DNA from: Oceanicola sp. 502str15
Lineage (GTDB): Bacteria; Pseudomonadota; Alphaproteobacteria; Rhodobacterales; Rhodobacteraceae
Direction of reading: 5' to 3'
Assembly (NCBI RefSeq): GCF_024105635.1
Contig: NZ_WYDQ01000001.1
Coordinates: 682,001-746,000, forward strand
Length of the DNA: 64,000 bases
Below the pieces are notes generated by a model that saw only the letters and a list, made by a program, of their open reading frames with translations, did no database searches and was not told the origin of the DNA. The translations under genes and the position numbers were made by a program. Positions 1 to 64,000 of this stretch are shown here, in pieces (the stretch's first letter is position 1; the number at the start of each line of letters is the position of its first letter).

Positions 1-171
1 GCCGAGAGCGTGGCGCTGGCACTGACCGAGTACTTCGACGTGCCGCCGGAAAACCTCGTGGTTCAGGGCTATGGCGAGAGCGATCTGAAGATCCGCACGC
101 TGACCGATGAACGGGCGAACCGCCGCGCCGCCGTGCGCCGGATCACCCCGCTGATCGCCTCGGGCTCGTAA
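1..171 (+). CDS. OmpA-family protein, C-terminal end (partial)
   Basis: The window opens inside this gene; only the last 56 codons are present. They read as the end of an OmpA-like peptidoglycan-binding domain: a GYGESD turn followed by an Arg-rich helix with NRRAAVRR, the usual C-terminal signature where Asn/Arg residues contact the peptidoglycan stem peptide. Such proteins tie the outer membrane or a periplasmic machine to the cell wall. What lies N-terminal (beta-barrel, lipoprotein or MotB-like) cannot be seen. A good terminator follows at 215-245. The family call is by motif; the exact protein is unknown. Confidence 0.75.
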   Translation, partial: AESVALALTEYFDVPPENLVVQGYGESDLKIRTLTDERANRRAAVRRITPLIASGS

Positions 172-214
172 GACCCCGACCACAGCGTAACGAACCCCTT
201 CGTTAACGAGTACA

Positions 215-245
215 GAGGCGGGCCTTTCGGGGTCCGCCTCTTTTA
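215..245 (+). terminator. Rho-independent terminator after the OmpA-family gene
   Basis: GAGGCGGG at 215-222 pairs with TCCGCCTC at 233-240 (one G-T pair), giving a GC-rich stem with a short loop, directly followed by a run of T (241-244). Confidence 0.8.
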
Positions 246-374
246 TTTGGGCAGGCCTCAGGGGCCTTGCCGGGCGTCCACCTCTCGGGCCCTCCGACCC
301 GGCGCGAGATTGCGACCAAGGTGGGCGAGACATTTGCCGCCTGCGTGCTAGGTTCTGCCGGCGAGGAGGGCCGC

Positions 375-1352
375 ATGATGGCTGAGATTTCCGACAACAT
401 CCCCGGTGTGGCATTGGCCTGGCACCGCGAGGGCAAGGGCGCGGTGCTGGCCACCGTGGTTGAAACCTGGGGCTCGGCACCCCGGCCCGTGGGCGCGCAT
501 CTGGCGATCAGCGGGGCAGGGGCGCTGGAAGGCTCGGTTTCGGGCGGCTGTGTCGAGGGCGCGGTTGTGGCCGAGGCCTTCGAGGCGCTCGAAACCGGGC
601 AGAGCAAGCTGCTGACCTATGGCGTCAGCGATGACGAGGCCTTCGGCGTCGGCCTCGCCTGCGGCGGCACCATCCGCATTCTGGTGCAGCCCGTCGGGGC
701 GGGCATCAGCGAGGCGGCGCTGGCCGAGGTGGTGGGCGCCATGGAAGCGCGCCGGCCGGTGGCCTACGTGGTGGATACCGAGAGCTGGGCGGCGCGGGTG
801 GTGGGGCCCGAGGGCTTTGCCGAGCGTTTCCGCGCCGACCGCTCCGGCTTCGAAGAAGACGGCAAGACCTTCGTGGGCATCCACAATCCGCCCCTCCGCA
901 TGGCCGTGGTGGGCGCCGTCCACATCGCCCAGTTCCTCGTGCCGATGGCGCGGATGGCGGGCTACGACCCGTTTCTGGTGGACCCGCGCGAGGCCTTCGC
1001 GACGCCGGAGCGCTTTCCCGGCACCACCATCAGCCACGACTGGCCCGACGAGGCGCTGGCGGCCTGGGGCCTTGATGCCCGCACCGCCGTCGTGACCCTC
1101 ACCCACGACCCCAAGATCGACGATCCGGCCATCGCGGCGGCGCTGGCGTCGGAGTGCTTCTACCTCGGGGCCCTCGGCTCGACCCGCACCCACGCCAAGC
1201 GGGTGGAGCGGTTGCAGACGGCGGGGGCCGATGCGGACCAGATCGCAAGGATCCACGCGCCTGTGGGGCTGAATATCGGGGCCAAGAGCCCGGCGGAAAT
1301 TGCCGTATCGGTTCTGGCGCAGGTCACCGAAGTGCTCAGGGGGCAGCGGTGA
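375..1352 (+). CDS. XdhC/CoxI-family protein
   Basis: 325 aa. The N-terminal XdhC/CoxI domain carries the conserved SGGCVEG motif at about residues 56-62; the C-terminal part (about 176-325) is the XdhC Rossmann-like domain starting near GAVHIAQ. Members of this family bind molybdenum cofactor and help sulfurate or insert it into xanthine dehydrogenase or CO dehydrogenase-like enzymes. The reading frame is open from 267, but GAGGAGG at 363-369 points to ATG 375 (or 378). The stop overlaps the GTG start of the next gene by 4 nt, so the two are translationally coupled. No molybdoenzyme subunit is in the window, so its client is unknown. Confidence 0.85.
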   Translation: MMAEISDNIPGVALAWHREGKGAVLATVVETWGSAPRPVGAHLAISGAGALEGSVSGGCVEGAVVAEAFEALETGQSKLLTYGVSDDEAFGVGLACGGTIRILVQPVGAGISEAALAEVVGAMEARRPVAYVVDTESWAARVVGPEGFAERFRADRSGFEEDGKTFVGIHNPPLRMAVVGAVHIAQFLVPMARMAGYDPFLVDPREAFATPERFPGTTISHDWPDEALAAWGLDARTAVVTLTHDPKIDDPAIAAALASECFYLGALGSTRTHAKRVERLQTAGADADQIARIHAPVGLNIGAKSPAEIAVSVLAQVTEVLRGQR

Positions 1353-2338
1353 AGTTTGGCCCGGTGCCCCTGAGCGACGCCGAAGGCGCGGTGCTCGCCC
1401 ATTCGGTGCGTGCGGCGGGCCGGGTGGTGAAAAAGGGCGCCGTGCTGGGGGCGGAGGCGATTGCGGCATTGCAGGCCGAGGGGCTGGCCGAGGTGATCGT
1501 GGCGCGGCTCGAGCCGGGCGACGTGGCCGAGGACGTGGCCGCAGAGGCTTTGGCGCGAGCGGTGCAGGGCAGCGGGCTGAAGCTGACCAAGGCGCATACC
1601 GGGCGGGTGAACTTCAAGGCCGAGCGCCCCGGTGTGCTCGTCGTCGACGCCGAGAAGGTGCGCGCCATCAACGCCATCGACCCGGGGCTGACGCTGGCCA
1701 CGCTGGCCCCGCTCACCCGCGTCACCTCGGGGCTTCTGGCCGGAACGGTCAAGGTGATCCCCTATGCGGTGCCGGGCGCCGCGCTGGAGGCGGCCTGCGC
1801 CGTCGCCGGGGGCGCCATGCGGCTGGCCCCGGTGGTGATGCGCCGCGCCGCCGTGGTCCTGACCGAGGTGCCGGGCCAGAAGGCCAGCATCACCACCAAG
1901 GGCCGCGCGGCCGTGGTCGGGCGTCTGGAGGCGCTGGGGATCGAGGCCGCGACAGTGGAGGTGGTGCCCCATGACACCGAGGCCGTGGCGCGCGCCCTTG
2001 GCGGGCTCTCGGCTGACCTCGCCTTGATCCTGACCGGCTCCGCCACATCCGATGCCCATGACGTAGCCCCGCAGGCCCTGCGCAATGCCGGGGGCCGGGT
2101 GGACCGCTTCGGGATGCCGGTTGACCCGGGCAACCTGCTGTTTCTCGGCGCGCTCGGCGAGGTGCCGGTCATCGGCCTGCCCGGCTGCGCCCGCTCGCCG
2201 GCCCTGAACGGGGCCGACTGGGTGCTGGAACGGGTCGCCTGCGGCATGGTGCCGGGGCCGGAGGACTTCGCCGCGATGGGCGTGGGCGGGCTGCTGAAGG
2301 AAATCCCGATCAGGCCGCAGCCCCGGGAAGGGCGCTAG
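1349..2338 (+). CDS. Molybdopterin-binding domain protein (MoeA/MogA-like fold)
   Basis: 329 aa. Start is GTG 1349, inside the end of the XdhC-family gene (GTGA overlap); the frame is open further upstream but that part is a shadow of the previous gene. The C-terminal half (about 165-305) looks like the MoCF molybdopterin-binding fold, with a TGSATSDAHD stretch near residue 230 in the place of the usual cofactor-binding loop. In many alphaproteobacteria this domain is followed by, or fused to, a MobA-like nucleotidyltransferase; here neither fusion nor neighbour is present. Role in molybdenum cofactor maturation is inferred from family and from coupling to the XdhC-family gene. Confidence 0.7.
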   Translation: MKFGPVPLSDAEGAVLAHSVRAAGRVVKKGAVLGAEAIAALQAEGLAEVIVARLEPGDVAEDVAAEALARAVQGSGLKLTKAHTGRVNFKAERPGVLVVDAEKVRAINAIDPGLTLATLAPLTRVTSGLLAGTVKVIPYAVPGAALEAACAVAGGAMRLAPVVMRRAAVVLTEVPGQKASITTKGRAAVVGRLEALGIEAATVEVVPHDTEAVARALGGLSADLALILTGSATSDAHDVAPQALRNAGGRVDRFGMPVDPGNLLFLGALGEVPVIGLPGCARSPALNGADWVLERVACGMVPGPEDFAAMGVGGLLKEIPIRPQPREGR

Positions 2339-2353
2339 GGCCTCCGCCAGCGG

Positions 2354-2743
2354 CTACAGCCGGTCTGGCACCAGCGCCGGTGGATCAAAGGTGAGGCGCA
2401 GCAGCGACACGCGGCCTGCCGGGTCGCTTTCCATGGCGTCGGGGGGCAGGGTGAGCGGCAGGGCCTCGGCGGCGTCGAGGGTGAGGGTCAGAGCCACCGG
2501 CATGTCGATGGGGTAGCCCTCAAGCACCAGCCCGCCGGAGCACAGAGCCGGAAAGTTGCCCGATGTCTCGCCACCCTCCCAGCTGACGGCCAGTGCAAGG
2601 GCAGGGGGCGCGTCGGGGCAGCGGAAGTAGAGCGTGGCGCGCGCCGGGGTGAGCCACTCGCGCAGGATCTCCGCCGCGCCGGCCGCCCAGGCCAAGCCGC
2701 CCACCACCAAGAGCAGGCCAGCAGCCACCGCCAGCCACCTCAC
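2354..2743 (-). CDS. Hypothetical protein with one N-terminal membrane segment
   Basis: 129 aa, not recognised. It begins with a hydrophobic stretch (about residues 3-25, Leu/Val/Gly/Ala-rich) that looks like a signal anchor or signal peptide, followed by a domain of about 100 residues with two cysteines (41 and 68) and many short beta-like hydrophobic alternations, suggesting a small secreted or periplasmic beta domain. Start GTG 2743 overlaps the stop of the upstream gene by 4 nt, so the two genes are coupled and probably act together. Confidence 0.6.
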   Translation of the reverse strand: MRWLAVAAGLLLVVGGLAWAAGAAEILREWLTPARATLYFRCPDAPPALALAVSWEGGETSGNFPALCSGGLVLEGYPIDMPVALTLTLDAAEALPLTLPPDAMESDPAGRVSLLRLTFDPPALVPDRL

Positions 2744-3576
2744 GGAAAGACCCCCTCGCAGTAGTCCGCGATATCGCCCTTCAACGACATGCGCAGCTTC
2801 AAGGCGACAAAGGGCCAGTGCAGCGCGTTCTTGCCAAGCCCCTCCTGCGCCTCGCTCATACTCTCGTAAGCGCCAAAGTAGCGCCCCGCACCGAAGCGGG
2901 CGGCATCCTTGGGCGCGCGCCCGGCCTTTTCGGAATACTTGATCTGCAAGGCGAGATAGGCCCCGACCACGAAGTCCTCGATCAGCGGCTCGTTGATGAC
3001 GCCGGCATAGTCGCTGTGGGGAGCGACGGTGGTGAAGTCCGGCCCCCACTTGGCGCCCGGCGTGCAGATGCCCGTCTGCAGGCGCATTCCGACCGCCACC
3101 CGCTCGACCCAATCCCGGTAGCTTCCGGGGAAGGCCTTGTTGCGCACCTCGTCATAGGCCTTCTGGGTCAGCTGGCCGCGCCCGATGCTGTCGCCGTCGA
3201 TGCCCCTGCGCTCCAGCCAGTTCAGCCGCTTGCCCTCTTCGACGTAGATGTTCGAAATGGCGGTGCCGGTCAGATGGGCCTGCACCGCGTGCACCCCGGG
3301 AATGTTGGCCACCACCTCGGCGGCGGCCTCGTCGGGGGGATTTTGCGGCATCGAGAAGCGGCTGTAGAGCTGGATCTGGGTCAGCGCATGGCGGTTCTGG
3401 GCAACCTGGCTGTTGCCGTAGGCCAGCGCGTTGTAGAGCATCAGCGCCCCTTCGGCCTCCAGCGCGGAGATGTCGGCGGAGGTCGCGTTCATCATCAGGT
3501 AGCGGGCGATGTCGTCCTGCTGGATTTTCGAACCCTTCGCGAGCGCGCGGGAGATCTCTGAGGTGCTGAGGGCCAC
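2740..3576 (-). CDS. Hypothetical protein, possibly lysozyme-like
   Basis: 278 aa, not firmly recognised. The frame is open up to 3726, but GTG 3576 with AGGAG at 3585-3589 (7-nt spacing) is the only well-placed start. The middle carries RGIDGDSIGRGQLTQKAY followed by a Trp-containing helix and a region with two Asp/Glu-rich turns; the G-R-G-Q-L-T pattern recalls the core of lysozyme-like transglycosylase folds, but I could not identify a secure catalytic Glu. No signal peptide is apparent. It is coupled by a GTGA overlap to the small membrane-anchored protein downstream, so a two-protein unit acting at the envelope is a reasonable guess. Confidence 0.55.
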   Translation of the reverse strand: MALSTSEISRALAKGSKIQQDDIARYLMMNATSADISALEAEGALMLYNALAYGNSQVAQNRHALTQIQLYSRFSMPQNPPDEAAAEVVANIPGVHAVQAHLTGTAISNIYVEEGKRLNWLERRGIDGDSIGRGQLTQKAYDEVRNKAFPGSYRDWVERVAVGMRLQTGICTPGAKWGPDFTTVAPHSDYAGVINEPLIEDFVVGAYLALQIKYSEKAGRAPKDAARFGAGRYFGAYESMSEAQEGLGKNALHWPFVALKLRMSLKGDIADYCEGVFP

Positions 3577-3690
3577 GGACGGGCTCCTGATATCGAGACA
3601 TGTCAAAAATGACTGGGCCGCCGGAGCGGGAGGAATGCAGCGACCATAGGGGGTTTTTGCGCGGAACGGTGTGAAATCGGCGTGAGAAAC

Positions 3691-3717
3691 GAGAAAGGGC
3701 GGCCCCTTGGCCGCCCT
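3691..3717 (-). terminator. Rho-independent terminator of infC
   Basis: AGGGCGGCC (3696-3704) and GGCCGCCCT (3709-3717) form a perfect 9-bp stem with a CCTT loop. On the minus strand it is followed by TTTCTC, and it sits 24 nt past the infC stop. Confidence 0.8.
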
Positions 3718-3740
3718 GATCGTCATTGCTGGAGCTGCGC

Positions 3741-4286
3741 TTACTTGGGCAGCGGATTTATCATCATCACCATCTGACGGCCTTCCATCTTGGGCATCGA
3801 CTCGATCTTGCCGATTTCCTTGATGTCCTCGGCCACCCGCTGAAGCAGGGCCCGGCCCACATCCTGGTGGGCCATCTCGCGGCCCCGGAAGCGCAGGGTG
3901 ATCTTAACCTTGTCGCCATTCTCCAGAAATTTGAAGACGTTGCGCATCTTCACTTCGTAATCGTGGGTGTCGGTATTGGGGCGGAACTTGATTTCCTTGA
4001 TCTCGATGATCTTCTGCTTCTTCCGCGCCTCGGCCTCTTTCTTCTGGGTTTCGTACTTGTACTTGCCGAAATCCATGATCTTGCAAACGGGCGGGGTGGC
4101 GTTGGGCGAAATCTCGACGAGGTCGAGGCCGACCTGTTCGGCAAGCTCCATCGCACGCTGGGGCGTCACGACGCCCACGTTCTGTCCTTCGTGTCCAATA
4201 AGCCGGATTTCACTGGCGGTGATGCGATCATTTACGCGGGGGCCTGTGTCACGCACCGGCGGGGCGTTGTGGGGTCTGCGGGCTAT
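3741..4286 (-). CDS. infC: Translation initiation factor IF-3
   Basis: 181 aa. IF-3 binds the 30S subunit and checks start-codon pairing. Both domains are present: the N-domain through GPRVNDRI, the lysine-rich linker around [11 protein letters not shown], and the C-domain with [13 protein letters not shown] and [12 protein letters not shown] exists at 4256, but the family N-terminus ARRPHNAPP is encoded upstream of it, and the codon in the initiator place is ATA (4286-4284), preceded by AGGAG (4298-4294) at 7 nt. No ATG, GTG or TTG lies in frame between that Shine-Dalgarno and the ARRPHN stretch, so the start is very likely AUA. Rare start codons on infC are known (AUU in E. coli) and let IF-3 repress its own translation. 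Confidence 0.93.
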
Positions 4287-4298
4287 GGGATGTCTCCT
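4284..4298 (-). promoter_or_regulatory. infC ribosome binding site with AUA start
   Basis: On the minus strand: AGGAG, seven nucleotides, then ATA. The unusual start is the expected target of IF-3 autoregulation, since IF-3 rejects non-AUG/GUG/UUG initiation. Confidence 0.75.
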
Positions 4299-4506
4299 GT
4301 TTCAGCCTTGGGTCGAATGGCGGGCAAAATAGACGCGGGGCAGGCGCGGTTCAAGCGGATTGCGGGGTGGGCGATGCAGATCGGGTGATGCGGCGCGGCG
4401 GCGCCGGAAATGCCGCACTGCCGCAATGGCGCTTTTCTTTGCCGGGTAGGCGGCATAGGATAGGGCGGGCCTTTTTGAAGGCAAGTGCGGGACAAGGAAT
4501 TACCCT

Positions 4507-5424
4507 ATGGATAACAAGATGATCGGCGGCGTTGTTGTAGCTGCCCTTGCAATCGGCGGATATATTTACGCAACCCAGAGCAGCGACGAGCCGGCCCCCG
4601 AAGCCGAGGCCGCCGCAGAGGCCACCGAAGCCACCGAAGAGGTGACGGAAGAGGCGGAAGCGGTCGAGGAAACCACCGAAGAGGCGACCGAAGAAGCCGC
4701 CGCCGAGGGTGAGAGCGCCATCGAAGAGGCCGTGGAAACCGTCGTGGAAGACACCACCGCAGCCGCCGAAGAGATGACCGAGGCCGTCGAAGAGGCCGCG
4801 GGCGAGGCGATGGAAGCCGCCGAAGAGGCCACCGGCGACGCCGTGGCCGCGATGGAGGGCGCAACCGATGCGGCCGCCGAGGCTGCCGGCGATGCGGGCG
4901 ATGCTGCGGCGCAAACGGCTGACGAGGTCGTGGAAGACACCGCAACCGCCGTCGAGGCCGCGGGCGACGCGGCCAATGCGGCGATGGAGCAGGCCGAAGA
5001 GGCTGTCGAGGCCGCCGAAGAGGGCGCAACCGAAGCCGCCAGCGACGCCATGCAGGCGGCCTCCGAGTCGATGGAAGCCGCGTCCGAGGCGATGGACGAA
5101 GCCGCCGAGGCCGTCGAGGCCGCCGGCGATACCGCCACCTCCACCGCGACCGCCACGGCAGACGCCACCGCCGACACCGCCGGTGAAGCGGCCGACAGCG
5201 CCACCGCCATGGCCGATGGCAGTGCAGAGGCCGCCGAGGGCATGGATCTGACCGCGCTCACCGCAGAGGGCTTCGACCTCGAGAAGGTGACGGAGATGAT
5301 CGAGGGCTCCGACCTCGGCACCTTCCAGAAGACCGCGCTGGTCAAGGCCGTCGAGGCCGCCAAGGACAACCCCGAGGCGCTTGCGGGGGCCCTGGACAAG
5401 GTGAAGGAAGCGCTCGGCCTCTGA
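4507..5424 (+). CDS. Ala/Glu-rich acidic protein with N-terminal membrane anchor
   Basis: 305 aa. Residues about 5-22 form a single hydrophobic segment; the rest up to about residue 245 is low-complexity Ala/Glu/Thr sequence with irregular AAEE and VEEA repeats, strongly acidic and predicted to be helical. The last 60 residues return to normal complexity (ending DKVKEALGL) and look like a small folded domain. The start ATG 4507 follows AAGGAA at 4495-4500. This resembles LEA-like or periplasmic spacer proteins, but I recognise no named family. The bias creates a long open antisense frame that I reject as a gene. A strong terminator follows. Confidence 0.75.
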   Translation: MDNKMIGGVVVAALAIGGYIYATQSSDEPAPEAEAAAEATEATEEVTEEAEAVEETTEEATEEAAAEGESAIEEAVETVVEDTTAAAEEMTEAVEEAAGEAMEAAEEATGDAVAAMEGATDAAAEAAGDAGDAAAQTADEVVEDTATAVEAAGDAANAAMEQAEEAVEAAEEGATEAASDAMQAASESMEAASEAMDEAAEAVEAAGDTATSTATATADATADTAGEAADSATAMADGSAEAAEGMDLTALTAEGFDLEKVTEMIEGSDLGTFQKTALVKAVEAAKDNPEALAGALDKVKEALGL

Positions 5425-5450
5425 GCCTTGCGCACATCGCGAAAAGATCA

Positions 5451-5478
5451 GGCCCGCACCATCTGGTGCGGGCCTTTT
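5451..5478. terminator. Bidirectional Rho-independent terminator
   Basis: GGCCCGCAC and GTGCGGGCC form a perfect stem (5451-5474) followed by TTTT on the plus strand. It lies between two convergent genes (4507-5424 plus and 5523-7379 minus) and an A-run at 5442-5445 gives a weak T-run for the minus strand. Confidence 0.8.
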
Positions 5479-5522
5479 CAATTTGTAATCAGTGCAGTGT
5501 GGCGATCAGTTGAAGCTTTGCC

Positions 5523-7379
<1,857 letters not shown>

Positions 7380-7435
7380 GGGGCGGGGGGTAGCAGGGTT
7401 GGCGAAGCATGGGAAGCGGGGTTCTGGCGGCACCC

Positions 7436-7496
7436 TCGGAGCGGGGGGCCAGCCCCCCGCACCCCCCGGAGATATTTACAGCAAGAAAATGATCAG
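7436..7496. repeat. GC-hairpin intergenic element
   Basis: Between the ABC-F gene and the dehydrogenase is a hairpin (GCGGGGGG at 7440-7447 facing CCCCCCGC at 7454-7461), then CACCCCCCGGAGATATTT and a purine-rich tail ending at the dehydrogenase stop. As far as I recall, near-identical elements recur in intergenic regions of Rhodobacteraceae genomes; this window holds only one copy. It may end transcription of the minus-strand dehydrogenase. Confidence 0.45.
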
Positions 7497-8191
7497 GGCG
7501 CGATTTCCTGCCCGTCCCAGGCGAGAAGTTTGCCGCTGTCTTCGGGAGTGCTGGCCTCGATCGTCCGCCAGAGGAGCGCGGCGGATTCGGCGGGGGTGAA
7601 GACCCTGGGCGCATTGCCGCGGTAGGGTTTGGAGAGTGGCGTGGCCACGGTGCCGGGGTGCAGGCCGAGGAGCCGGGCCTCCGGGTGGGTGCGGGCAAGT
7701 TCGATGGAAAAGGTGCGGATCACCTGGTTCAGCGCCGCCTTGGAGGCGCGGTAGCTGACCCAGCCGCCAAGGGCGTTATCGGAGATCGAACCGACCCGGG
7801 CCGAGAGGGCGGCGGCGAAGGCGGGCCGGTCACGGGGCAGGCGGGGCAGGAAGTGCCTGAAGATCAGCGCGGGCAGGATGGTGTTGACCCGGTAGACCTC
7901 GGCCATGGCCTCGGGGTCCAGCGCCTTGAGGGACTTTTCGGGCGCGTAGCGCTCGGTATGGAGGGTGCCGGTTGTGATGAGCAGGCCGGAGATCGCGGGC
8001 AGCGCACCGGCAAGACCTTCCAGCGCCGTGGCATCGCCGGCATCGAGGATATGGGCCGTGGTGCCTTCGGGCGCGCCGGGGCGGCGGCTGACGACATGGA
8101 CGGGCGGGCCACCGGGGGCGGCCTGCGCGGCCTCGGCCATGGCGCTGCCGATGGCGCCTGCGCCGAAGATCAGGAGGGGGGCGGTGGTCAT
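7493..8191 (-). CDS. Short-chain dehydrogenase/reductase (CsgA-like)
   Basis: 232 aa. Rossmann glycine motif GAGAIGSA at 10-17 and a catalytic YRASK with Tyr near residue 147; the serine strand is ARVGSIS. The layout and short length are those of the C-factor (CsgA)-like SDRs, which reduce small carbonyls with NAD(P)H. The glycine motif is slightly unusual (GAGAIG rather than GxxxGxG), as is common in this branch. Stands alone, divergent from ndk. Substrate unknown. Confidence 0.8.
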
Positions 8192-8314
8192 GCGGCGAAG
8201 CTAGGGCGCGGAGGCGCGCTTTCAAAAGGAGGCTTTCAAATGCGGGGCCCCCATGTTACCGCAGCCGCGAAATTCGGACCGGGCGGCGCGCCCGGCACAT
8301 CAAGGAGACGCCTC

Positions 8315-8737
8315 ATGGCCACCGAACGCACCCTTTCGATCATCAAGCCCGACGCCACCCGCCGCAACCTCACCGGCAAGATCAACGCCAAGTTCGAAGA
8401 GGCCGGTCTGCGGATCGTCGCCCAGAAGCGGATCAAGCTCTCGATCGAGCAGGCCGGCAAGTTCTACGAAGTACACGCCGAGCGCCCGTTCTACGGCGAA
8501 CTCTGCGAGTTCATGGCCTCCGAGCCGGTGGTTGTGCAGGTGCTGGAAGGCGAGGGCGCCATCCTGAAGAACCGTGAAGTGATGGGCGCGACCAACCCCG
8601 CCGACGCCGCCCCCGGCACCATCCGCGCCGAGTTTGCCGAGTCGGTCGGCGAGAACTCGGTGCACGGCTCCGACGCCCCCGAGACCGCGGCGGAAGAGAT
8701 TGCCTACTTCTTCTCCGGCCTCGAGCTGGTGGGCTGA
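8315..8737 (+). CDS. ndk: Nucleoside diphosphate kinase
   Basis: 140 aa, full family length. Transfers gamma-phosphate from ATP to nucleoside diphosphates through a phosphohistidine; the catalytic His falls at residue 117 in NSVHGSD, exactly where expected. The N-terminal [11 protein letters not shown] strand and the [12 protein letters not shown] loop are typical. ATG 8315 has AAGGAGA at 8302-8308. Single-gene unit with its own terminator. Confidence 0.97.
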
Positions 8738-8772
8738 CGCTCAGAACATCGGCGGGACATGTTCCGCCAGAC

Positions 8773-8800
8773 GGGGGCGCTCCTGAGGGGCGCCCCCTTT
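8773..8800 (+). terminator. Rho-independent terminator of ndk
   Basis: GGGGGCGC (8773-8780) pairs with GCGCCCCC (8790-8797) around a short purine loop, followed by TTT and a second short T-run. Confidence 0.75.
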
Positions 8801-8819
8801 GCTTTTGGGGGAGGCTGGC

Positions 8820-9341
8820 TCAGACCAGCCGATGCGAGAGATAGGGGTTCCAGCCGTTGATGTAGTCGGCTGGGTAGTGGCTTTCGGGCTTCATCGACAC
8901 GTCGAAGGCTCCGCCCGCGCTGGCGACCACCCTGACATCGGAGGCATGAAGGCCGGTGTCGATGTAGTAGGTGGCCGCATTGGGGACCTGCAGCAGCCTG
9001 CGAATGGTGGCGGCGCGTTGCGGCCAGACGAAATCGGGCTGGCTGACCCAGCCGCTGCCTTCAAGATTGAGCCCGCCGACATGAAGGATGCCGGTGATCG
9101 CGCCGGGCAGGTTGGCGCGGGCCGTTTCGAGCAGGCGGGCGGCGGTGATGACGCTGTCGGCCTTGGTCAGATGCACGGCCGAGAGGTTGCCCGCACCGTC
9201 GCGCAGGGTGATCGTGGAGCAGGAGGAGACGCCGGGAAAGGTCAGCTCCGGGTTGCCCCAGCCGACGCAGGATTCGCGGATGAAGTCATCTGCGCCGCCG
9301 CCGTTTCCATAGCCGTACTTGGGGGAAAATCGTGTGCCCAT
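8820..9341 (-). CDS. Hypothetical protein with CheD/CNF-like Cys-His spacing
   Basis: 173 aa, no family recognised with certainty. ATG 9341 is preceded by AAGGAA; the longer open frame to 9560 is shadow. The sequence GVSSCSTITL places Cys41 at the start of a strand, and His57 follows 16 residues later in LSAVHLTK. A Cys and a His about 15-17 residues apart at the start of consecutive strands is the catalytic pair of CheD receptor deamidases and CNF1-type toxins. A later GWVSQ/ATIRRLL part could complete such a fold. No chemotaxis gene is nearby, there is no signal peptide, and the match is to spacing only. Confidence 0.5.
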   Translation of the reverse strand: MGTRFSPKYGYGNGGGADDFIRESCVGWGNPELTFPGVSSCSTITLRDGAGNLSAVHLTKADSVITAARLLETARANLPGAITGILHVGGLNLEGSGWVSQPDFVWPQRAATIRRLLQVPNAATYYIDTGLHASDVRVVASAGGAFDVSMKPESHYPADYINGWNPYLSHRLV

Positions 9342-9429
9342 CGGGTATTCCTTAATGACTTGAGAGTGAACGAATGGGCGCAACCTAGGCGATAGTTTCC
9401 GCACAGTAAACACCGCGCCGGCCCCCGAT

Positions 9430-9894
9430 CTAGCCGAGGCGGATCTCGGGGCGGCGGGCCGAGACATCGCGGGCGCGGGCGGCCTGCTTCGCAAGGTTCT
9501 TCTCCAGCAGGGAGACATTGCGGATGTTGGCGTTATAGGCGGCGTCGAAGATGTCGCCAATCACCGGGATCGAGCCGATCGACCAGTCGAGCGCCATGTT
9601 GAACCCCATGTAGGCCAGGGCGCCGGGCGTCGCTCCGAGCCGGTGGGCCTTGTAGATGATATAGGCAGAGGGCGCGGCGGCGAGGGTGTCGCCAACCACC
9701 GGGATTAGGCCGAGAAAGGTATCGAGCCCAACATCCACCGAGGTGCCGGGAATGCGGAAGATCGCATCCATCCGCCGGGCAAGGCGGTGCAGCGCGGCGA
9801 TTTCGGCATCAATCGCCGGGCCGTGCAGGGCAGGGTCGTCGGAAAGGGGGCTCTCGGCGGTCATATCTTTCATATGGGGGGGGAATGCGCCCAT
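9430..9894 (-). CDS. DUF4112 family membrane protein
   Basis: 154 aa. It matches DUF4112: MDAIFRIPGTSVDVGLD, then GLIPVVGD, a hydrophobic AAAPSAYIIYKA segment, and the mirrored second half GSIPVIGDIFDAAYNANIRN. The two I-P-V-V/I-G-D motifs are the hallmark. Function of the family is unknown; the hydrophobic parts suggest membrane association. Starts at ATG 9894, 9873 or 9864 are all possible; none has a strong Shine-Dalgarno. Confidence 0.8.
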   Translation of the reverse strand: MGAFPPHMKDMTAESPLSDDPALHGPAIDAEIAALHRLARRMDAIFRIPGTSVDVGLDTFLGLIPVVGDTLAAAPSAYIIYKAHRLGATPGALAYMGFNMALDWSIGSIPVIGDIFDAAYNANIRNVSLLEKNLAKQAARARDVSARRPEIRLG

Positions 9895-9921
9895 GTGAAG
9901 GGTATTTACATTATTTTCGCG

Positions 9922-10257
9922 TCACCGCGCGCGCACGCCGATCCGGTCGAGCATCTTTTCCAGCTCCGACAGGCCGGGGTCGTGGGCCTCGGCCACGATG
10001 GCATCGAAGCGGGCGCGCAGCCGTTCCTTCTCGACGCCCTTGCAATCGTTCCAAGGGCGGCCCTGAAGGCCCATCTCGATGACGTAGTAGGCAATGAAAT
10101 GCGGGCGCACGCCGATCTTCAGCAGGCGGCGATAGGTTTCATCGGCGCCGAGTTCGGCCAGCTGCTCGGCAGAATGAATGCCCGCGCGGCCGCAGGAGGC
10201 CTCCATGGCGGGGCCGAGATTGCGGATTGAGGAAACGGGGGAGGGTTTCACGGCCAT
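9922..10257 (-). CDS. TfoX C-terminal domain protein
   Basis: 111 aa. The SIRNLGP...AGI..AEQLAELGADE...YRRLLKIG pattern and the following FIAYYVIEMGLQG helix match the TfoX/Sxy C-terminal (helix-hairpin-helix-like) domain. Full TfoX proteins regulate competence; these stand-alone C-terminal domains are of unknown role. The N-terminal TfoX domain is absent. Lies next to the DUF4112 gene on the same strand. Confidence 0.85.
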   Translation of the reverse strand: MAVKPSPVSSIRNLGPAMEASCGRAGIHSAEQLAELGADETYRRLLKIGVRPHFIAYYVIEMGLQGRPWNDCKGVEKERLRARFDAIVAEAHDPGLSELEKMLDRIGVRAR

Positions 10258-10390
10258 ATCGACCGCAGTTTAGCGCCGAAGTTCGGCGCCAGACAGGGCC
10301 GCGGGCGGCATTGCTGACAGGCAATGTCAGGGGCGGTGTCGCAATCACTCTCTGGGGCGCGCGCCGTCCCGGCCTACGCGGCTCGTTCGC

Positions 10391-10546
10391 TCAGATGCTG
10401 GCCCAGTCGGTGATGACATACCTCTGATCGGTGTCGCCATCGGGAGAGATATCCCAGATGTCGGACGCTGATTCTCGCTGCCGCTTGTCAGTGGCGGCGC
10501 GCTCTTCGGTTTTCATCTCCGGCTTGGCGGATTTCTTCGGTGCCAT
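10391..10546 (-). CDS. Small charged hypothetical protein
   Basis: 51 aa, Lys/Glu/Asp-rich. ATG 10546 (MAPKKSAKPEM...) follows AAGGGAA in the ribosome-binding position; a 60-residue reading from 10573 is less likely. No family recognised. It ends with an aromatic, acidic C-terminus (RYVITDWASI). Real status is uncertain, but codon use and the start site favour a gene. Confidence 0.45.
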   Translation of the reverse strand: MAPKKSAKPEMKTEERAATDKRQRESASDIWDISPDGDTDQRYVITDWASI

Positions 10547-10785
10547 TGCCCTATTCCCTTGTAAAGTTACCACCCCAACGGACTCTGCCGGGCGATGGTT
10601 CCTGCCTCAGATATGGGATCTTTGCCCCTTTGTTCGGATATTGGGTGCCGGGAATGTGACCAAAATGGGGCAAGTATCTTAGAATTGGCGCCATTCCGGG
10701 AGGTGTGGCAGGAAGGTCGCGGGGCTGTTCTGGCGTGGCCAGGTGTGTTATTAACATGTGAAGTAATGAAGCTGGGGAGGCTCTG

Positions 10786-12438
10786 ATGAGCGGCAACGAG
10801 GCACAACGGACGACAGGGGAAGCGCTGGCCGCGGGGCTGGCAGAGGCGGGGACAGAGGTGGTCTTCGGCATTCCGGGGGCGCACATGTATGCCTTCAACG
10901 ATGCGCTGGCGCGGGAGGCGGGGCGGATCCGCTTCATCCACACGCGCCACGAGCAGGGGGCGGGGTACATGGCCTATGGCTATGCGCGCTCCACCGGCCG
11001 CCCCGGCGTGTTCACCGTGGTGCCCGGGCCCGGCGTGCTCAACGCGGGCGCGGCCCTGAGCACGGCCTACGCCGGGGGCACGCCCGTGCTCTGCGTCACC
11101 GGCAACATCTTCTCCAACCTGATCGGGCAGGGCCGGGGGCAGCTCCATGAGCTCCCCGACCAGCTGGCCACGCTCGGCTCCCTCACCCGCTGGACCGGCC
11201 GGGTGGAGCACGCCAGCGAAACCGGCCGTATGCTCGGGCGGGCCTTTGCCGAGATGGCGCGGGGCAGGGGCGGCCCGGCGGCGATCGAGGCGCCCTGGGA
11301 CGTGATGGCCTCCAAGGGCACCGTGCGCGGCGGCTTTGAGCCCGAAACCGTGCTGCCGCCGCCGCTGGACGAGGATCAGCTCGCGCAGGCGGCAGAGATG
11401 ATTGCCGGGGCCGAGAACCCGATGATCTTCGTCGGCTTCGGTGCGATGGATGCCGGGCCCGAGGTGCTGGCGCTGGCCCGCAAGCTGGGGGTGCCGGTGG
11501 TGGCCCACCGCTCCGGCAAGGGGGTGATCCCCGAGGATGACCCGCTCGCCGTCAACATGGTGGCGGGCTACGACCTTTACCGCGAATGCGACCTCGTGAT
11601 CGGCATCGGTTCGCGCCTTGAACTCCCGTTCATGCGCTGGCAGTGGAAGCCCGAGGGGCTGAAGGTGCTGCGCATCGACATCGACCCGACCGAGGCGGTG
11701 CGCCTCAAGCCCGATGCCTTCCTGCTGGGAGACGCCGCCGAGGCCTGCGCCGCGCTGCTGACCCGCGTGGACGAGGGCCCCGACCGGGCCGGGGCAATCG
11801 AGGCGGCGCGGCAGGCGGCAGAGGCGAAAATCGACGAGGTGCAGCCGCAGGTCGGCTTCCTCAAGGCGATCCGCGCCGCCCTGCCGCGCGACGGTTTCTT
11901 CGTGGAAGAGATCAGCCAGGTCGGCTTTACCGCCCGCTTTGCCTTTCCGGTCTACGAACCGCGCACCTATGTCACCTCCGCCTACCAGGAAAACCTCGGC
12001 TTCGGCTACAACACCGCCCTCGGCGTGAAGGTGGCCAACCCCGACAAGGCCGTGGTCGCCGTCACCGGCGATGGCGGCTTCCTGTTCGGCGCGCAGGAAA
12101 TGGCGACGGCGGCGCAGCACCGGATCGGGGTGGTGGTCGTGGTCTTCGACAATGGCGCCTATGGCAACGTGCTGCGCGATCAGGACACGCAGTTCGAGGG
12201 CCGCAGGCTGGGGGCCGAGCTGGGCAACCCCGATTTCGTGGCCATGGCAAAGAGCTTCGGCCTGCACGCCGAGCGCGCCGACACGCCGGAGGCGCTGGAG
12301 GTGGCGGTGAAGGCGGCCATCGAGCGGGATGAACCGGCGCTGATCTGCGTGAAGCAGGCGCGCGGCTCGGATGGCTCGCCCTGGCCCCTGCTGATGCCCG
12401 CCCCCCATGGCACCGCACCGAAGAAGGGGTATTTCTGA
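10786..12438 (+). CDS. Thiamine diphosphate-dependent enzyme (acetolactate synthase-like)
   Basis: 550 aa with the three-domain layout of the acetolactate synthase/benzoylformate decarboxylase group. The ThDP-activating glutamate is Glu56 in HTRHEQGAGYMAYG; the Mg-ThDP motif starts with GDG at about 428-430 and ends at FDNGAYG near 455. There is no quinone-binding tail. ATG 10786 follows GGGGAGG. Only 42 nt separate it from the PcaIJ-type CoA-transferase genes, so it likely forms an operon with them, which points to a keto-acid pathway rather than to branched-chain amino acid synthesis. Substrate unknown. Confidence 0.85.
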   Translation: MSGNEAQRTTGEALAAGLAEAGTEVVFGIPGAHMYAFNDALAREAGRIRFIHTRHEQGAGYMAYGYARSTGRPGVFTVVPGPGVLNAGAALSTAYAGGTPVLCVTGNIFSNLIGQGRGQLHELPDQLATLGSLTRWTGRVEHASETGRMLGRAFAEMARGRGGPAAIEAPWDVMASKGTVRGGFEPETVLPPPLDEDQLAQAAEMIAGAENPMIFVGFGAMDAGPEVLALARKLGVPVVAHRSGKGVIPEDDPLAVNMVAGYDLYRECDLVIGIGSRLELPFMRWQWKPEGLKVLRIDIDPTEAVRLKPDAFLLGDAAEACAALLTRVDEGPDRAGAIEAARQAAEAKIDEVQPQVGFLKAIRAALPRDGFFVEEISQVGFTARFAFPVYEPRTYVTSAYQENLGFGYNTALGVKVANPDKAVVAVTGDGGFLFGAQEMATAAQHRIGVVVVVFDNGAYGNVLRDQDTQFEGRRLGAELGNPDFVAMAKSFGLHAERADTPEALEVAVKAAIERDEPALICVKQARGSDGSPWPLLMPAPHGTAPKKGYF

Positions 12439-12480
12439 GCGCGCCTCCGCCCGCTAGGGTGGCCGGGAGGAGGAGAGTGC

Positions 12481-13200
12481 ATGGACAAGTCCGTGGCCGG
12501 TCTGGCCGAGGCTGTGGCCGATATCGCCGATGGCGACGTGGTGATGATCGCCGGCTTCGGCGGCTCGGGAATCCCGGTGGAGCTGGTCCATGCGCTGGTG
12601 GCGCGCTTCCGGAACACCGGCCATCCAGGCAATCTGACCGTGGTCAACAACAACGCGGGCACGGGGGCCGTGGGCATTGCCGCCATGCTCGATGCGGGGA
12701 TGGTGGGCAAGGTCATCTGCTCCTTCCCGCGCTCCTCCCAGCCCGAGGCCTTCACGCGGCGCTACGAGGCGGGCGAGGTGGCGCTTGAGCTGGTGCCGCA
12801 GGGCACGCTGGCCGAACGGATCCGGGCCGGTGGTGCAGGCATCCCCGCCTTCTACACCTCAACCGGCGTCGGCACCGAGCTGGCCGAGGGCAAGCCTTGC
12901 GAAGAGTTCGAGGGCCGGATGTATCTGCGCGAACGTTGGCTGAAGGCCGATGTGGCGCTGGTAAAGGCCGAGCTGGCCGACAGGCTCGGCAACCTCACCT
13001 ACCGCCTCGCGGCGCGCAACTTTGCCCCGATCATGGCCATGGCCGCCCGCAAGACCATTGCCCAGGCCACACGGCTGGTGGCTCCGGGCGCAATCGCGCC
13101 CGAGCAGGTGGTCACGCCGGGCATTTTCGTTGCCCGCGTGGTGGAGGTGCCCGAACCCGCGCAGGAAGAGGCGCTGGTGCGGGCAGGGGAGGCCTTCTGA
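12481..13200 (+). CDS. pcaI: 3-oxoacid CoA-transferase, subunit A
   Basis: 239 aa, whole alpha subunit. The GFGGSGIP loop (about 26-33) is the coenzyme A-binding glycine loop and NNNAGTG follows a beta strand as in PcaI/ScoA. With subunit B it moves CoA from succinyl-CoA onto a 3-oxo acid. The best-fitting subtype is the 3-oxoadipate enzyme of the protocatechuate pathway, but no other pca gene is in view, so the acceptor is uncertain. Stop and the next start share one base (TGATG). Confidence 0.85.
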   Translation: MDKSVAGLAEAVADIADGDVVMIAGFGGSGIPVELVHALVARFRNTGHPGNLTVVNNNAGTGAVGIAAMLDAGMVGKVICSFPRSSQPEAFTRRYEAGEVALELVPQGTLAERIRAGGAGIPAFYTSTGVGTELAEGKPCEEFEGRMYLRERWLKADVALVKAELADRLGNLTYRLAARNFAPIMAMAARKTIAQATRLVAPGAIAPEQVVTPGIFVARVVEVPEPAQEEALVRAGEAF

Positions 13201-13871
13201 TGGACAAGCTCAGCAGCGCCGCCATCGCCTGGCGGGCGGCGCAGGACATCGAAGACGGTGCCTATGTGAACCTCGGTATCGGCTTTCCCGAGATGGTGGC
13301 ACAGTTCCAGCCCGCCGGCCGGCACGTGACCTACCACAGCGAAAACGGCATTCTCGGCATGGGCCCCGCACCGGAGCCGGGCGCGGAAGACTGGGACGTG
13401 ATCAACGCCGGCAAGAAGGCCGTCACGCTGACCCCCGGCGCGAGCATCTTTCACCACGCCGACAGCTTCGCCATGGTGCGCGGCGGCCATATCGACCTTG
13501 CGGTGCTCGGGGCCTACGAGGTTGCCGAGAACGGAGACCTCGCCAACTGGCGCATCGGCACCCGCGGCGTGCCCGCGGTCGGCGGCGCGATGGACATGGT
13601 CACGGGCGCAAAACGCGTGGCGGTTGTGACCGAGCATGTCACCAAGCACGGCGCGCCCAAGCTGGTGGAGCGCTGCACCAACCCGCTGACGGGGGTGGGC
13701 TGCGTGAGCCGGATCTACAGCTCGCTGGCGGTGATTGACGTTGAGGAAGGGCGCTTCGTGCTCCGCGAGAGGCTGCCGGGCCTGTCGATGGAGGCCCTGC
13801 AATCCGTCACCGGCGCCACATTGCATGTCGAGGGCTCCGTCGCCGACCTCGTGGTGCCCGAGGGGCTCTGA
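13200..13871 (+). CDS. pcaJ: 3-oxoacid CoA-transferase, subunit B
   Basis: 223 aa. The catalytic glutamate that forms the acyl/CoA thioester is Glu48 in SENGILGMG, in the position and context of PcaJ/ScoB. GIGFPEMV and the MVRGGHIDLAVLG strand are also family marks. Start ATG 13200 overlaps the stop of subunit A by one nucleotide. Subunits A and B are coupled and equimolar, as usual for this heterodimer family. Confidence 0.87.
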   Translation: MDKLSSAAIAWRAAQDIEDGAYVNLGIGFPEMVAQFQPAGRHVTYHSENGILGMGPAPEPGAEDWDVINAGKKAVTLTPGASIFHHADSFAMVRGGHIDLAVLGAYEVAENGDLANWRIGTRGVPAVGGAMDMVTGAKRVAVVTEHVTKHGAPKLVERCTNPLTGVGCVSRIYSSLAVIDVEEGRFVLRERLPGLSMEALQSVTGATLHVEGSVADLVVPEGL

Positions 13872-14053
13872 GCAAGGGGCGCATTTCCGCCCAATCGCGC
13901 CAAGGTTGTGTCCTTTGCTTGCGCCTTAACCGAAAATTCGTCACTTCACGCCCATAATTCGGTCTCAACCACGGTGTACACCACGAGGCCGAAGCCCTGA
14001 TCGAGCAGGGTCTCAATGCTGAAAACAGCAGCGTGAACGAATGAGGTAGGCCC

Positions 14054-14623
14054 ATGAACATGGCACGATCTGTCATTGTCGGACTTTTGTTTGCATCGGC
14101 GGCGCTGGCCCCTGTGGCCCCCGCATCCGCGGCGGGCCTCTATCTGGTCGCCGCGCGCTCTGCCCCGGCGCCGAGCGGCGCCAAGCGGCTCTGCGCCGAG
14201 TTCGCCTGGGCCTGCCAGGCCCGTTCCGGGCCCGAGCGGCCCTCCGAGGTGGCCCTCGTGCAGCGTGTGAACCGCGCCATCAATGCCACCACGCGCGAGG
14301 TGTCGGACCGCAGCCAATACGCCCGCGAAGAGCATTGGGCGCTTCCCACCAAGCGCGGTGGCGACTGTGAGGATTTTGCGCTGGTCAAGAAACGCGAGCT
14401 GATCCGGCAGGGCGTGGCCCCGGCGCGTCTGCTCATCGCAACCGCGCTCGACCGGCAGCGCCGCAGCCACGCGGTTCTGATCTATCGCGGCGCCGGCGGC
14501 GATCTGGTGCTCGACAACCAGACAGACAGCCTGCGCGGATGGCAGCAGACCGGCTACGTGTTCCTGCGTATGCAGAACCCGGCCGATCCGCGCCGTTGGG
14601 TCTCGGGGTTCGCTACGCGCTAG
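14054..14623 (+). CDS. Transglutaminase-like cysteine peptidase (BTLCP, LapG-like)
   Basis: 189 aa. A signal peptide (cut near PASA, residue 26) sends it to the periplasm. The catalytic triad of the DUF920/BTLCP family is complete: Cys105 in GDCEDFA, His139 in SHAVL and Asp154 in LDNQ. The best-known member, LapG, clips large surface adhesins under c-di-GMP control. It converges on a pair of secreted paralogues (14704-16179, minus) that could be substrates; no LapD-type receptor is in the window. Confidence 0.85.
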   Translation: MNMARSVIVGLLFASAALAPVAPASAAGLYLVAARSAPAPSGAKRLCAEFAWACQARSGPERPSEVALVQRVNRAINATTREVSDRSQYAREEHWALPTKRGGDCEDFALVKKRELIRQGVAPARLLIATALDRQRRSHAVLIYRGAGGDLVLDNQTDSLRGWQQTGYVFLRMQNPADPRRWVSGFATR

Positions 14624-14641
14624 CGCAGAACCCCTACAGGT

Positions 14642-14700
14642 TCAGGACGCACTTTGCGCGGGCCTCGCCACCAAAGCGGCGCTCTGCGCGGGCGTCCTGA
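14642..14700. other. Inverted repeat between convergent genes
   Basis: TCAGGACGC (14642-14650) and GCGTCCTGA (14692-14700) are perfect 9-nt complements enclosing 41 nt that can fold further (GCGCGGGCC facing GGCGCTC). It lies exactly between convergent stops, so a shared terminator is likely, although T-runs are poor. Confidence 0.45.
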
Positions 14701-14703
14701 TCC

Positions 14704-15117
14704 TCATTCTTGGCGGACCGCAACCTTGTCTTTGTTGTAGTCGTTGTAGTAGCAGCCATCATCCCAGGGCTCTTCCTCTTCAACCGCCGCTGCTGCAGTG
14801 GTCACTTCGGCCCGGCCGCTCGGCGGGTTGCGAATGGTCGGCGTCGCCGCTGCGGTGGGCAGGTCGGTCAGCAGAACACCCAGTTTCGGACAGGTCGACT
14901 GCACCGAAGAGAGCAGGCCGCCAAAGTTGTCCTTGCGGCTCACGGCCCGCAGGAAGCCCTTGGTGACAACGGAACATCCACAGAGTTCCGCCGCCGAGCC
15001 CATGCCGCTCGCAGAGCCTGCGGTGCATTTCTGGGCCGAAGCCGAGCCGGCGGCCAGAATGGCGATGCCGAAGCCGGTAACAAGGGCCCTGGTGGAGCGT
15101 GTCAGATAACGAGACAT
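14704..15117 (-). CDS. Secreted four-cysteine protein, short-tailed paralogue
   Basis: 137 aa. ATG 15117 has AAGGAGG upstream; residues 1-29 are a signal peptide ending SASAQ. The mature N-terminal domain has Cys31, Cys46, Cys48 and Cys76 and the run LCGCSVVTKGFLRAV, closing with LTDLPTAA at 83-90. The same domain is at the start of the neighbouring gene (15403-16179). After PTAA the tail is Pro/Thr-rich, then acidic (VEEEEPWDD) and Tyr/Asn-rich. Family not recognised. The two genes look like a tandem duplication with diverged tails. Confidence 0.7.
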   Translation of the reverse strand: MSRYLTRSTRALVTGFGIAILAAGSASAQKCTAGSASGMGSAAELCGCSVVTKGFLRAVSRKDNFGGLLSSVQSTCPKLGVLLTDLPTAAATPTIRNPPSGRAEVTTAAAAVEEEEPWDDGCYYNDYNKDKVAVRQE

Positions 15118-15228
15118 TTGAAATCCTCCTTCTTGAGGTCTGAAAAATTTGAAGCAATGGGTGAGAGTGTTGCGCGGGGCGGGCTGCAGTGCCACGCCCC
15201 AGCGCTTCAATTCACGCAATGCGAGGCT

Positions 15229-15264
15229 GTTTTCACGGGGTTTTCACCCTGACTGTGAAAAACC
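15229..15264. promoter_or_regulatory. GTTTTCAC repeat cluster upstream of the short-tailed secreted protein
   Basis: GTTTTCAC occurs twice in direct orientation 11 bp apart (15229-15236, 15240-15247) and once inverted as GTGAAAAAC (15255-15263). The last two form a near-perfect hairpin. It lies 112-147 nt before the start codon of the minus-strand gene at 15117, so an operator or the terminator of the upstream gene are both possible. One-helical-turn spacing favours a protein-binding site. Confidence 0.4.
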
Positions 15265-15402
15265 AGCTGACGAATGTGGTGCATCTGTCCCCCTGTCTCT
15301 CCCCGGCTGGACCTGACCCGGCCGGGAGGCCTGTGGACATGCTGTTGACTCTCCTTCCTTCGAATTGCGTTTCTGTATTTAGGGGCGAGGGAAAATGAAG
15401 GG

Positions 15403-16179
15403 TCAGTTGCCCTTTCCCTTGCCTTTGCCCTGACCGCCGCCGTTGGACTTCTCGCCATCCGAGCGTCCCCGGCTGCCGCCGCCAAAGTCGCCGGGGCCTG
15501 GATTCTCGCCAGCCTTTCCGACGTTCTTGTCGTTGCCGGGATTGCCGGATCTCGCAGTGTCACCACCACCGCCGGCACCACCACCACCGCCGGCACCGCC
15601 GCCACCGGCACCACCGCCGCCACCGGCACCACCGCCGCCACCAGAACCACCGCCGCCACCGGAACCACCGCCGCCGCCGGCACCACCGCCGCCACCAGCA
15701 CCACCGCCGCCGCCGGCACCACCGCCGCCACCAGCACCACCGCCTCCGCCGGAGCCACCGCCGCCGCCGGAGCCACCGTCTCCACCGGAACCGCCGTCAT
15801 CACCGGTGTCGTCACCCTCGTCGTCGCCCGTGTCACCAGACCCACCGGATCCGGCCCCACCGCCCGACCCGCCCGAACCGCCAGCGCCATCGCCACCCGT
15901 GCCCGGACCGATCGCCGCCGTGGGAAAATCGGTCAGAACAAGCGCGAGCTTCGGGCAGAGTGCTTCGACCGAGTTCAGCAGTTCAGGGAATTGCGGATTT
16001 CTTTGAACCCGCCGGAGGAACCCGCGGGTAACGACATCGCATCCGCAGAGAGCTTCGGCGGAGCTGAGTGTGGTCAGGCTGGTGCATCGTTTCGTGTCGG
16101 CCGCCTGGGCCGAAGATCCGAAAGCCAGCGTGACAGCAGAGATGAGTAAGGACGCAGTGCGCCCGTGATAGAAATTCAT
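15403..16179 (-). CDS. Secreted four-cysteine protein with poly-glycine tail
   Basis: 258 aa. Signal peptide 1-27 (SSAQA). The N-terminal domain carries Cys32, Cys45, Cys47, Cys75, the run LCGCDVVTRGFLRRV and ends LTDFPTAA at 82-89, matching the paralogue at 14704-15117. From about residue 92 the protein is glycine-rich: an Asp/Ser/Gly stretch, then about fifteen GGGGA/GGGGS units, then a basic KGKGKGN end. The tail is like a flexible or wall/matrix-interacting spacer. No family recognised. The repeat array means the length may vary between strains. Confidence 0.65.
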   Translation of the reverse strand: MNFYHGRTASLLISAVTLAFGSSAQAADTKRCTSLTTLSSAEALCGCDVVTRGFLRRVQRNPQFPELLNSVEALCPKLALVLTDFPTAAIGPGTGGDGAGGSGGSGGGAGSGGSGDTGDDEGDDTGDDGGSGGDGGSGGGGGSGGGGGAGGGGGAGGGGGAGGGGGAGGGGGSGGGGGSGGGGGAGGGGGAGGGGAGGGGGAGGGGDTARSGNPGNDKNVGKAGENPGPGDFGGGSRGRSDGEKSNGGGQGKGKGKGN

Positions 16180-16646
16180 GACACCCCCCAGTGATCAAAA
16201 TTGGTTCTTGAAAAGGAACGGTCTCCACTATGCGCGAAATCTTGCCGAAAATCAACAAGTTTGGAACATATTCCCGCCACAATCCCTCAATCGCACCTTA
16301 GCAGGGCAATTGTTTCGCTTCCGCATGGGAAGAGCAGGAACCCTGTTCTTCCGCTGCGCGCATTGCCGCGCCCGCACTCTGCTCAGGGGAGACTGGAGGA
16401 AGCGACAGCAGCGAATCCTTCGCGTCCCAGCAAATGCCCGAAACCGCCTCTGCACCAACCCCTCCGCGCCAGCCCGGCAAGCCCGCCGCACAGCACCCGG
16501 CGAACGCCTCCGCCAAGCTGCAAGCCGCCACCCGATCAACGCAAAGCCCTACGGACCCGCCCACCTGCAAAGCGTCGCAAAACGGCAAGAAGCCACAAGC
16601 AAGCCTATGGCTGACCCGCAGCTAGAACGCTGATTTTCGTAGGAAA
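16180..16646. other. Non-coding backbone stretch before the island boundary
   Basis: About 470 bp. The first 130 bp are AT-rich and likely hold the promoter of the minus-strand gene starting at 16179. The remainder is C-rich on the plus strand with several overlapping open frames that have no ribosome-binding site and Pro/Arg-biased products; I see no credible gene. The end of this stretch would have followed the tRNA-Asn before the island inserted. Confidence 0.5.
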
Positions 16647-16692
16647 TTGGCTCCGGCGGTAGGGATCGAACCTACGACCAATTGATTAACAG
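16647..16692. other. Left attachment-type repeat (3' part of tRNA-Asn)
   Basis: These 46 bp are identical to 60372-60417, which run from the anticodon stem-loop to just past the CCA end of the intact tRNA-Asn. The orientation is the same, so the copies are direct repeats. Beyond 16692 the sequence diverges from the tRNA, so this copy lacks the 5' half and is not a functional tRNA. It is the expected far-end scar (att site) of an element integrated into the tRNA gene. Confidence 0.85.
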
Positions 16693-16819
16693 AACGAGCA
16701 ACTGCTTCAGTGTAATCCTGCATGCTTCGTTACGTGGAAGTAGCTCACCGAAACGGGCCTTTTGATTGGGTGGAATGCCTCGTGAAACTTGTGCCGAAAG
16801 GGTCGCGTGTAGCCGAACG
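16693..16819. other. Short non-coding stretch inside the left island boundary
   Basis: 127 bp between the attachment-type repeat and the end of the 3-hydroxyisobutyrate dehydrogenase gene. It contains CAACTGCT, also present in the tRNA six bases out of register, but no gene and no integrase remnant that I can recognise. Confidence 0.4.
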
Positions 16820-17725
16820 TCAGGATGGTTTGGAGGCTCTGTCCGCCGCGCCACGCAGCAGGCTGATGATGCCAGAGAAGTCGGAGCCTTTTTCATCGAG
16901 GGCGTCATACATGCCGTAGAGTTGGGCCGCTTCCGCACCGAGGGGCGTCTGTGCGCCGCGCGACAGGGCGGCCTGCTGGGCAAGGCGGAGGTCCTTGAGC
17001 ATCAGGGCGGCGGCGAAGCCCGGTTGATAGGCGCGGTTGGCAGGGGAGGTCGGGACCGGGCCGGGCACCGGGCAATTGGTGTTGACCGACCAGCACTGAC
17101 CGGAAGAGGTGGAGATGACATCGAAGAGGGCCTGATGTTCGAGCCCGAGCTTTTCGCCAAGCGCGAAGGCTTCACAGGCACCGATCATCGAAATGCCCAG
17201 CAGCATGTTGTTGCAGATCTTGGCGGCCTGTCCGGCACCGGGGCTGCCGCAACGCACCACGCGCCCGGCCATCGGCTCCAGCAGCGGGGCGCCGGACTGG
17301 AGGGCGGCCTCGGACCCGCCCGTCATGAAGGTCAGGCTGCCGGCTTCGGCCCCGCCGGTGCCGCCGGAGACCGGCGCATCTAGGGTCAGGCACCCTTTGC
17401 TTGTAAGAAGCTCGTGGGCTGCGATGGCGCTGTCGACATCTATGGTGGAACTGTCGATCAGGATGGTGCCAGCGGGGACAATCTCGGCAAGCTGGCCCCA
17501 GACGTCCAGCACGAGGGGGCCGTTGGGCAGCATGGTGATGATCGCGTCGGCCCCCTGAACGGCCTCCTTGAGATCCTGAAATGTCAGGACGCCCTGCGTC
17601 TCGGCTGCCCTGCGCGCGGCTTCGGAAAGATCGTAGCCCTGAACGACATGGCCCGCCTTCACGAGGTTGCCCGACATCGGGCCGCCCATGTTGCCGAGGC
17701 CGATGAATGCGATTGTCTTGCTCAT
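16820..17725 (-). CDS. mmsB: 3-hydroxyisobutyrate dehydrogenase
   Basis: 301 aa, the family length. Oxidises 3-hydroxyisobutyrate to methylmalonate semialdehyde with NAD in valine breakdown. The NAD motif GLGNMGGPM is at 8-16, DAPVSGGTGGAEAG is the substrate-binding loop, and the catalytic Lys sits in AAKICNN. ATG 17725 has AAAGGACG upstream. Last gene of a minus-strand unit (22479 to 16820) with HIBYL-CoA hydrolase, acyl-CoA dehydrogenase, ETF and a dehydrogenase, which supports the assignment. Confidence 0.9.
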   Translation of the reverse strand: MSKTIAFIGLGNMGGPMSGNLVKAGHVVQGYDLSEAARRAAETQGVLTFQDLKEAVQGADAIITMLPNGPLVLDVWGQLAEIVPAGTILIDSSTIDVDSAIAAHELLTSKGCLTLDAPVSGGTGGAEAGSLTFMTGGSEAALQSGAPLLEPMAGRVVRCGSPGAGQAAKICNNMLLGISMIGACEAFALGEKLGLEHQALFDVISTSSGQCWSVNTNCPVPGPVPTSPANRAYQPGFAAALMLKDLRLAQQAALSRGAQTPLGAEAAQLYGMYDALDEKGSDFSGIISLLRGAADRASKPS

Positions 17726-17740
17726 TGTGGCGTCCTTTGG

Positions 17741-18817
17741 TCAGCTTTGATGTTCGAACAGGCTGCGGGGCGGTGAGAGGACAGCCTCCAGCGGCGGGAG
17801 GGTGACGCTGCGCAGCTCCTGCGGCTGCCATTTTGGCGCGCGATCCTTGTCGATGACGGCGGCCCGCACGCCCTCATAGAAATCCGGCCAGCTCAGGATG
17901 AGGGATGTGGCGGCATATTCCCGATCCAGACAGGCCTTCAGCCCATGGCTGCCACGGGCGGCCCGCAGCAGGCGCAGGGTGAGCTTGAGGCAAGTCGGCG
18001 ATTTCGCCGCGAGGGTTTGGGCTGTGTGATCGGAAAATGCGGTGTTCTGGGCGGAGAGTGCCGCGAGGATCTCTTCCACGCTGTCGGCGGCGAAGGCTGC
18101 GTCAATCAGGGCCTGATTGTGCTGGATGCCGGAGGCCGGTGGCACTTCGGCGAGGGCGCGGATGGCCAGCTCGACCGCGCCTTCGCTGGCATCGGGCGGC
18201 AGGCTGGCAAGGCTGGCGGCCAGCGCCGGGATCTGCGCGCTGCTCAGGAAGTGGTCGGCAAAGCCGGTATGGATGGCATCGGCGGCGTCGATATCCGAGC
18301 CGGTGAGGCCGATATAGGTGCCCGCTTCGCCGATGGCATTGGAGAGCAGCCAAGTGCCGCCGACATCGGGAAAGGTGCCGATGCCGGTTTCGGGCATGGC
18401 GAGCCGGGTGCGCTCGGTCACGATGCGTTGGCTGGCGTGGGCCGACAGGCCGACCCCGCCGCCCATGGTTATGCCATCCATGACGGCGATATAGGGTTTG
18501 GGGTATTCGGCGATCCGGGCGTTCAGGCGATATTCGTCGCGCCAGAATTCGGCTGCCATGCCGTCACCGGCCTTGCCCGAGTTGTAGAGCGCGATGATGT
18601 CGCCGCCCGCGCAGAGCCCGCGCTCGCCTTCGCCGGTGAGGAGCACCGCGGCGACCGTGTTGTCTGCCTCGAAGCGTGTCAGCCCCTCATTGATCAGGTG
18701 AACCATCTCCAGTGTCAGGCTATTGATCGCCTTCGGGCGGTTCAGGTGCAGCCGTCCTAGGCTGCCGTCGCGGCTGATGATGACGGTGGGTTCGGGCATG
18801 GGGGCGCTGTCCTTCAT
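17741..18817 (-). CDS. 3-hydroxyisobutyryl-CoA hydrolase (crotonase fold)
   Basis: 358 aa, longer than simple enoyl-CoA hydratases and typical of HIBYL-CoA hydrolases. The oxyanion-hole pieces GLCAGGDI and MGGGVGLS and the catalytic-region PETGIGTFPDVGGT are all characteristic. It would free 3-hydroxyisobutyrate for the downstream dehydrogenase. ATG 18817 overlaps the stop of the acyl-CoA dehydrogenase by 4 nt. Confidence 0.88.
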   Translation of the reverse strand: MKDSAPMPEPTVIISRDGSLGRLHLNRPKAINSLTLEMVHLINEGLTRFEADNTVAAVLLTGEGERGLCAGGDIIALYNSGKAGDGMAAEFWRDEYRLNARIAEYPKPYIAVMDGITMGGGVGLSAHASQRIVTERTRLAMPETGIGTFPDVGGTWLLSNAIGEAGTYIGLTGSDIDAADAIHTGFADHFLSSAQIPALAASLASLPPDASEGAVELAIRALAEVPPASGIQHNQALIDAAFAADSVEEILAALSAQNTAFSDHTAQTLAAKSPTCLKLTLRLLRAARGSHGLKACLDREYAATSLILSWPDFYEGVRAAVIDKDRAPKWQPQELRSVTLPPLEAVLSPPRSLFEHQS

Positions 18818-19959
18818 TCGCCCGGAACGAGCGAGCGCGACACGATGAGCCGCATGATTTCATTGGTGCCTTCGAGGATCTGGTGCACCCGCAGGTCGCG
18901 CACGATCTTTTCGATCCCGTATTCCGAGAGGTAGCCATAGCCGCCGTGCAGTTGCAGCGCCTCGTTGGCGACGCGGAAGCAATGGTCGGTGACGAATTGC
19001 TTGGCCATGGCGCAGAGCGTGGTGGCGCGGGGGGATTTTGCATCGAGGCTAGCGGCAGCGCGCCAGAGGATGGTGCGGGAGACCTCGACGTCCGTGGCCA
19101 TGTCGGCGAGGCGGAATTGCAGCGTGGGCATGTCGATGAGGGCTTTGCCGAAGGCCCTGCGATCGCGCATGTAGTGCTGGCTGGCGTCGAGCGCGGCCTG
19201 GGCACCGCCCAGCGAACAGGCGGCGATGTTGAGGCGCCCGCCGTCCAGCCCGGCCATCGCGATGTTGAAGCCCTTTCCCTCGGCGCCAAGCATGTTGCTG
19301 GCCGGGATACGCAGGTTGTCCATGGTCACGGTACGGGTGGGCTGGGCGTTCCAGCCCATTTTCTGTTCGTTGGCGCCAAAGCTCAGACCCGGTGTGTCGC
19401 GCTCCACGAGGAAGGCGGAGATGCCGCTCGGTCCCGGCGCGCCGGTGCGGGCCATGATGATGTAGACATCGGAGGTGCCGGCGCCGGAGATGAACTGCTT
19501 CTGCCCATTCAGGATGAACTCGTCGCCCTCGCGGGTGGCCCTTGTGGAGAGGGCCGAGGCATCGGAGCCCGCGCCCGGCTCGGTCAGGCAGTAGCTGGCG
19601 AGCGTTTCCATGGTGGCCAGCTTCGGGCACCAATGGGCGCGTTGCTCGGGGGAGCCGAACCTGTCGATCATCCAGCAGCACATGTTGTGGATCGAGATAT
19701 AGGCGGCGATGGTGGGACAGCCCTTGGCGAGGGCTTCGAAGATCATCACCGCATCGACACGTCCGAGCGCGGAGCCGCCGACATCTTCGCGGGTGTAGAT
19801 GGCGCCGAGGCCAAGGCTTCCGGCCTGGGCAAGAACATCGGTGGGAAAGTGTTTCAGGCTGTCCCATTCAACAGCCTTGGGGCGCAGCTCGTTGAGCGCG
19901 AACCCTTCTGTCATCTCGAGGATGGCGATTTGGTCGTCGTTTGGCGTGAAGTCGATCAT
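18814..19959 (-). CDS. Acyl-CoA dehydrogenase (isobutyryl-CoA dehydrogenase-like)
   Basis: 381 aa, full length. FAD-binding stretch [12 protein letters not shown], a DRRAFGK loop and the C-terminal [19 protein letters not shown] segment are present; ILEGTNEIM ends the active-site region. Neighbours for the next two steps of isobutyryl-CoA breakdown (hydrolase and MmsB) suggest this is the isobutyryl-CoA enzyme. Electrons pass to the ETF encoded just upstream. A different short-branched acyl-CoA substrate cannot be excluded. Confidence 0.88.
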
Positions 19960-19969
19960 GGGGCGCCTT

Positions 19970-20896
19970 TCAGAGCTTTTCGATCAGCTCGGGGACGGCG
20001 GTGAAGAGGTCTGCGACGAGGCCGTAGTCGGCGACCTGGAATATCGGGGCCTCTTCGTCCTTGTTGATCGCCACGATCACCTTGGAGTCCTTCATGCCCG
20101 CGAGGTGCTGGATCGCGCCGGAGATGCCGACCGCGACGTAGAGGTCGGGGGCGACCACCTTGCCGGTCTGGCCGACCTGCCAGTCGTTCGGGGCGAAGCC
20201 CGAGTCGACCGCGGCGCGCGAGGCACCCACGGCGGCGCCGAGCTTGTCGGCGAGCTTCTCGATCAGCGCGAAGTCCTCTTCCGAGCCCACGCCGCGGCCG
20301 CCGGAGACGACGATGCCGGCGGAGGTCAGCTCGGGGCGGTCGCTCTCGGCCACCTTGTCTTCGACCCATTCGGAGAGGCCGGGGTTGTCGGCTGCGGAGG
20401 CGGTTTCGACCGAGGCCGAACCGCCCTCACCGGCGGCGTCGAAGGTGGAGGTTCGGAAGGTGATAACCTTCTTTTCATCTTTCGACTTCACGGTCTGGAT
20501 CGCGTTCCCGGCGTAAATCGGGCGCTCGAAGGTATCGGCGTCGACAACGCCGGACACGTCCGAGAGGATCATCACATCGAGCAGGGCGGCGACGCGGGGC
20601 ATCACGTTCTTTGCATCGGTCGTGGCGGGGGCGACGATGTGCGAGTAGTCACCCGCAAGCGAGACGATCAGCGCGGCGGTCGGCTCGGCAAGACGGTGGC
20701 CCAGCGAAGCGTCTTCGGCGACGAGCACCTTGGCCACGCCGTCAATCTTGGCAGCGGCCTCACCGGCGGCAGAGGCAGAGGCCCCGGCGCAGAGCACGGT
20801 CACATCACCCAGCGACTTCGCGGCGGAGACGGCCTTGGCGGTGGCGTCCATCGCCAGCTCGCCATCGGTCACTTCGGCAAGAAGGAGAACAGCCAT
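19970..20896 (-). CDS. etfA: Electron transfer flavoprotein, alpha subunit
   Basis: 308 aa. Carries the [15 protein letters not shown] and the C-terminal [22 protein letters not shown] run with [11 protein letters not shown] are the canonical FAD-binding block. With EtfB it passes electrons from acyl-CoA dehydrogenases to the ETF-quinone oxidoreductase. Start ATG 20896 shares one base with the etfB stop. An island-borne etfAB copy would be additional to any core copy. Confidence 0.95.
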
Positions 20897-21654
20897 CAGA
20901 TAACCCCCTTTTCTTTGAGTTTCGCCACCAGCGCATCGACATCGGCCACGATCTCGCCTGCCTGGCGGGTTTCGGGCTCGGAGGTCTTGACCACTTCGAG
21001 GCGCGGGGAGACGTCGACGCCGTAGTCGGCGGCGGTCTTCTCATCCAGCGGCTTCTTCTTGGCCTTCATGATGTTGGGCAGCGAGGCGTAGCGCGGCTCG
21101 TTCAGGCGCAGGTCCACGGTGACGATGGCGGGCATCTTCACCTTGATGGTCTGCAGGCCGCCGTCGACCTCACGGGTCACCACGGCATGATCGCCCTCGA
21201 CCTTCACCTCGGAGGCGAAAGTGGCCTGCGACCAGCCGAGCAGGGCCGAGAGCATCTGGCCGGTGGCGTTCATGTCGTTGTCGATCGCCTGCTTGCCGGC
21301 GAGCACGAGGCCCGGCTGCTCTTCCTCGACGATCTTGGCGAGGATCTTGGCGACCGCCAGCGGCTCGATGTCCTGGTGGACATCATCGGCGGCCACCACG
21401 AGGATCGCGCGGTCGGCGCCCATGGCGAGCGCGGTGCGGAGCGTTTCCTGCGCCTGTTTCACGCCGATGGATACGGCGACAACCTCTTCGGCCGTCCCCG
21501 CCTCCTTCAGCCGGATCGCCTCTTCCACTGCGATCTCGTCGAAGGGGTTCATCGACATCTTCACGTTGGCAAGATCGACACCGGAACCGTCCGACTTCAC
21601 CCGGACCTTCACGTTGTAGTCGATCACCCGTTTCACAGGCACTAGCACCTTCAT
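20896..21654 (-). CDS. etfB: Electron transfer flavoprotein, beta subunit
   Basis: 252 aa. [19 protein letters not shown] at the N-terminus, [12 protein letters not shown], the AMP-binding [15 protein letters not shown] segment and the recognition loop near [11 protein letters not shown] are all intact. ATG 21654 is chosen (AAGGGCG upstream); the open frame to 21690 has no ribosome site. Forms the ETF dimer with the next gene. Confidence 0.95.
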
Positions 21655-21729
21655 TGGCAGCACGCCCTTTCGAATGGTTGGGAGATTCAAAGACCGGGGC
21701 CGGGGCGCGGATTGCGCCCCGCGAGCGGG

Positions 21730-22479
21730 TCACATTGCCAGAAAGCCGCCATCGACCGGGATGACGACGCCGGTGACGTAGGAGGACATCTCGGAGGCAA
21801 GAAACAGGGCCGGGCCGCCGATCTCGTCGGCTTCGCCGTTGCGCCCGAGCGCTACCCGCTCGAGAAACTTGGCCCCGGCGGGCCCCTTGACGGCCTTGAA
21901 GGTCATGTCGGTGAGCATGCGCCCCGGCGCGAGCCCGTTGACCCGCACGCCGTCGGGGCCGAGTTGCTGGGCGAAATACTGGATCAGCGAGCGGATGCCC
22001 CCCTTGGCTGCCCCGTAGGCGGCACTGGAGCGCGGCGCGGTGAAGGCGGCGATGGAGGCGGTGAAGATGAGGCTGGCACTGCTCTTGCGCAGCGCGGGCA
22101 GGAAGGCGATTGTCATGTCCCACTGGCCGCGCAGGTTGACGTCTATGACGTGATCCCACTTGTTCATGAGGTCAGGGTCATCAAGGCTGACGCGGGGCGA
22201 GATCCCGGCGTTGTTGACCAGCACGTCGATGGAGGGGAAGGCCTCGGAGATGCGTTTTCCGAAGGCCATCACATCATCCCGCGAGGTGATGTCGAGCGCC
22301 TCGGCCCGGGCGGTGCCGCCGTTGGCCTCGATCTCGGCGACCACCTCCTGAGCGGCACTGGCGTCCATGTCGACCACGATGACCGTGGCGCCTTCCTGTG
22401 CGAAACGCCGGGCCATCGAAGCACCCAGTCCGCGGCCCGCGCCGGTGACGACGGCGGTCTTGTTGTCGAGTAATGCCAT
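21730..22479 (-). CDS. Short-chain dehydrogenase/reductase
   Basis: 249 aa classical SDR: TGAGRGLG cofactor loop, Asp after the second strand (VVVDMD, which favours NAD), NNAG, the Ser/Tyr/Lys triad with YGAAK, and the PVDGG end. ATG 22479 with GGGGAG before it; the longer frame to 22689 overlaps the promoter. First gene of the etf/acyl-CoA dehydrogenase unit, under the dyads at 22553 and 22619. Likely oxidises a hydroxy intermediate of the island pathway; substrate unknown. Confidence 0.85.
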   Translation of the reverse strand: MALLDNKTAVVTGAGRGLGASMARRFAQEGATVIVVDMDASAAQEVVAEIEANGGTARAEALDITSRDDVMAFGKRISEAFPSIDVLVNNAGISPRVSLDDPDLMNKWDHVIDVNLRGQWDMTIAFLPALRKSSASLIFTASIAAFTAPRSSAAYGAAKGGIRSLIQYFAQQLGPDGVRVNGLAPGRMLTDMTFKAVKGPAGAKFLERVALGRNGEADEIGGPALFLASEMSSYVTGVVIPVDGGFLAM

Positions 22480-22552
22480 TGCAGTGGCTCCCCTGCCGGA
22501 TTTCATTTGCGACAGGGTGAGGCCCTGCGGAGGCTTCGTCCAGAGCAGGTCG

Positions 22553-22569
22553 CGCAAGGCATCGTTGCA
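22553..22569. promoter_or_regulatory. Island operator-like dyad 1
   Basis: CGCAAGG-CAT-CGTTGCA, a match to TGCAACG-N3-CRTTGCA. It lies 74 bp before the start of the minus-strand dehydrogenase and pairs with the site 66 bp to the right. Confidence 0.6.
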
Positions 22570-22618
22570 GGTTTTCGCGCCATGTTCGGCCGGGTGAAGC
22601 CAGGGGGCACGCTGGTTC

Positions 22619-22635
22619 TGCAACGCTGCATTGCT
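22619..22635. promoter_or_regulatory. Island operator-like dyad 2
   Basis: TGCAACG-CTG-CATTGCT in the divergent promoter region of the SDR/etf unit (minus) and the acyl-CoA synthetase (plus, start 22731). Confidence 0.7.
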
Positions 22636-22730
22636 GCCCGAAGGGCGCAGGGGGCATTGGCACCGGGCGTTCAGGCCCGCATGTTTCACGGGACCTTCTC
22701 AAGCGGAAAGAACTGCTGATCGGACCCGCC

Positions 22731-24479
22731 ATGACACCTGAAGCCCAAGACCCGGCCCGGCCGGTTTTCGATGCACCGGCGCAGCGCCGCAAGGCGCTTG
22801 AAGCCATCACCGGCACATGGGAGCCGATGACGATTGCGCAGGCGCTGGACCGGGCCTGCGCGCGATATGCTGACCGCCCGTTCTGCCTGACCGACGAGAA
22901 AAGCTGGAGTTACGGCGAGATCCGCGATGCCGCCGACAAGCTGGCGGCACGGTTTCTGGCAGACGGGATTTCGGGGGGCGATCACGTGGGCCTGTGGCTG
23001 GCCAACTATGTGGAGTTCGTCATAGCGAAATTCGCCATTGCCCGGATCGGTGCGGTGGCGGTTCCGTTCAACTTCATGTTGCGGCAGACCGAGATCGCCT
23101 ATGTGCTGGAGCAGTCGGACTGCGTGGCGCTGGTGACGATGGATGCGTTTCGCGGGCACGATCATCTGGCCGATCTCGATGCGATCATGCCCGGTTGGGT
23201 GGAGCAGGCTGGCGGCGCGAAATTTCCCAAGCTGCGCAACATCTACCTTTGCCGGATCGAGGGCGAGGGCCGGGACGGCGCGCGGGCGCTCATTGACCCG
23301 GCATGGGAGCCGAGCGCGGCGCAGGTAGAGGCCGTCAGAGCCGCCGATGCCGAGGCCGCGCCGGAGGCCAATTGCGACATACTCTACACTTCGGGCACCA
23401 CCGGCCAGCCCAAGGGCGCGATGATTACCCATGACATGGTGCTGCGCACGGCCTACGCCTCCAACTACGCGATGGCGCGCGAGGAGGGCAGGCGGCTGCT
23501 GTTCGCGCTGCCGCTCTACCATGTGTTCGGCTACGTGGAGTGCATGATCGCGGCGATGTTCTTTGGCGGCGCGATCGTGCCGCGCCCGATCTTCGATGCC
23601 AATGACATGGTGGAGGCGGCAGAGCGTTTTCAGGTGGGAGAGATCACCTGCGTGCCGGTGATGACCAACCTGATGATGGAGGCGGTGCGAGCGCGGGGCG
23701 GCTTTGATTGCCCCTCGCTGATTGCCTATTTCAACTCGGGTGGGGTGAACCCGCCGGAGATCTGGGACGCGATCCGCGAGAGCTTTCGCCCGCGCGAGTT
23801 GCTGACCGGCTACGGCATGACCGAGACCACCGCTTCGACCTGTTGCTGCCTGCCCGAGGGCGATCGCAAGTGGCTGAGCCAGAGCAACGGGCGGCTGAAG
23901 GAGGCCGGCTGCGCGGGGTTTGCCGAGTTCGGCGGACGGCTGGCGGTTTACAAGGCGGTGGACCCGCAGACCGGCGCCGATTTGCCGCCGGGCGAGAAGG
24001 GCGAATTGCTGGTACGCGGCTACTGCGTGACGCCGGGATATTATCGCAAGCCGGAAGAGACCGCGCGGGCGATGACGGCAGATGGCTGGCTGAAAACGGG
24101 CGATGTGGGGACGGTGGATGCCCAGGGCTACGTGACGCTGCTCGGGCGGATCAAGGAATCCTATCGGTGCGGCGGCGAGATGGTGATGCCCGAGGAGGTC
24201 GAGAACTTTCTGCGGACCCATGAGGCGATCGAGGCGGCCTATGTGGTTGGCGTGCCGGATGCGCGGATGGGCGAGGTTGGCTGTGCGCTGATCGTCGCCA
24301 AGGGTGGCGCGGCCCCCGATGCCGCCTCATTGGACGGGTTTTGCCGCGACCGGATCGCGAGGTTCAAGATTCCGAAATTCGTCATTCCGGTGACGGCGCA
24401 GGATGTGCCCTTCACCGCGACCGGTCGCGCGCGGCGGGTGCATCTGGCGCAATATGCACGGGAGAAGCTGGGGCTGTGA
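22731..24479 (+). CDS. AMP-dependent acyl-CoA synthetase/ligase-like protein
   Basis: 582 aa, ANL superfamily. P-loop-like YTSGTTGQPKGA, the GYGMTETTAS motif and the GYVTLLGRIKES hinge region are clear. The usual C-terminal catalytic lysine motif (T-x-x-G-K) reads TATGRARR here, so the lysine is replaced by arginine; the codon is CGC. Such proteins may still thioesterify but should be weak at adenylation. It activates an organic acid of the pathway as a guess. The next gene, a thioesterase, starts 34 nt past the stop. Promoter carries the dyad at 22619. Confidence 0.85.
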   Translation: MTPEAQDPARPVFDAPAQRRKALEAITGTWEPMTIAQALDRACARYADRPFCLTDEKSWSYGEIRDAADKLAARFLADGISGGDHVGLWLANYVEFVIAKFAIARIGAVAVPFNFMLRQTEIAYVLEQSDCVALVTMDAFRGHDHLADLDAIMPGWVEQAGGAKFPKLRNIYLCRIEGEGRDGARALIDPAWEPSAAQVEAVRAADAEAAPEANCDILYTSGTTGQPKGAMITHDMVLRTAYASNYAMAREEGRRLLFALPLYHVFGYVECMIAAMFFGGAIVPRPIFDANDMVEAAERFQVGEITCVPVMTNLMMEAVRARGGFDCPSLIAYFNSGGVNPPEIWDAIRESFRPRELLTGYGMTETTASTCCCLPEGDRKWLSQSNGRLKEAGCAGFAEFGGRLAVYKAVDPQTGADLPPGEKGELLVRGYCVTPGYYRKPEETARAMTADGWLKTGDVGTVDAQGYVTLLGRIKESYRCGGEMVMPEEVENFLRTHEAIEAAYVVGVPDARMGEVGCALIVAKGGAAPDAASLDGFCRDRIARFKIPKFVIPVTAQDVPFTATGRARRVHLAQYAREKLGL

Positions 24480-24513
24480 CGGCCCGGTTCTTTCACAACA
24501 GGCGAGGCAGATA

Positions 24514-24954
24514 ATGACCCATACGATCAAGGAACTTCAGGATGTCATCGACACCTGCGAATTCGACCGCTGGCTCGGGCTGACGGTGGAGGCGGTGAGC
24601 GAGGACAGCGTGACCCTGAGCATGCCCCAGCGGCGGGAAATTCTGGGCACGCCGAAGGTCGAGCGGCTGCATGGCGGCGCGGTGGGAAGCCTGATCGACG
24701 CGGCGGGCTGTTACGTGCTGATCGCGCGCCTCAACCGGCGGCTTTCGACCATCAGCCTCGTGGTCGATTACCTGAGGCCGGCCCATGGCACGATGGTTGC
24801 GCTCGCCCGCATCGTCAAACTGGGGCGCAGGATTTGCACGACTTCTGTGGAGGTGACGGGGTCGGACGGCAAGCTGGTGGCGACCGGGCGGCTGACCGTG
24901 GTGCTTTCGGATGTCGAGGTCGGGCAGGAGCACAAGGTTGAGCGGATCGCGTAG
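24514..24954 (+). CDS. PaaI-type hotdog thioesterase
   Basis: 146 aa single hotdog domain. LHGGAVGSLIDAAG is the hotdog helix of PaaI-like thioesterases, which free CoA from acyl-CoA and prevent CoA trapping. ATG 24514 is preceded by GAGG; the frame open upstream is shadow of the ligase. Follows the ligase closely, so the pair probably balance CoA loading and release. Confidence 0.83.
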   Translation: MTHTIKELQDVIDTCEFDRWLGLTVEAVSEDSVTLSMPQRREILGTPKVERLHGGAVGSLIDAAGCYVLIARLNRRLSTISLVVDYLRPAHGTMVALARIVKLGRRICTTSVEVTGSDGKLVATGRLTVVLSDVEVGQEHKVERIA

Positions 24955-24964
24955 CGGCGCGTTC

Positions 24965-24981
24965 TGCAAAGCTCCGTTGCC
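24965..24981. promoter_or_regulatory. Island operator-like dyad 3
   Basis: TGCAAAG-CTC-CGTTGCC, 102 bp before the monooxygenase start at 25083. Confidence 0.6.
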
Positions 24982-25082
24982 GCCTCAGGGCTGCCTGCGC
25001 CCTGTAGCAGGCGGCCCGTGCCGGGTTACACCGGGGTAGATGATCAGCCGGTATTCCAACACCGGCGCGAAGGAGAACTGAG

Positions 25083-26720
25083 ATGGACAAGCAGCCCGAT
25101 TTCGATGCGGTGGTGATCGGCGCCGGCCTGACGGGGCTTTACATGGCATATCGCCTGCGCGAGCTGGGATACAGCGTGCGCGGCATTGAGGCCTCCGACG
25201 ATATCGGTGGGGTCTGGCACCAGAACCGCTATCCCGGCGCGCGCATCGACTCCGAGAGTGAGGTATACGGGTACTTCTGGAATGAAGAGCTGATGCAGGA
25301 GTTCAACTGGAGCGAGCGGTTCGCGGCCCAGCCCGAGGTGCTGAAATACATCCACCGCGCCAATGACTACATGGATATCCGAAAGGACTACATGTTCAAC
25401 GCGCGGGTCGGGGGGGCGGCTTTTGACGAGGATAGCGGCCTCTGGACGATCACCTTTCAGGATGGCGGCAAGGCGCCGCTGACCGCGCGCTTCGTGTTTT
25501 CGGCGCTTGGCCCGCTTTCGGCGCCGCAGATGCCCAATGTGCCCGGCGTGCATACCTTCACGGGCACCAGCCTTCACACCGCCCAGTGGCCACGTGATCC
25601 CGATGGCTTGGGGCCGGCCAAGCTGGACCTGAAGGGCAAGCGGATCGCGGTGATCGGCACCGGCTCTTCCGGGGTGCAGGTGATACAGGAGATGGCGAAG
25701 ATCGCCGGGGAGCTGACGGTTTTCCTGCGCTCGCCCAACTGGTGCACGCCGCTCGGAAACGGCCCGATGAGCGCGGAGCGGATGGCGGCGATCAAGGCGG
25801 ATTACGGCAGCTTCATCGACAAGTGCGACCGTTCGATAGCCGGGTTTCCCCATGAGTTCATCGAGCGCGACATTTTCGATGTGCCCAAGGAGGAGCGCGA
25901 CGCCAAGCTGGAAGAGCTTTACAACGGCCCCGGTTTCTCGCTCTGGCTCGGGGCCTATCAGGATGTGCTGATGACCCCGGAGGCCAATAAATACGTTTCC
26001 GATTTCGTGGCCGAAAAGATCCGCCAGCGGGTCAAAGACCCGGCCGTTGCGGAAAAGCTGATCCCCAAGGATCACGGCTTCGGAATGAAGCGCGTGCCGC
26101 TGGAGACCCGCTATTACGAGGTTTACAATCAAGACAACGTGTCGATCGTGGATCTCAACGAAACACCGATCACGCGGATCGAGCCAGAGGGCATCCGCAC
26201 CGGCGAGGCGTTGCACGAGTTCGATGTGATCATCTATGCCACCGGGTTTGATGCGATCAAGGGATCGTGGAACCGCATCGATGTGCGGGGCAAGGGCGGG
26301 CTGAAGCTGAAGGACGAATGGGACAAGGGCGTGAAGACCTATCTGGGGCTTCAATGCGGCGGTTTTCCCAACTTCTTCACCCTGGTTGGGCCGCAGAACC
26401 CGGCGACCTTCTGCAACATCCCGCGCTGCTCGGCTGTGGTGGTCGACTGGCTGAGCGAGATGATGGAGCACGCGAGGGCAGAGGGCATCCGCCGGATCGA
26501 GCCGGAGAGCGCGGCCATCGACTCCTGGACCGGCTATTGCGACAAGCTGATGAGCCGGATGCTGCTTGGGCAGACGAACTCGTGGTTTACCGGGATCAAC
26601 AAGAATATCGAGGGCCGCGACAAGCGGGAGACGCTGCTTTTTGTTGGTGGCAACCCGAAGTTTCGCCAGTATAGCGAAGACGTGCGCGATAACGGCTACC
26701 GGGGATTTCAGTTTTCCTGA
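25083..26720 (+). CDS. Baeyer-Villiger-type flavin monooxygenase (CHMO group)
   Basis: 545 aa. FAD loop GAGLTGLYMA, the conserved GGVWHQNRYPGARIDSES, NADPH loop GTGSSGVQ, and the fingerprint FTGTSLHTAQWP, which fits F-x-G-x-x-x-H-x-x-x-W-P of class I Baeyer-Villiger enzymes. These insert oxygen next to a ketone, turning cyclic ketones into lactones. Size and lack of an N-terminal extension put it with cyclohexanone- or phenylacetone-type enzymes. Unlike the second one (56439-58280), it has the usual Pro after Trp. ATG 25083 sits behind AAGGAG. Confidence 0.88.
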   Translation: MDKQPDFDAVVIGAGLTGLYMAYRLRELGYSVRGIEASDDIGGVWHQNRYPGARIDSESEVYGYFWNEELMQEFNWSERFAAQPEVLKYIHRANDYMDIRKDYMFNARVGGAAFDEDSGLWTITFQDGGKAPLTARFVFSALGPLSAPQMPNVPGVHTFTGTSLHTAQWPRDPDGLGPAKLDLKGKRIAVIGTGSSGVQVIQEMAKIAGELTVFLRSPNWCTPLGNGPMSAERMAAIKADYGSFIDKCDRSIAGFPHEFIERDIFDVPKEERDAKLEELYNGPGFSLWLGAYQDVLMTPEANKYVSDFVAEKIRQRVKDPAVAEKLIPKDHGFGMKRVPLETRYYEVYNQDNVSIVDLNETPITRIEPEGIRTGEALHEFDVIIYATGFDAIKGSWNRIDVRGKGGLKLKDEWDKGVKTYLGLQCGGFPNFFTLVGPQNPATFCNIPRCSAVVVDWLSEMMEHARAEGIRRIEPESAAIDSWTGYCDKLMSRMLLGQTNSWFTGINKNIEGRDKRETLLFVGGNPKFRQYSEDVRDNGYRGFQFS

Positions 26721-26831
26721 CATGGCGGAGCGGGCCGGCAGAGAGCGCCGGGCGGGGCACCGGGCATGCATTGGAGAAGCCCCGTGCAGGCCGGTGGGAA
26801 GCGCCGGGCCGGGCGGATTGGCGGCGGGCTC

Positions 26832-26848
26832 TGCATACCAGCGTTGCG
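26832..26848. promoter_or_regulatory. Island operator-like dyad 4 (degenerate)
   Basis: TGCATAC-CAG-CGTTGCG, one good half-site (CGTTGCG) and one poor, 100 bp before the ABC substrate-binding protein gene. Confidence 0.4.
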
Positions 26849-26947
26849 ACCTTTGGCGGTGATGGAGGCGGGATCGCCCGATACTGTAATGCTCACCGGG
26901 GATGCGCCGCCTCAAGTCGCGGCGCCCGGAGTCTGGGAGGACACGAT

Positions 26948-27934
26948 ATGAGACCGATCTTGCTGGCAACCTGTGCCACCTTTCTTGCCGCGCCGGCCTT
27001 TGCGCAGGCCACATCCGAGGCCTGCGCGGCCGCCGCAGGGGAGCCGCCGCTGGTGTGGTATTCTTCGCAGGATCCGTCCCGGAACGAGGCCGCCGCAGAG
27101 GCCTTTACCGCCGCCAACCCGGAGATCGAGATCGAGCATTTCCGCCTCTCGACCGGCAAGTTGGCAACGCGCTATGCCACGGAGCGGGACGCGGGCGTCA
27201 TCTACGCCGATGTCATCTCGCTGGCCGATCCGGTGTTCATCGCGCAGGGCAACGCCGATGGGTGGTTTGCTCCGCTCTCCAAGGAGGAGATCCCTGCGCT
27301 GGCCGGGTTCGACGATGCGTGGCTCGAGAACAACGCGGTGACCACGAGCCTGAGCATGTTGGGTTTTGCCTATAACACCGATCAGGCGGGAGACGCTGCG
27401 CCGGTGAGCTGGGAGGACATCCTGAAGCCCGAATACAAGGGCCGGATCATCCTTGGCGATCCGCGCAACGTGCCTTCTTACATGGCGCTTTTCCGCATTC
27501 TGAAGGACAAGCTGGGAGAGGATTATCTCACGCGGCTGGCCGAGCAGGAACCGGTCCTCGTGCCCAGCGTGGTGCCCGCCACCCAGCAGCTTGCTGCCGG
27601 AGAGGTGGCGATCGTGCTGCCCAACGTGATGACCGTGGTGCGGGTGCTCAAGGAGGAGGGTGCGCCGATTGACTTTACGGCCCCCGAGCTGACCACCGGC
27701 AACGAGTTCGAGACGATGATCTCGCAGGGCGCCGACAGCCCGAATGCGGCGGTCTGTTTCCTGTCCTTCCTGCTTTCGGACGAGGGGCAGATTGCCTACA
27801 ACGGGCTCACCAGCGTGTCCCCCAAGCAGGCCTACGACGAGACCGCGCCGATGCCGGGGGATTACGTCGATCCGGATATCGCCTCGATCGGGGATGACGC
27901 GCCGGAAATCGTCAGGCTTCTGAAGCTGGAATAG
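26948..27934 (+). CDS. ABC transporter substrate-binding protein (Fe3+/polyamine type)
   Basis: 328 aa. Signal peptide 1-21 (APAFA). The mature protein reads like the AfuA/FbpA/PotD group: LVWYSSQDPS start, GFAYNTDQ, KPEYKGRIILGDPRN. ATG 26948 follows GGGAGG. First gene of a three-gene transporter unit with the ATPase and a fused permease. This family also carries thiamine, phosphonates and organic acids, so the cargo is open. Confidence 0.85.
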   Translation: MRPILLATCATFLAAPAFAQATSEACAAAAGEPPLVWYSSQDPSRNEAAAEAFTAANPEIEIEHFRLSTGKLATRYATERDAGVIYADVISLADPVFIAQGNADGWFAPLSKEEIPALAGFDDAWLENNAVTTSLSMLGFAYNTDQAGDAAPVSWEDILKPEYKGRIILGDPRNVPSYMALFRILKDKLGEDYLTRLAEQEPVLVPSVVPATQQLAAGEVAIVLPNVMTVVRVLKEEGAPIDFTAPELTTGNEFETMISQGADSPNAAVCFLSFLLSDEGQIAYNGLTSVSPKQAYDETAPMPGDYVDPDIASIGDDAPEIVRLLKLE

Positions 27935-27942
27935 GATCTCAC

Positions 27943-29070
27943 GTGCGGCAGGAAAGCATGGCAGAGGCCACCTCCGGGCTGGCCTTGGAGGTGACTGGCC
28001 TCAGGAAGACATTCCGCCGGTCCGATGGCGGGATGGTCCGGGCGATCGACGATGTGTCGCTGCGGGTCGGGCAGGGGGACTTCGTGGTGCTGCTGGGGCC
28101 GAGCGGCTGCGGCAAGACCACCTTGCTGCGGGCCGTGGCCGGGCTGGAAACGCCCGACGAGGGGCGGATTGCGGTGCCGCGCGGCCCGCTGTTCGACAGT
28201 GCCGCTGGGCTGGATCTGGCCCCGGAGCGGCGTCAGGTGGGCATGGTTTTTCAGAGCTATGCGCTTTGGCCGCACATGACGGTGGCGCGCAATGTGGCTT
28301 ACCCGATGCGGATGCGCGGCGTGGCGAAAGGCGAGCGGGACCGGCGGGTTTCGGAGATCCTTCAGAAGATGCATATCGGCGATCTTGGGCCGAGCTATCC
28401 TTCAGCCATCAGCGGGGGGCAGCAGCAGCGCGTTGCACTGGCGCGGGCACTGGTGTGCGGCGATCCGTTGATCCTGTTCGACGAGCCGCTTTCGAACGTC
28501 GATGCCAAGGTGCGCGAGCACCTGCGGCTGGAGATCCTGACGATGCAGCGCGAGTTCGGCTTTACCGCGCTTTACGTCACCCATGATCAGGAAGAGGCGA
28601 TGGCCCTGGCCAGCCACATTGCCGTGGTCGATGCCGGGCAGGTGGTGCAATACGGCGTTCCCGAAGAGATTTATGCGCAGCCGGCCACCTTGGATGTGGC
28701 GCGTTTCATCGGCACCGCCAACGAGCTGCCGGTGGAAATCGGCGAGGGCGGCGCGCTGACAACGCCGGCCGGGCAGGTGAGGGTTGCGGCGCCGCCGCCC
28801 GGAGGCGGTGGCAGGGATGCGATCCTGCTGAGCCGCCCCGAGCAGTGGCGCATCATGCCCCGTGGCGCGGAGGGGCTGCATGGGCGGGTGGTGTCTTCGG
28901 CCTTTCTGGGGCCGGTGATGGAACATGTGGTGCAGCTTGAAACCGCGGGTCCCGAGGTGCTGACCTTGCTGATCCGCGGCGGGGCAGTCACGCGGTTTGC
29001 TGTGGGCACCGAGGTGAGTTGCCTGATCGAGCCGGACGGGCCGATGCTGTTTGCGGCAGAGCCTGCATGA
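27943..29070 (+). CDS. ABC transporter ATP-binding protein (FbpC/PotA-like)
   Basis: 375 aa. Walker A GPSGCGKTT, signature SGGQQQRVALARAL, Walker B ILFDEP and THDQEEAM H-loop in the first 240 residues, then a TOBE-type C-terminal domain. I take GTG 27943 (AGGA at 6 nt); ATG 27958 is the alternative. Powers uptake with the neighbouring binding protein and permease. Its stop overlaps the permease start by 4 nt. Confidence 0.9.
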   Translation: MRQESMAEATSGLALEVTGLRKTFRRSDGGMVRAIDDVSLRVGQGDFVVLLGPSGCGKTTLLRAVAGLETPDEGRIAVPRGPLFDSAAGLDLAPERRQVGMVFQSYALWPHMTVARNVAYPMRMRGVAKGERDRRVSEILQKMHIGDLGPSYPSAISGGQQQRVALARALVCGDPLILFDEPLSNVDAKVREHLRLEILTMQREFGFTALYVTHDQEEAMALASHIAVVDAGQVVQYGVPEEIYAQPATLDVARFIGTANELPVEIGEGGALTTPAGQVRVAAPPPGGGGRDAILLSRPEQWRIMPRGAEGLHGRVVSSAFLGPVMEHVVQLETAGPEVLTLLIRGGAVTRFAVGTEVSCLIEPDGPMLFAAEPA

Positions 29071-30773
29071 CGGGCGCGGCCAGCACTGCCGCCCCTCGCA
29101 GGCGCTGGCACGGCGGCTTTACGCTGTTTGCCGGGCTGCTGTCGCTGACCATTGCGGCGATGATCCTCTATCCGCTGATAAATGTCTTCCTGACGACCTT
29201 CTTTCCGGGCGGGCGGTTTGCGGTGGAGGCGTTTCAGGCGGTGGCGGAGTCGGGGCTGGGCAGCTTGCTGGCGAATACGCTGCTGGCGGTTGGGACGGCC
29301 TCGGTGCTGGCGGTGTTCATCGGCAGCCTTTTTGCATGGCTCACGGAGCGCGGCGACCTTGGTCTGAACACGCTCGGCGCGGCGTTGCCGGTGTTGCCGC
29401 TGATGGTGCCACCGATTGCTGGTGCCATCGGCTGGGTGCTGCTGGCGGCGCCCCGGTCTGGGTTTGTGAACGCGTGGACGGCGGCGCTTCTGGAGCGCTT
29501 CGGCATGACGATGGAGGTGCCGATCATCGACATCTTTTCGATGAAGGGGCTGATCTTCGTTTATGTCATCTATCTGGTGCCGCATGTTTTTCTGACCGTC
29601 ACTGCGGCGCTGCGCAATCTCGACCCCTCGCTGGAAGAGGCGGCGCGGGTTAGCGGGGCGGGGGCCTTCGCCACGCTCCGGACGGTGACGCTTCCGGCGG
29701 TGCTGCCGCAGGTGATCGCCGGGGGTATCCTCGCGTTGATCACCGGGCTGGCGCTTTTTTCGGTGCCGCTTGTGGTGGGCGGGCAGGCCGGGATCGAGGT
29801 GCTTTCGGTGCGGATCGTGCATCTGATGACGGTCTCCTATCCGCCGCGCACCGGGGAGGCGCTTATCCTCGGCATGGTCATCCTGGCTGCCATTGGCCTG
29901 TGCTGGTGGGTGCAGCGCCGGGTGCTGGCGCGGGGTGCCTTTGCGACCATCGCCGGAAAGGGCCAGCGGGTCGCGCGGGTGCGGCTTGGCGTGCTGCGCT
30001 GGCCGGCGCGGATCATGGTGGGGCTTTACGTGCTGATCGCCTCGGTCCTGCCGGTGGGGGCGCTGATCCTTGTCAGCCTGCAGGCCTTCTGGACCCCGAA
30101 GGTGATCTGGGCGCGGCTGGATCTCGACAATTACCGCGACCTCTTCGACAGCAGCTTTGTCACCGATGGGTTGCGCAACAGCCTTGCGCTTGGCATCGCA
30201 GGGGCGACGGTGGGCATGTTCATCGCGGCGGTCATTGTCTACTGGGTCGACCGCAACCGGGGCAGGCGGCGGGCGGCGCTGGTGGATGGCGTGACCAAGC
30301 TGCCGGCGGCGCTTTCGCATCTGGTGATCGGGATCGCCTTCATCGCCGCCTATGCGGGAGCACCCTTTTACCTGCATGGCACGCTGGCGATCCTGTTCAT
30401 GGCCTATATCGTGCTCTACACGCCGCAGAGCACCTTCACCAGCAATGCCGCGCTTGTGCAGGTTGGCCCGAGCCTGATTGAAGCCTCGCTGGTGGCCGGG
30501 GCCGGGCTGGGGCGCAGCTTTTTCAACGTGACGCTGCCGCTGATGACGCCGGGGCTGATGGCGGGCTGGACCATGCTGTTCGTGTTGATCGCGGGCGACA
30601 TCACCGCCTCGTCGATGCTGGCGGGCAGCCGGAATCCGGTAGCGGGTTTCGTGATCCTCGATTTGTGGACCAACGGGTCTTTCCCGCCGCTGGCGGCCTT
30701 CGCCACGGTGGTCACCTTTTCGATGATGGCGATCGTGCTGCTTTCGATCGTGTTGACACGGCGCTCCAGATAG
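29067..30773 (+). CDS. ABC transporter permease, fused double domain (FbpB-like)
   Basis: 568 aa with about twelve hydrophobic segments: two copies of the permease domain in one chain, as in FbpB and ThiP. Each half has its EAA-type coupling loop, EEAARVSGAGAFATLRTVTLP in two parts and EASLVAGAGLGRSFFNVTLP, which contacts the ATPase. ATG 29067 overlaps the ATPase stop (ATGA). Completes the transporter. Confidence 0.9.
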   Translation: MTGAASTAAPRRRWHGGFTLFAGLLSLTIAAMILYPLINVFLTTFFPGGRFAVEAFQAVAESGLGSLLANTLLAVGTASVLAVFIGSLFAWLTERGDLGLNTLGAALPVLPLMVPPIAGAIGWVLLAAPRSGFVNAWTAALLERFGMTMEVPIIDIFSMKGLIFVYVIYLVPHVFLTVTAALRNLDPSLEEAARVSGAGAFATLRTVTLPAVLPQVIAGGILALITGLALFSVPLVVGGQAGIEVLSVRIVHLMTVSYPPRTGEALILGMVILAAIGLCWWVQRRVLARGAFATIAGKGQRVARVRLGVLRWPARIMVGLYVLIASVLPVGALILVSLQAFWTPKVIWARLDLDNYRDLFDSSFVTDGLRNSLALGIAGATVGMFIAAVIVYWVDRNRGRRRAALVDGVTKLPAALSHLVIGIAFIAAYAGAPFYLHGTLAILFMAYIVLYTPQSTFTSNAALVQVGPSLIEASLVAGAGLGRSFFNVTLPLMTPGLMAGWTMLFVLIAGDITASSMLAGSRNPVAGFVILDLWTNGSFPPLAAFATVVTFSMMAIVLLSIVLTRRSR

Positions 30774-30803
30774 AAAAGGCGCGCGGGGGTGAGCCCGCGC
30801 GCC
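30774..30803 (-). terminator. Terminator of the LysR gene
   Basis: GGCGCGCGGG (30778-30787) and CCCGCGCGCC (30794-30803) form a perfect 10-bp stem with a six-base loop; on the minus strand TTTT follows. It also sits just past the convergent permease stop. Confidence 0.75.
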
Positions 30804-30830
30804 CTGAGCGCTCCGCCCGCTGCGTGGCGA

Positions 30831-31781
30831 CTATTCGCCAGCGGCGAGGGCGAGCGGGGCCTGCTGATCGAAGTAGGACTGGCGCTTGAAGCTTTCCACC
30901 ATGAAGTCGATGAAGGTGCGGACCTTCTTGCACTGGCTGCGGCTGGGCATGAAGACCGCGTAGATGCCGTGGTTGAAGTCGTCGACCGTGACTTCGAAGT
31001 CGGTGAGGATCTCTACCAGCCGCCCGCTGCGGAGGTCTTCGCGCACCGACCAGTCGGTCATATGGCCGATGCCGACATGGCTTCGCAGCGAGCGCCGGAT
31101 CATCGAGCCGTTGTCGGTGGTGAGTTGGCCCTCGGGTTCGATGACGTATTCCTCGCCGCCCGGATCGCGGAAGCGCCAGACCACCGGGTTGGCATCCATC
31201 TTGCAGACGATGCAGTTGTGCGCCTTCAACTCTTCGGGCGTGGTCGGCTCGCCGTGCATGGCAAGATACTCGGGGCTGGCGACGATAACGCGGCGCGAGT
31301 CGGCCAGCTTGCGGGCGATCAGCATGGAATCCTGAAGAACGCCGGTTCTGATGTCGACGTCGATGCCGTGCTTAAGCATGTCGATGTTATGCTCGTTGGT
31401 CATGGAAATGGAGACCGAGATTTCGGGATTTTCCTTGAGGAATAGCGGGATCAGCGGGGCCACGCAAATGTTGCCGATGGCCACGCGGGAGTGGACCTTG
31501 AGCATGCCCTTCGGCTCGGAATGCACGCCCTTGGCGTAGGCGGTGGCCTCTTCGAGATCGGCGAGAATCCGTTCGACCTTGGGCAGATAGGCCTCCCCGG
31601 CCTCGGTCAGACCGAGCTTGCGGCTGGTCTTGGCCAGTAGGTTAAAGCCGAGTTGCCGCTCGAGGCTGTCGATGCTGCGCGACACCGTTGCGGGCGATAT
31701 GCCCAGTTCGCGCGCCGCCGCCGACAGGCTGCCGACTCGAACCGCTTCTGCGAAATGACGCAGGCTGTGCAATGTATCCAT
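30831..31781 (-). CDS. LysR-family transcriptional regulator
   Basis: 316 aa. Winged helix-turn-helix at about 1-60 (RVGSLSAAARELGISPATVSRSIDSLE) and a periplasmic-binding-protein-like effector domain. Not adjacent to one obvious target: it lies between the ABC transporter (convergent) and the MaoC/thiolase operon (divergent). A 20-bp dyad 98 bp upstream of its start is a candidate binding site. Could sense a pathway intermediate; direct evidence absent. Confidence 0.9.
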   Translation of the reverse strand: MDTLHSLRHFAEAVRVGSLSAAARELGISPATVSRSIDSLERQLGFNLLAKTSRKLGLTEAGEAYLPKVERILADLEEATAYAKGVHSEPKGMLKVHSRVAIGNICVAPLIPLFLKENPEISVSISMTNEHNIDMLKHGIDVDIRTGVLQDSMLIARKLADSRRVIVASPEYLAMHGEPTTPEELKAHNCIVCKMDANPVVWRFRDPGGEEYVIEPEGQLTTDNGSMIRRSLRSHVGIGHMTDWSVREDLRSGRLVEILTDFEVTVDDFNHGIYAVFMPSRSQCKKVRTFIDFMVESFKRQSYFDQQAPLALAAGE

Positions 31782-31878
31782 GTCTTCCTCCCTGGTCAGG
31801 CGGTGACGATCAGGGAGCCTGTTTCACCTGTCTCTCCCCAAGACAATTCGGTGAAGCCGCCCCCGCGCACCGCGCTTC

Positions 31879-31898
31879 AGAAAACCGATGAGTTTTCT
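31879..31898. promoter_or_regulatory. 20-bp perfect dyad, candidate LysR operator
   Basis: AGAAAAC (31879-31885), six bases, GTTTTCT (31892-31898). It is unlike the 17-bp island dyad, and lies in the LysR/MaoC divergent region, the usual place for a LysR site. Confidence 0.5.
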
Positions 31899-32034
31899 AT
31901 CAGAACCTATGGTTTTGCAAGTTACTCCTTATTACTCAAAAAGCAAGCGCGCATCTTGACTGCCTACGTTTCGGGCCTGCGTGGAAGGGCGTTTCGGGCC
32001 GCCGGGACAGCACGATTGGCCAGGCGGCGGGGCA

Positions 32035-32051
32035 CGTAATGCTGCGTTGCG
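32035..32051. promoter_or_regulatory. Island operator-like dyad 5
   Basis: CGTAATG-CTG-CGTTGCG; nearly the same as the site at 47373. It lies 196 bp before the MaoC gene start. Confidence 0.6.
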
Positions 32052-32246
32052 CAGTGCGATCTTTCTGCCGGGGGGGCAAAGTGTATCCTCGGACGAGAGA
32101 AAGATTTGGGCAGCGATGTCTGCCGGTCCGACCTTTCCGAAGGCTTCGATCTGGCTCGGTGAGCCCGGCAACCGCGTGTTTCCGGGGCCGGGCGATGCTT
32201 GTCTGAAGGTCCGCGCCGGAGCTGCGGAAAGAGGGAGCCCTTGGCT

Positions 32247-32717
32247 ATGGCGAGAGAATTCAGCGATCCGGTGGAGAAGGTCTTCGAGGACTTCCAGCAG
32301 GGCGACGTTGTGACGACGCGGCGGCGCACGGTCGAGATGAGCGACATCCTCAACTTCGCCGCGCTGACCGGCGATTTCTACCCGCTCCATATTGACGCCG
32401 TCTCCTGTGCGGAGGGGCGCTTCAAGTCGCGGGTCGCGCACGGGCCGCTGACCTTTTCGTTGGCCGTCGGGCTGGTGGGGATGACCGGCTACTACGGCGA
32501 CGCGATCGTGGCGCTGAAGGAGATTTCCGAGCTTCGCGCGACCGCCCCGGTGCTGCCGGGCGACACCTTGCATGTGCGTGCGGTGGTGGAGCTGGCCGAT
32601 GGAAGCAAGAGCGACAAGGCGGGGCTGATCGCGGTTCGCTACGCCGTCATCAACCAACGCGACGAGCAGGTCATGAGCTTTTTGCAGACCATGCTCGCCA
32701 AGAAGAAAACTGCCTGA
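32247..32717 (+). CDS. MaoC-like enoyl-CoA hydratase
   Basis: 156 aa single hotdog domain. DFYPLHIDAVSC is the hydratase motif (Asp and His of the R-specific hydratases). ATG 32247 (GAGGGAG upstream) chosen over the frame start at 32199. It leads an operon with an Ltp2-like protein, a DUF35 protein, a thiolase, a crotonase and an acyl-CoA dehydrogenase (32247-37592). MaoC, DUF35 and Ltp2 partners form the hydratase-aldolase complex of steroid side-chain breakdown, so the same set here suggests an analogous step. Confidence 0.85.
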   Translation: MAREFSDPVEKVFEDFQQGDVVTTRRRTVEMSDILNFAALTGDFYPLHIDAVSCAEGRFKSRVAHGPLTFSLAVGLVGMTGYYGDAIVALKEISELRATAPVLPGDTLHVRAVVELADGSKSDKAGLIAVRYAVINQRDEQVMSFLQTMLAKKKTA

Positions 32718-32731
32718 GGAGACAGCCAAAT

Positions 32732-33967
32732 ATGAGTACCGAGACATTGCCCAAGCTCTCCACCGACAAGCGTTCGCCGAACGATCCGGTGTTTGTCGGG
32801 GTCGGAGAAATCCCGTCCGGGCGTTACCCGGATCGCTCGTTTATCGGTGATCTGACCGAAGTGGCGCATCGTGCCATCAAGGACGCCGGGATGACGCGGG
32901 ACGATATCGACACCATCCTGCTGATCCCCTGTCTGCATTCCTTTGCCGATCAGGCCGATCTGATCTTTTCGCGGATGGTCGAGGAGTTGGGGCTTTCGCG
33001 CAAGGCGAAGGCGAGCATGATGGCCCATTCCGGCGGCTCGACCAGCGACAACGCGGTGCGGATCGCCTCGGGGCTGATCGCATCGGGACATGCGCGCAAC
33101 GTGCTGGTGCTTCAAGCGGAGCGCTGGGGGTCGGCCGATCTGACCGAGATGGTGACGATGCTCACGCTCAACGGCATTCCGCAGGAGTGGGAGCAGCCCT
33201 CGGGGATCACCTTCAACGCCATCGGCGCGATGATCCACCAGCGTTACATGGAGGTCTCGGGGTCGACGCCGGAGGACATGGCTTCGGTTTGCGTGACCCT
33301 GCGCGACTGGGCGAATCTGAACCCCAACGCGATGTATCGAGACCGCAAGCTGACGATCGAGGAGATCATCGCTTCCAAGATGGTTTGCGATCCGCTGCAC
33401 GCCAAGGAGTGCCCGATGCTCGCCGATGGCGGCGCGGCCTTCGTGATGACCACCGCCGAGAATGCCGCCAAGCACAGCGACAGCTGGGTGCGGATCAATG
33501 CCTCGGGCGGCTGTGTGAGCCATTACAGCCTCGGGCAGGAAGTCGACGCGGCCACGCTGGGTTGGAAGGTGGCGGCAGACCGCGCCTACACCCATGCCGA
33601 CTGGGGGCCAGAAGAAGCCGATTTCGCCCAGATCTACGACAGCTATGCCGCGGTGACGACGATCGGGCTCGAGGGCTTGGGCCTTGTGCCGCCGGGCGAG
33701 GGGGCACGGTTTTGCCGGGCCGGTCATGCCTCACCAGGGGGCAAGCTGCCGATCAACACCAACGGCGGGCTGCTCTCGGCCGGTCATACCGGCGTGGGCG
33801 GCGGGATGGCGCTGCTGGTCGAAGGCATCCGTCAGTTGCTGCATCGCGCCGATGCGCCGCGACAGGTCGAGAACGCCCGCCGGGGCATCATCGGCGGATC
33901 GGGCGGCAGCTACATGGACGCCCAGGTGCTTCTGCTGGAGCGGATCGAGAAGGGAGAGATTCAATGA
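32732..33967 (+). CDS. SCP2-thiolase-like protein lacking the thiolase Cys (Ltp2-like aldolase)
   Basis: 411 aa thiolase fold. The region that in real thiolases holds the nucleophilic Cys (NACASGSS in the neighbour at 34426) reads AHSGGSTSDN here, with no cysteine. DSYAAVTTIGLEGLG and the NTNGGLLSAGHTG loop match the SCP2-thiolase/lipid-transfer branch, where Ltp2 acts as a retro-aldolase. Its stop overlaps the DUF35 gene by 4 nt, the usual Ltp2 partner. I call it an aldolase candidate; activity is inference. Confidence 0.8.
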   Translation: MSTETLPKLSTDKRSPNDPVFVGVGEIPSGRYPDRSFIGDLTEVAHRAIKDAGMTRDDIDTILLIPCLHSFADQADLIFSRMVEELGLSRKAKASMMAHSGGSTSDNAVRIASGLIASGHARNVLVLQAERWGSADLTEMVTMLTLNGIPQEWEQPSGITFNAIGAMIHQRYMEVSGSTPEDMASVCVTLRDWANLNPNAMYRDRKLTIEEIIASKMVCDPLHAKECPMLADGGAAFVMTTAENAAKHSDSWVRINASGGCVSHYSLGQEVDAATLGWKVAADRAYTHADWGPEEADFAQIYDSYAAVTTIGLEGLGLVPPGEGARFCRAGHASPGGKLPINTNGGLLSAGHTGVGGGMALLVEGIRQLLHRADAPRQVENARRGIIGGSGGSYMDAQVLLLERIEKGEIQ

Positions 33968-34365
33968 GCGCTATCGTCGAGGGATTTCGCGAGGGACTGA
34001 GCAAGGGAGAGCTGCGCATTCAGACCTGCCAGGCCTGCGGAACGCATATGATGTATCCCCGTCACCGCTGCATTTCCTGCGGCTCAGATGATCTTGGGTG
34101 GACGGTATCGAGCGGCAAGGGTGTGCTGCACACCTTCACCATCGTGCGCGCCGTGCCGCCCGCCGGTTTCGAGGACGAGCTGCCCTATGGGCTTGGCGTG
34201 GTGAAACTGGAGGAAGGCGTGCAGCTGATGGGCCGTTTGGCGCCGGATGCCGCGACAGGAGACTGGGACAAATACGCCTGCGATGCGCCGGTGGAATTTG
34301 CGCCCGAGCCCCCCGCGGGCGGCAAGGAACGTCCGGTCGCATGGTTCGCCCTTGCCGATACGTGA
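33964..34365 (+). CDS. DUF35 OB-fold protein with Zn ribbon
   Basis: 133 aa. N-terminal rubredoxin-like zinc ribbon CQACGTHMMYPRHRCISCGS (four Cys in two C-x-x-C pairs) and a C-terminal OB fold, the ChsH2-type DUF35 layout. ATG 33964 lies in the stop of the Ltp2-like gene. DUF35 proteins hold the acyl-CoA for SCP2-thiolases and Ltp2-type aldolases, so the two probably form one complex. Confidence 0.88.
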   Translation: MSAIVEGFREGLSKGELRIQTCQACGTHMMYPRHRCISCGSDDLGWTVSSGKGVLHTFTIVRAVPPAGFEDELPYGLGVVKLEEGVQLMGRLAPDAATGDWDKYACDAPVEFAPEPPAGGKERPVAWFALADT

Positions 34366-34425
34366 ACACCCCATGCGTCCGGGGCGGCCCGGCCGCCGCG
34401 GGCCCATGACAGAGGAGAGGCAGCA

Positions 34426-35601
34426 ATGCGCGAGATAATCATCGCAGGCACCGGCATGACCCGGTTCGGCAAGACGCCGGGCCTTGGCTTGCGGAAGCTG
34501 GCGACAGCTTCTGCCGGCGAGGCGTTGAAGGACGCCGGGTTGGAGGTGTCGGATATCGACCGGATCTACTTCGGCAATGCGGCGGGCGCGACCGTGACGC
34601 GGCAGGACATGGTGCGTGGTCAGGTGGCGTTCCGGCATGATCCGCTGAACGCGGTGCCGGTGATCAATGTCGAGAATGCCTGCGCCTCGGGCAGCAGCGC
34701 GGTGATGCTGGGGATCGAGGCGATCCGGGCGGGCTCGGCGGATGTGGTTCTGGCGCTTGGCGCGGAGCAGCTTTCGCACGAGATCCGCGAGCGCTCGGTG
34801 CAGGCGTTGCGTGGGTCGATGGACATTGCGGAGATCGGCGAGGAAGACGCCGCCACATCGGCGCCGGGACAATCGGCACTGATGGAGTGCTACGCCGAGG
34901 AAGGCCGCGACTACATGGCCGAATACGGCGCAACGGCGGAGGATTTTGCCCGGGTTGCGGTGAAGAACCGCCGCCATGGCGAGTTGAACCCGAGGGCGCA
35001 TTTCCAGACTTCGCAGAGCATGGAGGATGTGCTTGGCGCGCGCGCCATTGCGCCGCCGCTGACGCTGTCTATGTGCTCGCCGATCACCGATGGCTCGGCC
35101 GCGCTCGTGCTGTGTTCGGCCGAATTTGCCAAGGCGCGCGGGATTGCCGGGATCAGGGTGCTGGCGAGCCATATCGCGCCCGGACGCGGGCAGGGATCCA
35201 GCCCGCTGGGCGATGCGACACGGCTTGCCTATGAGACCGCCGGGCTGGGGCCGGACGACATGCAGCTTGTCGAGTTGCATGACGCCGCCGCCCCTGCGGA
35301 GCTGATCCAATATGAGGATCTCCAGCTTTGTGGTCCGGGTGAGGGCATCCGGCTGATCCGCGACGGTGCCACGCAGCTTGGCGCGCGCTGCCCGGTCAAC
35401 CTCAGCGGCGGGCTGATGAGCCGGGGGCATCCGCTGGGCGCCACCGGATGCGCGCAGCTCTTCGAGATCTGCGAGCACCTGCGGGACCGGGCTGGCGGGC
35501 GGCAGGTGGAGGGCGCGCGCGTGGGGCTGGCGGCCAATGCCGGCGGCTGGATTGGCGGCACCTATGCGGTGGGCGTTTCGACAATTCTGGCAGCGGGTTA
35601 G
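34426..35601 (+). CDS. Thiolase (SCP-x type acetyl-CoA acetyltransferase)
   Basis: 391 aa. The nucleophile is in NACASGSS (about residue 87), the second-half MSRGHPLGATGCAQ holds the general base His and the C-terminal Cys lies in the same loop. Unlike the gene at 32732 it is a complete thiolase. It would cleave the 3-keto-acyl-CoA made by the hydratase, dehydrogenase and crotonase of this operon. ATG 34426 with GAGAGG upstream. Confidence 0.88.
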   Translation: MREIIIAGTGMTRFGKTPGLGLRKLATASAGEALKDAGLEVSDIDRIYFGNAAGATVTRQDMVRGQVAFRHDPLNAVPVINVENACASGSSAVMLGIEAIRAGSADVVLALGAEQLSHEIRERSVQALRGSMDIAEIGEEDAATSAPGQSALMECYAEEGRDYMAEYGATAEDFARVAVKNRRHGELNPRAHFQTSQSMEDVLGARAIAPPLTLSMCSPITDGSAALVLCSAEFAKARGIAGIRVLASHIAPGRGQGSSPLGDATRLAYETAGLGPDDMQLVELHDAAAPAELIQYEDLQLCGPGEGIRLIRDGATQLGARCPVNLSGGLMSRGHPLGATGCAQLFEICEHLRDRAGGRQVEGARVGLAANAGGWIGGTYAVGVSTILAAG

Positions 35602-35613
35602 CGGGGCAGGGCG

Positions 35614-36438
35614 ATGGAACGCAGCGAGATGGAAACGGCCATTCTGGAAAGTCCCGCCGAGGGGGTGGCCCGGCTCACGTTGAACCGGCCGGAGCGCGGC
35701 AACGCGGTGGTGCCGGAGCTTGTGCGCGATCTGATGGCGGCCCTCGACAGGGTGGAGGCCGACACCGAGGTGCGCGTGCTCATCGTCACCGGCGCAGGCC
35801 GCAACTTCTGCGCCGGGGCTGACCTTCCTGGGATGCAGGCCTATGTCGAGAACGATCTGCCCCGTCTCGAAGAGCCTTATAATGCGCGGCTGCTCCATCC
35901 GCTCACCCAGCGGCTTGCCGGGCTGAGCCTGCCGACGCTGGCGGCGGTGAACGGGGCTGCGACGGCGGGCGGGTTTGACCTGAGCCTTGCCTGCGACATG
36001 CGCCTTGCGGGCACTTCGACCCGGTTTGGCGAGACTTACATCAACCTCGGTCTCGCGCCGGGCAATGGTGGCGCGTGGTTTCTGCCTCGGCTCGTGGGCA
36101 GCGCCCTTGCCGCGGAGCTGGCCTTTACCGGCGATCTGATCACTGCCGAACAGGCGCTGGAGTGGCGGATCGTGAACCGCGTGGTCCCAGATGACAGGCT
36201 TCAGGATGAAGCTCTGGCGCTGGCCTCGCGCCTCGCGAGCAAGCCGCGCAAGGCGCTGATGGCGACCAAGCAGCTGCTGCGCGCCAGCTGGCAGAGCGAT
36301 CTGCCGGGGGCGCTGAACATGAGCTACTGGGCCACCCACACGCTGCAATACAGCGCCGACTTCCGCGAGGGGGTCGACGCTGCGATCGAAAAACGCACAC
36401 CGCGATACAATCGTCCGGAAACGGAACGCGGCAGCTGA
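35614..36438 (+). CDS. Enoyl-CoA hydratase/isomerase (crotonase family)
   Basis: 274 aa. Oxyanion-hole loops NFCAGADLPGM and ATAGGFDLSLACD; the second loop begins GETYINLGLAPGNGGA. Start ATG 35614 or 35629. Beta-oxidation step in the 32247-37592 operon. The substrate could be a branched or ring-opened acyl-CoA. Confidence 0.85.
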   Translation: MERSEMETAILESPAEGVARLTLNRPERGNAVVPELVRDLMAALDRVEADTEVRVLIVTGAGRNFCAGADLPGMQAYVENDLPRLEEPYNARLLHPLTQRLAGLSLPTLAAVNGAATAGGFDLSLACDMRLAGTSTRFGETYINLGLAPGNGGAWFLPRLVGSALAAELAFTGDLITAEQALEWRIVNRVVPDDRLQDEALALASRLASKPRKALMATKQLLRASWQSDLPGALNMSYWATHTLQYSADFREGVDAAIEKRTPRYNRPETERGS

Positions 36439-36455
36439 AACGTCAGGAGAGAGCA

Positions 36456-37592
36456 ATGGATTTCCGTTTCACCGATGAGCATCGCATGTGGCGCGACACG
36501 CTGGACCGCTTCATGGAAAACGAAGTTGGCCGCGAATACACCCGCGAGAAGGAAGCTGCGCGGGAGTTTCCCGAGGAGGCCTATCGCAAGGTTGCGGAGC
36601 AGGGCTGGCTTGGCCTGCTCGTGCCCGAAGAACTGGGCGGGCTGGAGCTTGACCCGGTGATGTATGCGATCTTCGTGGAGGCGATCTCGAAGTTCAGTCT
36701 GGATTTTACCGCCTGTTTCATCACCTCGATGTTCACGCTTCAGAATATCGCGACCAATGGCACCAAGGAACAGAAGGAAAAATACGTGCCGGGGTTTCTG
36801 GCGGGCGATCTGCGTTTCAGCGTGTCGATCAGCGAGCCCGGAGCCGGGTCGGATGCGGCCTCGGTGCGCACCAAGGCGGTGCGCGAAGGCGACGAGTGGG
36901 TAATCAACGGCAACAAGATCTGGTGCTCGGGGGCGCATCATCCGAACACGACCATCGTTCTGCTCGCCCGCACCGGAGAGGACCGTTATGGCGGGATGAC
37001 CACGATCCTGCTGCCCAATGACACCAAGGGCATCGACATGAAGAAGATGCCGACGATGGTGCGCAAGAGCCTCGGGACCACCGAATATTTCCTGACCGAT
37101 GTGCGCGTGCCTGTCACCAACACGCTGGGCAAGGAGGGCGAGGGCTGGAAGATCATCGGTAGCCATCTTCAGCTCGAGCGGATGAGTCTTGCGGCCTCCT
37201 ATGTGGGCAACGCCCGCACCGCGTTGGATGACACCATCAAATACACCAAGGAGCGCACCCAGTTCGGCAAGCCGCTTTCCTCCTTCCAGGTCCTCAAGCA
37301 CCGGATGGCGCAGAACGAGGCGGAACTCTCGGCGGCGCGGCTGCTGGTTTACGATGCCGCGACCCGGCTGGCGCGGGGAGAGAACGCGCTCAAGGAGGTG
37401 TCGATGGCCAAGGTTCTGGCCGCCGAAACCGCCTTCAACATCGCCTTCAACGGAATGCAGGCGTTGGGCGGCTACGCGCAATTGGCGGAGTATGACATGG
37501 AGCGATACTTCCGCGAGGCCAAGCACGGCATGGTTGGCGGGGGAACGCAGGAGATCCAGCGGACCATCATTGCCAAGGAAATGGGCCTTTAG
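36456..37592 (+). CDS. Acyl-CoA dehydrogenase
   Basis: 378 aa full length. [15 protein letters not shown] is the FAD-binding segment, YTKERTQFGKPLSSFQ the linker helix, and GGYAQLAEYDMERYFREAK the C-terminal signature, ending GGGTQEIQRTIIAKEMGL. It differs from the isobutyryl-type enzyme at 18814, so it probably handles another acyl group. Last gene of the operon before a hairpin. Confidence 0.9.
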   Translation: MDFRFTDEHRMWRDTLDRFMENEVGREYTREKEAAREFPEEAYRKVAEQGWLGLLVPEELGGLELDPVMYAIFVEAISKFSLDFTACFITSMFTLQNIATNGTKEQKEKYVPGFLAGDLRFSVSISEPGAGSDAASVRTKAVREGDEWVINGNKIWCSGAHHPNTTIVLLARTGEDRYGGMTTILLPNDTKGIDMKKMPTMVRKSLGTTEYFLTDVRVPVTNTLGKEGEGWKIIGSHLQLERMSLAASYVGNARTALDDTIKYTKERTQFGKPLSSFQVLKHRMAQNEAELSAARLLVYDAATRLARGENALKEVSMAKVLAAETAFNIAFNGMQALGGYAQLAEYDMERYFREAKHGMVGGGTQEIQRTIIAKEMGL

Positions 37593-37600
37593 GGGCTGCG

Positions 37601-37622
37601 TGCGGCGCCTTCGGGCGCCGCA
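37601..37622 (+). terminator. Hairpin with TTCG loop after the acyl-CoA dehydrogenase
   Basis: TGCGGCGCC and GGCGCCGCA form a perfect 9-bp stem capped by a TTCG tetraloop. No T-run follows, so it may be a pause or stabilising structure as well as a terminator. Confidence 0.5.
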
Positions 37623-37657
37623 GCAAACCGCCTGCCGGGGCTTTCGAGGCATAATGT

Positions 37658-37674
37658 TGCAACGGTGCATTGCC
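37658..37674. promoter_or_regulatory. Island operator-like dyad 6
   Basis: TGCAACG-GTG-CATTGCC, 144 bp before the SMP-30 gene that opens the long plus-strand unit to 46603; a further CGTTGCA (37674-37680) starts at its last base. Confidence 0.65.
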
Positions 37675-37817
37675 GTTGCAGGGCTTGAGTGAACCCCCTC
37701 GGAGGCCGATCCTGAGAAGCGAGCATGCGCGCCCGCGAAATGCACGAGGCGGCAGGCCCCGGCGAAAACGCCGAAGCGCCCGGACCGGGGCCGGGCGGTG
37801 CACAGGGAGATGATCGT

Positions 37818-38780
37818 ATGACACTGACAGAGATTTCGCCCTTTTCTGCCGAGGACCTCGAGGTGATCGGCGCGGGGTTGAACCGGCCCGAATGCGTTTT
37901 GGCGGCCAGCGATGGCAGGCTCTATTCGGGTGACTGGACACTGGGCATCGCCGAGGTGGCGCCGGACGGAACGGTTGCGCCCGCGATCGAGGCCGATCTG
38001 ATCGGGCAGGGTTTTTTACCCAATGGCATTGCGATGACCGGGGAGGGCGAGTTTCTGTTTGCCAATCTCGGCGCAGCGGGGGGCGTCTGGCGCGTTGGCC
38101 GTCGCGGCGAGGCGGTGGCCGTGGCGCGCGAGGTTGAGGGCCGCCCGATCCCGCCGGCGAACTTTGTGCTGATCGACGGCGCGCGCATATGGATCACGGT
38201 GAGCGCCTCGTCGCGCAACCACAGCTTTTTCACCGCCGAGGAGACCACCGGGCAGATCCTGCTGCTGGAGGACGGCGTGGTGCGGGTGATGGCCGAAGGG
38301 CTGACATGGACCAACGAGTTGAGGATCTCGCCGGATGGGCGGCATCTGTATGTCAACGAGACCTTCGCCTGCCGGACGACCCGCTATGACCTTGGCGCCG
38401 ATGGCAGCCTGTCGAACCCGCATCGCACGAACTATCCCAAAGGGGTCTTCCCCGATGGGCTGGCTTTTGATGCAGAGGGCGGGCTGTGGTCGGCCTGCGT
38501 GGTGTCCAACCGGCTGATCCGGCTCGGCCCGGACGGCGAATGGAAGGTGATCTTTGAAGACCTATCGCCCGATTTCGACAGGATCGCGGAGGCCCATGCG
38601 CAGGGTCGCATGACCCGCGACATGATCGTGGAGGCGAAGGGCCAGCGGGCGGCGAACTTCTCGAGCCTCGCCTTCGGGGGCAGCGATCTGAAGACCCTCT
38701 ATATCGGGGGGCTCGGCCTGAGCGGGATCATGGCGCTGAAGGTGCCGGTAGCGGGCTACCCGATGGCGCATTGGTCCTGA
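37818..38780 (+). CDS. SMP-30/gluconolactonase-like protein
   Basis: 320 aa beta-propeller. Metal ligands of the lactonase family fit Glu in LNRPECVLA, Asn in LTWTNEL and Asp in GVFPDGLAFD. ATG 37818 with GGGAG; the open frame from 37725 is not expected to be translated. Gluconolactonase-like enzymes open lactones, which fits hydrolysis of a Baeyer-Villiger product. Next in the operon are a CoA-transferase and Liv transporter. Confidence 0.82.
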   Translation: MTLTEISPFSAEDLEVIGAGLNRPECVLAASDGRLYSGDWTLGIAEVAPDGTVAPAIEADLIGQGFLPNGIAMTGEGEFLFANLGAAGGVWRVGRRGEAVAVAREVEGRPIPPANFVLIDGARIWITVSASSRNHSFFTAEETTGQILLLEDGVVRVMAEGLTWTNELRISPDGRHLYVNETFACRTTRYDLGADGSLSNPHRTNYPKGVFPDGLAFDAEGGLWSACVVSNRLIRLGPDGEWKVIFEDLSPDFDRIAEAHAQGRMTRDMIVEAKGQRAANFSSLAFGGSDLKTLYIGGLGLSGIMALKVPVAGYPMAHWS

Positions 38781-38824
38781 GTCGAAGATGCACGCGCTCC
38801 ACATATCCACAAAGGAAGGCCACC

Positions 38825-40054
38825 ATGTCTCACTTTCCGCTTGAGGGCCTTCTGGTCGTGGATCTCACGCAGATCTACAACGGCCCCTATTGCACCTACC
38901 TGTTGGCGCTGAACGGCGCGACGGTGATCAAGATTGAACCGCCGGGCGGGGAATCGTTGCGGCGACGCGGCGTGGTCGGGGGCGCCGGGCTGCCCTTTGC
39001 GATGCTGAACGGGGCCAAGAAATCGCTCGCGCTCGATCTCAAGAGCGAAGAGGGGCGCAAGGCCTTTCTGGAGCTGATCGGCAAGGCGGACGTGTTGGTG
39101 GAGAACTTCTCGCCCGGCACGATGGACCGGCTGGGGCTTGGCTATGACCGGCTGAAGGCGTTGAACCCGAGGTTGATCTACGCCGCCAGTTCGGGCTTCG
39201 GCAGCACCGGCCCCTACAAGAAATATCCGGCGATGGACCTCACGGTGCAGGCCATTTCCGGGGTTATGGAAACCACCGGCTTCGCCGATCGCCCGCCGGT
39301 CAAGGCCGGGCCGGCGCTCTGCGACTTCTTTGCCGGCATCCATCTGCATTCGGCAGTGATGACGGCGCTCTTTGACCGCGAGAAGACTGGCACCGCCCGG
39401 CGCGTGGAGGTTGCGATGCAGGATGCGGTTTATGCCTCGCTCAGTTCCAGTCTGGGGCTGTGGTGGGGTGGGCATGGCGGCAAGGACGCGCCGCCGCGCA
39501 CCGGAAACCGCCATGCCGGAATGGCCGAGGCGCCCTATAACGTGTACCCCGCATCGGATGGCTGGGTGGCGATCATCTGCGTTGGTGAGGTGCATTGGCA
39601 GCGGCTGAGCACCCTGATGGGAAAGCCCGAGCTTCAGGAGGATGCGCGCTTTGGCGATCTGGCGGCGCGGGTGGCGCATATCGACGAGGTGGATGCCATC
39701 GTTGGCGAATGGACGCGGACGCGCACGAAGCAGGAGATTTTCGCGGCGCTGATGGAGGCCGGTGTGCCCGGCGCCCCGGTGCGCAACCTCGATGAGGTGG
39801 TGCATGACGAGAACATGCACGCGCGGGGTGCGCTTCAGCATCAGGACCACCCGGAATATGGCGAGATCATCGTGCAGCAATCGCCGATGCGCTTTGACGG
39901 GCTCACCCCGATGACGATTCCGCCGAGCCGCAGACTGGGTGAAGACACCTACGAGGTGCTTGGCGCGATGACCTCGCTGTCGCAGGACGAGATTGCCGTG
40001 ATCCTCGGGCGCGCCGAGGGCGCGAAAGGCGGGACCTCCAATGCCAAGGTTTGA
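38825..40054 (+). CDS. Family III CoA-transferase (CaiB/BaiF)
   Basis: 409 aa. Catalytic Asp about residue 138 in YPAMDLTVQA, and the conserved GPYCTYLLALNGATVIKIE N-terminal part and NGAKKSLALDLK. Moves CoA between acids without ATP, an alternative to the ligases of the island. ATG 38825 has AAGGAAGG upstream. Confidence 0.88.
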   Translation: MSHFPLEGLLVVDLTQIYNGPYCTYLLALNGATVIKIEPPGGESLRRRGVVGGAGLPFAMLNGAKKSLALDLKSEEGRKAFLELIGKADVLVENFSPGTMDRLGLGYDRLKALNPRLIYAASSGFGSTGPYKKYPAMDLTVQAISGVMETTGFADRPPVKAGPALCDFFAGIHLHSAVMTALFDREKTGTARRVEVAMQDAVYASLSSSLGLWWGGHGGKDAPPRTGNRHAGMAEAPYNVYPASDGWVAIICVGEVHWQRLSTLMGKPELQEDARFGDLAARVAHIDEVDAIVGEWTRTRTKQEIFAALMEAGVPGAPVRNLDEVVHDENMHARGALQHQDHPEYGEIIVQQSPMRFDGLTPMTIPPSRRLGEDTYEVLGAMTSLSQDEIAVILGRAEGAKGGTSNAKV

Positions 40055-40069
40055 GACAGCGAGGTTTCT

Positions 40070-40861
40070 GTGCTCACGGTAAGCAACCTTCAGGTGATGT
40101 ACGGGAGAGCCGTTCAGGGCGTTCGCGATGTTTCGTTGGAGGTCGGGGCCAATCAGATCGTTGCGCTTCTGGGGCCGAACGGTGCCGGAAAATCAACGGT
40201 TCTCAAGGCATTGTCTGGCGTTCTTGAACCGGAGGACGGCAAGATCATCGGCGGGGATATCCGGCTTGAGGGCCGCTCGATTGCCGAACTGCCACCCGAG
40301 GCCATCGTCGAGGCGGGGGTGGTGCAGGTGCCTGAGGGGCGGCAGCTTTTCATCGACCTGACGGTGGCCGAGAATCTGCTGGTCGGCGGTCACAGGCGGC
40401 CCAAGGGCGAGCTGCGGGGCGCTGTCGAAGAGATATATGACCGCTTCCCGGTGCTGCGAGAGCGGCGCAATGTGGCGGCAGGGTTCCTGTCGGGCGGCGA
40501 GCAGCAGATGGTGGCGCTCGGGCGGGCCCTGATTGCGCGGCCTCGGTTGCTGGTTCTGGACGAGCCCTCGCTGGGGCTTGCGCCGCAGATCGTGGCGAGG
40601 ATTTTCGAAACGCTGGTGGAGCTGCGGCGGGATCAGGGCATTTCGGTGCTGGTGATCGAGCAGAACGCGCGGGTTGCGCTCAACATCGCGGACCGCGGCT
40701 ACGTTGTGGAAGGTGGGCGCGTGGTGATGGATGGCACCGCCGCCGCACTGCTCGAGAACGACGACATCAAGCATTTCTATCTTGGCCTCTCGGATGGCGG
40801 GCGGTCACGCGATTTTCGCAACATCAAGCATTACAAGCGCCGCAAGAGGTGGCTGTCATGA
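40070..40861 (+). CDS. livF: Branched-chain-type ABC transporter ATPase (LivF)
   Basis: 263 aa. Walker A GPNGAGKST, LSGGEQQMVALGRAL signature, DEPSLGLAP Walker B. GTG 40070 with GAGG. Usually partnered with LivG, LivH, LivM and LivK, all present here (40858-46603). Substrate is more likely a carboxylic acid of the pathway than an amino acid, given context. Confidence 0.92.
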   Translation: MLTVSNLQVMYGRAVQGVRDVSLEVGANQIVALLGPNGAGKSTVLKALSGVLEPEDGKIIGGDIRLEGRSIAELPPEAIVEAGVVQVPEGRQLFIDLTVAENLLVGGHRRPKGELRGAVEEIYDRFPVLRERRNVAAGFLSGGEQQMVALGRALIARPRLLVLDEPSLGLAPQIVARIFETLVELRRDQGISVLVIEQNARVALNIADRGYVVEGGRVVMDGTAAALLENDDIKHFYLGLSDGGRSRDFRNIKHYKRRKRWLS

Positions 40862-41634
40862 GCGCGCTGCTGGAGGTCACCGGGCTGACCAAGCGTTTTG
40901 GCGGGCTGACTGCCGTATCCGACATGGCGCTGCGTGTCGAAGAGGGGCAGATCGTGGGGCTTATCGGCCCGAACGGCGCCGGAAAGACGACCTGTATCAA
41001 CCTGATTTCCCGCGTTTTGCGCCCCAGTGAGGGAGACATTCGATTTGCCGGGAAAGACCTGCTCAAGTGCCCTGCGCATGGTGTGACCGGCCTTGGGCTT
41101 GCCCGCACCTTTCAGAACCTTGCGTTGTTTCACAGCGGAACGGTGGTGGAAAACATCCTCGTCGGGCGGCACGGGCTGATGCAATCTTCGGTGCTCGGTT
41201 CGGCTTTTTACACCCGGAAGACACGGGCGGAAGAGATTGCGCACCGCGAGGCGGTGGAGCGGATCGTGGATTTTCTGGAGATCGAGCAAATTCGCGATGC
41301 GGTCGTGGGGAGCCTGCCCTACGGGCTGCAAAAGCGGGTGGAACTGGGCCGGGCACTGGCAACCGAGGCGCGGTTGCTGCTGATCGACGAGATGGTTTCG
41401 GGGATGAACCTTGAGGAAACCGAGGATATCGCCCGTTTCCTGCTGGATGCGCGGGCCGAGTTTGGCACTTCGATCCTGATGGTCGAGCATGATCTTGGCA
41501 TGGTGATGGGCCTGTCGGACCGGGTTTATGTGATGAACTTCGGCGCCTTGCTCGCCGAGGGCACTCCGGCAGAGGTTTCTGCCGACCCGCGTGTGATCGA
41601 GGCCTATGTCGGCGCAGAGGAGATGACGGCATGA
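40858..41634 (+). CDS. livG: Branched-chain-type ABC transporter ATPase (LivG)
   Basis: 258 aa. GPNGAGKTT, then a Q-loop FQNLALFHSG; the C-terminal SLPYGLQKRVELGRAL signature is the LivG variant. ATG 40858 overlaps the LivF stop. Its own stop overlaps the next start (ATGA). Confidence 0.92.
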   Translation: MSALLEVTGLTKRFGGLTAVSDMALRVEEGQIVGLIGPNGAGKTTCINLISRVLRPSEGDIRFAGKDLLKCPAHGVTGLGLARTFQNLALFHSGTVVENILVGRHGLMQSSVLGSAFYTRKTRAEEIAHREAVERIVDFLEIEQIRDAVVGSLPYGLQKRVELGRALATEARLLLIDEMVSGMNLEETEDIARFLLDARAEFGTSILMVEHDLGMVMGLSDRVYVMNFGALLAEGTPAEVSADPRVIEAYVGAEEMTA

Positions 41635-43475
41635 GGGTATCGCGCCGGCCAAACGCCACCGCCGAGACGCTGCCCGGCCTGATGCTGGAGTGGGCGCAGA
41701 GATGCCCCGACGCCGTCGCCATGCGCGAGAAGGATTTCGGGATCTGGAACCCGGTAACCTGGGCGGAGTATCGCGAGCGGATCGAAGCCTTCGCGCTTGG
41801 CCTGAAAGACCTCGGTTTCGGGGAGCAGGATGCGCTGGCCATTGCCGGGGAGAATGTGCCCGAGTGGCTGGTCGCCGACCTCGCCGTGCAGGCGCTCCGG
41901 GGCAAGGTGGTGGGAATCTATCCCACAAACCCTTGGCCCGAGCTGCGTTATATCGTGGAGCATTCCGGGTCGCGGGTGATCGTTTGCACCGATCAGGAGC
42001 AGGTCGACAAGGTGCTGGACGCAGAAGAGGCGGAAGGCGCGCTGGAGCAGTTGACGCATATTCTGTGCATCGACATGCGGGGGTTGCGGGACTACCCGCA
42101 CGGGCGCTTGAAGTCCTTCGAGGAAGTCGTTGAGCGCGGTCGAAAAATTCGCGCCGAGGACCAAGGTGCACCGACGCTGGACGCCATGATCGCGCAGGTG
42201 CGGCCCGATGACGTTTGCGTGGTGGTTTACACCTCGGGCACGACGGGCAAGCCGAAGGGCGCCATGCTCACGCAGGCCAATCTGGTGGCTGCGGGGCGGT
42301 CTCTTGTCGGGCTCTACGGGCTCGACAACACGAATTACAAGGTGCTGTGCTACCTGCCGCTGTGCCATGTCGCGGAGCGGGTTTATTCGATCGTGTTTCA
42401 CCTGCTGACCGGCGGTGAGGTCAATTTTGCCGAGTCGCTTGAGACAGTGAACGAAAACCTGCGGGAGATCGCGCCGACGGTCTTTCTCGGGGTGCCGCGG
42501 ATCTGGGAGAAGTTGCAGGCCGGGGCTTTGATCAAGTTGCAGGAGGCGCGGGCGCCGCAACCGGCGATCTTTGATTGGGCCTTCCGCCTTGGATCGCGGT
42601 TGCTGGAGCAGGAGGAAACAACGGGTGCAACGCTGCGCATCCGGGTGCTGCGCAAATTGTTGCATCTGGTGGTGTTCCGGAATGTGCAGCTCGAAATGGG
42701 CCTGAGCCGCTCGCGCTACAGGTTTTGCGGCGGCGCGACCGTTTCTCCCGAGACGCTCCGGTTCTTCGCGGTCATCGGCCTGCCGGTTTGGCAGTGTTTC
42801 GGGATGACGGAGACCTCGGGGATCGTGTTTTCGCAGACCGATGAGCGGCATGAGAACGGCTGTTCCGGCCTGCCGCTGGAGGGCGTGGAATACCGGGTGG
42901 CCGAGGATGGCGAGATATTGATCCGCTCCGCGACCGTCTTCGCGGGCTACCTGCACGACGAGGTCGCGACGGCGGATGTGTTTGACGGCGAGTGGTTCAG
43001 GACCGGCGATATCGTGGAGTTCTCGCAAGGTGGCGAGTTGCGGGTGATCGACCGCAAGAAGGCGATCATCATCACCTCGGGCGGCAAGAACATCGCGCCC
43101 TCCGAGATCGAGAACGCGCTGAAGGAGTCGCTGTTCATTCACGAGGCCATCGTGGTGGGCGAGGGGCGCAACTTTCTGGGCGGCCTGATCCAGATCGATA
43201 TCGAGACGGTCGGCAAATGGGCGCAGCAACAGGGGCTGGCCTATACCAATTACAAGGATCTCGCGGGCAAACTGGAAGTGCGGGAGTTGATCGGCAAGAT
43301 CGTGGACGAGGTCAACGCTCGCTTTGCGCGGGTCGAGAACATCCGGAAGTTCGTGCTGCTCGACAAGCAGCTTGACCACGATGACGGCGAGGTGACGGCG
43401 ACCCAGAAGGTGCGCCGCAATATCATCGAGACCCGCTTTGCCCGCGAGCTCGAAGAAATCTACGGAGCGGCCTGA
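41631..43475 (+). CDS. AMP-dependent long-chain-type acyl-CoA ligase
   Basis: 614 aa ANL enzyme of the long-chain group. VVYTSGTTGKPKGAML, CFGMTETSG and the lysine motif TATQKVRR at the C-terminus. Placed inside the Liv transporter operon between LivG and LivH, with 4-nt and 2-nt overlaps/spaces, so uptake and CoA activation are coupled. The lysine, lost in the ligase at 22731, is kept here. Confidence 0.9.
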   Translation: MRVSRRPNATAETLPGLMLEWAQRCPDAVAMREKDFGIWNPVTWAEYRERIEAFALGLKDLGFGEQDALAIAGENVPEWLVADLAVQALRGKVVGIYPTNPWPELRYIVEHSGSRVIVCTDQEQVDKVLDAEEAEGALEQLTHILCIDMRGLRDYPHGRLKSFEEVVERGRKIRAEDQGAPTLDAMIAQVRPDDVCVVVYTSGTTGKPKGAMLTQANLVAAGRSLVGLYGLDNTNYKVLCYLPLCHVAERVYSIVFHLLTGGEVNFAESLETVNENLREIAPTVFLGVPRIWEKLQAGALIKLQEARAPQPAIFDWAFRLGSRLLEQEETTGATLRIRVLRKLLHLVVFRNVQLEMGLSRSRYRFCGGATVSPETLRFFAVIGLPVWQCFGMTETSGIVFSQTDERHENGCSGLPLEGVEYRVAEDGEILIRSATVFAGYLHDEVATADVFDGEWFRTGDIVEFSQGGELRVIDRKKAIIITSGGKNIAPSEIENALKESLFIHEAIVVGEGRNFLGGLIQIDIETVGKWAQQQGLAYTNYKDLAGKLEVRELIGKIVDEVNARFARVENIRKFVLLDKQLDHDDGEVTATQKVRRNIIETRFARELEEIYGAA

Positions 43476-43477
43476 GC

Positions 43478-44350
43478 ATGGACATTGCCCTTTATCTGAT
43501 CGTTCCCGGGCTGATCGTCGGAGCCTTCTACGGGCTGATCGGCATGGCCTTCGCGGTGATCTACAAGGCGACCCGGGTGGTGAATTTCGCCCTCGGCGAG
43601 ATGATGATGCTCACCGCCTACACGGCCTTCGCATTGCAGGGGTATCTCGACCTTGGCTTTGTGCCGCTGGTGCTGGCCACCATCGTGATTGCCGGGGCCA
43701 TTGCCCTGATCGTAGAGATTCTGGTGATCCGGCCGATGCAGTCGGAGCCGCTCTTTTCGATCGTGATGGCCACGATCGGCCTGGCGATCCTGCTGCGCTC
43801 GCTGGTGGTGCTGATCTGGGGCGCCCTGCCGAGACCTTCCAACACCGGGCTTCCGGACACCTATGTCAACGTCTTTGGTGTCGGGCTGTCTTACGGGCAA
43901 ATCTGCATGGCGGGGCTCTTCGTGGTGGCCTCGGCCGGAGTGTTCGTGTTCTTCCGCTACTCCCGTTTCGGGCTCGCGATGCGGGCCACTGCCAGCCGCG
44001 AGACCACGGCGATGCTGATGGGCATAAGGGTGCGGCGGGTGCAGACGGTGGCCTGGGTCATGTCGACGGTGATTGCCGGTCTGGCGGGCATGTTGAGCGC
44101 CTCGATCTACACGCTGGTGCCGACCCTTTACGCCGATGGTCTCAAGGGGTTTCCGGCAACGATTTTGGGTGGGTTGGATTCGGTGCTCGGCTCCACCCTT
44201 GGCGGCCTCGTCATCGGCGTCATCGAAAACCTCGCCGGGGGCTACATCGGCTCGGGCATCAAGGAAATCGCCGGTTTCGTCATCATCATTCTGGTGCTGA
44301 TGATCCGTCCGTGGGGCCTGTTCGGCCAGAAGGATATTGAGAGAGTCTGA
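43478..44350 (+). CDS. livH: Branched-chain-type ABC permease (LivH)
   Basis: 290 aa with about eight membrane segments. FYGLIGMAFAVIYKATRVV and NFALGEMMML are typical of LivH; GFPATILGGLDSVLGS lies near the C-terminal coupling loop. Start ATG 43478, two bases after the ligase stop. Confidence 0.92.
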   Translation: MDIALYLIVPGLIVGAFYGLIGMAFAVIYKATRVVNFALGEMMMLTAYTAFALQGYLDLGFVPLVLATIVIAGAIALIVEILVIRPMQSEPLFSIVMATIGLAILLRSLVVLIWGALPRPSNTGLPDTYVNVFGVGLSYGQICMAGLFVVASAGVFVFFRYSRFGLAMRATASRETTAMLMGIRVRRVQTVAWVMSTVIAGLAGMLSASIYTLVPTLYADGLKGFPATILGGLDSVLGSTLGGLVIGVIENLAGGYIGSGIKEIAGFVIIILVLMIRPWGLFGQKDIERV

Positions 44351-45396
44351 TGAGAAACGGCCATTTCCAAGCCTCCTATGGCAGGCTCGTGCAACTCACG
44401 GACAATGCGGTTGTCTGGCGCTGGTGCGTGCTGTTCGGCGTTGCGCTCTGCGTCCTGCCTTTCGTGGTCGATGCCTACGGGCTGTCGATTGCGACCAGTA
44501 TCTGCCTACAGGTGGTCGGGATTCTCGGGCTCAACCTGCTGGTGGGCAATGCGGGGCTGATTTCGCTCGGGTATTCGGGGTTTCTGGCGATCGGGGCCTA
44601 TGCCAGCACGATCCTGCATATCGACCTTGGCCTGCCGATGTTGGTGACGATCCCGCTGGGCGGGGTGGCGGCGGCGCTGGCCGGGCTGGTGATCGGCATT
44701 CCATCGTTGCGGCTCAAGGGGCTCTATCTGGCGATCACCACGCTGGCCTTTGCCTTCATCGTCAACCACGGCATCGTGGAGGGCGGCGACCTGACGCGCG
44801 GATCGGCGGGCATTCTGGTGCCGGACCTGACCATTCTGGGCGTGGATCTGAGCGGCACGCGCAGCTTTTACTACGTCTGCCTTGGGGTGGCGGCGGTGGC
44901 GGGGCTGACCATGCTGAACCTCGGGCGCAGCCGGATCGGACGGGCCTTTCTGGCGGTTCGCGAATATGACATCGCCGCGCGCGCGATGGGCGTGAACCTG
45001 TGGAAATACAAGCTCTACGCCTTTGTCATCAGCTCCTTCTACATCGGGATATCGGGCGGGCTTTATGCCCATTACGTGAGCTATCTGAACGTCGACAACT
45101 TCAGCCCCTTCATCGGGATCGAAGCCATCGCCATGGTGATCGCGGGCGGGCTCGGCTCGGTGCTGGGGTCGGTGGCGGGCGTGGTCATCCTGATGCTGTT
45201 GCCCGAACTCATCCGCCTCGTGCTCGGACTTTTCGGACCCGATCTGACGGCGGTGTTTTCGACCAATGCCCTCGAGGTGCGCGGCGTGATCCTCGGGCTC
45301 GTCATCATCCTGTTCCTGAGGTTCGAACCGGATGGGTTTGCCGGGATCTGGCGGGAAGCCAAACGCATATGGTCGCAGTGGCCCTATGCCAAATAG
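44350..45396 (+). CDS. livM: Branched-chain-type ABC permease (LivM)
   Basis: 348 aa, membrane protein. NLLVGNAGLISLGYSGFLAIGAYASTIL and IGRAFLAVREYDIAARAMGVN are the conserved parts of LivM. Start shares one base with the LivH stop. Confidence 0.92.
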   Translation: MRNGHFQASYGRLVQLTDNAVVWRWCVLFGVALCVLPFVVDAYGLSIATSICLQVVGILGLNLLVGNAGLISLGYSGFLAIGAYASTILHIDLGLPMLVTIPLGGVAAALAGLVIGIPSLRLKGLYLAITTLAFAFIVNHGIVEGGDLTRGSAGILVPDLTILGVDLSGTRSFYYVCLGVAAVAGLTMLNLGRSRIGRAFLAVREYDIAARAMGVNLWKYKLYAFVISSFYIGISGGLYAHYVSYLNVDNFSPFIGIEAIAMVIAGGLGSVLGSVAGVVILMLLPELIRLVLGLFGPDLTAVFSTNALEVRGVILGLVIILFLRFEPDGFAGIWREAKRIWSQWPYAK

Positions 45397-45436
45397 CACG
45401 CGCTCAAGGCGGGGTGCTTCAAAGGGAGGAAGACCA

Positions 45437-46603
45437 ATGAGAGAACTGCTGATAGGTGCCGCGATGGCGCTGGCCGCGTCTGGAGCATGGGCGCAGCAAC
45501 AAGGGGTGTCGGATACGGAGATCGTGATCGGCGAGAGCGATCCGTTGAGCGGCCCGGCGGCGAGCGTCGGGCTGGCCCATGCGATCGGCACCAAGCTGGC
45601 GGTGGCCGAGGTCAACGCGAATGGCGGGATCGGCGGGCGCACTGTTCGGCTGATCCAGGAAGATGACGGCTACGTGCCGTCGCGCACGGTTCAGACGGTG
45701 CGCAAGCTCATCGACGTGGACAAGGTCTTTGCGATCCTCAACACCTCCAGCAGCGCGGGCTCGCTCGGTGTGGTCGACATGATCGACGAGGCGCCGGTGG
45801 TGATGATGAACACCTTCGTCAACAACACCAACCTCTGGACCCCTCCACGAGACAACATCTTCTCAATTGGGCAGGGCTATCCGCAGCTCGCGTTCCAGAC
45901 GGTGAAATACATCGACTCCCAAGACCCCAATGCAGTTTGGGCGATCATCGTGCAGAATGACGACTTCGGCGACAACCTCGTCGAAGGTGCCGAGCGGGCG
46001 CTGGAGCAGCTCGGCAAGGACTCCGCGCTGACGATCCGTTACAACCGGGGCCAGAAGGATTTTTCGGCAGAGATGCTGCGGGTCAAACAGGCTGGGGCAA
46101 CGGCGCTGTTTTCCGGCGCGATCTCGACCGAGAACGTTTCGATTGCCCGCGAGGCGGTGAAGTTCGGGCTGGATATCGACTTCGGTATGATGTGGACCAT
46201 CCACCTTGACGCCGTCCGCGACCTGATGGGCGCGCCTGCTCAGGATGCCGTCTTTGCCGAATATACCTCGGTTCTGGACGAGAGCGCCGCGCAGCCGATC
46301 CTGAAGCTGGCGGATGAGTTCCTGAGCGCGGATGAGCGGGCCGCTGTCAACCGCACGACTCTGGCGGCCTATGCCGGGGCGAAGGTGCTGTTTGATGCGA
46401 TGGCCCAATGCGAGGCCGAGCTGACGCAGGCCTGCGTGATCGAAAAGCTGGAGGGCGCCAAGGACATCGAGACCGGCGCGATGGCGCCAACGACCTTTGG
46501 CCCCGGTGTGCGCTTCTCGGATCAGAAGGTTCGGATCATCCGAAACGACTTTGCCAATACGGCCTTCGTGCCGATGACCGAGTTCGAAGCAGTCGACTAC
46601 TGA
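45437..46603 (+). CDS. Branched-chain-type ABC substrate-binding protein (LivK-like)
   Basis: 388 aa. Signal peptide 1-19 (SGAWA); the Periplas_BP_6 fold is clear from VIGESDPLSGPAA and the paired lobes with ITVN-like loops. ATG 45437 with AAGGGAGGA. The gene ends at 46603, overlapping the convergent TetR gene by 7 bp. Cargo unknown. Confidence 0.88.
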   Translation: MRELLIGAAMALAASGAWAQQQGVSDTEIVIGESDPLSGPAASVGLAHAIGTKLAVAEVNANGGIGGRTVRLIQEDDGYVPSRTVQTVRKLIDVDKVFAILNTSSSAGSLGVVDMIDEAPVVMMNTFVNNTNLWTPPRDNIFSIGQGYPQLAFQTVKYIDSQDPNAVWAIIVQNDDFGDNLVEGAERALEQLGKDSALTIRYNRGQKDFSAEMLRVKQAGATALFSGAISTENVSIAREAVKFGLDIDFGMMWTIHLDAVRDLMGAPAQDAVFAEYTSVLDESAAQPILKLADEFLSADERAAVNRTTLAAYAGAKVLFDAMAQCEAELTQACVIEKLEGAKDIETGAMAPTTFGPGVRFSDQKVRIIRNDFANTAFVPMTEFEAVDY

Positions 46604-47265
46604 CGGCTGGCTTGCCCGGAAGCATGGCTTTCGGGCAAGGACGCCCGCGCTTCGCTGGTATCGGCCTGAAAGCCGCGCAGGAACAGGTCGATGAAGGCTT
46701 CGACGAATTCATCGGCTGAGCGCGCGCCGTCATTGCTGTACCAAGCCGGAATCCAATTGACGACGCCCATGGAAAAGAGCTTGCCGATCTTGGGATCGCA
46801 GGGCCGGATCGAGCCGTCGGAGACGCCCTGTTCGATCAGTTCGTCGGTGGCATGGCTGATAGCGGCGCGCCGTTTGACCACGACCTCGCGCAGTTCGGGG
46901 GCGAGGGAGTTCACATCGGTCAGCATGGCGAGGTTTCCCAGTTCGCCAAAGGCGCCCTGCATGTAGCGGCGCAGATAGATCAGGAATTTCTCAAGACCGT
47001 TGCCACTGTGTTTGGCCGCCATTTCGAGACCGGACTCGCCGTGCTGCATGGAGACCACGTGGCATTCGTAGAGGATGGCCTGTTTGCTGTCGAAATACTG
47101 GTAGAGGGTCGCCTTGGAGATTCCGAGGCTGGAGGCCACGTCACCCATCGAGGTATTGGCGAACCCGTTCTTGCTGAAGGCCATCGCGGCGGTTCGAAGA
47201 ACTTCTTCCTTCCGGCGGCGACGGAGGTCTTCCCGGTCAAACGCGCTGGCGGCTTTCAAATCCAC
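46597..47265 (-). CDS. TetR-family transcriptional regulator
   Basis: 222 aa. Helix-turn-helix at about 30-60 (SMGDVASSLGISKATLYQYFDSKQAIL) and an all-helical ligand domain. Divergent from the ligase at 47487, with one dyad between. TetR proteins bind short palindromes and release on acyl-CoA or similar ligands, and the island holds twelve dyads, so it is the best candidate for the regulator. Confidence 0.88.
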   Translation of the reverse strand: MDLKAASAFDREDLRRRRKEEVLRTAAMAFSKNGFANTSMGDVASSLGISKATLYQYFDSKQAILYECHVVSMQHGESGLEMAAKHSGNGLEKFLIYLRRYMQGAFGELGNLAMLTDVNSLAPELREVVVKRRAAISHATDELIEQGVSDGSIRPCDPKIGKLFSMGVVNWIPAWYSNDGARSADEFVEAFIDLFLRGFQADTSEARASLPESHASGQASRQ

Positions 47266-47372
47266 AGTCCTTCAATAGCAAGAGTCACAGGCCCGGCAGG
47301 TCCGGGCAGAGGGGTTGTAGGGTGAGGTTAGCAGTTTTTCCCCTGCTAAGGACGGGCGAGTTGGCAGATTCA

Positions 47373-47389
47373 CGTAATGCTGCTTTGCG
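47373..47389. promoter_or_regulatory. Island operator-like dyad 7
   Basis: CGTAATG-CTG-CTTTGCG in the TetR/ligase divergent promoter, 108 bp from the TetR start. Confidence 0.6.
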
Positions 47390-47486
47390 AGCTCCGGGCC
47401 GGGATCGTCAAGTCCTGATGTTGTTCCAAAGGCGCAAGGGAAGTAGCGTTCGGGCAACTGAAAACCCTCAATACGGGGAGTTCAAG

Positions 47487-48995
47487 ATGAACTTCGGCAC
47501 TCTGATATTGAACGCCGCCGCATCTCAGCCGGAGGCGCGGGCGATCAGCTTTCAAGGCAGCACGGTGACCTATGGCACGCTGGCGGACAGGGCGCGGCGG
47601 CTTGCTGCGGGCTTGCTGGAGCGGGGGCTGTTGCCCGGCGACCGGGTGCTGCTTCAGATGCACAATTGCGGCGAATATCCCGAGCTGCTGATCGGGGCAT
47701 GGGCCGCGGGGCTGGTCGTTGTGCCGGTCAACGCGAAGCTGCATGCCCGGGAGGTCGAGCATATTCTGGAGAACTCGCAGGCCCGGTTGGTCTTTACCAG
47801 TGCAGGGGTGCCGGATCTGGAGAGCGATGTGGAGACGGTGGCTTGCGGCGGGGCGGCCTATGAGGGCCTGCTTGGCACGGAGCCGATCAAGGCGCTGGCG
47901 GAAACCGCACCGGAAGATCTGGCCTGGCTGTTTTACACCTCAGGCACCACCGGACGCCCGAAGGGGGCAATGCTTTCGAACCGCAACCTGCTGGCGATGG
48001 CGAATGCCTATTATGCGGATATCGACCAGCTTGGCCCGGACGATACGATGCTGGTTGCGGCCCCGGCCTCGCACGGGGCGGGCCTTTACCTGCTGGCGGC
48101 GTTGCTCAAGGGCGCGCATGTGGTCATCTCTGCGGGCTTCGACATTGCCGAGGCGGAGCAAGTGGTGCGCGATAACGAGAAGGTCTCGCTCTTCGCGGTG
48201 CCGACCATTCTCAACCGGCTGGTGGCGGCATGGGGCGGATCGGAAGTGCCACTCGAGAACGTGAAGACCATCGTTTACGGCGGTGCGCCGATGTATGTGG
48301 CCGACCTCGAGCGCGCGATCGGTGTGTTCGGAGCGCGCCTGTTTCAGCTTTTCGCGCAGGGCGAGAGTCCGATGACGGTGAGTGGATTGCCTCAGCGCCT
48401 GCATCGCACGGATTTGCCGGAGTCCGCGCGGTTGCTCTCATCCTGCGGTTATCCGCGCACCGGCTATGCCTTCCGGATCTGCGATCCGGACAGCGGCGAA
48501 GAGCTGCCGTTCGGGGAGACCGGGGAGATATGCGCGCAGGGCGAGGCGGTTATGCTGGGATACTGGAAGAACGAGGAGGCAACCGCCAAGGCGCTGCGCG
48601 AGGGCTGGCTGTGCACCGGTGACCTCGGCTTTTGCGATCCGGACGGGCTCTTGCATGTTGTCGATCGCTCCAAGGACATGATCATCAGCGGCGGCACCAA
48701 TATCTATCCGCGTGAGGTGGAAGAGGCGTTGTTGACCCATCCTGCCGTGGCAGAGGTTGCGGTGATCGGCATTCCTGACCCGGAGTGGGGCGAGTCGGTT
48801 GTGGCCTGCGTGGTCAGGGCAGGCGGGGCCGAGGTGGGCGAGGCGGAGCTCGATGAGCATGTCTGCAACCACATCGCCCGCTTCAAGCGCCCCAAACTCT
48901 ATCGCTTCATGGATGAACTGCCCAAGAGCGATTACGCCAAGATCCTGAAATCGGAGCTGCGCAAGGCTATGGGCGGGGAGCTGGCTGCGACCTGA
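47487..48995 (+). CDS. AMP-dependent acyl-CoA ligase
   Basis: 502 aa. FYTSGTTGRPKGAMLS, the GYWKNEEATAKAL hinge, IISGGTNIYPREVEEAL, and the C-terminal lysine in YAKILKSELR. ATG 47487 with GGGGAG; a longer frame from 47322 overlaps the promoter. Third ANL protein of the island. Confidence 0.9.
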   Translation: MNFGTLILNAAASQPEARAISFQGSTVTYGTLADRARRLAAGLLERGLLPGDRVLLQMHNCGEYPELLIGAWAAGLVVVPVNAKLHAREVEHILENSQARLVFTSAGVPDLESDVETVACGGAAYEGLLGTEPIKALAETAPEDLAWLFYTSGTTGRPKGAMLSNRNLLAMANAYYADIDQLGPDDTMLVAAPASHGAGLYLLAALLKGAHVVISAGFDIAEAEQVVRDNEKVSLFAVPTILNRLVAAWGGSEVPLENVKTIVYGGAPMYVADLERAIGVFGARLFQLFAQGESPMTVSGLPQRLHRTDLPESARLLSSCGYPRTGYAFRICDPDSGEELPFGETGEICAQGEAVMLGYWKNEEATAKALREGWLCTGDLGFCDPDGLLHVVDRSKDMIISGGTNIYPREVEEALLTHPAVAEVAVIGIPDPEWGESVVACVVRAGGAEVGEAELDEHVCNHIARFKRPKLYRFMDELPKSDYAKILKSELRKAMGGELAAT

Positions 48996-49042
48996 GCGCC
49001 GCTTCGGATCGGGCGAGCCCGGGCGCCGTGCAGCGCTAACCT

Positions 49043-49059
49043 TGCAACGCAATATTGCA
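49043..49059. promoter_or_regulatory. Island operator-like dyad 8
   Basis: TGCAACG-CAA-TATTGCA, 67 bp before the 6-oxocamphor hydrolase-like gene. Confidence 0.7.
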
Positions 49060-49125
49060 GCGCCGGGTCATTCCCGTGCGCTGGAGGGCGGCTTAGGGTT
49101 TGCGTAACCAAGGAGGAGAACCGAC

Positions 49126-49917
49126 ATGCCAGCCCCTGACACCGCATTCGAGCGCTACAAGGACAAGTATGACTGCGTGAAACTCAGCCGCGATGAGGCG
49201 GGCGTGTTGCTTGTGCGGTTGCACACCGATGGCGGCCCGCTGATCTGGAGTTCGCAAGTGCACAACGAGTTGGGCTGGCTGTTCACCGATATCGGCGCGG
49301 ACCGGGCCAACAAGGTGGTGGTGCTGACCGGCACCGGAGATTCGTGGTGCACCGGCATCGATGCGGCGAGTTTCAAGCTCTCGAACTCGGCGGAATGGGA
49401 TGTTGTCTACTGGGAGGGGCGGCGTCTGCTGAAGAATCTGATGGACATCGAGGTGCCGGTGATCAGCGCGGTCAACGGCCCGGCGATCTTCCACCCGGAG
49501 ATCCCGGTAATGAGCGATGTGGTTCTGGCCTCGGAGACGGCGATGTTTCAGGACGCGCCGCATTTCGTTTCGGGGATCGTGCCGGGGGACGGGGCGCATG
49601 TGGTCTGGACCAACCTGCTTGGCTTCAACCGGGGCCGGTATTTCTTGCTGACGGGGCAGGAGCTGGACGCGAAGACCGCGCTGGAATTCGGCGCCGTCTC
49701 CGAGGTGTTGCCCGCCGACAGGCTGATGGACCGGGCCATGGAACTGGCTCACGCCATGGCAGCGCATTCGACGTTGACCCTGCGCTACACAAGGGTTGCT
49801 CTCACGCAGCGCTTCAAGCGGCTGCTGGCGGAGGGGCTGGAAACAGGGCTGGCGGTTGAGGCGCTTGCGGCGATCGACCACAAGCCCGACACCGGCACGA
49901 TGAAAGATTTGGGTTAG
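49126..49917 (+). CDS. Crotonase-family beta-diketone hydrolase (6-oxocamphor hydrolase-like)
   Basis: 263 aa. The central part, HPEIPVMSD followed by [21 protein letters not shown] and [19 protein letters not shown], corresponds closely, as I recall it, to 6-oxocamphor hydrolase of Rhodococcus. The catalytic His/His/Asp set (HPE, PHF, PGDG) and the downstream EALAAID glutamate are all there, as is a Trp in the position of the ring-stacking Trp ([11 protein letters not shown]). These enzymes cut C-C bonds of cyclic beta-diketones by retro-Claisen hydrolysis. This is not an ordinary enoyl-CoA hydratase. Forms a unit with the MDR gene. Confidence 0.82.
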
Positions 49918-49926
49918 GGGCGCGCG

Positions 49927-50961
49927 GTGCTTTCGATGATGCGCGCCTGCGAGATTGATCCCGGTGCCGGGGATGGGCGGATTTACCATGTTGAGCGGCC
50001 TACGCCCGAACCGGGGCAGGGCGAGGTGCTGATCCGCCTTGGGGCGGCATCGTTGAATTACCGCGATCTGCTGGTCATGCAGAATTTCTACAACGCGCCG
50101 CCGGGGCGGGAGATTCCGCTTTCGGACGGGGCGGGGCGGATCGTGGCCACCGGCCCGGACGTGCCGGAAGAGCGGATTGGCCAGCGGGTTGCGGCGGCGT
50201 TCTTTCCCGATTGGCAACGCGGCGCGATCACGGCCACGGCGCGGGGCCGCTCGTTCGGGGCGAACCTGCCGGGCATGCTGGCGGAATATGCCGTTGTGCC
50301 AGCGCATGCGGCAATCGAGGTGCCGCCCCACCTGAGCGACGAGGAGGCGGCAACGCTGCCCTGCGCGGGGCTGACCGCATGGACGGCGCTGTGCGAGGCG
50401 GCACAGCTTCGGCCCGGCATGAGCGTGCTTTTGCTCGGCTCGGGCGGGGTTTCGGTGATGGCTCTGCAATTTGCCAAGATCATGGGATTGCGGGTGATCC
50501 AGACCACCAGCAGCCCGGCCAAGCGCGCCCGTCTGCTGGAGCTTGGCGCCGATGAGGTGATTGACTACACCGCAGAGCCAGACTGGCATCAGGCGGTGCG
50601 GCGGCTCACGGGCGGTGATGGCGTGGATGCGGTGGTGGAGATCGGTGGCACCGGCACGCTCACCAACTCGGCGCTCTCGGTGCGCACCGGAGGCACCATC
50701 GTTTGCGTGGGCTTCGTGACCGAGGGGCAGGGGCTTGACCCGAAGCTGATCGTGGGACGCGCCATTCGGCTGATCGGGATTTCGGTGGGCAGTTGCGAAG
50801 GCTTCGCTGAAATGAACCGGGCCATCGCGTTACACAAGATGCGTCCGGTGGTGGATCGGGTCTTTGCGATGGAGCAGGCCGAGGAAGCCTTTGCGCTGAT
50901 GCGGGCGGGCGGGCATTTTGGCAAGGTGGTGATCTCCATCGCGCCCGCAGGCGGTGGCTGA
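49927..50961 (+). CDS. MDR-family NAD(P)-dependent alcohol dehydrogenase/quinone reductase
   Basis: 344 aa. GGG-type cofactor loop LLLGSGGVSVMALQFAK; no structural zinc cysteine set, so a zinc-poor MDR. LTAWTALCEAAQ fits this branch. GTG 49927 (AGGGG at 6 nt) or ATG 49936/49939. Oxidises an alcohol or reduces an enone next to the diketone hydrolase. Its stop abuts the stop of the convergent dehydrogenase (TGATCA). Confidence 0.82.
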   Translation: MLSMMRACEIDPGAGDGRIYHVERPTPEPGQGEVLIRLGAASLNYRDLLVMQNFYNAPPGREIPLSDGAGRIVATGPDVPEERIGQRVAAAFFPDWQRGAITATARGRSFGANLPGMLAEYAVVPAHAAIEVPPHLSDEEAATLPCAGLTAWTALCEAAQLRPGMSVLLLGSGGVSVMALQFAKIMGLRVIQTTSSPAKRARLLELGADEVIDYTAEPDWHQAVRRLTGGDGVDAVVEIGGTGTLTNSALSVRTGGTIVCVGFVTEGQGLDPKLIVGRAIRLIGISVGSCEGFAEMNRAIALHKMRPVVDRVFAMEQAEEAFALMRAGGHFGKVVISIAPAGGG

Positions 50962-51759
50962 TCACCCGCTGGGTAATTTGGAGAAGCCTGTTACCGAGCG
51001 CGGCGCGAAACTTTTCTCGACGGAAAATCCGCCATCGACCACGAGCACCGCGCCGGTGATGTAGGAGGCTTTGGGCGAGGCCAGAAAGGCGATGGCTTCG
51101 GCGATCTCTTCGGGGCGTCCGGCCCGCGCCAGCGGGATAGAGGCCTCGAGCGCGCTCTGCATCTCCGGCTCATCGAGATAGCCCGCCGTCATCGGCGTAT
51201 GGATCATGCCGGGGGCAACGGCGTTTACCCGTATCCCGTCGGCCGCGAGATCTCCGGCGAAGGAGCGGGTCAGGCCGACGACACCGTGTTTGGAGGCGTT
51301 GTAAGCGGCGCGCTGGGGAATCGAGAGCACGCCGGACACCGAGGCGACATTGACGATCGCCCCATGGCCGGAGGAGCGCAGGGCGGGCCGGGCGTGGCGG
51401 GCGCACAGGAACACGCCTTCGAGGTTGACGGAAATGAGCTGCTGCCACTCCTGCGGCGAGACCTTGAGCGATGCCGCGTGCTGGGACAGCCCGGCATTGT
51501 TGACCAGCAGGTCGAGGCGGCCTTTCCAGCCGATCACTTCAGAAATCATCTGTTCGACCTCTGCTGCATCGGCGACGTTGCAGCCAAGGGCCATGGTTTC
51601 GATGCCCGCCTCCCTCAGGGCGCTGGCAGCGGCTTCGGCGCGCTCTCGGGTGGGTTCGACGAGGGCGACGGCATGGCCGTCGCGGCCCAACAGGCGGGCG
51701 GTGGCAAGGCCGATGCCGCCCGCGCCGCCGGTGACGATGGCCACGTTTTGCTCAGACAT
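50962..51759 (-). CDS. Short-chain dehydrogenase/reductase
   Basis: 265 aa, classical SDR. TGGAGGIG, NNAG, YNASK and PVVDGG-type end. ATG 51759 follows GGGAAAAAGCACC. Divergent from an amidohydrolase with a shared dyad. Probable step: alcohol to ketone or reverse in the pathway. Confidence 0.86.
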   Translation of the reverse strand: MSEQNVAIVTGGAGGIGLATARLLGRDGHAVALVEPTRERAEAAASALREAGIETMALGCNVADAAEVEQMISEVIGWKGRLDLLVNNAGLSQHAASLKVSPQEWQQLISVNLEGVFLCARHARPALRSSGHGAIVNVASVSGVLSIPQRAAYNASKHGVVGLTRSFAGDLAADGIRVNAVAPGMIHTPMTAGYLDEPEMQSALEASIPLARAGRPEEIAEAIAFLASPKASYITGAVLVVDGGFSVEKSFAPRSVTGFSKLPSG

Positions 51760-51833
51760 GGTGCTTTTTCCCTTCCGCGCCGGTTCTGCTGCGAAGCGAA
51801 GCGCGGGCGGGGCAGAATCTCAAACCCCGGTTC

Positions 51834-51850
51834 TGCAAACATCGTTTGCA
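51834..51850. promoter_or_regulatory. Island operator-like dyad 9
   Basis: TGCAAAC-ATC-GTTTGCA, a perfect 7+7 palindrome in the divergent region between the dehydrogenase and the amidohydrolase. Confidence 0.65.
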
Positions 51851-51980
51851 GCTTTCGGGCTGCGCAGGGGCGGGGTGCGCCGATACCTTTGCGCCATGGC
51901 GGTGGTGGTCATGCCGGCGGCCCGCAACACCGGACCCCGCCCTTGCAGATCGACCCGCACCTTGAGCATCAGGAGGACGT

Positions 51981-53009
51981 ATGTCTGCACTCGCCCCGAA
52001 GAAGAAGCCCCATGTTCCGCCGACCGATACAAACTGGCTGGCGCAGGGCGTGGAAGCGCCATTGCCTGTGCCCTATGAGGTTGTGGATTCTCACATCCAC
52101 CTCTGGGATTTCAGCGACCCGCCATATTTTGGCGACAGCTACGGTGCCGACGCCCGCGCGGCGGGGATCGCGGAGGCGGTCTATGTGGAATGCACCATGG
52201 GCTATCGCGAAACCGGCCCGGCGGCAGAACGGCCGATTGGCGAGGTCGAGTTTGCGCGGGCGCAGGCGGAGGCGCAGCCGTCCGGCGGGGTCCGGCTTGG
52301 TTCGGCCATTGTCGGCTGGGTGGATGCCACACTTGGCGATGGGGTGATGCCGGTGTTGGAGGGCCAGATCGAGGCCGGGGCAGGGCGGTTTCGCGGGGTG
52401 CGCATTCGGGCCGCCTGGGACGATGATCCGGCGGCAACCTACGGACCGGGCGGCACGCCGCCGGGATTTCTGGGGCAGAAGGACTGCCGGGCGGCAATTG
52501 ATGCGCTGCAAAGGCTCGGGCTTTCGCTGGATGTCTACCTGTTCCATACCCAGTTGGCGGAGGTTGCAGAGCTTGCCCGCGCGATGCCGGACCTGCCCAT
52601 CGTGGTGAACCATTGCGGCGCGCCGATACATGTCGGTCGGTATGGCGAACGGCGCGCGGAGGTGAGGCAGCAGTGGGCGGCGGGGATTTCGAAACTGGCG
52701 GCGTTTGACAACGTCTTCATCAAGATCGGCGGTTTCGCGATCACCCGTATCGGGCTGGTGGCGCGGGAGGGCGGGGCGCAAGCGCCGGGCTCGGTGGCCC
52801 TTGCCGCGCAGTTTGCCCCATGGGCGGAACATTGTCTGGAGGCCTTCGGGCCGGAGCGCTGCATGTTCGGCTCGAATTTCCCGGTCGACAAGGCGGCAAT
52901 GTCGCTCCCCAACCAGGTGAATGCGATGAAGCGGCTGGCCGGGCAACTTGGCCCGGAGGAGGCCTCTGCCTTCATGGGGGGCACGGCGCGGCGGTTCTAC
53001 CGGATCTGA
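51981..53009 (+). CDS. Amidohydrolase family 2 hydrolase (lactonase-like)
   Basis: 342 aa. HIHLWD at about 38-43 is the metal site; VNHCGAP and FGSNFPVDK are later metal/active-site motifs of the TIM-barrel family of lactonases and decarboxylases such as 2-pyrone-4,6-dicarboxylate lactonase. ATG 51981 with AGGAGG. A second hydrolase able to open a lactone made by a Baeyer-Villiger enzyme. Confidence 0.82.
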   Translation: MSALAPKKKPHVPPTDTNWLAQGVEAPLPVPYEVVDSHIHLWDFSDPPYFGDSYGADARAAGIAEAVYVECTMGYRETGPAAERPIGEVEFARAQAEAQPSGGVRLGSAIVGWVDATLGDGVMPVLEGQIEAGAGRFRGVRIRAAWDDDPAATYGPGGTPPGFLGQKDCRAAIDALQRLGLSLDVYLFHTQLAEVAELARAMPDLPIVVNHCGAPIHVGRYGERRAEVRQQWAAGISKLAAFDNVFIKIGGFAITRIGLVAREGGAQAPGSVALAAQFAPWAEHCLEAFGPERCMFGSNFPVDKAAMSLPNQVNAMKRLAGQLGPEEASAFMGGTARRFYRI

Positions 53010-53050
53010 GAGGTGCTGCGGGCGCCGGTGGCGGCCCCGGAGAGGGGTCG

Positions 53051-54355
53051 CTAGCCGAACATCTCGGGCAGCAGCAACACGATGTCGGGGAAGGCGATGA
53101 GCAGCAGCAGAACGATTGCATCAGCGATTAGGAAATAGACCACCCCCTTGAAGATCGTGCCAAGGGTCACGCCTTCGCCGAGCACTGACTTGATCACGAA
53201 GACATTGAGCCCGACAGGGGGCGTTATCATCCCGATCTCCAGCAGTTTGACGATGATCACGCCGAACCAGATCATATCGAACCCGGCATTGGCCGCGACC
53301 GGGATGAGGATGGGAAGGGTGAGCAGCATCGCGCCCGTCGGGTCAAGGAACATGCCGAGGACAAGGTAGATCAGGGCGATGAAGGCCAGCAGCAGCATGG
53401 GATCGCCGCTGATCTGGATGACGAAGGCGGCGATGCCCTCGTCGGCGCCGCTCAGCGAGACGAAGCGGGTCAGCATGTTGGCGCCGATGGCGATGATGAA
53501 GAGGGTCGCAGAGGTGGTGAAGGATTCGACCAGCGATTTGCGGAAATTGACCCAGGTCAGGGTGCGCATGAAGAGGGCGACGAGGATCGAGATGCCCGAT
53601 CCGACCGCTCCGGCCTCGGTGGGCGTGAACAGGCCGGTGAAGAGGCCGCCGAAAACCGCCCCCGCGAGCACGATGGCGGGGAGGATGGAGGGTAGGGTCC
53701 GCACGCGGTCGCGGATGGTGTATTGCTCGGTGAGGCGCGGGGCAGCAGAGGGCTTGAGCAGCACCCAGATGACGATCACGAGCATGTAAGAGAGGACCGT
53801 CAGGAGGCCCGCCATGGCGCCGCCGAGGAACAGCTTGCCGATGGGCTGCTCGGCGAGGATGCCGAAGATGATGAAGATGATGCTGGGCGGGATCAGCGCG
53901 CCGACCGTGCCGGCGGCGGCGACGGTGCCCGTGGCAAGGCTCGGGCTGTAGTTGGAGCGCAGCATCTCGGGCACCGCGATGCGCCCCATGGCCGCAGCGC
54001 AGGCGACCGAGGAGCCGGTAATCGCGGCGAAGCCGGCCGAGCCGAAGACACTGGCGATGGCAAGCCCTCCGGGCAGCCGCACAAGCCAGACGCGCGCGGC
54101 GTTGAACAACCCGTGGGTAATGCCTGCGTGGTAGCAGAGAAAGCCCATGAAGAGGAACATCGGCACCGAGCTCAACTGCCAGTTCGCGGCGAAGCCGTAG
54201 GGTGCGATCTTCAATGTGCTGGTGGCCGCAGGAAGCCCGATCAGCGCCCAAATCCCCCCGAAAGATGCGGTGATCAGCGCGATGCCGATTGGCACGCGGA
54301 CCGCGATCATGACGAAGAGGGCGGCAAGGCCGATGAACCCGATTGCTTCATTCAT
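53051..54355 (-). CDS. dctM: TRAP transporter large permease (DctM)
   Basis: 434 aa, about twelve hydrophobic segments. PSIIFIIFGILAEQ, FLDPTGAMLLTLPI and TPPVGLNVFVIKS are DctM hallmarks. Imports organic acids with sodium. Last gene of a unit DctP-DctQ-DctM on the minus strand. Confidence 0.92.
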   Translation of the reverse strand: MNEAIGFIGLAALFVMIAVRVPIGIALITASFGGIWALIGLPAATSTLKIAPYGFAANWQLSSVPMFLFMGFLCYHAGITHGLFNAARVWLVRLPGGLAIASVFGSAGFAAITGSSVACAAAMGRIAVPEMLRSNYSPSLATGTVAAAGTVGALIPPSIIFIIFGILAEQPIGKLFLGGAMAGLLTVLSYMLVIVIWVLLKPSAAPRLTEQYTIRDRVRTLPSILPAIVLAGAVFGGLFTGLFTPTEAGAVGSGISILVALFMRTLTWVNFRKSLVESFTTSATLFIIAIGANMLTRFVSLSGADEGIAAFVIQISGDPMLLLAFIALIYLVLGMFLDPTGAMLLTLPILIPVAANAGFDMIWFGVIIVKLLEIGMITPPVGLNVFVIKSVLGEGVTLGTIFKGVVYFLIADAIVLLLLIAFPDIVLLLPEMFG

Positions 54356-54407
54356 CTGGTGTTACCTGTGATGCTGGATTGAGGAGGCAGGGCGCGGCAC
54401 TGGCGGA

Positions 54408-54917
54408 TCACTCCTCGACCGCGGCGGGCCTGTCGGTGCCGCGGATGTACCAATAGAACTGGGCGAGCAGATAGGCCGAGATCAGGCCGAAACCGATGGG
54501 CGGGCAGAACCGCCCGGGCCAGGTTTCAAAGCGCATGCCGCCTTCGATGAGAAACGCGCCAGAGCGGAACTTTGTCATCGCCTCGCCCCAGCCGTAGTAG
54601 GCCAGCAGGGCGAAGATGACGCAGGAAAACAGGTTGATCCAGGCCCGCAGGTGGCGCTGGAAAAGCCGCGGTAGGTTGCCGGTGAAGACCTCGACCGCGA
54701 TGTGCTGGTCATACTTCTGCACCAGCGCGAGCGGGATGAAGGTGATGACCGGCATGTAATACTCGGTGACGATGGTGATGGTGCCCACCACAGGGGCGCC
54801 GAAGTAGAACTTGCCGATCACGTCAATGCAGATATGGAGGATCATGACCGCCACGACAGTGCCGGCCACGGCGATCGTGAGCGTTTCCAACAGCGAAGAT
54901 TTCGGGGCGCTGGTCAT
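54408..54917 (-). CDS. dctQ: TRAP transporter small permease (DctQ)
   Basis: 169 aa with four hydrophobic segments; GAFLIEGGMRFETWPGRFCPPIGF matches the DctQ family. Adjacent to the large permease and substrate-binding protein. Confidence 0.88.
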   Translation of the reverse strand: MTSAPKSSLLETLTIAVAGTVVAVMILHICIDVIGKFYFGAPVVGTITIVTEYYMPVITFIPLALVQKYDQHIAVEVFTGNLPRLFQRHLRAWINLFSCVIFALLAYYGWGEAMTKFRSGAFLIEGGMRFETWPGRFCPPIGFGLISAYLLAQFYWYIRGTDRPAAVEE

Positions 54918-54941
54918 GGGAGTGCCTTCGGCGGAAGAGGG

Positions 54942-54974
54942 GCCTCACCCCGGGGTGTCCGTTCGGAGTGAGGC
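54942..54974 (-). other. Hairpin between dctP and dctQ
   Basis: GCCTCAC (54942-54948) and GTGAGGC (54968-54974) form a 7-bp stem with further inner pairing (CCGT/TCGG area). No T-run follows. Such hairpins often stabilise the upstream dctP message so that the binding protein is made in excess. Confidence 0.5.
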
Positions 54975-55008
54975 GCAGGTTTGAGGGGATCGCTTGCGCG
55001 GGCGATGG

Positions 55009-56181
55009 TCAGTCCATGCCGTAGGTCGCGGGATCGATCTTGGAGTAGATCTCTTGCTGATAGAGGGCGGCGTAGCCGTCGCGGTCCATAAGGTCGATCT
55101 CGTTGGTGAGGCCCTTCCACTTTTCGATCAAGGACGCGGCCAGCTCGATCTTGCGATCGACATCGCTCACGCCATACTGGCTTTTGAATTGCTCGGCGAT
55201 GATGGCCAGATCGGCCTGCACGAAGTCGGCAGTGTGCTGGCGCAGATCCTCGCCGATCTCGTTGATGGTGATGCCGGCCTCGGTGGCAGCCTTGGTGGCC
55301 TGCGCGAGGTTGTTGTGCTGCTCCACGTTGATGTCAGCCGCGAGAACGGGCGAGGTGTTGAAGAGCAGTTTGCGGTTCTCCTCGGACAGGCTCATCCATG
55401 TGTCGATGTTGACCGTGTTGCTGGCAAATCCGGAATAGACGCCGCCGGGCACCCCAAGGAGGGCGGTATCCACCACGTCGAGCAGGCCGTTGGACACGAT
55501 GTCGGCGGTGCTCAGCATGTTGCAGTCGAGCACGCCTTGCGACATGGCGTCGAACACGTCGCCGGAGGGGATCGAGACCGTGGTGGCGCCGACCGACTCG
55601 GCCCAGCGGCCGAAGTTTGCGGCGCCGGAGCGGATTTTCTTGCCCTTCAGCTCTTCCAGGGTCGTCACCGAGCCTTCGCAGAGCAGGTCGTAGGGGTTGG
55701 TGGAGCCGGGGGACAGAAACACCTGTCGCTGCGCCTTGAACTGGGCGAGGCACTCTGGGCAGTTCAGCAGGACATATTCCATCATCGCGCCGGTCGCCGC
55801 CGCGCCGGGCGATTTCGCGGGCGTGCCCGAGGTGGCCAGCATCGAGAGGTTGGCCATCAGGTTCATCTCGGAATATTCGGCCGGCAGGTAGGCCGTTACC
55901 ACGAAGCCGATGCCGACAATGCCGTCTCGAAGGCCACCGGCAACTTCGGACTGCTTGAGCAGCGCCTCGCCGTATTGCTTGATCTCCATATCGCTGTTCT
56001 CGTTGAGATAGGCGATGTTCTTGGCGATGGCCTTGGTCACCGCGTTGGCATCGGCCTGCGGAATGGAAAACCGGATTTCAGCCTGCGCCGCCGGAGCAAG
56101 GCAGCAGAGCGCGGCGGCGCTTGCCATCATCGAGCGCCGTGCCGCCCAGTTCCAGGCCCGTTTTAGGATTTTCGTTTGCAT
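55009..56181 (-). CDS. dctP: TRAP transporter substrate-binding protein (DctP)
   Basis: 390 aa. Signal peptide 1-34 (cut near APAAQA). DctP fold: KKIRSGAANFGRWAESVGATTVSIPSGDVFDAMSQG is the conserved centre. ATG 56181 with GGGAGG. Contains Asn/Asp residues at the carboxylate-binding site in the conserved spots. Cargo unknown, likely an acid. Confidence 0.9.
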   Translation of the reverse strand: MQTKILKRAWNWAARRSMMASAAALCCLAPAAQAEIRFSIPQADANAVTKAIAKNIAYLNENSDMEIKQYGEALLKQSEVAGGLRDGIVGIGFVVTAYLPAEYSEMNLMANLSMLATSGTPAKSPGAAATGAMMEYVLLNCPECLAQFKAQRQVFLSPGSTNPYDLLCEGSVTTLEELKGKKIRSGAANFGRWAESVGATTVSIPSGDVFDAMSQGVLDCNMLSTADIVSNGLLDVVDTALLGVPGGVYSGFASNTVNIDTWMSLSEENRKLLFNTSPVLAADINVEQHNNLAQATKAATEAGITINEIGEDLRQHTADFVQADLAIIAEQFKSQYGVSDVDRKIELAASLIEKWKGLTNEIDLMDRDGYAALYQQEIYSKIDPATYGMD

Positions 56182-56438
56182 CTGTTCCTCCCAAGATTCA
56201 AAACTGTTTTTCGTTCGTCATTCGTCCTGCTCCCGGTCTCCGGCTGTGTCGCCGGCCCCGCAGGGAGCAAGGTGTATTCGAGCACGTCGGGCGGTGGACG
56301 CTCGGTGAGCTTTCGAGGCCACCCGGGACGGGTTTTCGCCTGACAAGTCTCAGTCGCGGAAGGCGTTTTTCCAACAACGTAGGTCGCAACGGAGCATTGC
56401 AGCTTCCCCCTTGCCCGGGCCTGGGCGGCTCGGGTGGG
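56182..56438. other. Non-coding stretch, promoter of the TRAP unit
   Basis: 257 bp between the TRAP substrate-binding protein start and the end of the monooxygenase. Contains the dyad at 56385. No gene seen. Confidence 0.5.
56385..56401. promoter_or_regulatory. Island operator-like dyad 10
   Basis: CGCAACG-GAG-CATTGCA, 204 bp before the TRAP substrate-binding protein gene. Confidence 0.6.
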
Positions 56439-58280
56439 TCAGTCCAGCGCGGTCATCTTCAGGCCGGGCATGCCCTCGTCGAGCCATGTGAGGACCATCT
56501 CGCGATATTTGGCGAAGCCGCCGCCGTAGCGTTGTGACAGGAACCCGCGATATTTGCTCGGGTCGCCCTCGTTGTTGTAATAGCTGGGCGTGCACTCGCG
56601 GTAGAAATCCATGTTGTCGAGCGCCACCTCGCGGAAGTGGTCGACATAGGCCTGGACTGCCTCGTCGGTCGGCTCCACGACCGAGGCGCCGACGCTTTTG
56701 GCCTGCTTGAGGATACGGGCGATATATTGCGACTGAAGCTCGGCGGGGTAGAGGTAGTTCACGTCGCCCGGACCCTGCGCGGGCCCCATGAAATAGAGGT
56801 TCGGGTAGCCGTTGGAGGTGACGCCGTGCAGGGTGCGGTAGTCGTCGGCCCAATGGGTGCTGAGGGGCAGGCCATCACGACCGTAGACCTCGATCTCGGC
56901 GCGGCGGGTATACTCGGTGCCGACCTCGAATCCGGTTGCGAAGATGATGCAATCCACCTCCACCTCCTGCCCGTTGATGACGAGGCCCTTGGCGGTGATC
57001 CGCTCCACGCCCCGGCCCTGCGTGTCGAGCAGGGTTACGTTTGAGCGGTTGAACATGGGCAGGTAGTTGTCGTTGAAGGTGGGGCGCTTGCAGAAGAAGC
57101 GATACCACGGCTTGAGCGCCTCGGCGGTGTCCTCGGACTGCACGAACTCTTCGACCCGGGAGCGGATCTCGTTCATCTTCTGGGCGTCGGCGATCTCCAT
57201 GTACCGATCGCGCTCTTCATCGGTCATGTCGTCGTGGCTCTGGACGCGGAAGGCGATGGCGCCGAGGATCTTCATCAGATCGGTCCAGCCGTCGCTGACG
57301 AGATCCTTCTCCTGAGGAACGCCCGAGACGAGCTTCTGGAAGTTGGATCTGCGCTCTTCCTGCCAGCCTTCGCCGAGGCTTCCTTGCCATGCCGGGTCGG
57401 TCGGTTTGTTGCCTCGTGGGCCGACAGCGACAGGGGTGCGCTGGATCACATAGAGATGCTCTGCGCTCTTGGCGATGAAGGGCGCCACCTGAATGCCGGT
57501 TGCGCCGGTGCCGATCAGGGCCACGCGCTTGTCGGAAAGCTTGTGCTGGTTCCCCGTGGTGTCGCCGCCGGTATAGTCATAGTCCCAGCGGCTGGTGTGG
57601 AAGGATTTGCCTTCGAAGTCGAGAATGCCGGGGATGCCCGGCAGTTTGGGGCGGTTGAGGCTACCGCAGGACAGCACCACATGGCTGGCGGTGAAGCTGT
57701 CGCCGTGGTTCGAACTGACTTGCCAGCGGGCGTCCTCGTCGCTCCATCGCAGGCCGGTGATCTGGGTGTGGAACAGGGCGCGCTCCTCCAGCCCGAAGTG
57801 CTTGGCCACCCGGTCGGCGTGCTCGCGGATTTCCTTCCCGAATGAGTATTTCTCCTTCGGGACGTAGCCGGTCTCTTCCAGCAGAGGCATGTAGATGTAG
57901 GATTCAATGTCGCATTGGACGCCGGGGTAGCGGTTCCAATACCAGGTGCCGCCGAAGCCGCCGCCATTGTCGGCGATCCGGACGTTCTGGATGCCCGATT
58001 GTAGTGCCCGAACGGCGGCCAACATGCCGCTCCAGCCGCCGCCGACGACCAGTAGGTCGACATGATCGGACAGAGGCGCCCGGCTGGCGCCCGGCGTTGC
58101 ATCGGGGTCTTCGACGTATTTGCGAAAGGCCCCTTCGACTTCGACGAACTGCTTTAGACCGTCCTTCCGCAGACGGCGGTCTCGCTCCTCGCGGTATTTC
58201 GCGCGCAGTGCTTCGATGTCTATGCTTTCGATATCTGCCGCAAGGGTTGGGTCCGGGGTGGGAGCTGCGGTGTCGGCCAT
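56439..58280 (-). CDS. Baeyer-Villiger-type flavin monooxygenase with N-terminal extension
   Basis: 613 aa. A helical, charged extension of about 70 residues precedes the FAD loop GGGWSGMLAA. GGTWYWNRYPGVQCDIESY, NADPH loop GTGATGIQ and the fingerprint FEGKSFHTSRWDYD fit Baeyer-Villiger enzymes, with Asp instead of Pro after Trp. Size and extension resemble cyclopentadecanone and steroid monooxygenases, which take bulky ketones. ATG 58280. Divergent from the SDR/SnoaL-like pair with two dyads between. Confidence 0.86.
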   Translation of the reverse strand: MADTAAPTPDPTLAADIESIDIEALRAKYREERDRRLRKDGLKQFVEVEGAFRKYVEDPDATPGASRAPLSDHVDLLVVGGGWSGMLAAVRALQSGIQNVRIADNGGGFGGTWYWNRYPGVQCDIESYIYMPLLEETGYVPKEKYSFGKEIREHADRVAKHFGLEERALFHTQITGLRWSDEDARWQVSSNHGDSFTASHVVLSCGSLNRPKLPGIPGILDFEGKSFHTSRWDYDYTGGDTTGNQHKLSDKRVALIGTGATGIQVAPFIAKSAEHLYVIQRTPVAVGPRGNKPTDPAWQGSLGEGWQEERRSNFQKLVSGVPQEKDLVSDGWTDLMKILGAIAFRVQSHDDMTDEERDRYMEIADAQKMNEIRSRVEEFVQSEDTAEALKPWYRFFCKRPTFNDNYLPMFNRSNVTLLDTQGRGVERITAKGLVINGQEVEVDCIIFATGFEVGTEYTRRAEIEVYGRDGLPLSTHWADDYRTLHGVTSNGYPNLYFMGPAQGPGDVNYLYPAELQSQYIARILKQAKSVGASVVEPTDEAVQAYVDHFREVALDNMDFYRECTPSYYNNEGDPSKYRGFLSQRYGGGFAKYREMVLTWLDEGMPGLKMTALD

Positions 58281-58589
58281 GATCTTTGTATCCTCTCAAT
58301 GCGCGGAGACGGGCGGAGACGCGGAGCGCCTCTTGGGCTCGGAGCCTTTCGCTCAACGATTTCACGCCCTATGAAACTGGCCTCACTTCAGGGTCTGAGC
58401 CTCGAGCTGTCAATCACGCGCCGAGGGCTGCGCGGGGTGGGGCGGCAGGCAGACATATGCGGATCCGGGGCAGCGGAAAGCTCTGCGGGTGTTTCTGAAA
58501 AACATATTCAAAACAGGTGCTTGCTTGCGATTCAGTAGTCCATTGGCGCGCCGTGGCGGCAGGGCGCGCGGTGCCGGGAGGCGAAAGGC

Positions 58590-58606
58590 TGCAACGCTGC
58601 TTTGCC
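58590..58606. promoter_or_regulatory. Island operator-like dyad 11
   Basis: TGCAACG-CTG-CTTTGCC, 51 bp from the next dyad (start to start). Confidence 0.65.
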
Positions 58607-58640
58607 GGTTTCGTCGCCTCTGGACGGGGTGGATTTCAAC

Positions 58641-58657
58641 TGCAACGCAACGTTGCA
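58641..58657. promoter_or_regulatory. Island operator-like dyad 12 (best palindrome)
   Basis: TGCAACG-CAA-CGTTGCA, perfect 7+7 dyad, 107 bp before the dehydrogenase start. Confidence 0.75.
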
Positions 58658-58763
58658 AAGAGCGGTGTGGTCACGCCGAAAACCGGCGCTCTAAGCTCGG
58701 CGCGACAACCCGGACTGCCTCGGGTTCTGCTGCGATCAATGTGATCGCAGGCGGCAACAGGAT

Positions 58764-59558
58764 ATGCAGATGCAGCAGCCTTCCGACCTTCTCGCCCAGC
58801 TCTATCCGATTGCCGGAAAGACGGTGGTTGTGACCGGCGCGGCCAGCGGAATCGGCAAGGCGGCGGCGGATATGTTCTGCCAGCTCGGCGCAGCGACCTA
58901 CTATCTCGATGCCAACGAGAGCCAGAACGCGGCGGCGGCGTTGGAGGCCGGTGGAGAGGCGACTGCGCTGCCGGTGGACCTTGCGGACTTCGCGGCTGTC
59001 GAAGACACCTTCGAGCGGATCGAGGCCCGGTCTGGATGTATCGACATTCTGGTCAACAGTGCGGCGCTGAACCGTTCCAGCCCGAGCGTCGACCAAGATA
59101 TGGATCTCTGGCGCAAGGTGCTGGACGTGAACCTTGGGGCGGTGTTTCTGGCATCGCGCTTGGCTGCGCGCTCGCTCATCCGGGCCGGTCGGGCCGGGTC
59201 GATCGTGAACGTGGCCTCGGTTGGCGGGTTGTCGGCGGCGACGACCGGCCGCGGCAATCCGAACCCCTCTTACCGGGCCTCGAAGGGCGGCGTGGTCAAC
59301 CTGACCCGTGCCTTGGCGATCGAATGGGCCGGGTACGGCATTCGGGTCAACGGCGTTGCACCGGGATATGTGCGCACGCCGATGATCGACCGGTTGGCCA
59401 ATGATCCCAAACGCGTGGCGGAGACCGAGGCGAAGGTGCCCTTGGGCCGGATCGCGGAGCCTGCCGAGATTGCCAGCGTCATTGCCTTTCTGGCCAGCGA
59501 AGGCGCCTCGATGATCACCGGCCAGACGCTTGTGGTCGATGGCGGGTTGCTTGCGTGA
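58764..59558 (+). CDS. Short-chain dehydrogenase/reductase
   Basis: 264 aa, classical SDR. TGAASGIG, NSAALN in place of NNAG (the first Asn is kept), YRASK and VVDGG end. ATG 58764, or 58770 within the same stretch. Precedes the SnoaL-like gene by 34 nt. May oxidise a hydroxy group to the ketone used by the monooxygenase. Confidence 0.86.
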   Translation: MQMQQPSDLLAQLYPIAGKTVVVTGAASGIGKAAADMFCQLGAATYYLDANESQNAAAALEAGGEATALPVDLADFAAVEDTFERIEARSGCIDILVNSAALNRSSPSVDQDMDLWRKVLDVNLGAVFLASRLAARSLIRAGRAGSIVNVASVGGLSAATTGRGNPNPSYRASKGGVVNLTRALAIEWAGYGIRVNGVAPGYVRTPMIDRLANDPKRVAETEAKVPLGRIAEPAEIASVIAFLASEGASMITGQTLVVDGGLLA

Positions 59559-59592
59559 TCCGGCCGCACCCCCCAGATAGAAGGACTTGGCG

Positions 59593-60210
59593 ATGCCCTC
59601 CGACGAACTCGAACGCACTCTGCGCGAACTGAAGGACCGTCAGGATATTCATGATTGCCTGATGCGCTATTCGCGCGGCGTGGACAGGTTGGACCGAGAG
59701 TTGATCCTCTCGGTCTATCACGACGACGCGGTAGACGATCACGGCGTGTTCGTGGGCGGGCCGGAGGCTTTTGCTGACTGGGTGATCGACATGCACAGCC
59801 GAACCCATATGTCGCACCAGCATTGCATCTTCAACGTCTCCGTGGATCTGGACGGGGAGGTGGCCCATACCGAGAGCTATTACATGTTTGTCGGCATGAA
59901 CCGGGATGGCAAACCACTGGCACAGTCGGGCGGGCGTTATCTGGACCGTCTGGAGAAACGCAACGGCAGGTGGGCGATTGCGGATCGGGTCTGCCTGCGG
60001 GACTGGGCGCCACTCGAGGCGATTCCGGCCTCGCTGGACCAATCAAGCATGACCGCCGTGAAGAACCTGCCGGACGGGGTGAAGAGGCTGATGCAGGAGG
60101 GTCCGCAAACCTCTCGTGACCGGAGCGATCCGTCTTACAGCCGCCCACTGGCCGTGGATCGTGCGCGCGTGGCAACCTTCGCAAGAACAGTCGATTCATC
60201 ACGTCGCTGA
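59593..60210 (+). CDS. SnoaL/NTF2-like domain protein
   Basis: 205 aa. A cone-shaped NTF2-like domain (about 1-140): RQDIHDCLMRYSRGVDRLD then the sheet with VHHD-like YHDDAVDDHG, and a final RWAIADRVCLRDW strand. The family includes scytalone dehydratase-like and ketosteroid isomerase-like enzymes. TTG 59587 is possible, but ATG 59593 fits AAGGA better. Tail after 140 is extended. Exact role unknown. Confidence 0.78.
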   Translation: MPSDELERTLRELKDRQDIHDCLMRYSRGVDRLDRELILSVYHDDAVDDHGVFVGGPEAFADWVIDMHSRTHMSHQHCIFNVSVDLDGEVAHTESYYMFVGMNRDGKPLAQSGGRYLDRLEKRNGRWAIADRVCLRDWAPLEAIPASLDQSSMTAVKNLPDGVKRLMQEGPQTSRDRSDPSYSRPLAVDRARVATFARTVDSSRR

Positions 60211-60372
60211 TTTGATAGCAGTGCGCAGAAGGCGCGCTGCATCTGGCAAGTGAAGCGCTACTTGTCGTCAAGCAGTGACACCACGTGGCGACTCCGTGGC
60301 GATTCAGACCAAAAGGCGAAAGGCTGCCCGATGCGACCTATTGCCTATATCTCTGATCTTATTGAGAGATTT
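60211..60372. other. Non-coding stretch between SnoaL-like gene and tRNA-Asn
   Basis: 162 bp. ATCTCT (60349-60354) and AGAGAT (60365-60370) give a short stem followed by TTT, a weak plus-strand terminator. I see no integrase gene or remnant; the region is the inner right boundary of the island. Confidence 0.4.
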
Positions 60373-60417
60373 TGGCTCCGGCGGTAGGGATCGAACCTAC
60401 GACCAATTGATTAACAG
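60372..60417. other. Right attachment-type repeat (3' part of tRNA-Asn)
   Basis: 46 bp identical to 16647-16692, same orientation. It restores the 3' end of the tRNA, as in islands that carry a copy of the tRNA end at their attachment site. Confidence 0.85.
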
Positions 60418-60447
60418 TCAACTGCTCTACCGCTGAGCTACGCCGGA
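60373..60447 (-). tRNA. tRNA-Asn (GTT)
   Basis: Cloverleaf folds: acceptor TCCGGCG with CGCCGGA, D-arm GCTC..GAGC, anticodon stem with GTT at 60415-60413, T-arm with GGTTCGATCC, and an encoded CCA end at 60375-60373. 75 nt. The half from the anticodon loop to the 3' end is repeated at 16647-16692, making this gene the integration target of the 43.7-kb island. Confidence 0.95.
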
Positions 60448-60516
60448 ACACTGGCGCGGCTTGTAGCAACGGGTCGGGGGGGCGTCCAGAGGGTTTCGCG
60501 GAAAAAGTTCGGCTGT

Positions 60517-61422
60517 TTACGCTAGGGCGTAGGTCGCGGTGGCGGAGAGGGTGGGGGTGGCGGTTGCCTGGGCGGTTTCGACGAGGGCCACGAGCTGGGC
60601 GAGCATGTTGCGGGTGGCGGCGGGGATGAGGGCCGGGGCGACGTCGGTATAGACCCGTGCGGTCAGCTCCGCAGGGGTGCCGGGGCCTGCCGCAAGGGCC
60701 TTCAGAACCTGGGATTCGCGCTGCCTGCGATGCGCGGCCAGCCAGGCCAGACGGTCGGCCGGGGCCTCGACCGGGCCGCCGTGGCCGGGGTAGTAGACCC
60801 GGCTGTCGCGGGTGCCCAGCAGCGCCAGCGAGGCCATGAAGGCGGTCACGTCGCCATCGGGCGGGCTGATGAGCGAGCTCGACCAGCCCATCACGTGATC
60901 GCCGGTGAACACGGCCTCGCCCTCAGGGCCATCGAGGGCAAAGCTCAGGTGGTTGGCGATGTGGCCGGGGGTGTGCAGCGCGGTCAGCCGCCATCCCGGC
61001 CCGGAAACCACCGTGCCGTGGGCAAGGCGGATGTCGGGGGCAAAGCCTGCGTCGATTCCTTCGCCACCGCCAGCAAGGCCCGAACGCGCCAACGCCTCCA
61101 TCACCGGGCGGCGGCCGTCGAGGTGGGTGCCGAAGGCGTGCACCTTCGCGCCGGTCCGCGCCGAAAGCCGGGCGGCGAGGGGCGAATGGTCGAGGTGGGA
61201 ATGGGTGCAGAGGATATGGCTGATCCGCTGGCCGGGCTTCAGCGCCGCCAGCAGGGCCTCGGCATGGGCGAAGTCATCGGGGCCCGGGTCGATCAGGGCT
61301 AGGTCGCTCTCGCCCACAAGGTAGCTGTTGGTGCCCCAGAGGGTCATCGGCGAGGGGTTGGGCGCAATGACACGCACCACACCCGGCTCGAGTTCAACCG
61401 GCTCACCCGCTGCGCTTTGCAT
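60517..61422 (-). CDS. Metallo-beta-lactamase-fold hydrolase (LACTB2-like)
   Basis: 301 aa. THSHLDHSP is the zinc-binding H-x-H-x-D-H, later HTPGHIANHL and GDHVMGW complete the metal site; the C-terminal winged-helix-like end (from about 245) is typical of the LACTB2 branch. ATG 61422 with GGGAG; the upstream open frame is antisense shadow of the kinase. Outside the island. Confidence 0.88.
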   Translation of the reverse strand: MQSAAGEPVELEPGVVRVIAPNPSPMTLWGTNSYLVGESDLALIDPGPDDFAHAEALLAALKPGQRISHILCTHSHLDHSPLAARLSARTGAKVHAFGTHLDGRRPVMEALARSGLAGGGEGIDAGFAPDIRLAHGTVVSGPGWRLTALHTPGHIANHLSFALDGPEGEAVFTGDHVMGWSSSLISPPDGDVTAFMASLALLGTRDSRVYYPGHGGPVEAPADRLAWLAAHRRQRESQVLKALAAGPGTPAELTARVYTDVAPALIPAATRNMLAQLVALVETAQATATPTLSATATYALA

Positions 61423-61458
61423 CTTTCGCTCCCTGCCTGCCGCCCGTAACCTTCTGGC

Positions 61459-62784
61459 ATGGATTTTTCGTGGTTGAAACGCTCGATGCCCAAGGGGATC
61501 TACGGCCGGGCGGCCCTGATCCTGCTTCTGCCGATCGTGGTGCTCCAAGTCGTGGTCTCGGTGGTGTTCATCCAGCGCCACTTCGAGGATGTGACCCAGC
61601 AGATGACCGACTCGCTGCTGCTGGAGCTGCGCTACCTCTCCAACGAGGTGGATGCGGCGCCCGATGCGGCGGCGGCGCTGGCGCAGGTGGCCCCGCTGGC
61701 ACAGGCGCTGCGGTTGGAGCTCGCCTTGCCCGCCGAGGCGATGCACGGCTTCCGCCGGCCGTTCTACGACGTGTCGGGGGCCACGGTGATCTCGGAGCTT
61801 CGGGGCGGGCTCGACGGGGTGGAGGCGGTCGACCTGTCGGAAAACTCGCGGCGGGTGCTGCTGCAGGTCTCCACCCGGCACGGGCCTCTCGGAATCAGCT
61901 TCGACCGGCGGCGGGTGAGTGCCTCCAACCCGCACCAGTTCCTTGTGCTGATGGGGTTCGTCGGCGTGGTGATGGCGCTGGTCGCCTTCATCTACCTGCG
62001 CAACCAGCTGCGGCCCATCACCCGGCTGGCGGCGGCCTCCGAGGCCTTCGGGCGCGGGCGGATCGAGCCCTACAAGCCCGCGGGCGCGGTCGAGGTGCGC
62101 TCGGCGGGCCATGCCTTCCTGGACATGCGGGCCCGGATAGAGCGGCAGACGGCGCAGCGCACCATGCTGCTCTCGGGCGTCAGCCACGACCTGCGCACGC
62201 CACTGACCCGGATGAAGCTGGGCCTCTCGCTGGCCGAGGCCGATGGCGCCGAGATCGAGGATCTCGCCCGCGATGTCGGCGAGATGGAGGCCATGCTCGA
62301 CGGCTTTCTCGCCTTCGTGCGCTCCGAGGCGGGCGAGGCGGCGGAGCCGGTCGATGCGCCGGCACTGGCCGAGCGGGTGGCCGAGAAGGCGCGCCGGGCC
62401 GGGGGCGAGGTGGAGGTGGAGCGGCGCGGCGAGGGGGCGGCCGAAATCGCGCTGCGGGTGCTGTCGGTCGAACGCGCGCTCGACAATCTGCTCTCCAACG
62501 CAAGGCGCTACGGGGCGAAGGCAAAACTAAGCTTGGACCTCGGCGAGCGGATGGTGCGATTTACCGTTGAGGATGACGGGCCGGGCATTCCGGAGGCGCG
62601 GCGCGAAGAGGCGATGCGGGCCTTCACCCGGCTCGACGCGGCGCGCAATCAGGATGCCGGTGGCGGTGTGGGGCTTGGCCTGGCCATCGCTCTCGATGTC
62701 GCCCGCAGCCACGGCGGCACCCTGCGGCTGGGCGACAGCGAGGCCCTCGGCGGGCTGAAGGCAGAGCTGGTGCTGGCCCGCTAG
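61459..62784 (+). CDS. EnvZ-like sensor histidine kinase
   Basis: 441 aa. Two hydrophobic segments at about 17-38 and 170-190 flank a periplasmic sensor region; a HAMP domain follows. The phosphoacceptor is His243 in SGVSHDLRTPLTR; ATPase motifs LDNLLSNARRYG, DDGPGIP and GGVGLGLA are intact. No response regulator in the window, so its partner lies elsewhere. Divergent from the metallo-beta-lactamase gene. Confidence 0.93.
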   Translation: MDFSWLKRSMPKGIYGRAALILLLPIVVLQVVVSVVFIQRHFEDVTQQMTDSLLLELRYLSNEVDAAPDAAAALAQVAPLAQALRLELALPAEAMHGFRRPFYDVSGATVISELRGGLDGVEAVDLSENSRRVLLQVSTRHGPLGISFDRRRVSASNPHQFLVLMGFVGVVMALVAFIYLRNQLRPITRLAAASEAFGRGRIEPYKPAGAVEVRSAGHAFLDMRARIERQTAQRTMLLSGVSHDLRTPLTRMKLGLSLAEADGAEIEDLARDVGEMEAMLDGFLAFVRSEAGEAAEPVDAPALAERVAEKARRAGGEVEVERRGEGAAEIALRVLSVERALDNLLSNARRYGAKAKLSLDLGERMVRFTVEDDGPGIPEARREEAMRAFTRLDAARNQDAGGGVGLGLAIALDVARSHGGTLRLGDSEALGGLKAELVLAR

Positions 62785-62801
62785 CGGCCCAACCACCGGC
62801 G

Positions 62802-63260
62802 CTACGGCGTAGAGAGCTCCTTGCTCATCAGCATGTAGCGTTCCCGAGACTTGAAGCCGGCGCGGGCATAGAGCCGCTGCGCCTTCTCGTCGTCGCGGTC
62901 GACTTCCATATGCATCCAGCGCACCCCTGCATCGGCCAGCGCGGGCAGCAGCTTTTGCAGCGCCTCCATGCCGATTCCGCGGCCCCGGACCGAGGGGCGC
63001 ACCCAGAACTCGTCGATGAAACCGTCGATGCCGCCAAGCTCTATGGCCCAGCCGAAACAGATGCAGATGTAACCGACCGGCGAGCGGCGCGGGCCGATCA
63101 GGTAGATCGCGCCGAGCGGGTTGCCCTCCAGCAGCGGCAGCACGGCGGCGGCGCGGTGCTCGTCGGAGAGGGGCAGCTCGTATTCCTCGTGGAAGCGGGC
63201 CACCATGGAAAGCACGCGCTCGGCGTCCGCCGGCCCGGCGAGGTGGATCTGCGCGCTCAC
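62802..63260 (-). CDS. GNAT-family N-acetyltransferase
   Basis: 152 aa. Acetyl-CoA binding motif RGRGIGMEAL and the preceding GFIDEFWVRP strand. Start GTG 63260, overlapping the stop of the upstream nucleoside hydrolase by 4 nt, so coupled. Target unknown. Confidence 0.85.
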   Translation of the reverse strand: MSAQIHLAGPADAERVLSMVARFHEEYELPLSDEHRAAAVLPLLEGNPLGAIYLIGPRRSPVGYICICFGWAIELGGIDGFIDEFWVRPSVRGRGIGMEALQKLLPALADAGVRWMHMEVDRDDEKAQRLYARAGFKSRERYMLMSKELSTP

Positions 63261-64000
63261 GGCAGCACCGCCAGCCGCTCGGTGAGCAGGGCAAAGAAGC
63301 CCGGGGCGTCGACATCTCCCATGAAGGTGGCATTGGCCGGGCGGTCCGAGACGCCCCACCAGTCGGCCACGGTCATGCCGCGGGTGAGGGGGCTGCGGGT
63401 TTCGATCTCGACGTTGATATGCCGCCCGGTGAAGAGGGTGGGGTCGAGCAGGTAGGCGATGGTCGAGGGGTCGTGCAGCGGGGCGCCCTGCGAGCCGTAT
63501 TTCGCCGTGTCGAAGCGCTCGAAAAAGCCGATCCAGCCCGCGACCACCTCGCCGGTGCGGTTGCCGAGCGCCGCGATGGCCTCGACCCGGGGCGGGGTGA
63601 CGAGCAGCCTGTGGGTGACGTCGAGCGACATCACGGTGATCGGCGCGCCGCATCCGAACACGATTTCAGCCGCTTCCGGGTCGACGTAGATGTTGAACTC
63701 GGCTGCCGGGGTGATGTTGCCCACTTCGAAATAGGCCCCGCCCATCAGCACGATCTCGGCGATCCTCGGCGCGATGTCAGGCGCCTTCTGCAGCGCGGTG
63801 GCGATGTTGGTCAGCGGCGCGAGCGGGCAGAGGGTGACGGTGCCCGCCGGCGCGCTGCGCAGGGTGTCGATGATGAAATCGACCGCGTGGGTGTCTTGCA
63901 GCGGCAGGGCGGGCTCGGGCAGGTCGTAGCCGTCGAGCCCGGACTGGCCGTGCACATGTTCGGCAGTGGTGAGCGCCTGCTTCATCGGCGCGTCGCAGCC
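63257..64000 (-). CDS. Inosine/uridine-preferring nucleoside hydrolase, C-terminal part
   Basis: The frame runs on past 63985 to the window edge (GCDAP before the Met), so the N-terminus with the DTDPGIDD-type calcium site is cut off. Seen: LAPLTNIATALQKAP, IVLMGGAYFEVGN, AEFNIYVDPEAAEIVF and HDPSTIAYLLDP, all family motifs. It splits nucleosides into base and ribose. Coupled to the GNAT gene. Confidence 0.92.
   Translation of the reverse strand, partial: GCDAPMKQALTTAEHVHGQSGLDGYDLPEPALPLQDTHAVDFIIDTLRSAPAGTVTLCPLAPLTNIATALQKAPDIAPRIAEIVLMGGAYFEVGNITPAAEFNIYVDPEAAEIVFGCGAPITVMSLDVTHRLLVTPPRVEAIAALGNRTGEVVAGWIGFFERFDTAKYGSQGAPLHDPSTIAYLLDPTLFTGRHINVEIETRSPLTRGMTVADWWGVSDRPANATFMGDVDAPGFFALLTERLAVLP

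Follow-up and report, generated by a model that had tools for sequence, protein, structure and literature searches.

The usual operator consensus of LysR-type regulators is T-N11-A within an interrupted dyad, which is no criterion for the protein. AphB of Vibrio, a member of this family, is described in the excerpted account as binding at tcpP to a site of the form TGCAA-N7-TTGCA, from which other AphB sites depart (PMC8911003). In Pseudomonas aeruginosa SJTD-1, the related CrgA governs a gene for a catabolic monooxygenase; according to the part of the source used here, it represses this gene from two mirror-like sites of another kind than GCAA-N7-TTGC and is released by long-chain acyl-CoA (PMC6422896). 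As far as these excerpts go, the AphB motif is thus not common to the whole CrgA group, and a LysR relative can repress and be released by an acyl-CoA. CrgA of Neisseria and AphB have both been solved, as 3hhg and 3szp, respectively.

A second group of comparable systems is formed by the TetR-family regulators of CoA-ester catabolism with the domain TetR_C_24, such as KstR2 and FadR; PfmR is another of this kind. TetR proteins often control catabolic genes through regulons with several sites, KstR and PsrA being examples. Among the entries listed for the open-access full-text literature, no description of the regulon presented below was found.

The DNA analysed (the window) is a stretch of 64,000 nucleotides from Oceanicola sp. 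502str15. It contains an island of 44 kb (16693-60371) that is inserted in a tRNA-Asn gene and holds all twelve of the dyads considered here (Table 1). The island is of the tRNA-integrated type: it is flanked by a direct repeat of the 3' end of the tRNA, and in the three genomes of the same genus examined for this (G002, G003 and G004, of six) the flanks adjoin and the block is missing. Unlike other islands of this type, it has no integrase among its called genes: none was recognised by Pfam or NCBIfam in 35 of the 39, and the other four match ABC transport genes. No homolog of the island TetR at E 1e-30 and none of the island LysR at 1e-70 was found in the six genomes of the genus, one of which is 87% complete.

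The island encodes two Baeyer-Villiger-type monooxygenases, three CoA ligases, a lactonase-like protein, three uptake systems, thiolase-type proteins with a ChsH2-type OB domain, a MaoC protein, acyl-CoA dehydrogenases, an ETF pair, a 3-hydroxyisobutyryl-CoA hydrolase and a 3-hydroxyisobutyrate dehydrogenase. This gene content suggests the breakdown of a cyclic, branched compound, and a p-menthane-type terpenoid giving isobutyryl-CoA would fit. The two 3-hydroxyisobutyrate-related genes stand at the left island end, together with an acyl-CoA dehydrogenase gene (16820-19959), and suggest isobutyryl-CoA as a product of the pathway. The MaoC protein, a thiolase-like protein and a ChsH2-type OB-fold protein are grouped at 32247-34365, a trio that resembles the retro-aldolase set of steroid side-chain degradation.

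Table 1 Dyads, regulators and other features of the tRNA-Asn island. Positions are those of the window, scores are those of the symmetric weight matrix, and distances run to called gene starts
Feature	Position	Strand	Context and evidence
Left 46-bp direct repeat (3' part of tRNA-Asn)	16647..16692		Exact match to 60372-60417
Dyad CGCAAGGCATCGTTGCA	22553..22569		Divergent SDR / CoA ligase gap; score 19.1; 73 bp to SDR start
Dyad TGCAACGCTGCATTGCT	22619..22635		SDR / CoA ligase gap with 22553; score 22.2; 191 bp to ligase start
Dyad	24965..24981		Upstream of Baeyer-Villiger-type monooxygenase 25083-26720; score 20.9; 101 bp to start
Second Baeyer-Villiger-type monooxygenase	25083..26720	+	NCBIfam NF045818, 218 bits, below cut-off
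Dyad (weak)	26832..26848		Upstream of ABC uptake operon 26948-30773; score 17.2, leave-one-out 14.7; 99 bp
LysR-type regulator, favoured binder	30831..31781	-	Pfam LysR_substrate and part of HTH_1; LysR structure matches
Dyad	32035..32051		Divergent LysR / MaoC-thiolase operon gap; score 19.8; 253 bp to LysR, 195 bp to MaoC
Dyad	37658..37674		Upstream of SMP-30-type (lactonase-like) / CoA transferase / ABC transport genes; score 20.9; 143 bp
TetR-family regulator (TetR_N, TetR_C_24), rival binder	46597..47265	-	Pfam; relatives beside same ligase
Dyad	47373..47389		Divergent TetR / CoA ligase gap; score 19.8; 107 bp to TetR, 97 bp to ligase
AMP-forming CoA ligase divergent from TetR	47487..48995	+	Domain match; ligase also beside TetR in relatives
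Dyad	49043..49059		Upstream of crotonase / zinc dehydrogenase pair; score 20.5; 66 bp to start
Dyad TGCAAACATCGTTTGCA, perfect	51834..51850		Divergent SDR / amidohydrolase gap; score 16.8, leave-one-out 12.6; 74 and 217 bp
TRAP transporter DctM, DctQ, DctP	53051..56130	-	Pfam
Dyad	56385..56401		Upstream of TRAP transporter DctP; score 22.0; 254 bp to called start
Baeyer-Villiger-type flavin monooxygenase (PtlE-like)	56439..58280	-	NCBIfam NF045818, 686 bits, below 1100 cut-off
Dyad	58590..58606		Divergent monooxygenase / SDR gap; score 22.8; 309 bp to monooxygenase start
Dyad, perfect	58641..58657		Monooxygenase / SDR gap with 58590; score 23.6; 106 bp to SDR start
Right 46-bp direct repeat	60372..60417		At tRNA-Asn 60373-60447 (-)

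The original prediction listed twelve copies of a dyad TGCAACG-N3-CRTTGCA, and a dyad could be read directly at each of the twelve positions. As a consensus the proposed motif is too long: it fits eight of the sites at no more than two mismatches and 32035 at three, while 26832, 47373 and 51834 have more than three, four sites in all fitting poorly. The stable core of the sites is GCAA-N7-TTGC, which is exact in nine and has one mismatch in the other three. The centre base is A or T in every site; the remaining inner positions carry little information in the weight matrix. One further exact match to the core in the window, at 28112, is intragenic. Both 51834 and 58641 are perfect 7+7 palindromes, as had been stated, the arm of 51834 being TGCAAAC and not TGCAACG. 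A symmetric weight matrix built from the twelve sites ranks them 1 to 12 in the window, with scores of 16.8-23.6 against 12.5 for the next match, a ranking that is circular for the sites used in building it. Leave-one-out scores range from 12.6 to 22.2; the minimum belongs to 51834, which scores barely above the best non-site, so that its location and its perfect palindrome are what speak for it.

Genes were taken from a simple, purpose-made gene caller, and results on overlap depend on the called starts. With these starts, none of the twelve sites overlaps a gene and all lie upstream of island genes, at 66-309 bp from the start in 15 site/gene pairs, while uncalled DNA makes up 9.2% of the stretch 16820-60210. 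This agrees with the intergenic or promoter position proposed for them; the longest possible starts would bring some overlap, as the open reading frame 47322-48995 covers the site at 47373. The claim of one or two sites per promoter also held, since ten of the eleven island intergenic gaps of at least 120 bp contain one or two. The sole exception is 33968-34122, where the gene start is uncertain. The two end gaps of the island have no dyad. A promoter scan of 22-38 kb gave one match, which is not at a dyad, and recognised no promoter elements at the sites in that part. It is very improbable that the dyads are RNA hairpins or copies of a dispersed repeat instead of operators. As palindromes they could fold as short hairpins, but they occur in promoter gaps of both the divergent and the one-way kind, they are alike in the core and unlike in the flanking bases, and the two convergent gaps of at least 25 bp (30774-30830 and 53010-53050) are empty.

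Scanning of the genome, for which enrichment in the island had been predicted, gave 40 distinct places with at most two mismatches to the motif, eight of them in the window against 0.47 expected (Poisson P 4e-8); at no more than one mismatch, five of the six places genome-wide are in the window. The distinct places were counted by hand from 60 rows of the pattern scan. In the 24 intergenic stretches of the island (4136 bases) the dyad has a weight of 11.5, compared with a mean of 1.44 and a maximum of 3.5 in 150 shuffles. Certain GC-rich dyads come close to this (11.0), and in the shuffles the top weight among all dyads averages 10.5; the excess is therefore one over the dyad's own expectation and not one of rank. 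With one mismatch allowed, the bare core hardly exceeds chance over the window (42 matches vs 30.0 expected, a number reached by 2 of 100 shuffles). As had been stated, the flanks are free of the motif: no score above 12.5 was found elsewhere in the window, and none of at least 11 in the roughly 10 kb to the left and 14 kb to the right of it.

Outside the window, 32 places have at most two mismatches. The top-scoring dyad outside the island (22.7), at genome position 2272869 (G000:C1; L032:5870), sits between reading frames that were judged by eye to be permease-like and malate-dehydrogenase-like. It is improbable that the protein on the dyads is a regulator encoded elsewhere in the genome or a third DNA-binding protein that escaped recognition. 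The place at 2272869 is the one outside the window that scores like the island sites, but the high-scoring outside places are about as many as the matrix predicts by chance for the genome (5 of the 32 at 16 or more), and the imported island itself encodes two regulators. A pattern scan of 295 genomes of the family gave no genome with more than three matches per strand, a scan so insensitive that the genome of the island itself reached only three and two.

A second genome with such dyads, G710, belongs to another genus of the same family; it is 70% complete and in 660 contigs. Relatives of the island TetR (66%) and of the divergent ligase (72%) are present in it, with a dyad scoring 16.2 in the gap between the two genes. 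No G710 site was used in building the matrix. The pattern search of this genome covered 21 loci, the best-ranked of several hundred matches, in which seven places score at least 16; the top three are on island-like contigs. Two of these, C73:232 and C73:291 (20.4 and 20.3), are 59 bp apart, and the nearer one is about 250 bp upstream of a DctP gene, on a contig with relatives of the island TRAP genes for DctP (61%), DctQ (51%) and DctM (75%). The third, C443:544 (20.4), is on a contig with relatives of the island ABC uptake genes (70 and 66%) and of DctP (53%). The gene downstream of it, at a distance of about 580 bp, is CoA-ligase-like, but its product has only 28% identity to that of 47487-48995, which makes C443 weaker evidence. 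Contigs without clear island genes hold the other four places (C122, 19.1; C96, 18.8; C11, 16.8; C33, 16.1). Since it was the pattern that led to C73 and C443, the informative part is that the best scores land on island-like contigs.

Candidate sites in further genomes were set aside. Three matches in Rhizobium (L020) scored 16.9-17.8, two of them overlapping; one is in a long reading frame and the others are 3.5 kb from the LysR homolog, island synteny is absent, and the locus was dropped. A match of 16.7 in G836, about 16 kb from its TetR gene and at the edge of a reading frame, and one of 16.1 in Peptococcaceae (L007) were both taken as chance.

The dyads are thus a real and well-defined set of putative operators on an acquired island. 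Control of the island units by one local regulator, as had been proposed, is well supported, because the sites are restricted to a tRNA-Asn island that is self-contained, because ten of its eleven larger intergenic gaps hold a dyad, and because similar dyads occur on island-like contigs of another genus. The acquired pathway seems to bring its own switchboard, and the twelve sites make up a ready operator set with which the spread of a regulator and its sites during the assembly of a catabolic island can be tested.

The TetR protein had been named as the best candidate for this regulator. The present analysis favours the LysR-type protein, and the first protein for bench work shifts accordingly. 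Chances are about even that the dyads are operators of this island-borne regulator. It has the two domains that define the type, HTH_1 and the substrate-binding domain. In the shorter frame searched with Pfam (30831-31685), LysR_substrate was matched at 9.2e-34 and HTH_1 with 25.7 bits, below the cut-off of 26.6 because this frame lacks the first residues. The longer frame matches LysR structures nearly end to end: 3hhg, the Neisseria CrgA, is the closest (1.6e-48), followed by 3t1b (1.1e-34), which we take to be AphB, and 3szp (1.5e-34). The best NCBIfam model is YafC (218 bits, below the cut-off of 470). The island protein is of the CrgA/AphB kind.

The dyads share the arms and the spacer of the tcpP operator of AphB as given in the excerpted source, the exact core of nine of the twelve agreeing with TGCAA-N7-TTGCA in a comparison of form. 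The T-N11-A pattern is absent from them: the T place is C in ten sites and T in two, and the A place is G in all twelve. The tcpP site, as excerpted, likewise has C and G at these places. To this likeness is added the near full-length alignment of AphB to the island protein; unlike AphB, which is distant in sequence and whose other described sites are off this form, the island protein is encoded in a catabolic island. The agreement with a published LysR-family operator is one reason for favouring the LysR protein.

Another comes from relatives of the TetR protein, which stand beside the ligase in three Xanthobacter genomes (57-62%) and in G836 (48%). The best score within 450 bp upstream of these genes is 8.6, and nothing scores above 11.2 in the three 20-kb Xanthobacter loci. 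A dyad is present beside the TetR relative of G710 and absent in all four others. A close LysR was not found in the same four genomes: the best in the Xanthobacter genomes are at 35, 37 and 38%, and G836 has none at 1e-50. The TetR/ligase genomes without a close LysR thus have no dyad in the TetR/ligase gap.

Several points speak against the LysR protein. G710 has dyads, but in its 70% complete genome no LysR was seen at E 1e-50, and twelve other homologs (31-44% identity) are without a good dyad within 450 bp upstream (best score 8.7); these distant homologs are probably not orthologs. The different sites of the Pseudomonas CrgA count against it as well. The LysR start is 253 bp from the nearest site, a long distance for a LysR protein that controls its own gene, and a set of twelve sites is large for a regulator of this family.

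It is rather unlikely, though less so than the readings dismissed above, that the TetR protein binds the twelve dyads, as a repressor that would be released by an acyl-CoA made through the divergent ligase. The protein has both TetR_N and TetR_C_24, and it shares its C-terminal domain and the adjoining CoA ligase gene with the TetR regulators of CoA esters; its matches to structures of KstR2 and fatty-acid regulators are weak, and as a binder of twelve dyads it is putative. A dyad is present in its own promoter, and the G710 dyad starts about 111 bp upstream of the TetR gene there, compared with 124 bp in the window. What keeps TetR in play is that G710 has this gene and dyads and no LysR that was seen at E 1e-50. 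The recognition helix, located by analogy with the family, reads SKATLYQYF in the window and in G710, SKPTLYQYF in Xanthobacter and TKPTLYRYF in G836, so that the dyad-less genomes have P for A and specificity may have shifted. Against TetR stand the dyad-less relatives, the likeness of the motif, on the excerpted evidence, to a LysR-family operator, and a separate perfect 7+7 dyad in the TetR/ligase gap, TTAGCAG-N8-CTGCTAA at 47328-47349. The latter may serve TetR as an operator of its own, apart from the dyad common to the island units. An operator common to the TetR genes of the window, Xanthobacter, G836 and G710 was sought by eye; TTAGYA-like half sites were seen with differing spacing, which was unconvincing.

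For the favoured LysR protein, we infer the binding protein, the direction of control and the ligand alike. It would bind as dimers to GCAA-N7-TTGC in front of the promoters of the island, sense an intermediate of the pathway, perhaps a CoA ester, and jointly switch the units for uptake, oxidation, ring-opening, CoA-activation and beta-oxidation. Activation would be more likely than repression, going by the habit of the LysR family and the position of the sites. Somewhat more tentative than the assignment of the operators is the fuller picture that the LysR protein commands the whole 44-kb island via twelve near-identical operators, superimposed on an older TetR-ligase core that is found without it in Xanthobacter and G836. 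TetR would then be the local regulator of this older ligase/transport core, possibly through 47328-47349.

Both regulators seem to belong to this kind of island. Homologs of the two appear to share three contigs (37546, 22247 and 96851 bases), in addition to one that is probably that of the window itself, as judged from equal sizes of the longest contigs and not from the DNA. Among the matches listed in scans of plasmids, the best LysR was at 44% and the best TetR at 40%; a scan of viral contigs with the LysR alignment gave two relatives, at 31%. The LysR gene also has a perfect dyad of another kind, GAAAAC-N6-GTTTTC (31880-31897), about 100 bp upstream of its start, and this is the only exact match to that sequence in the window.
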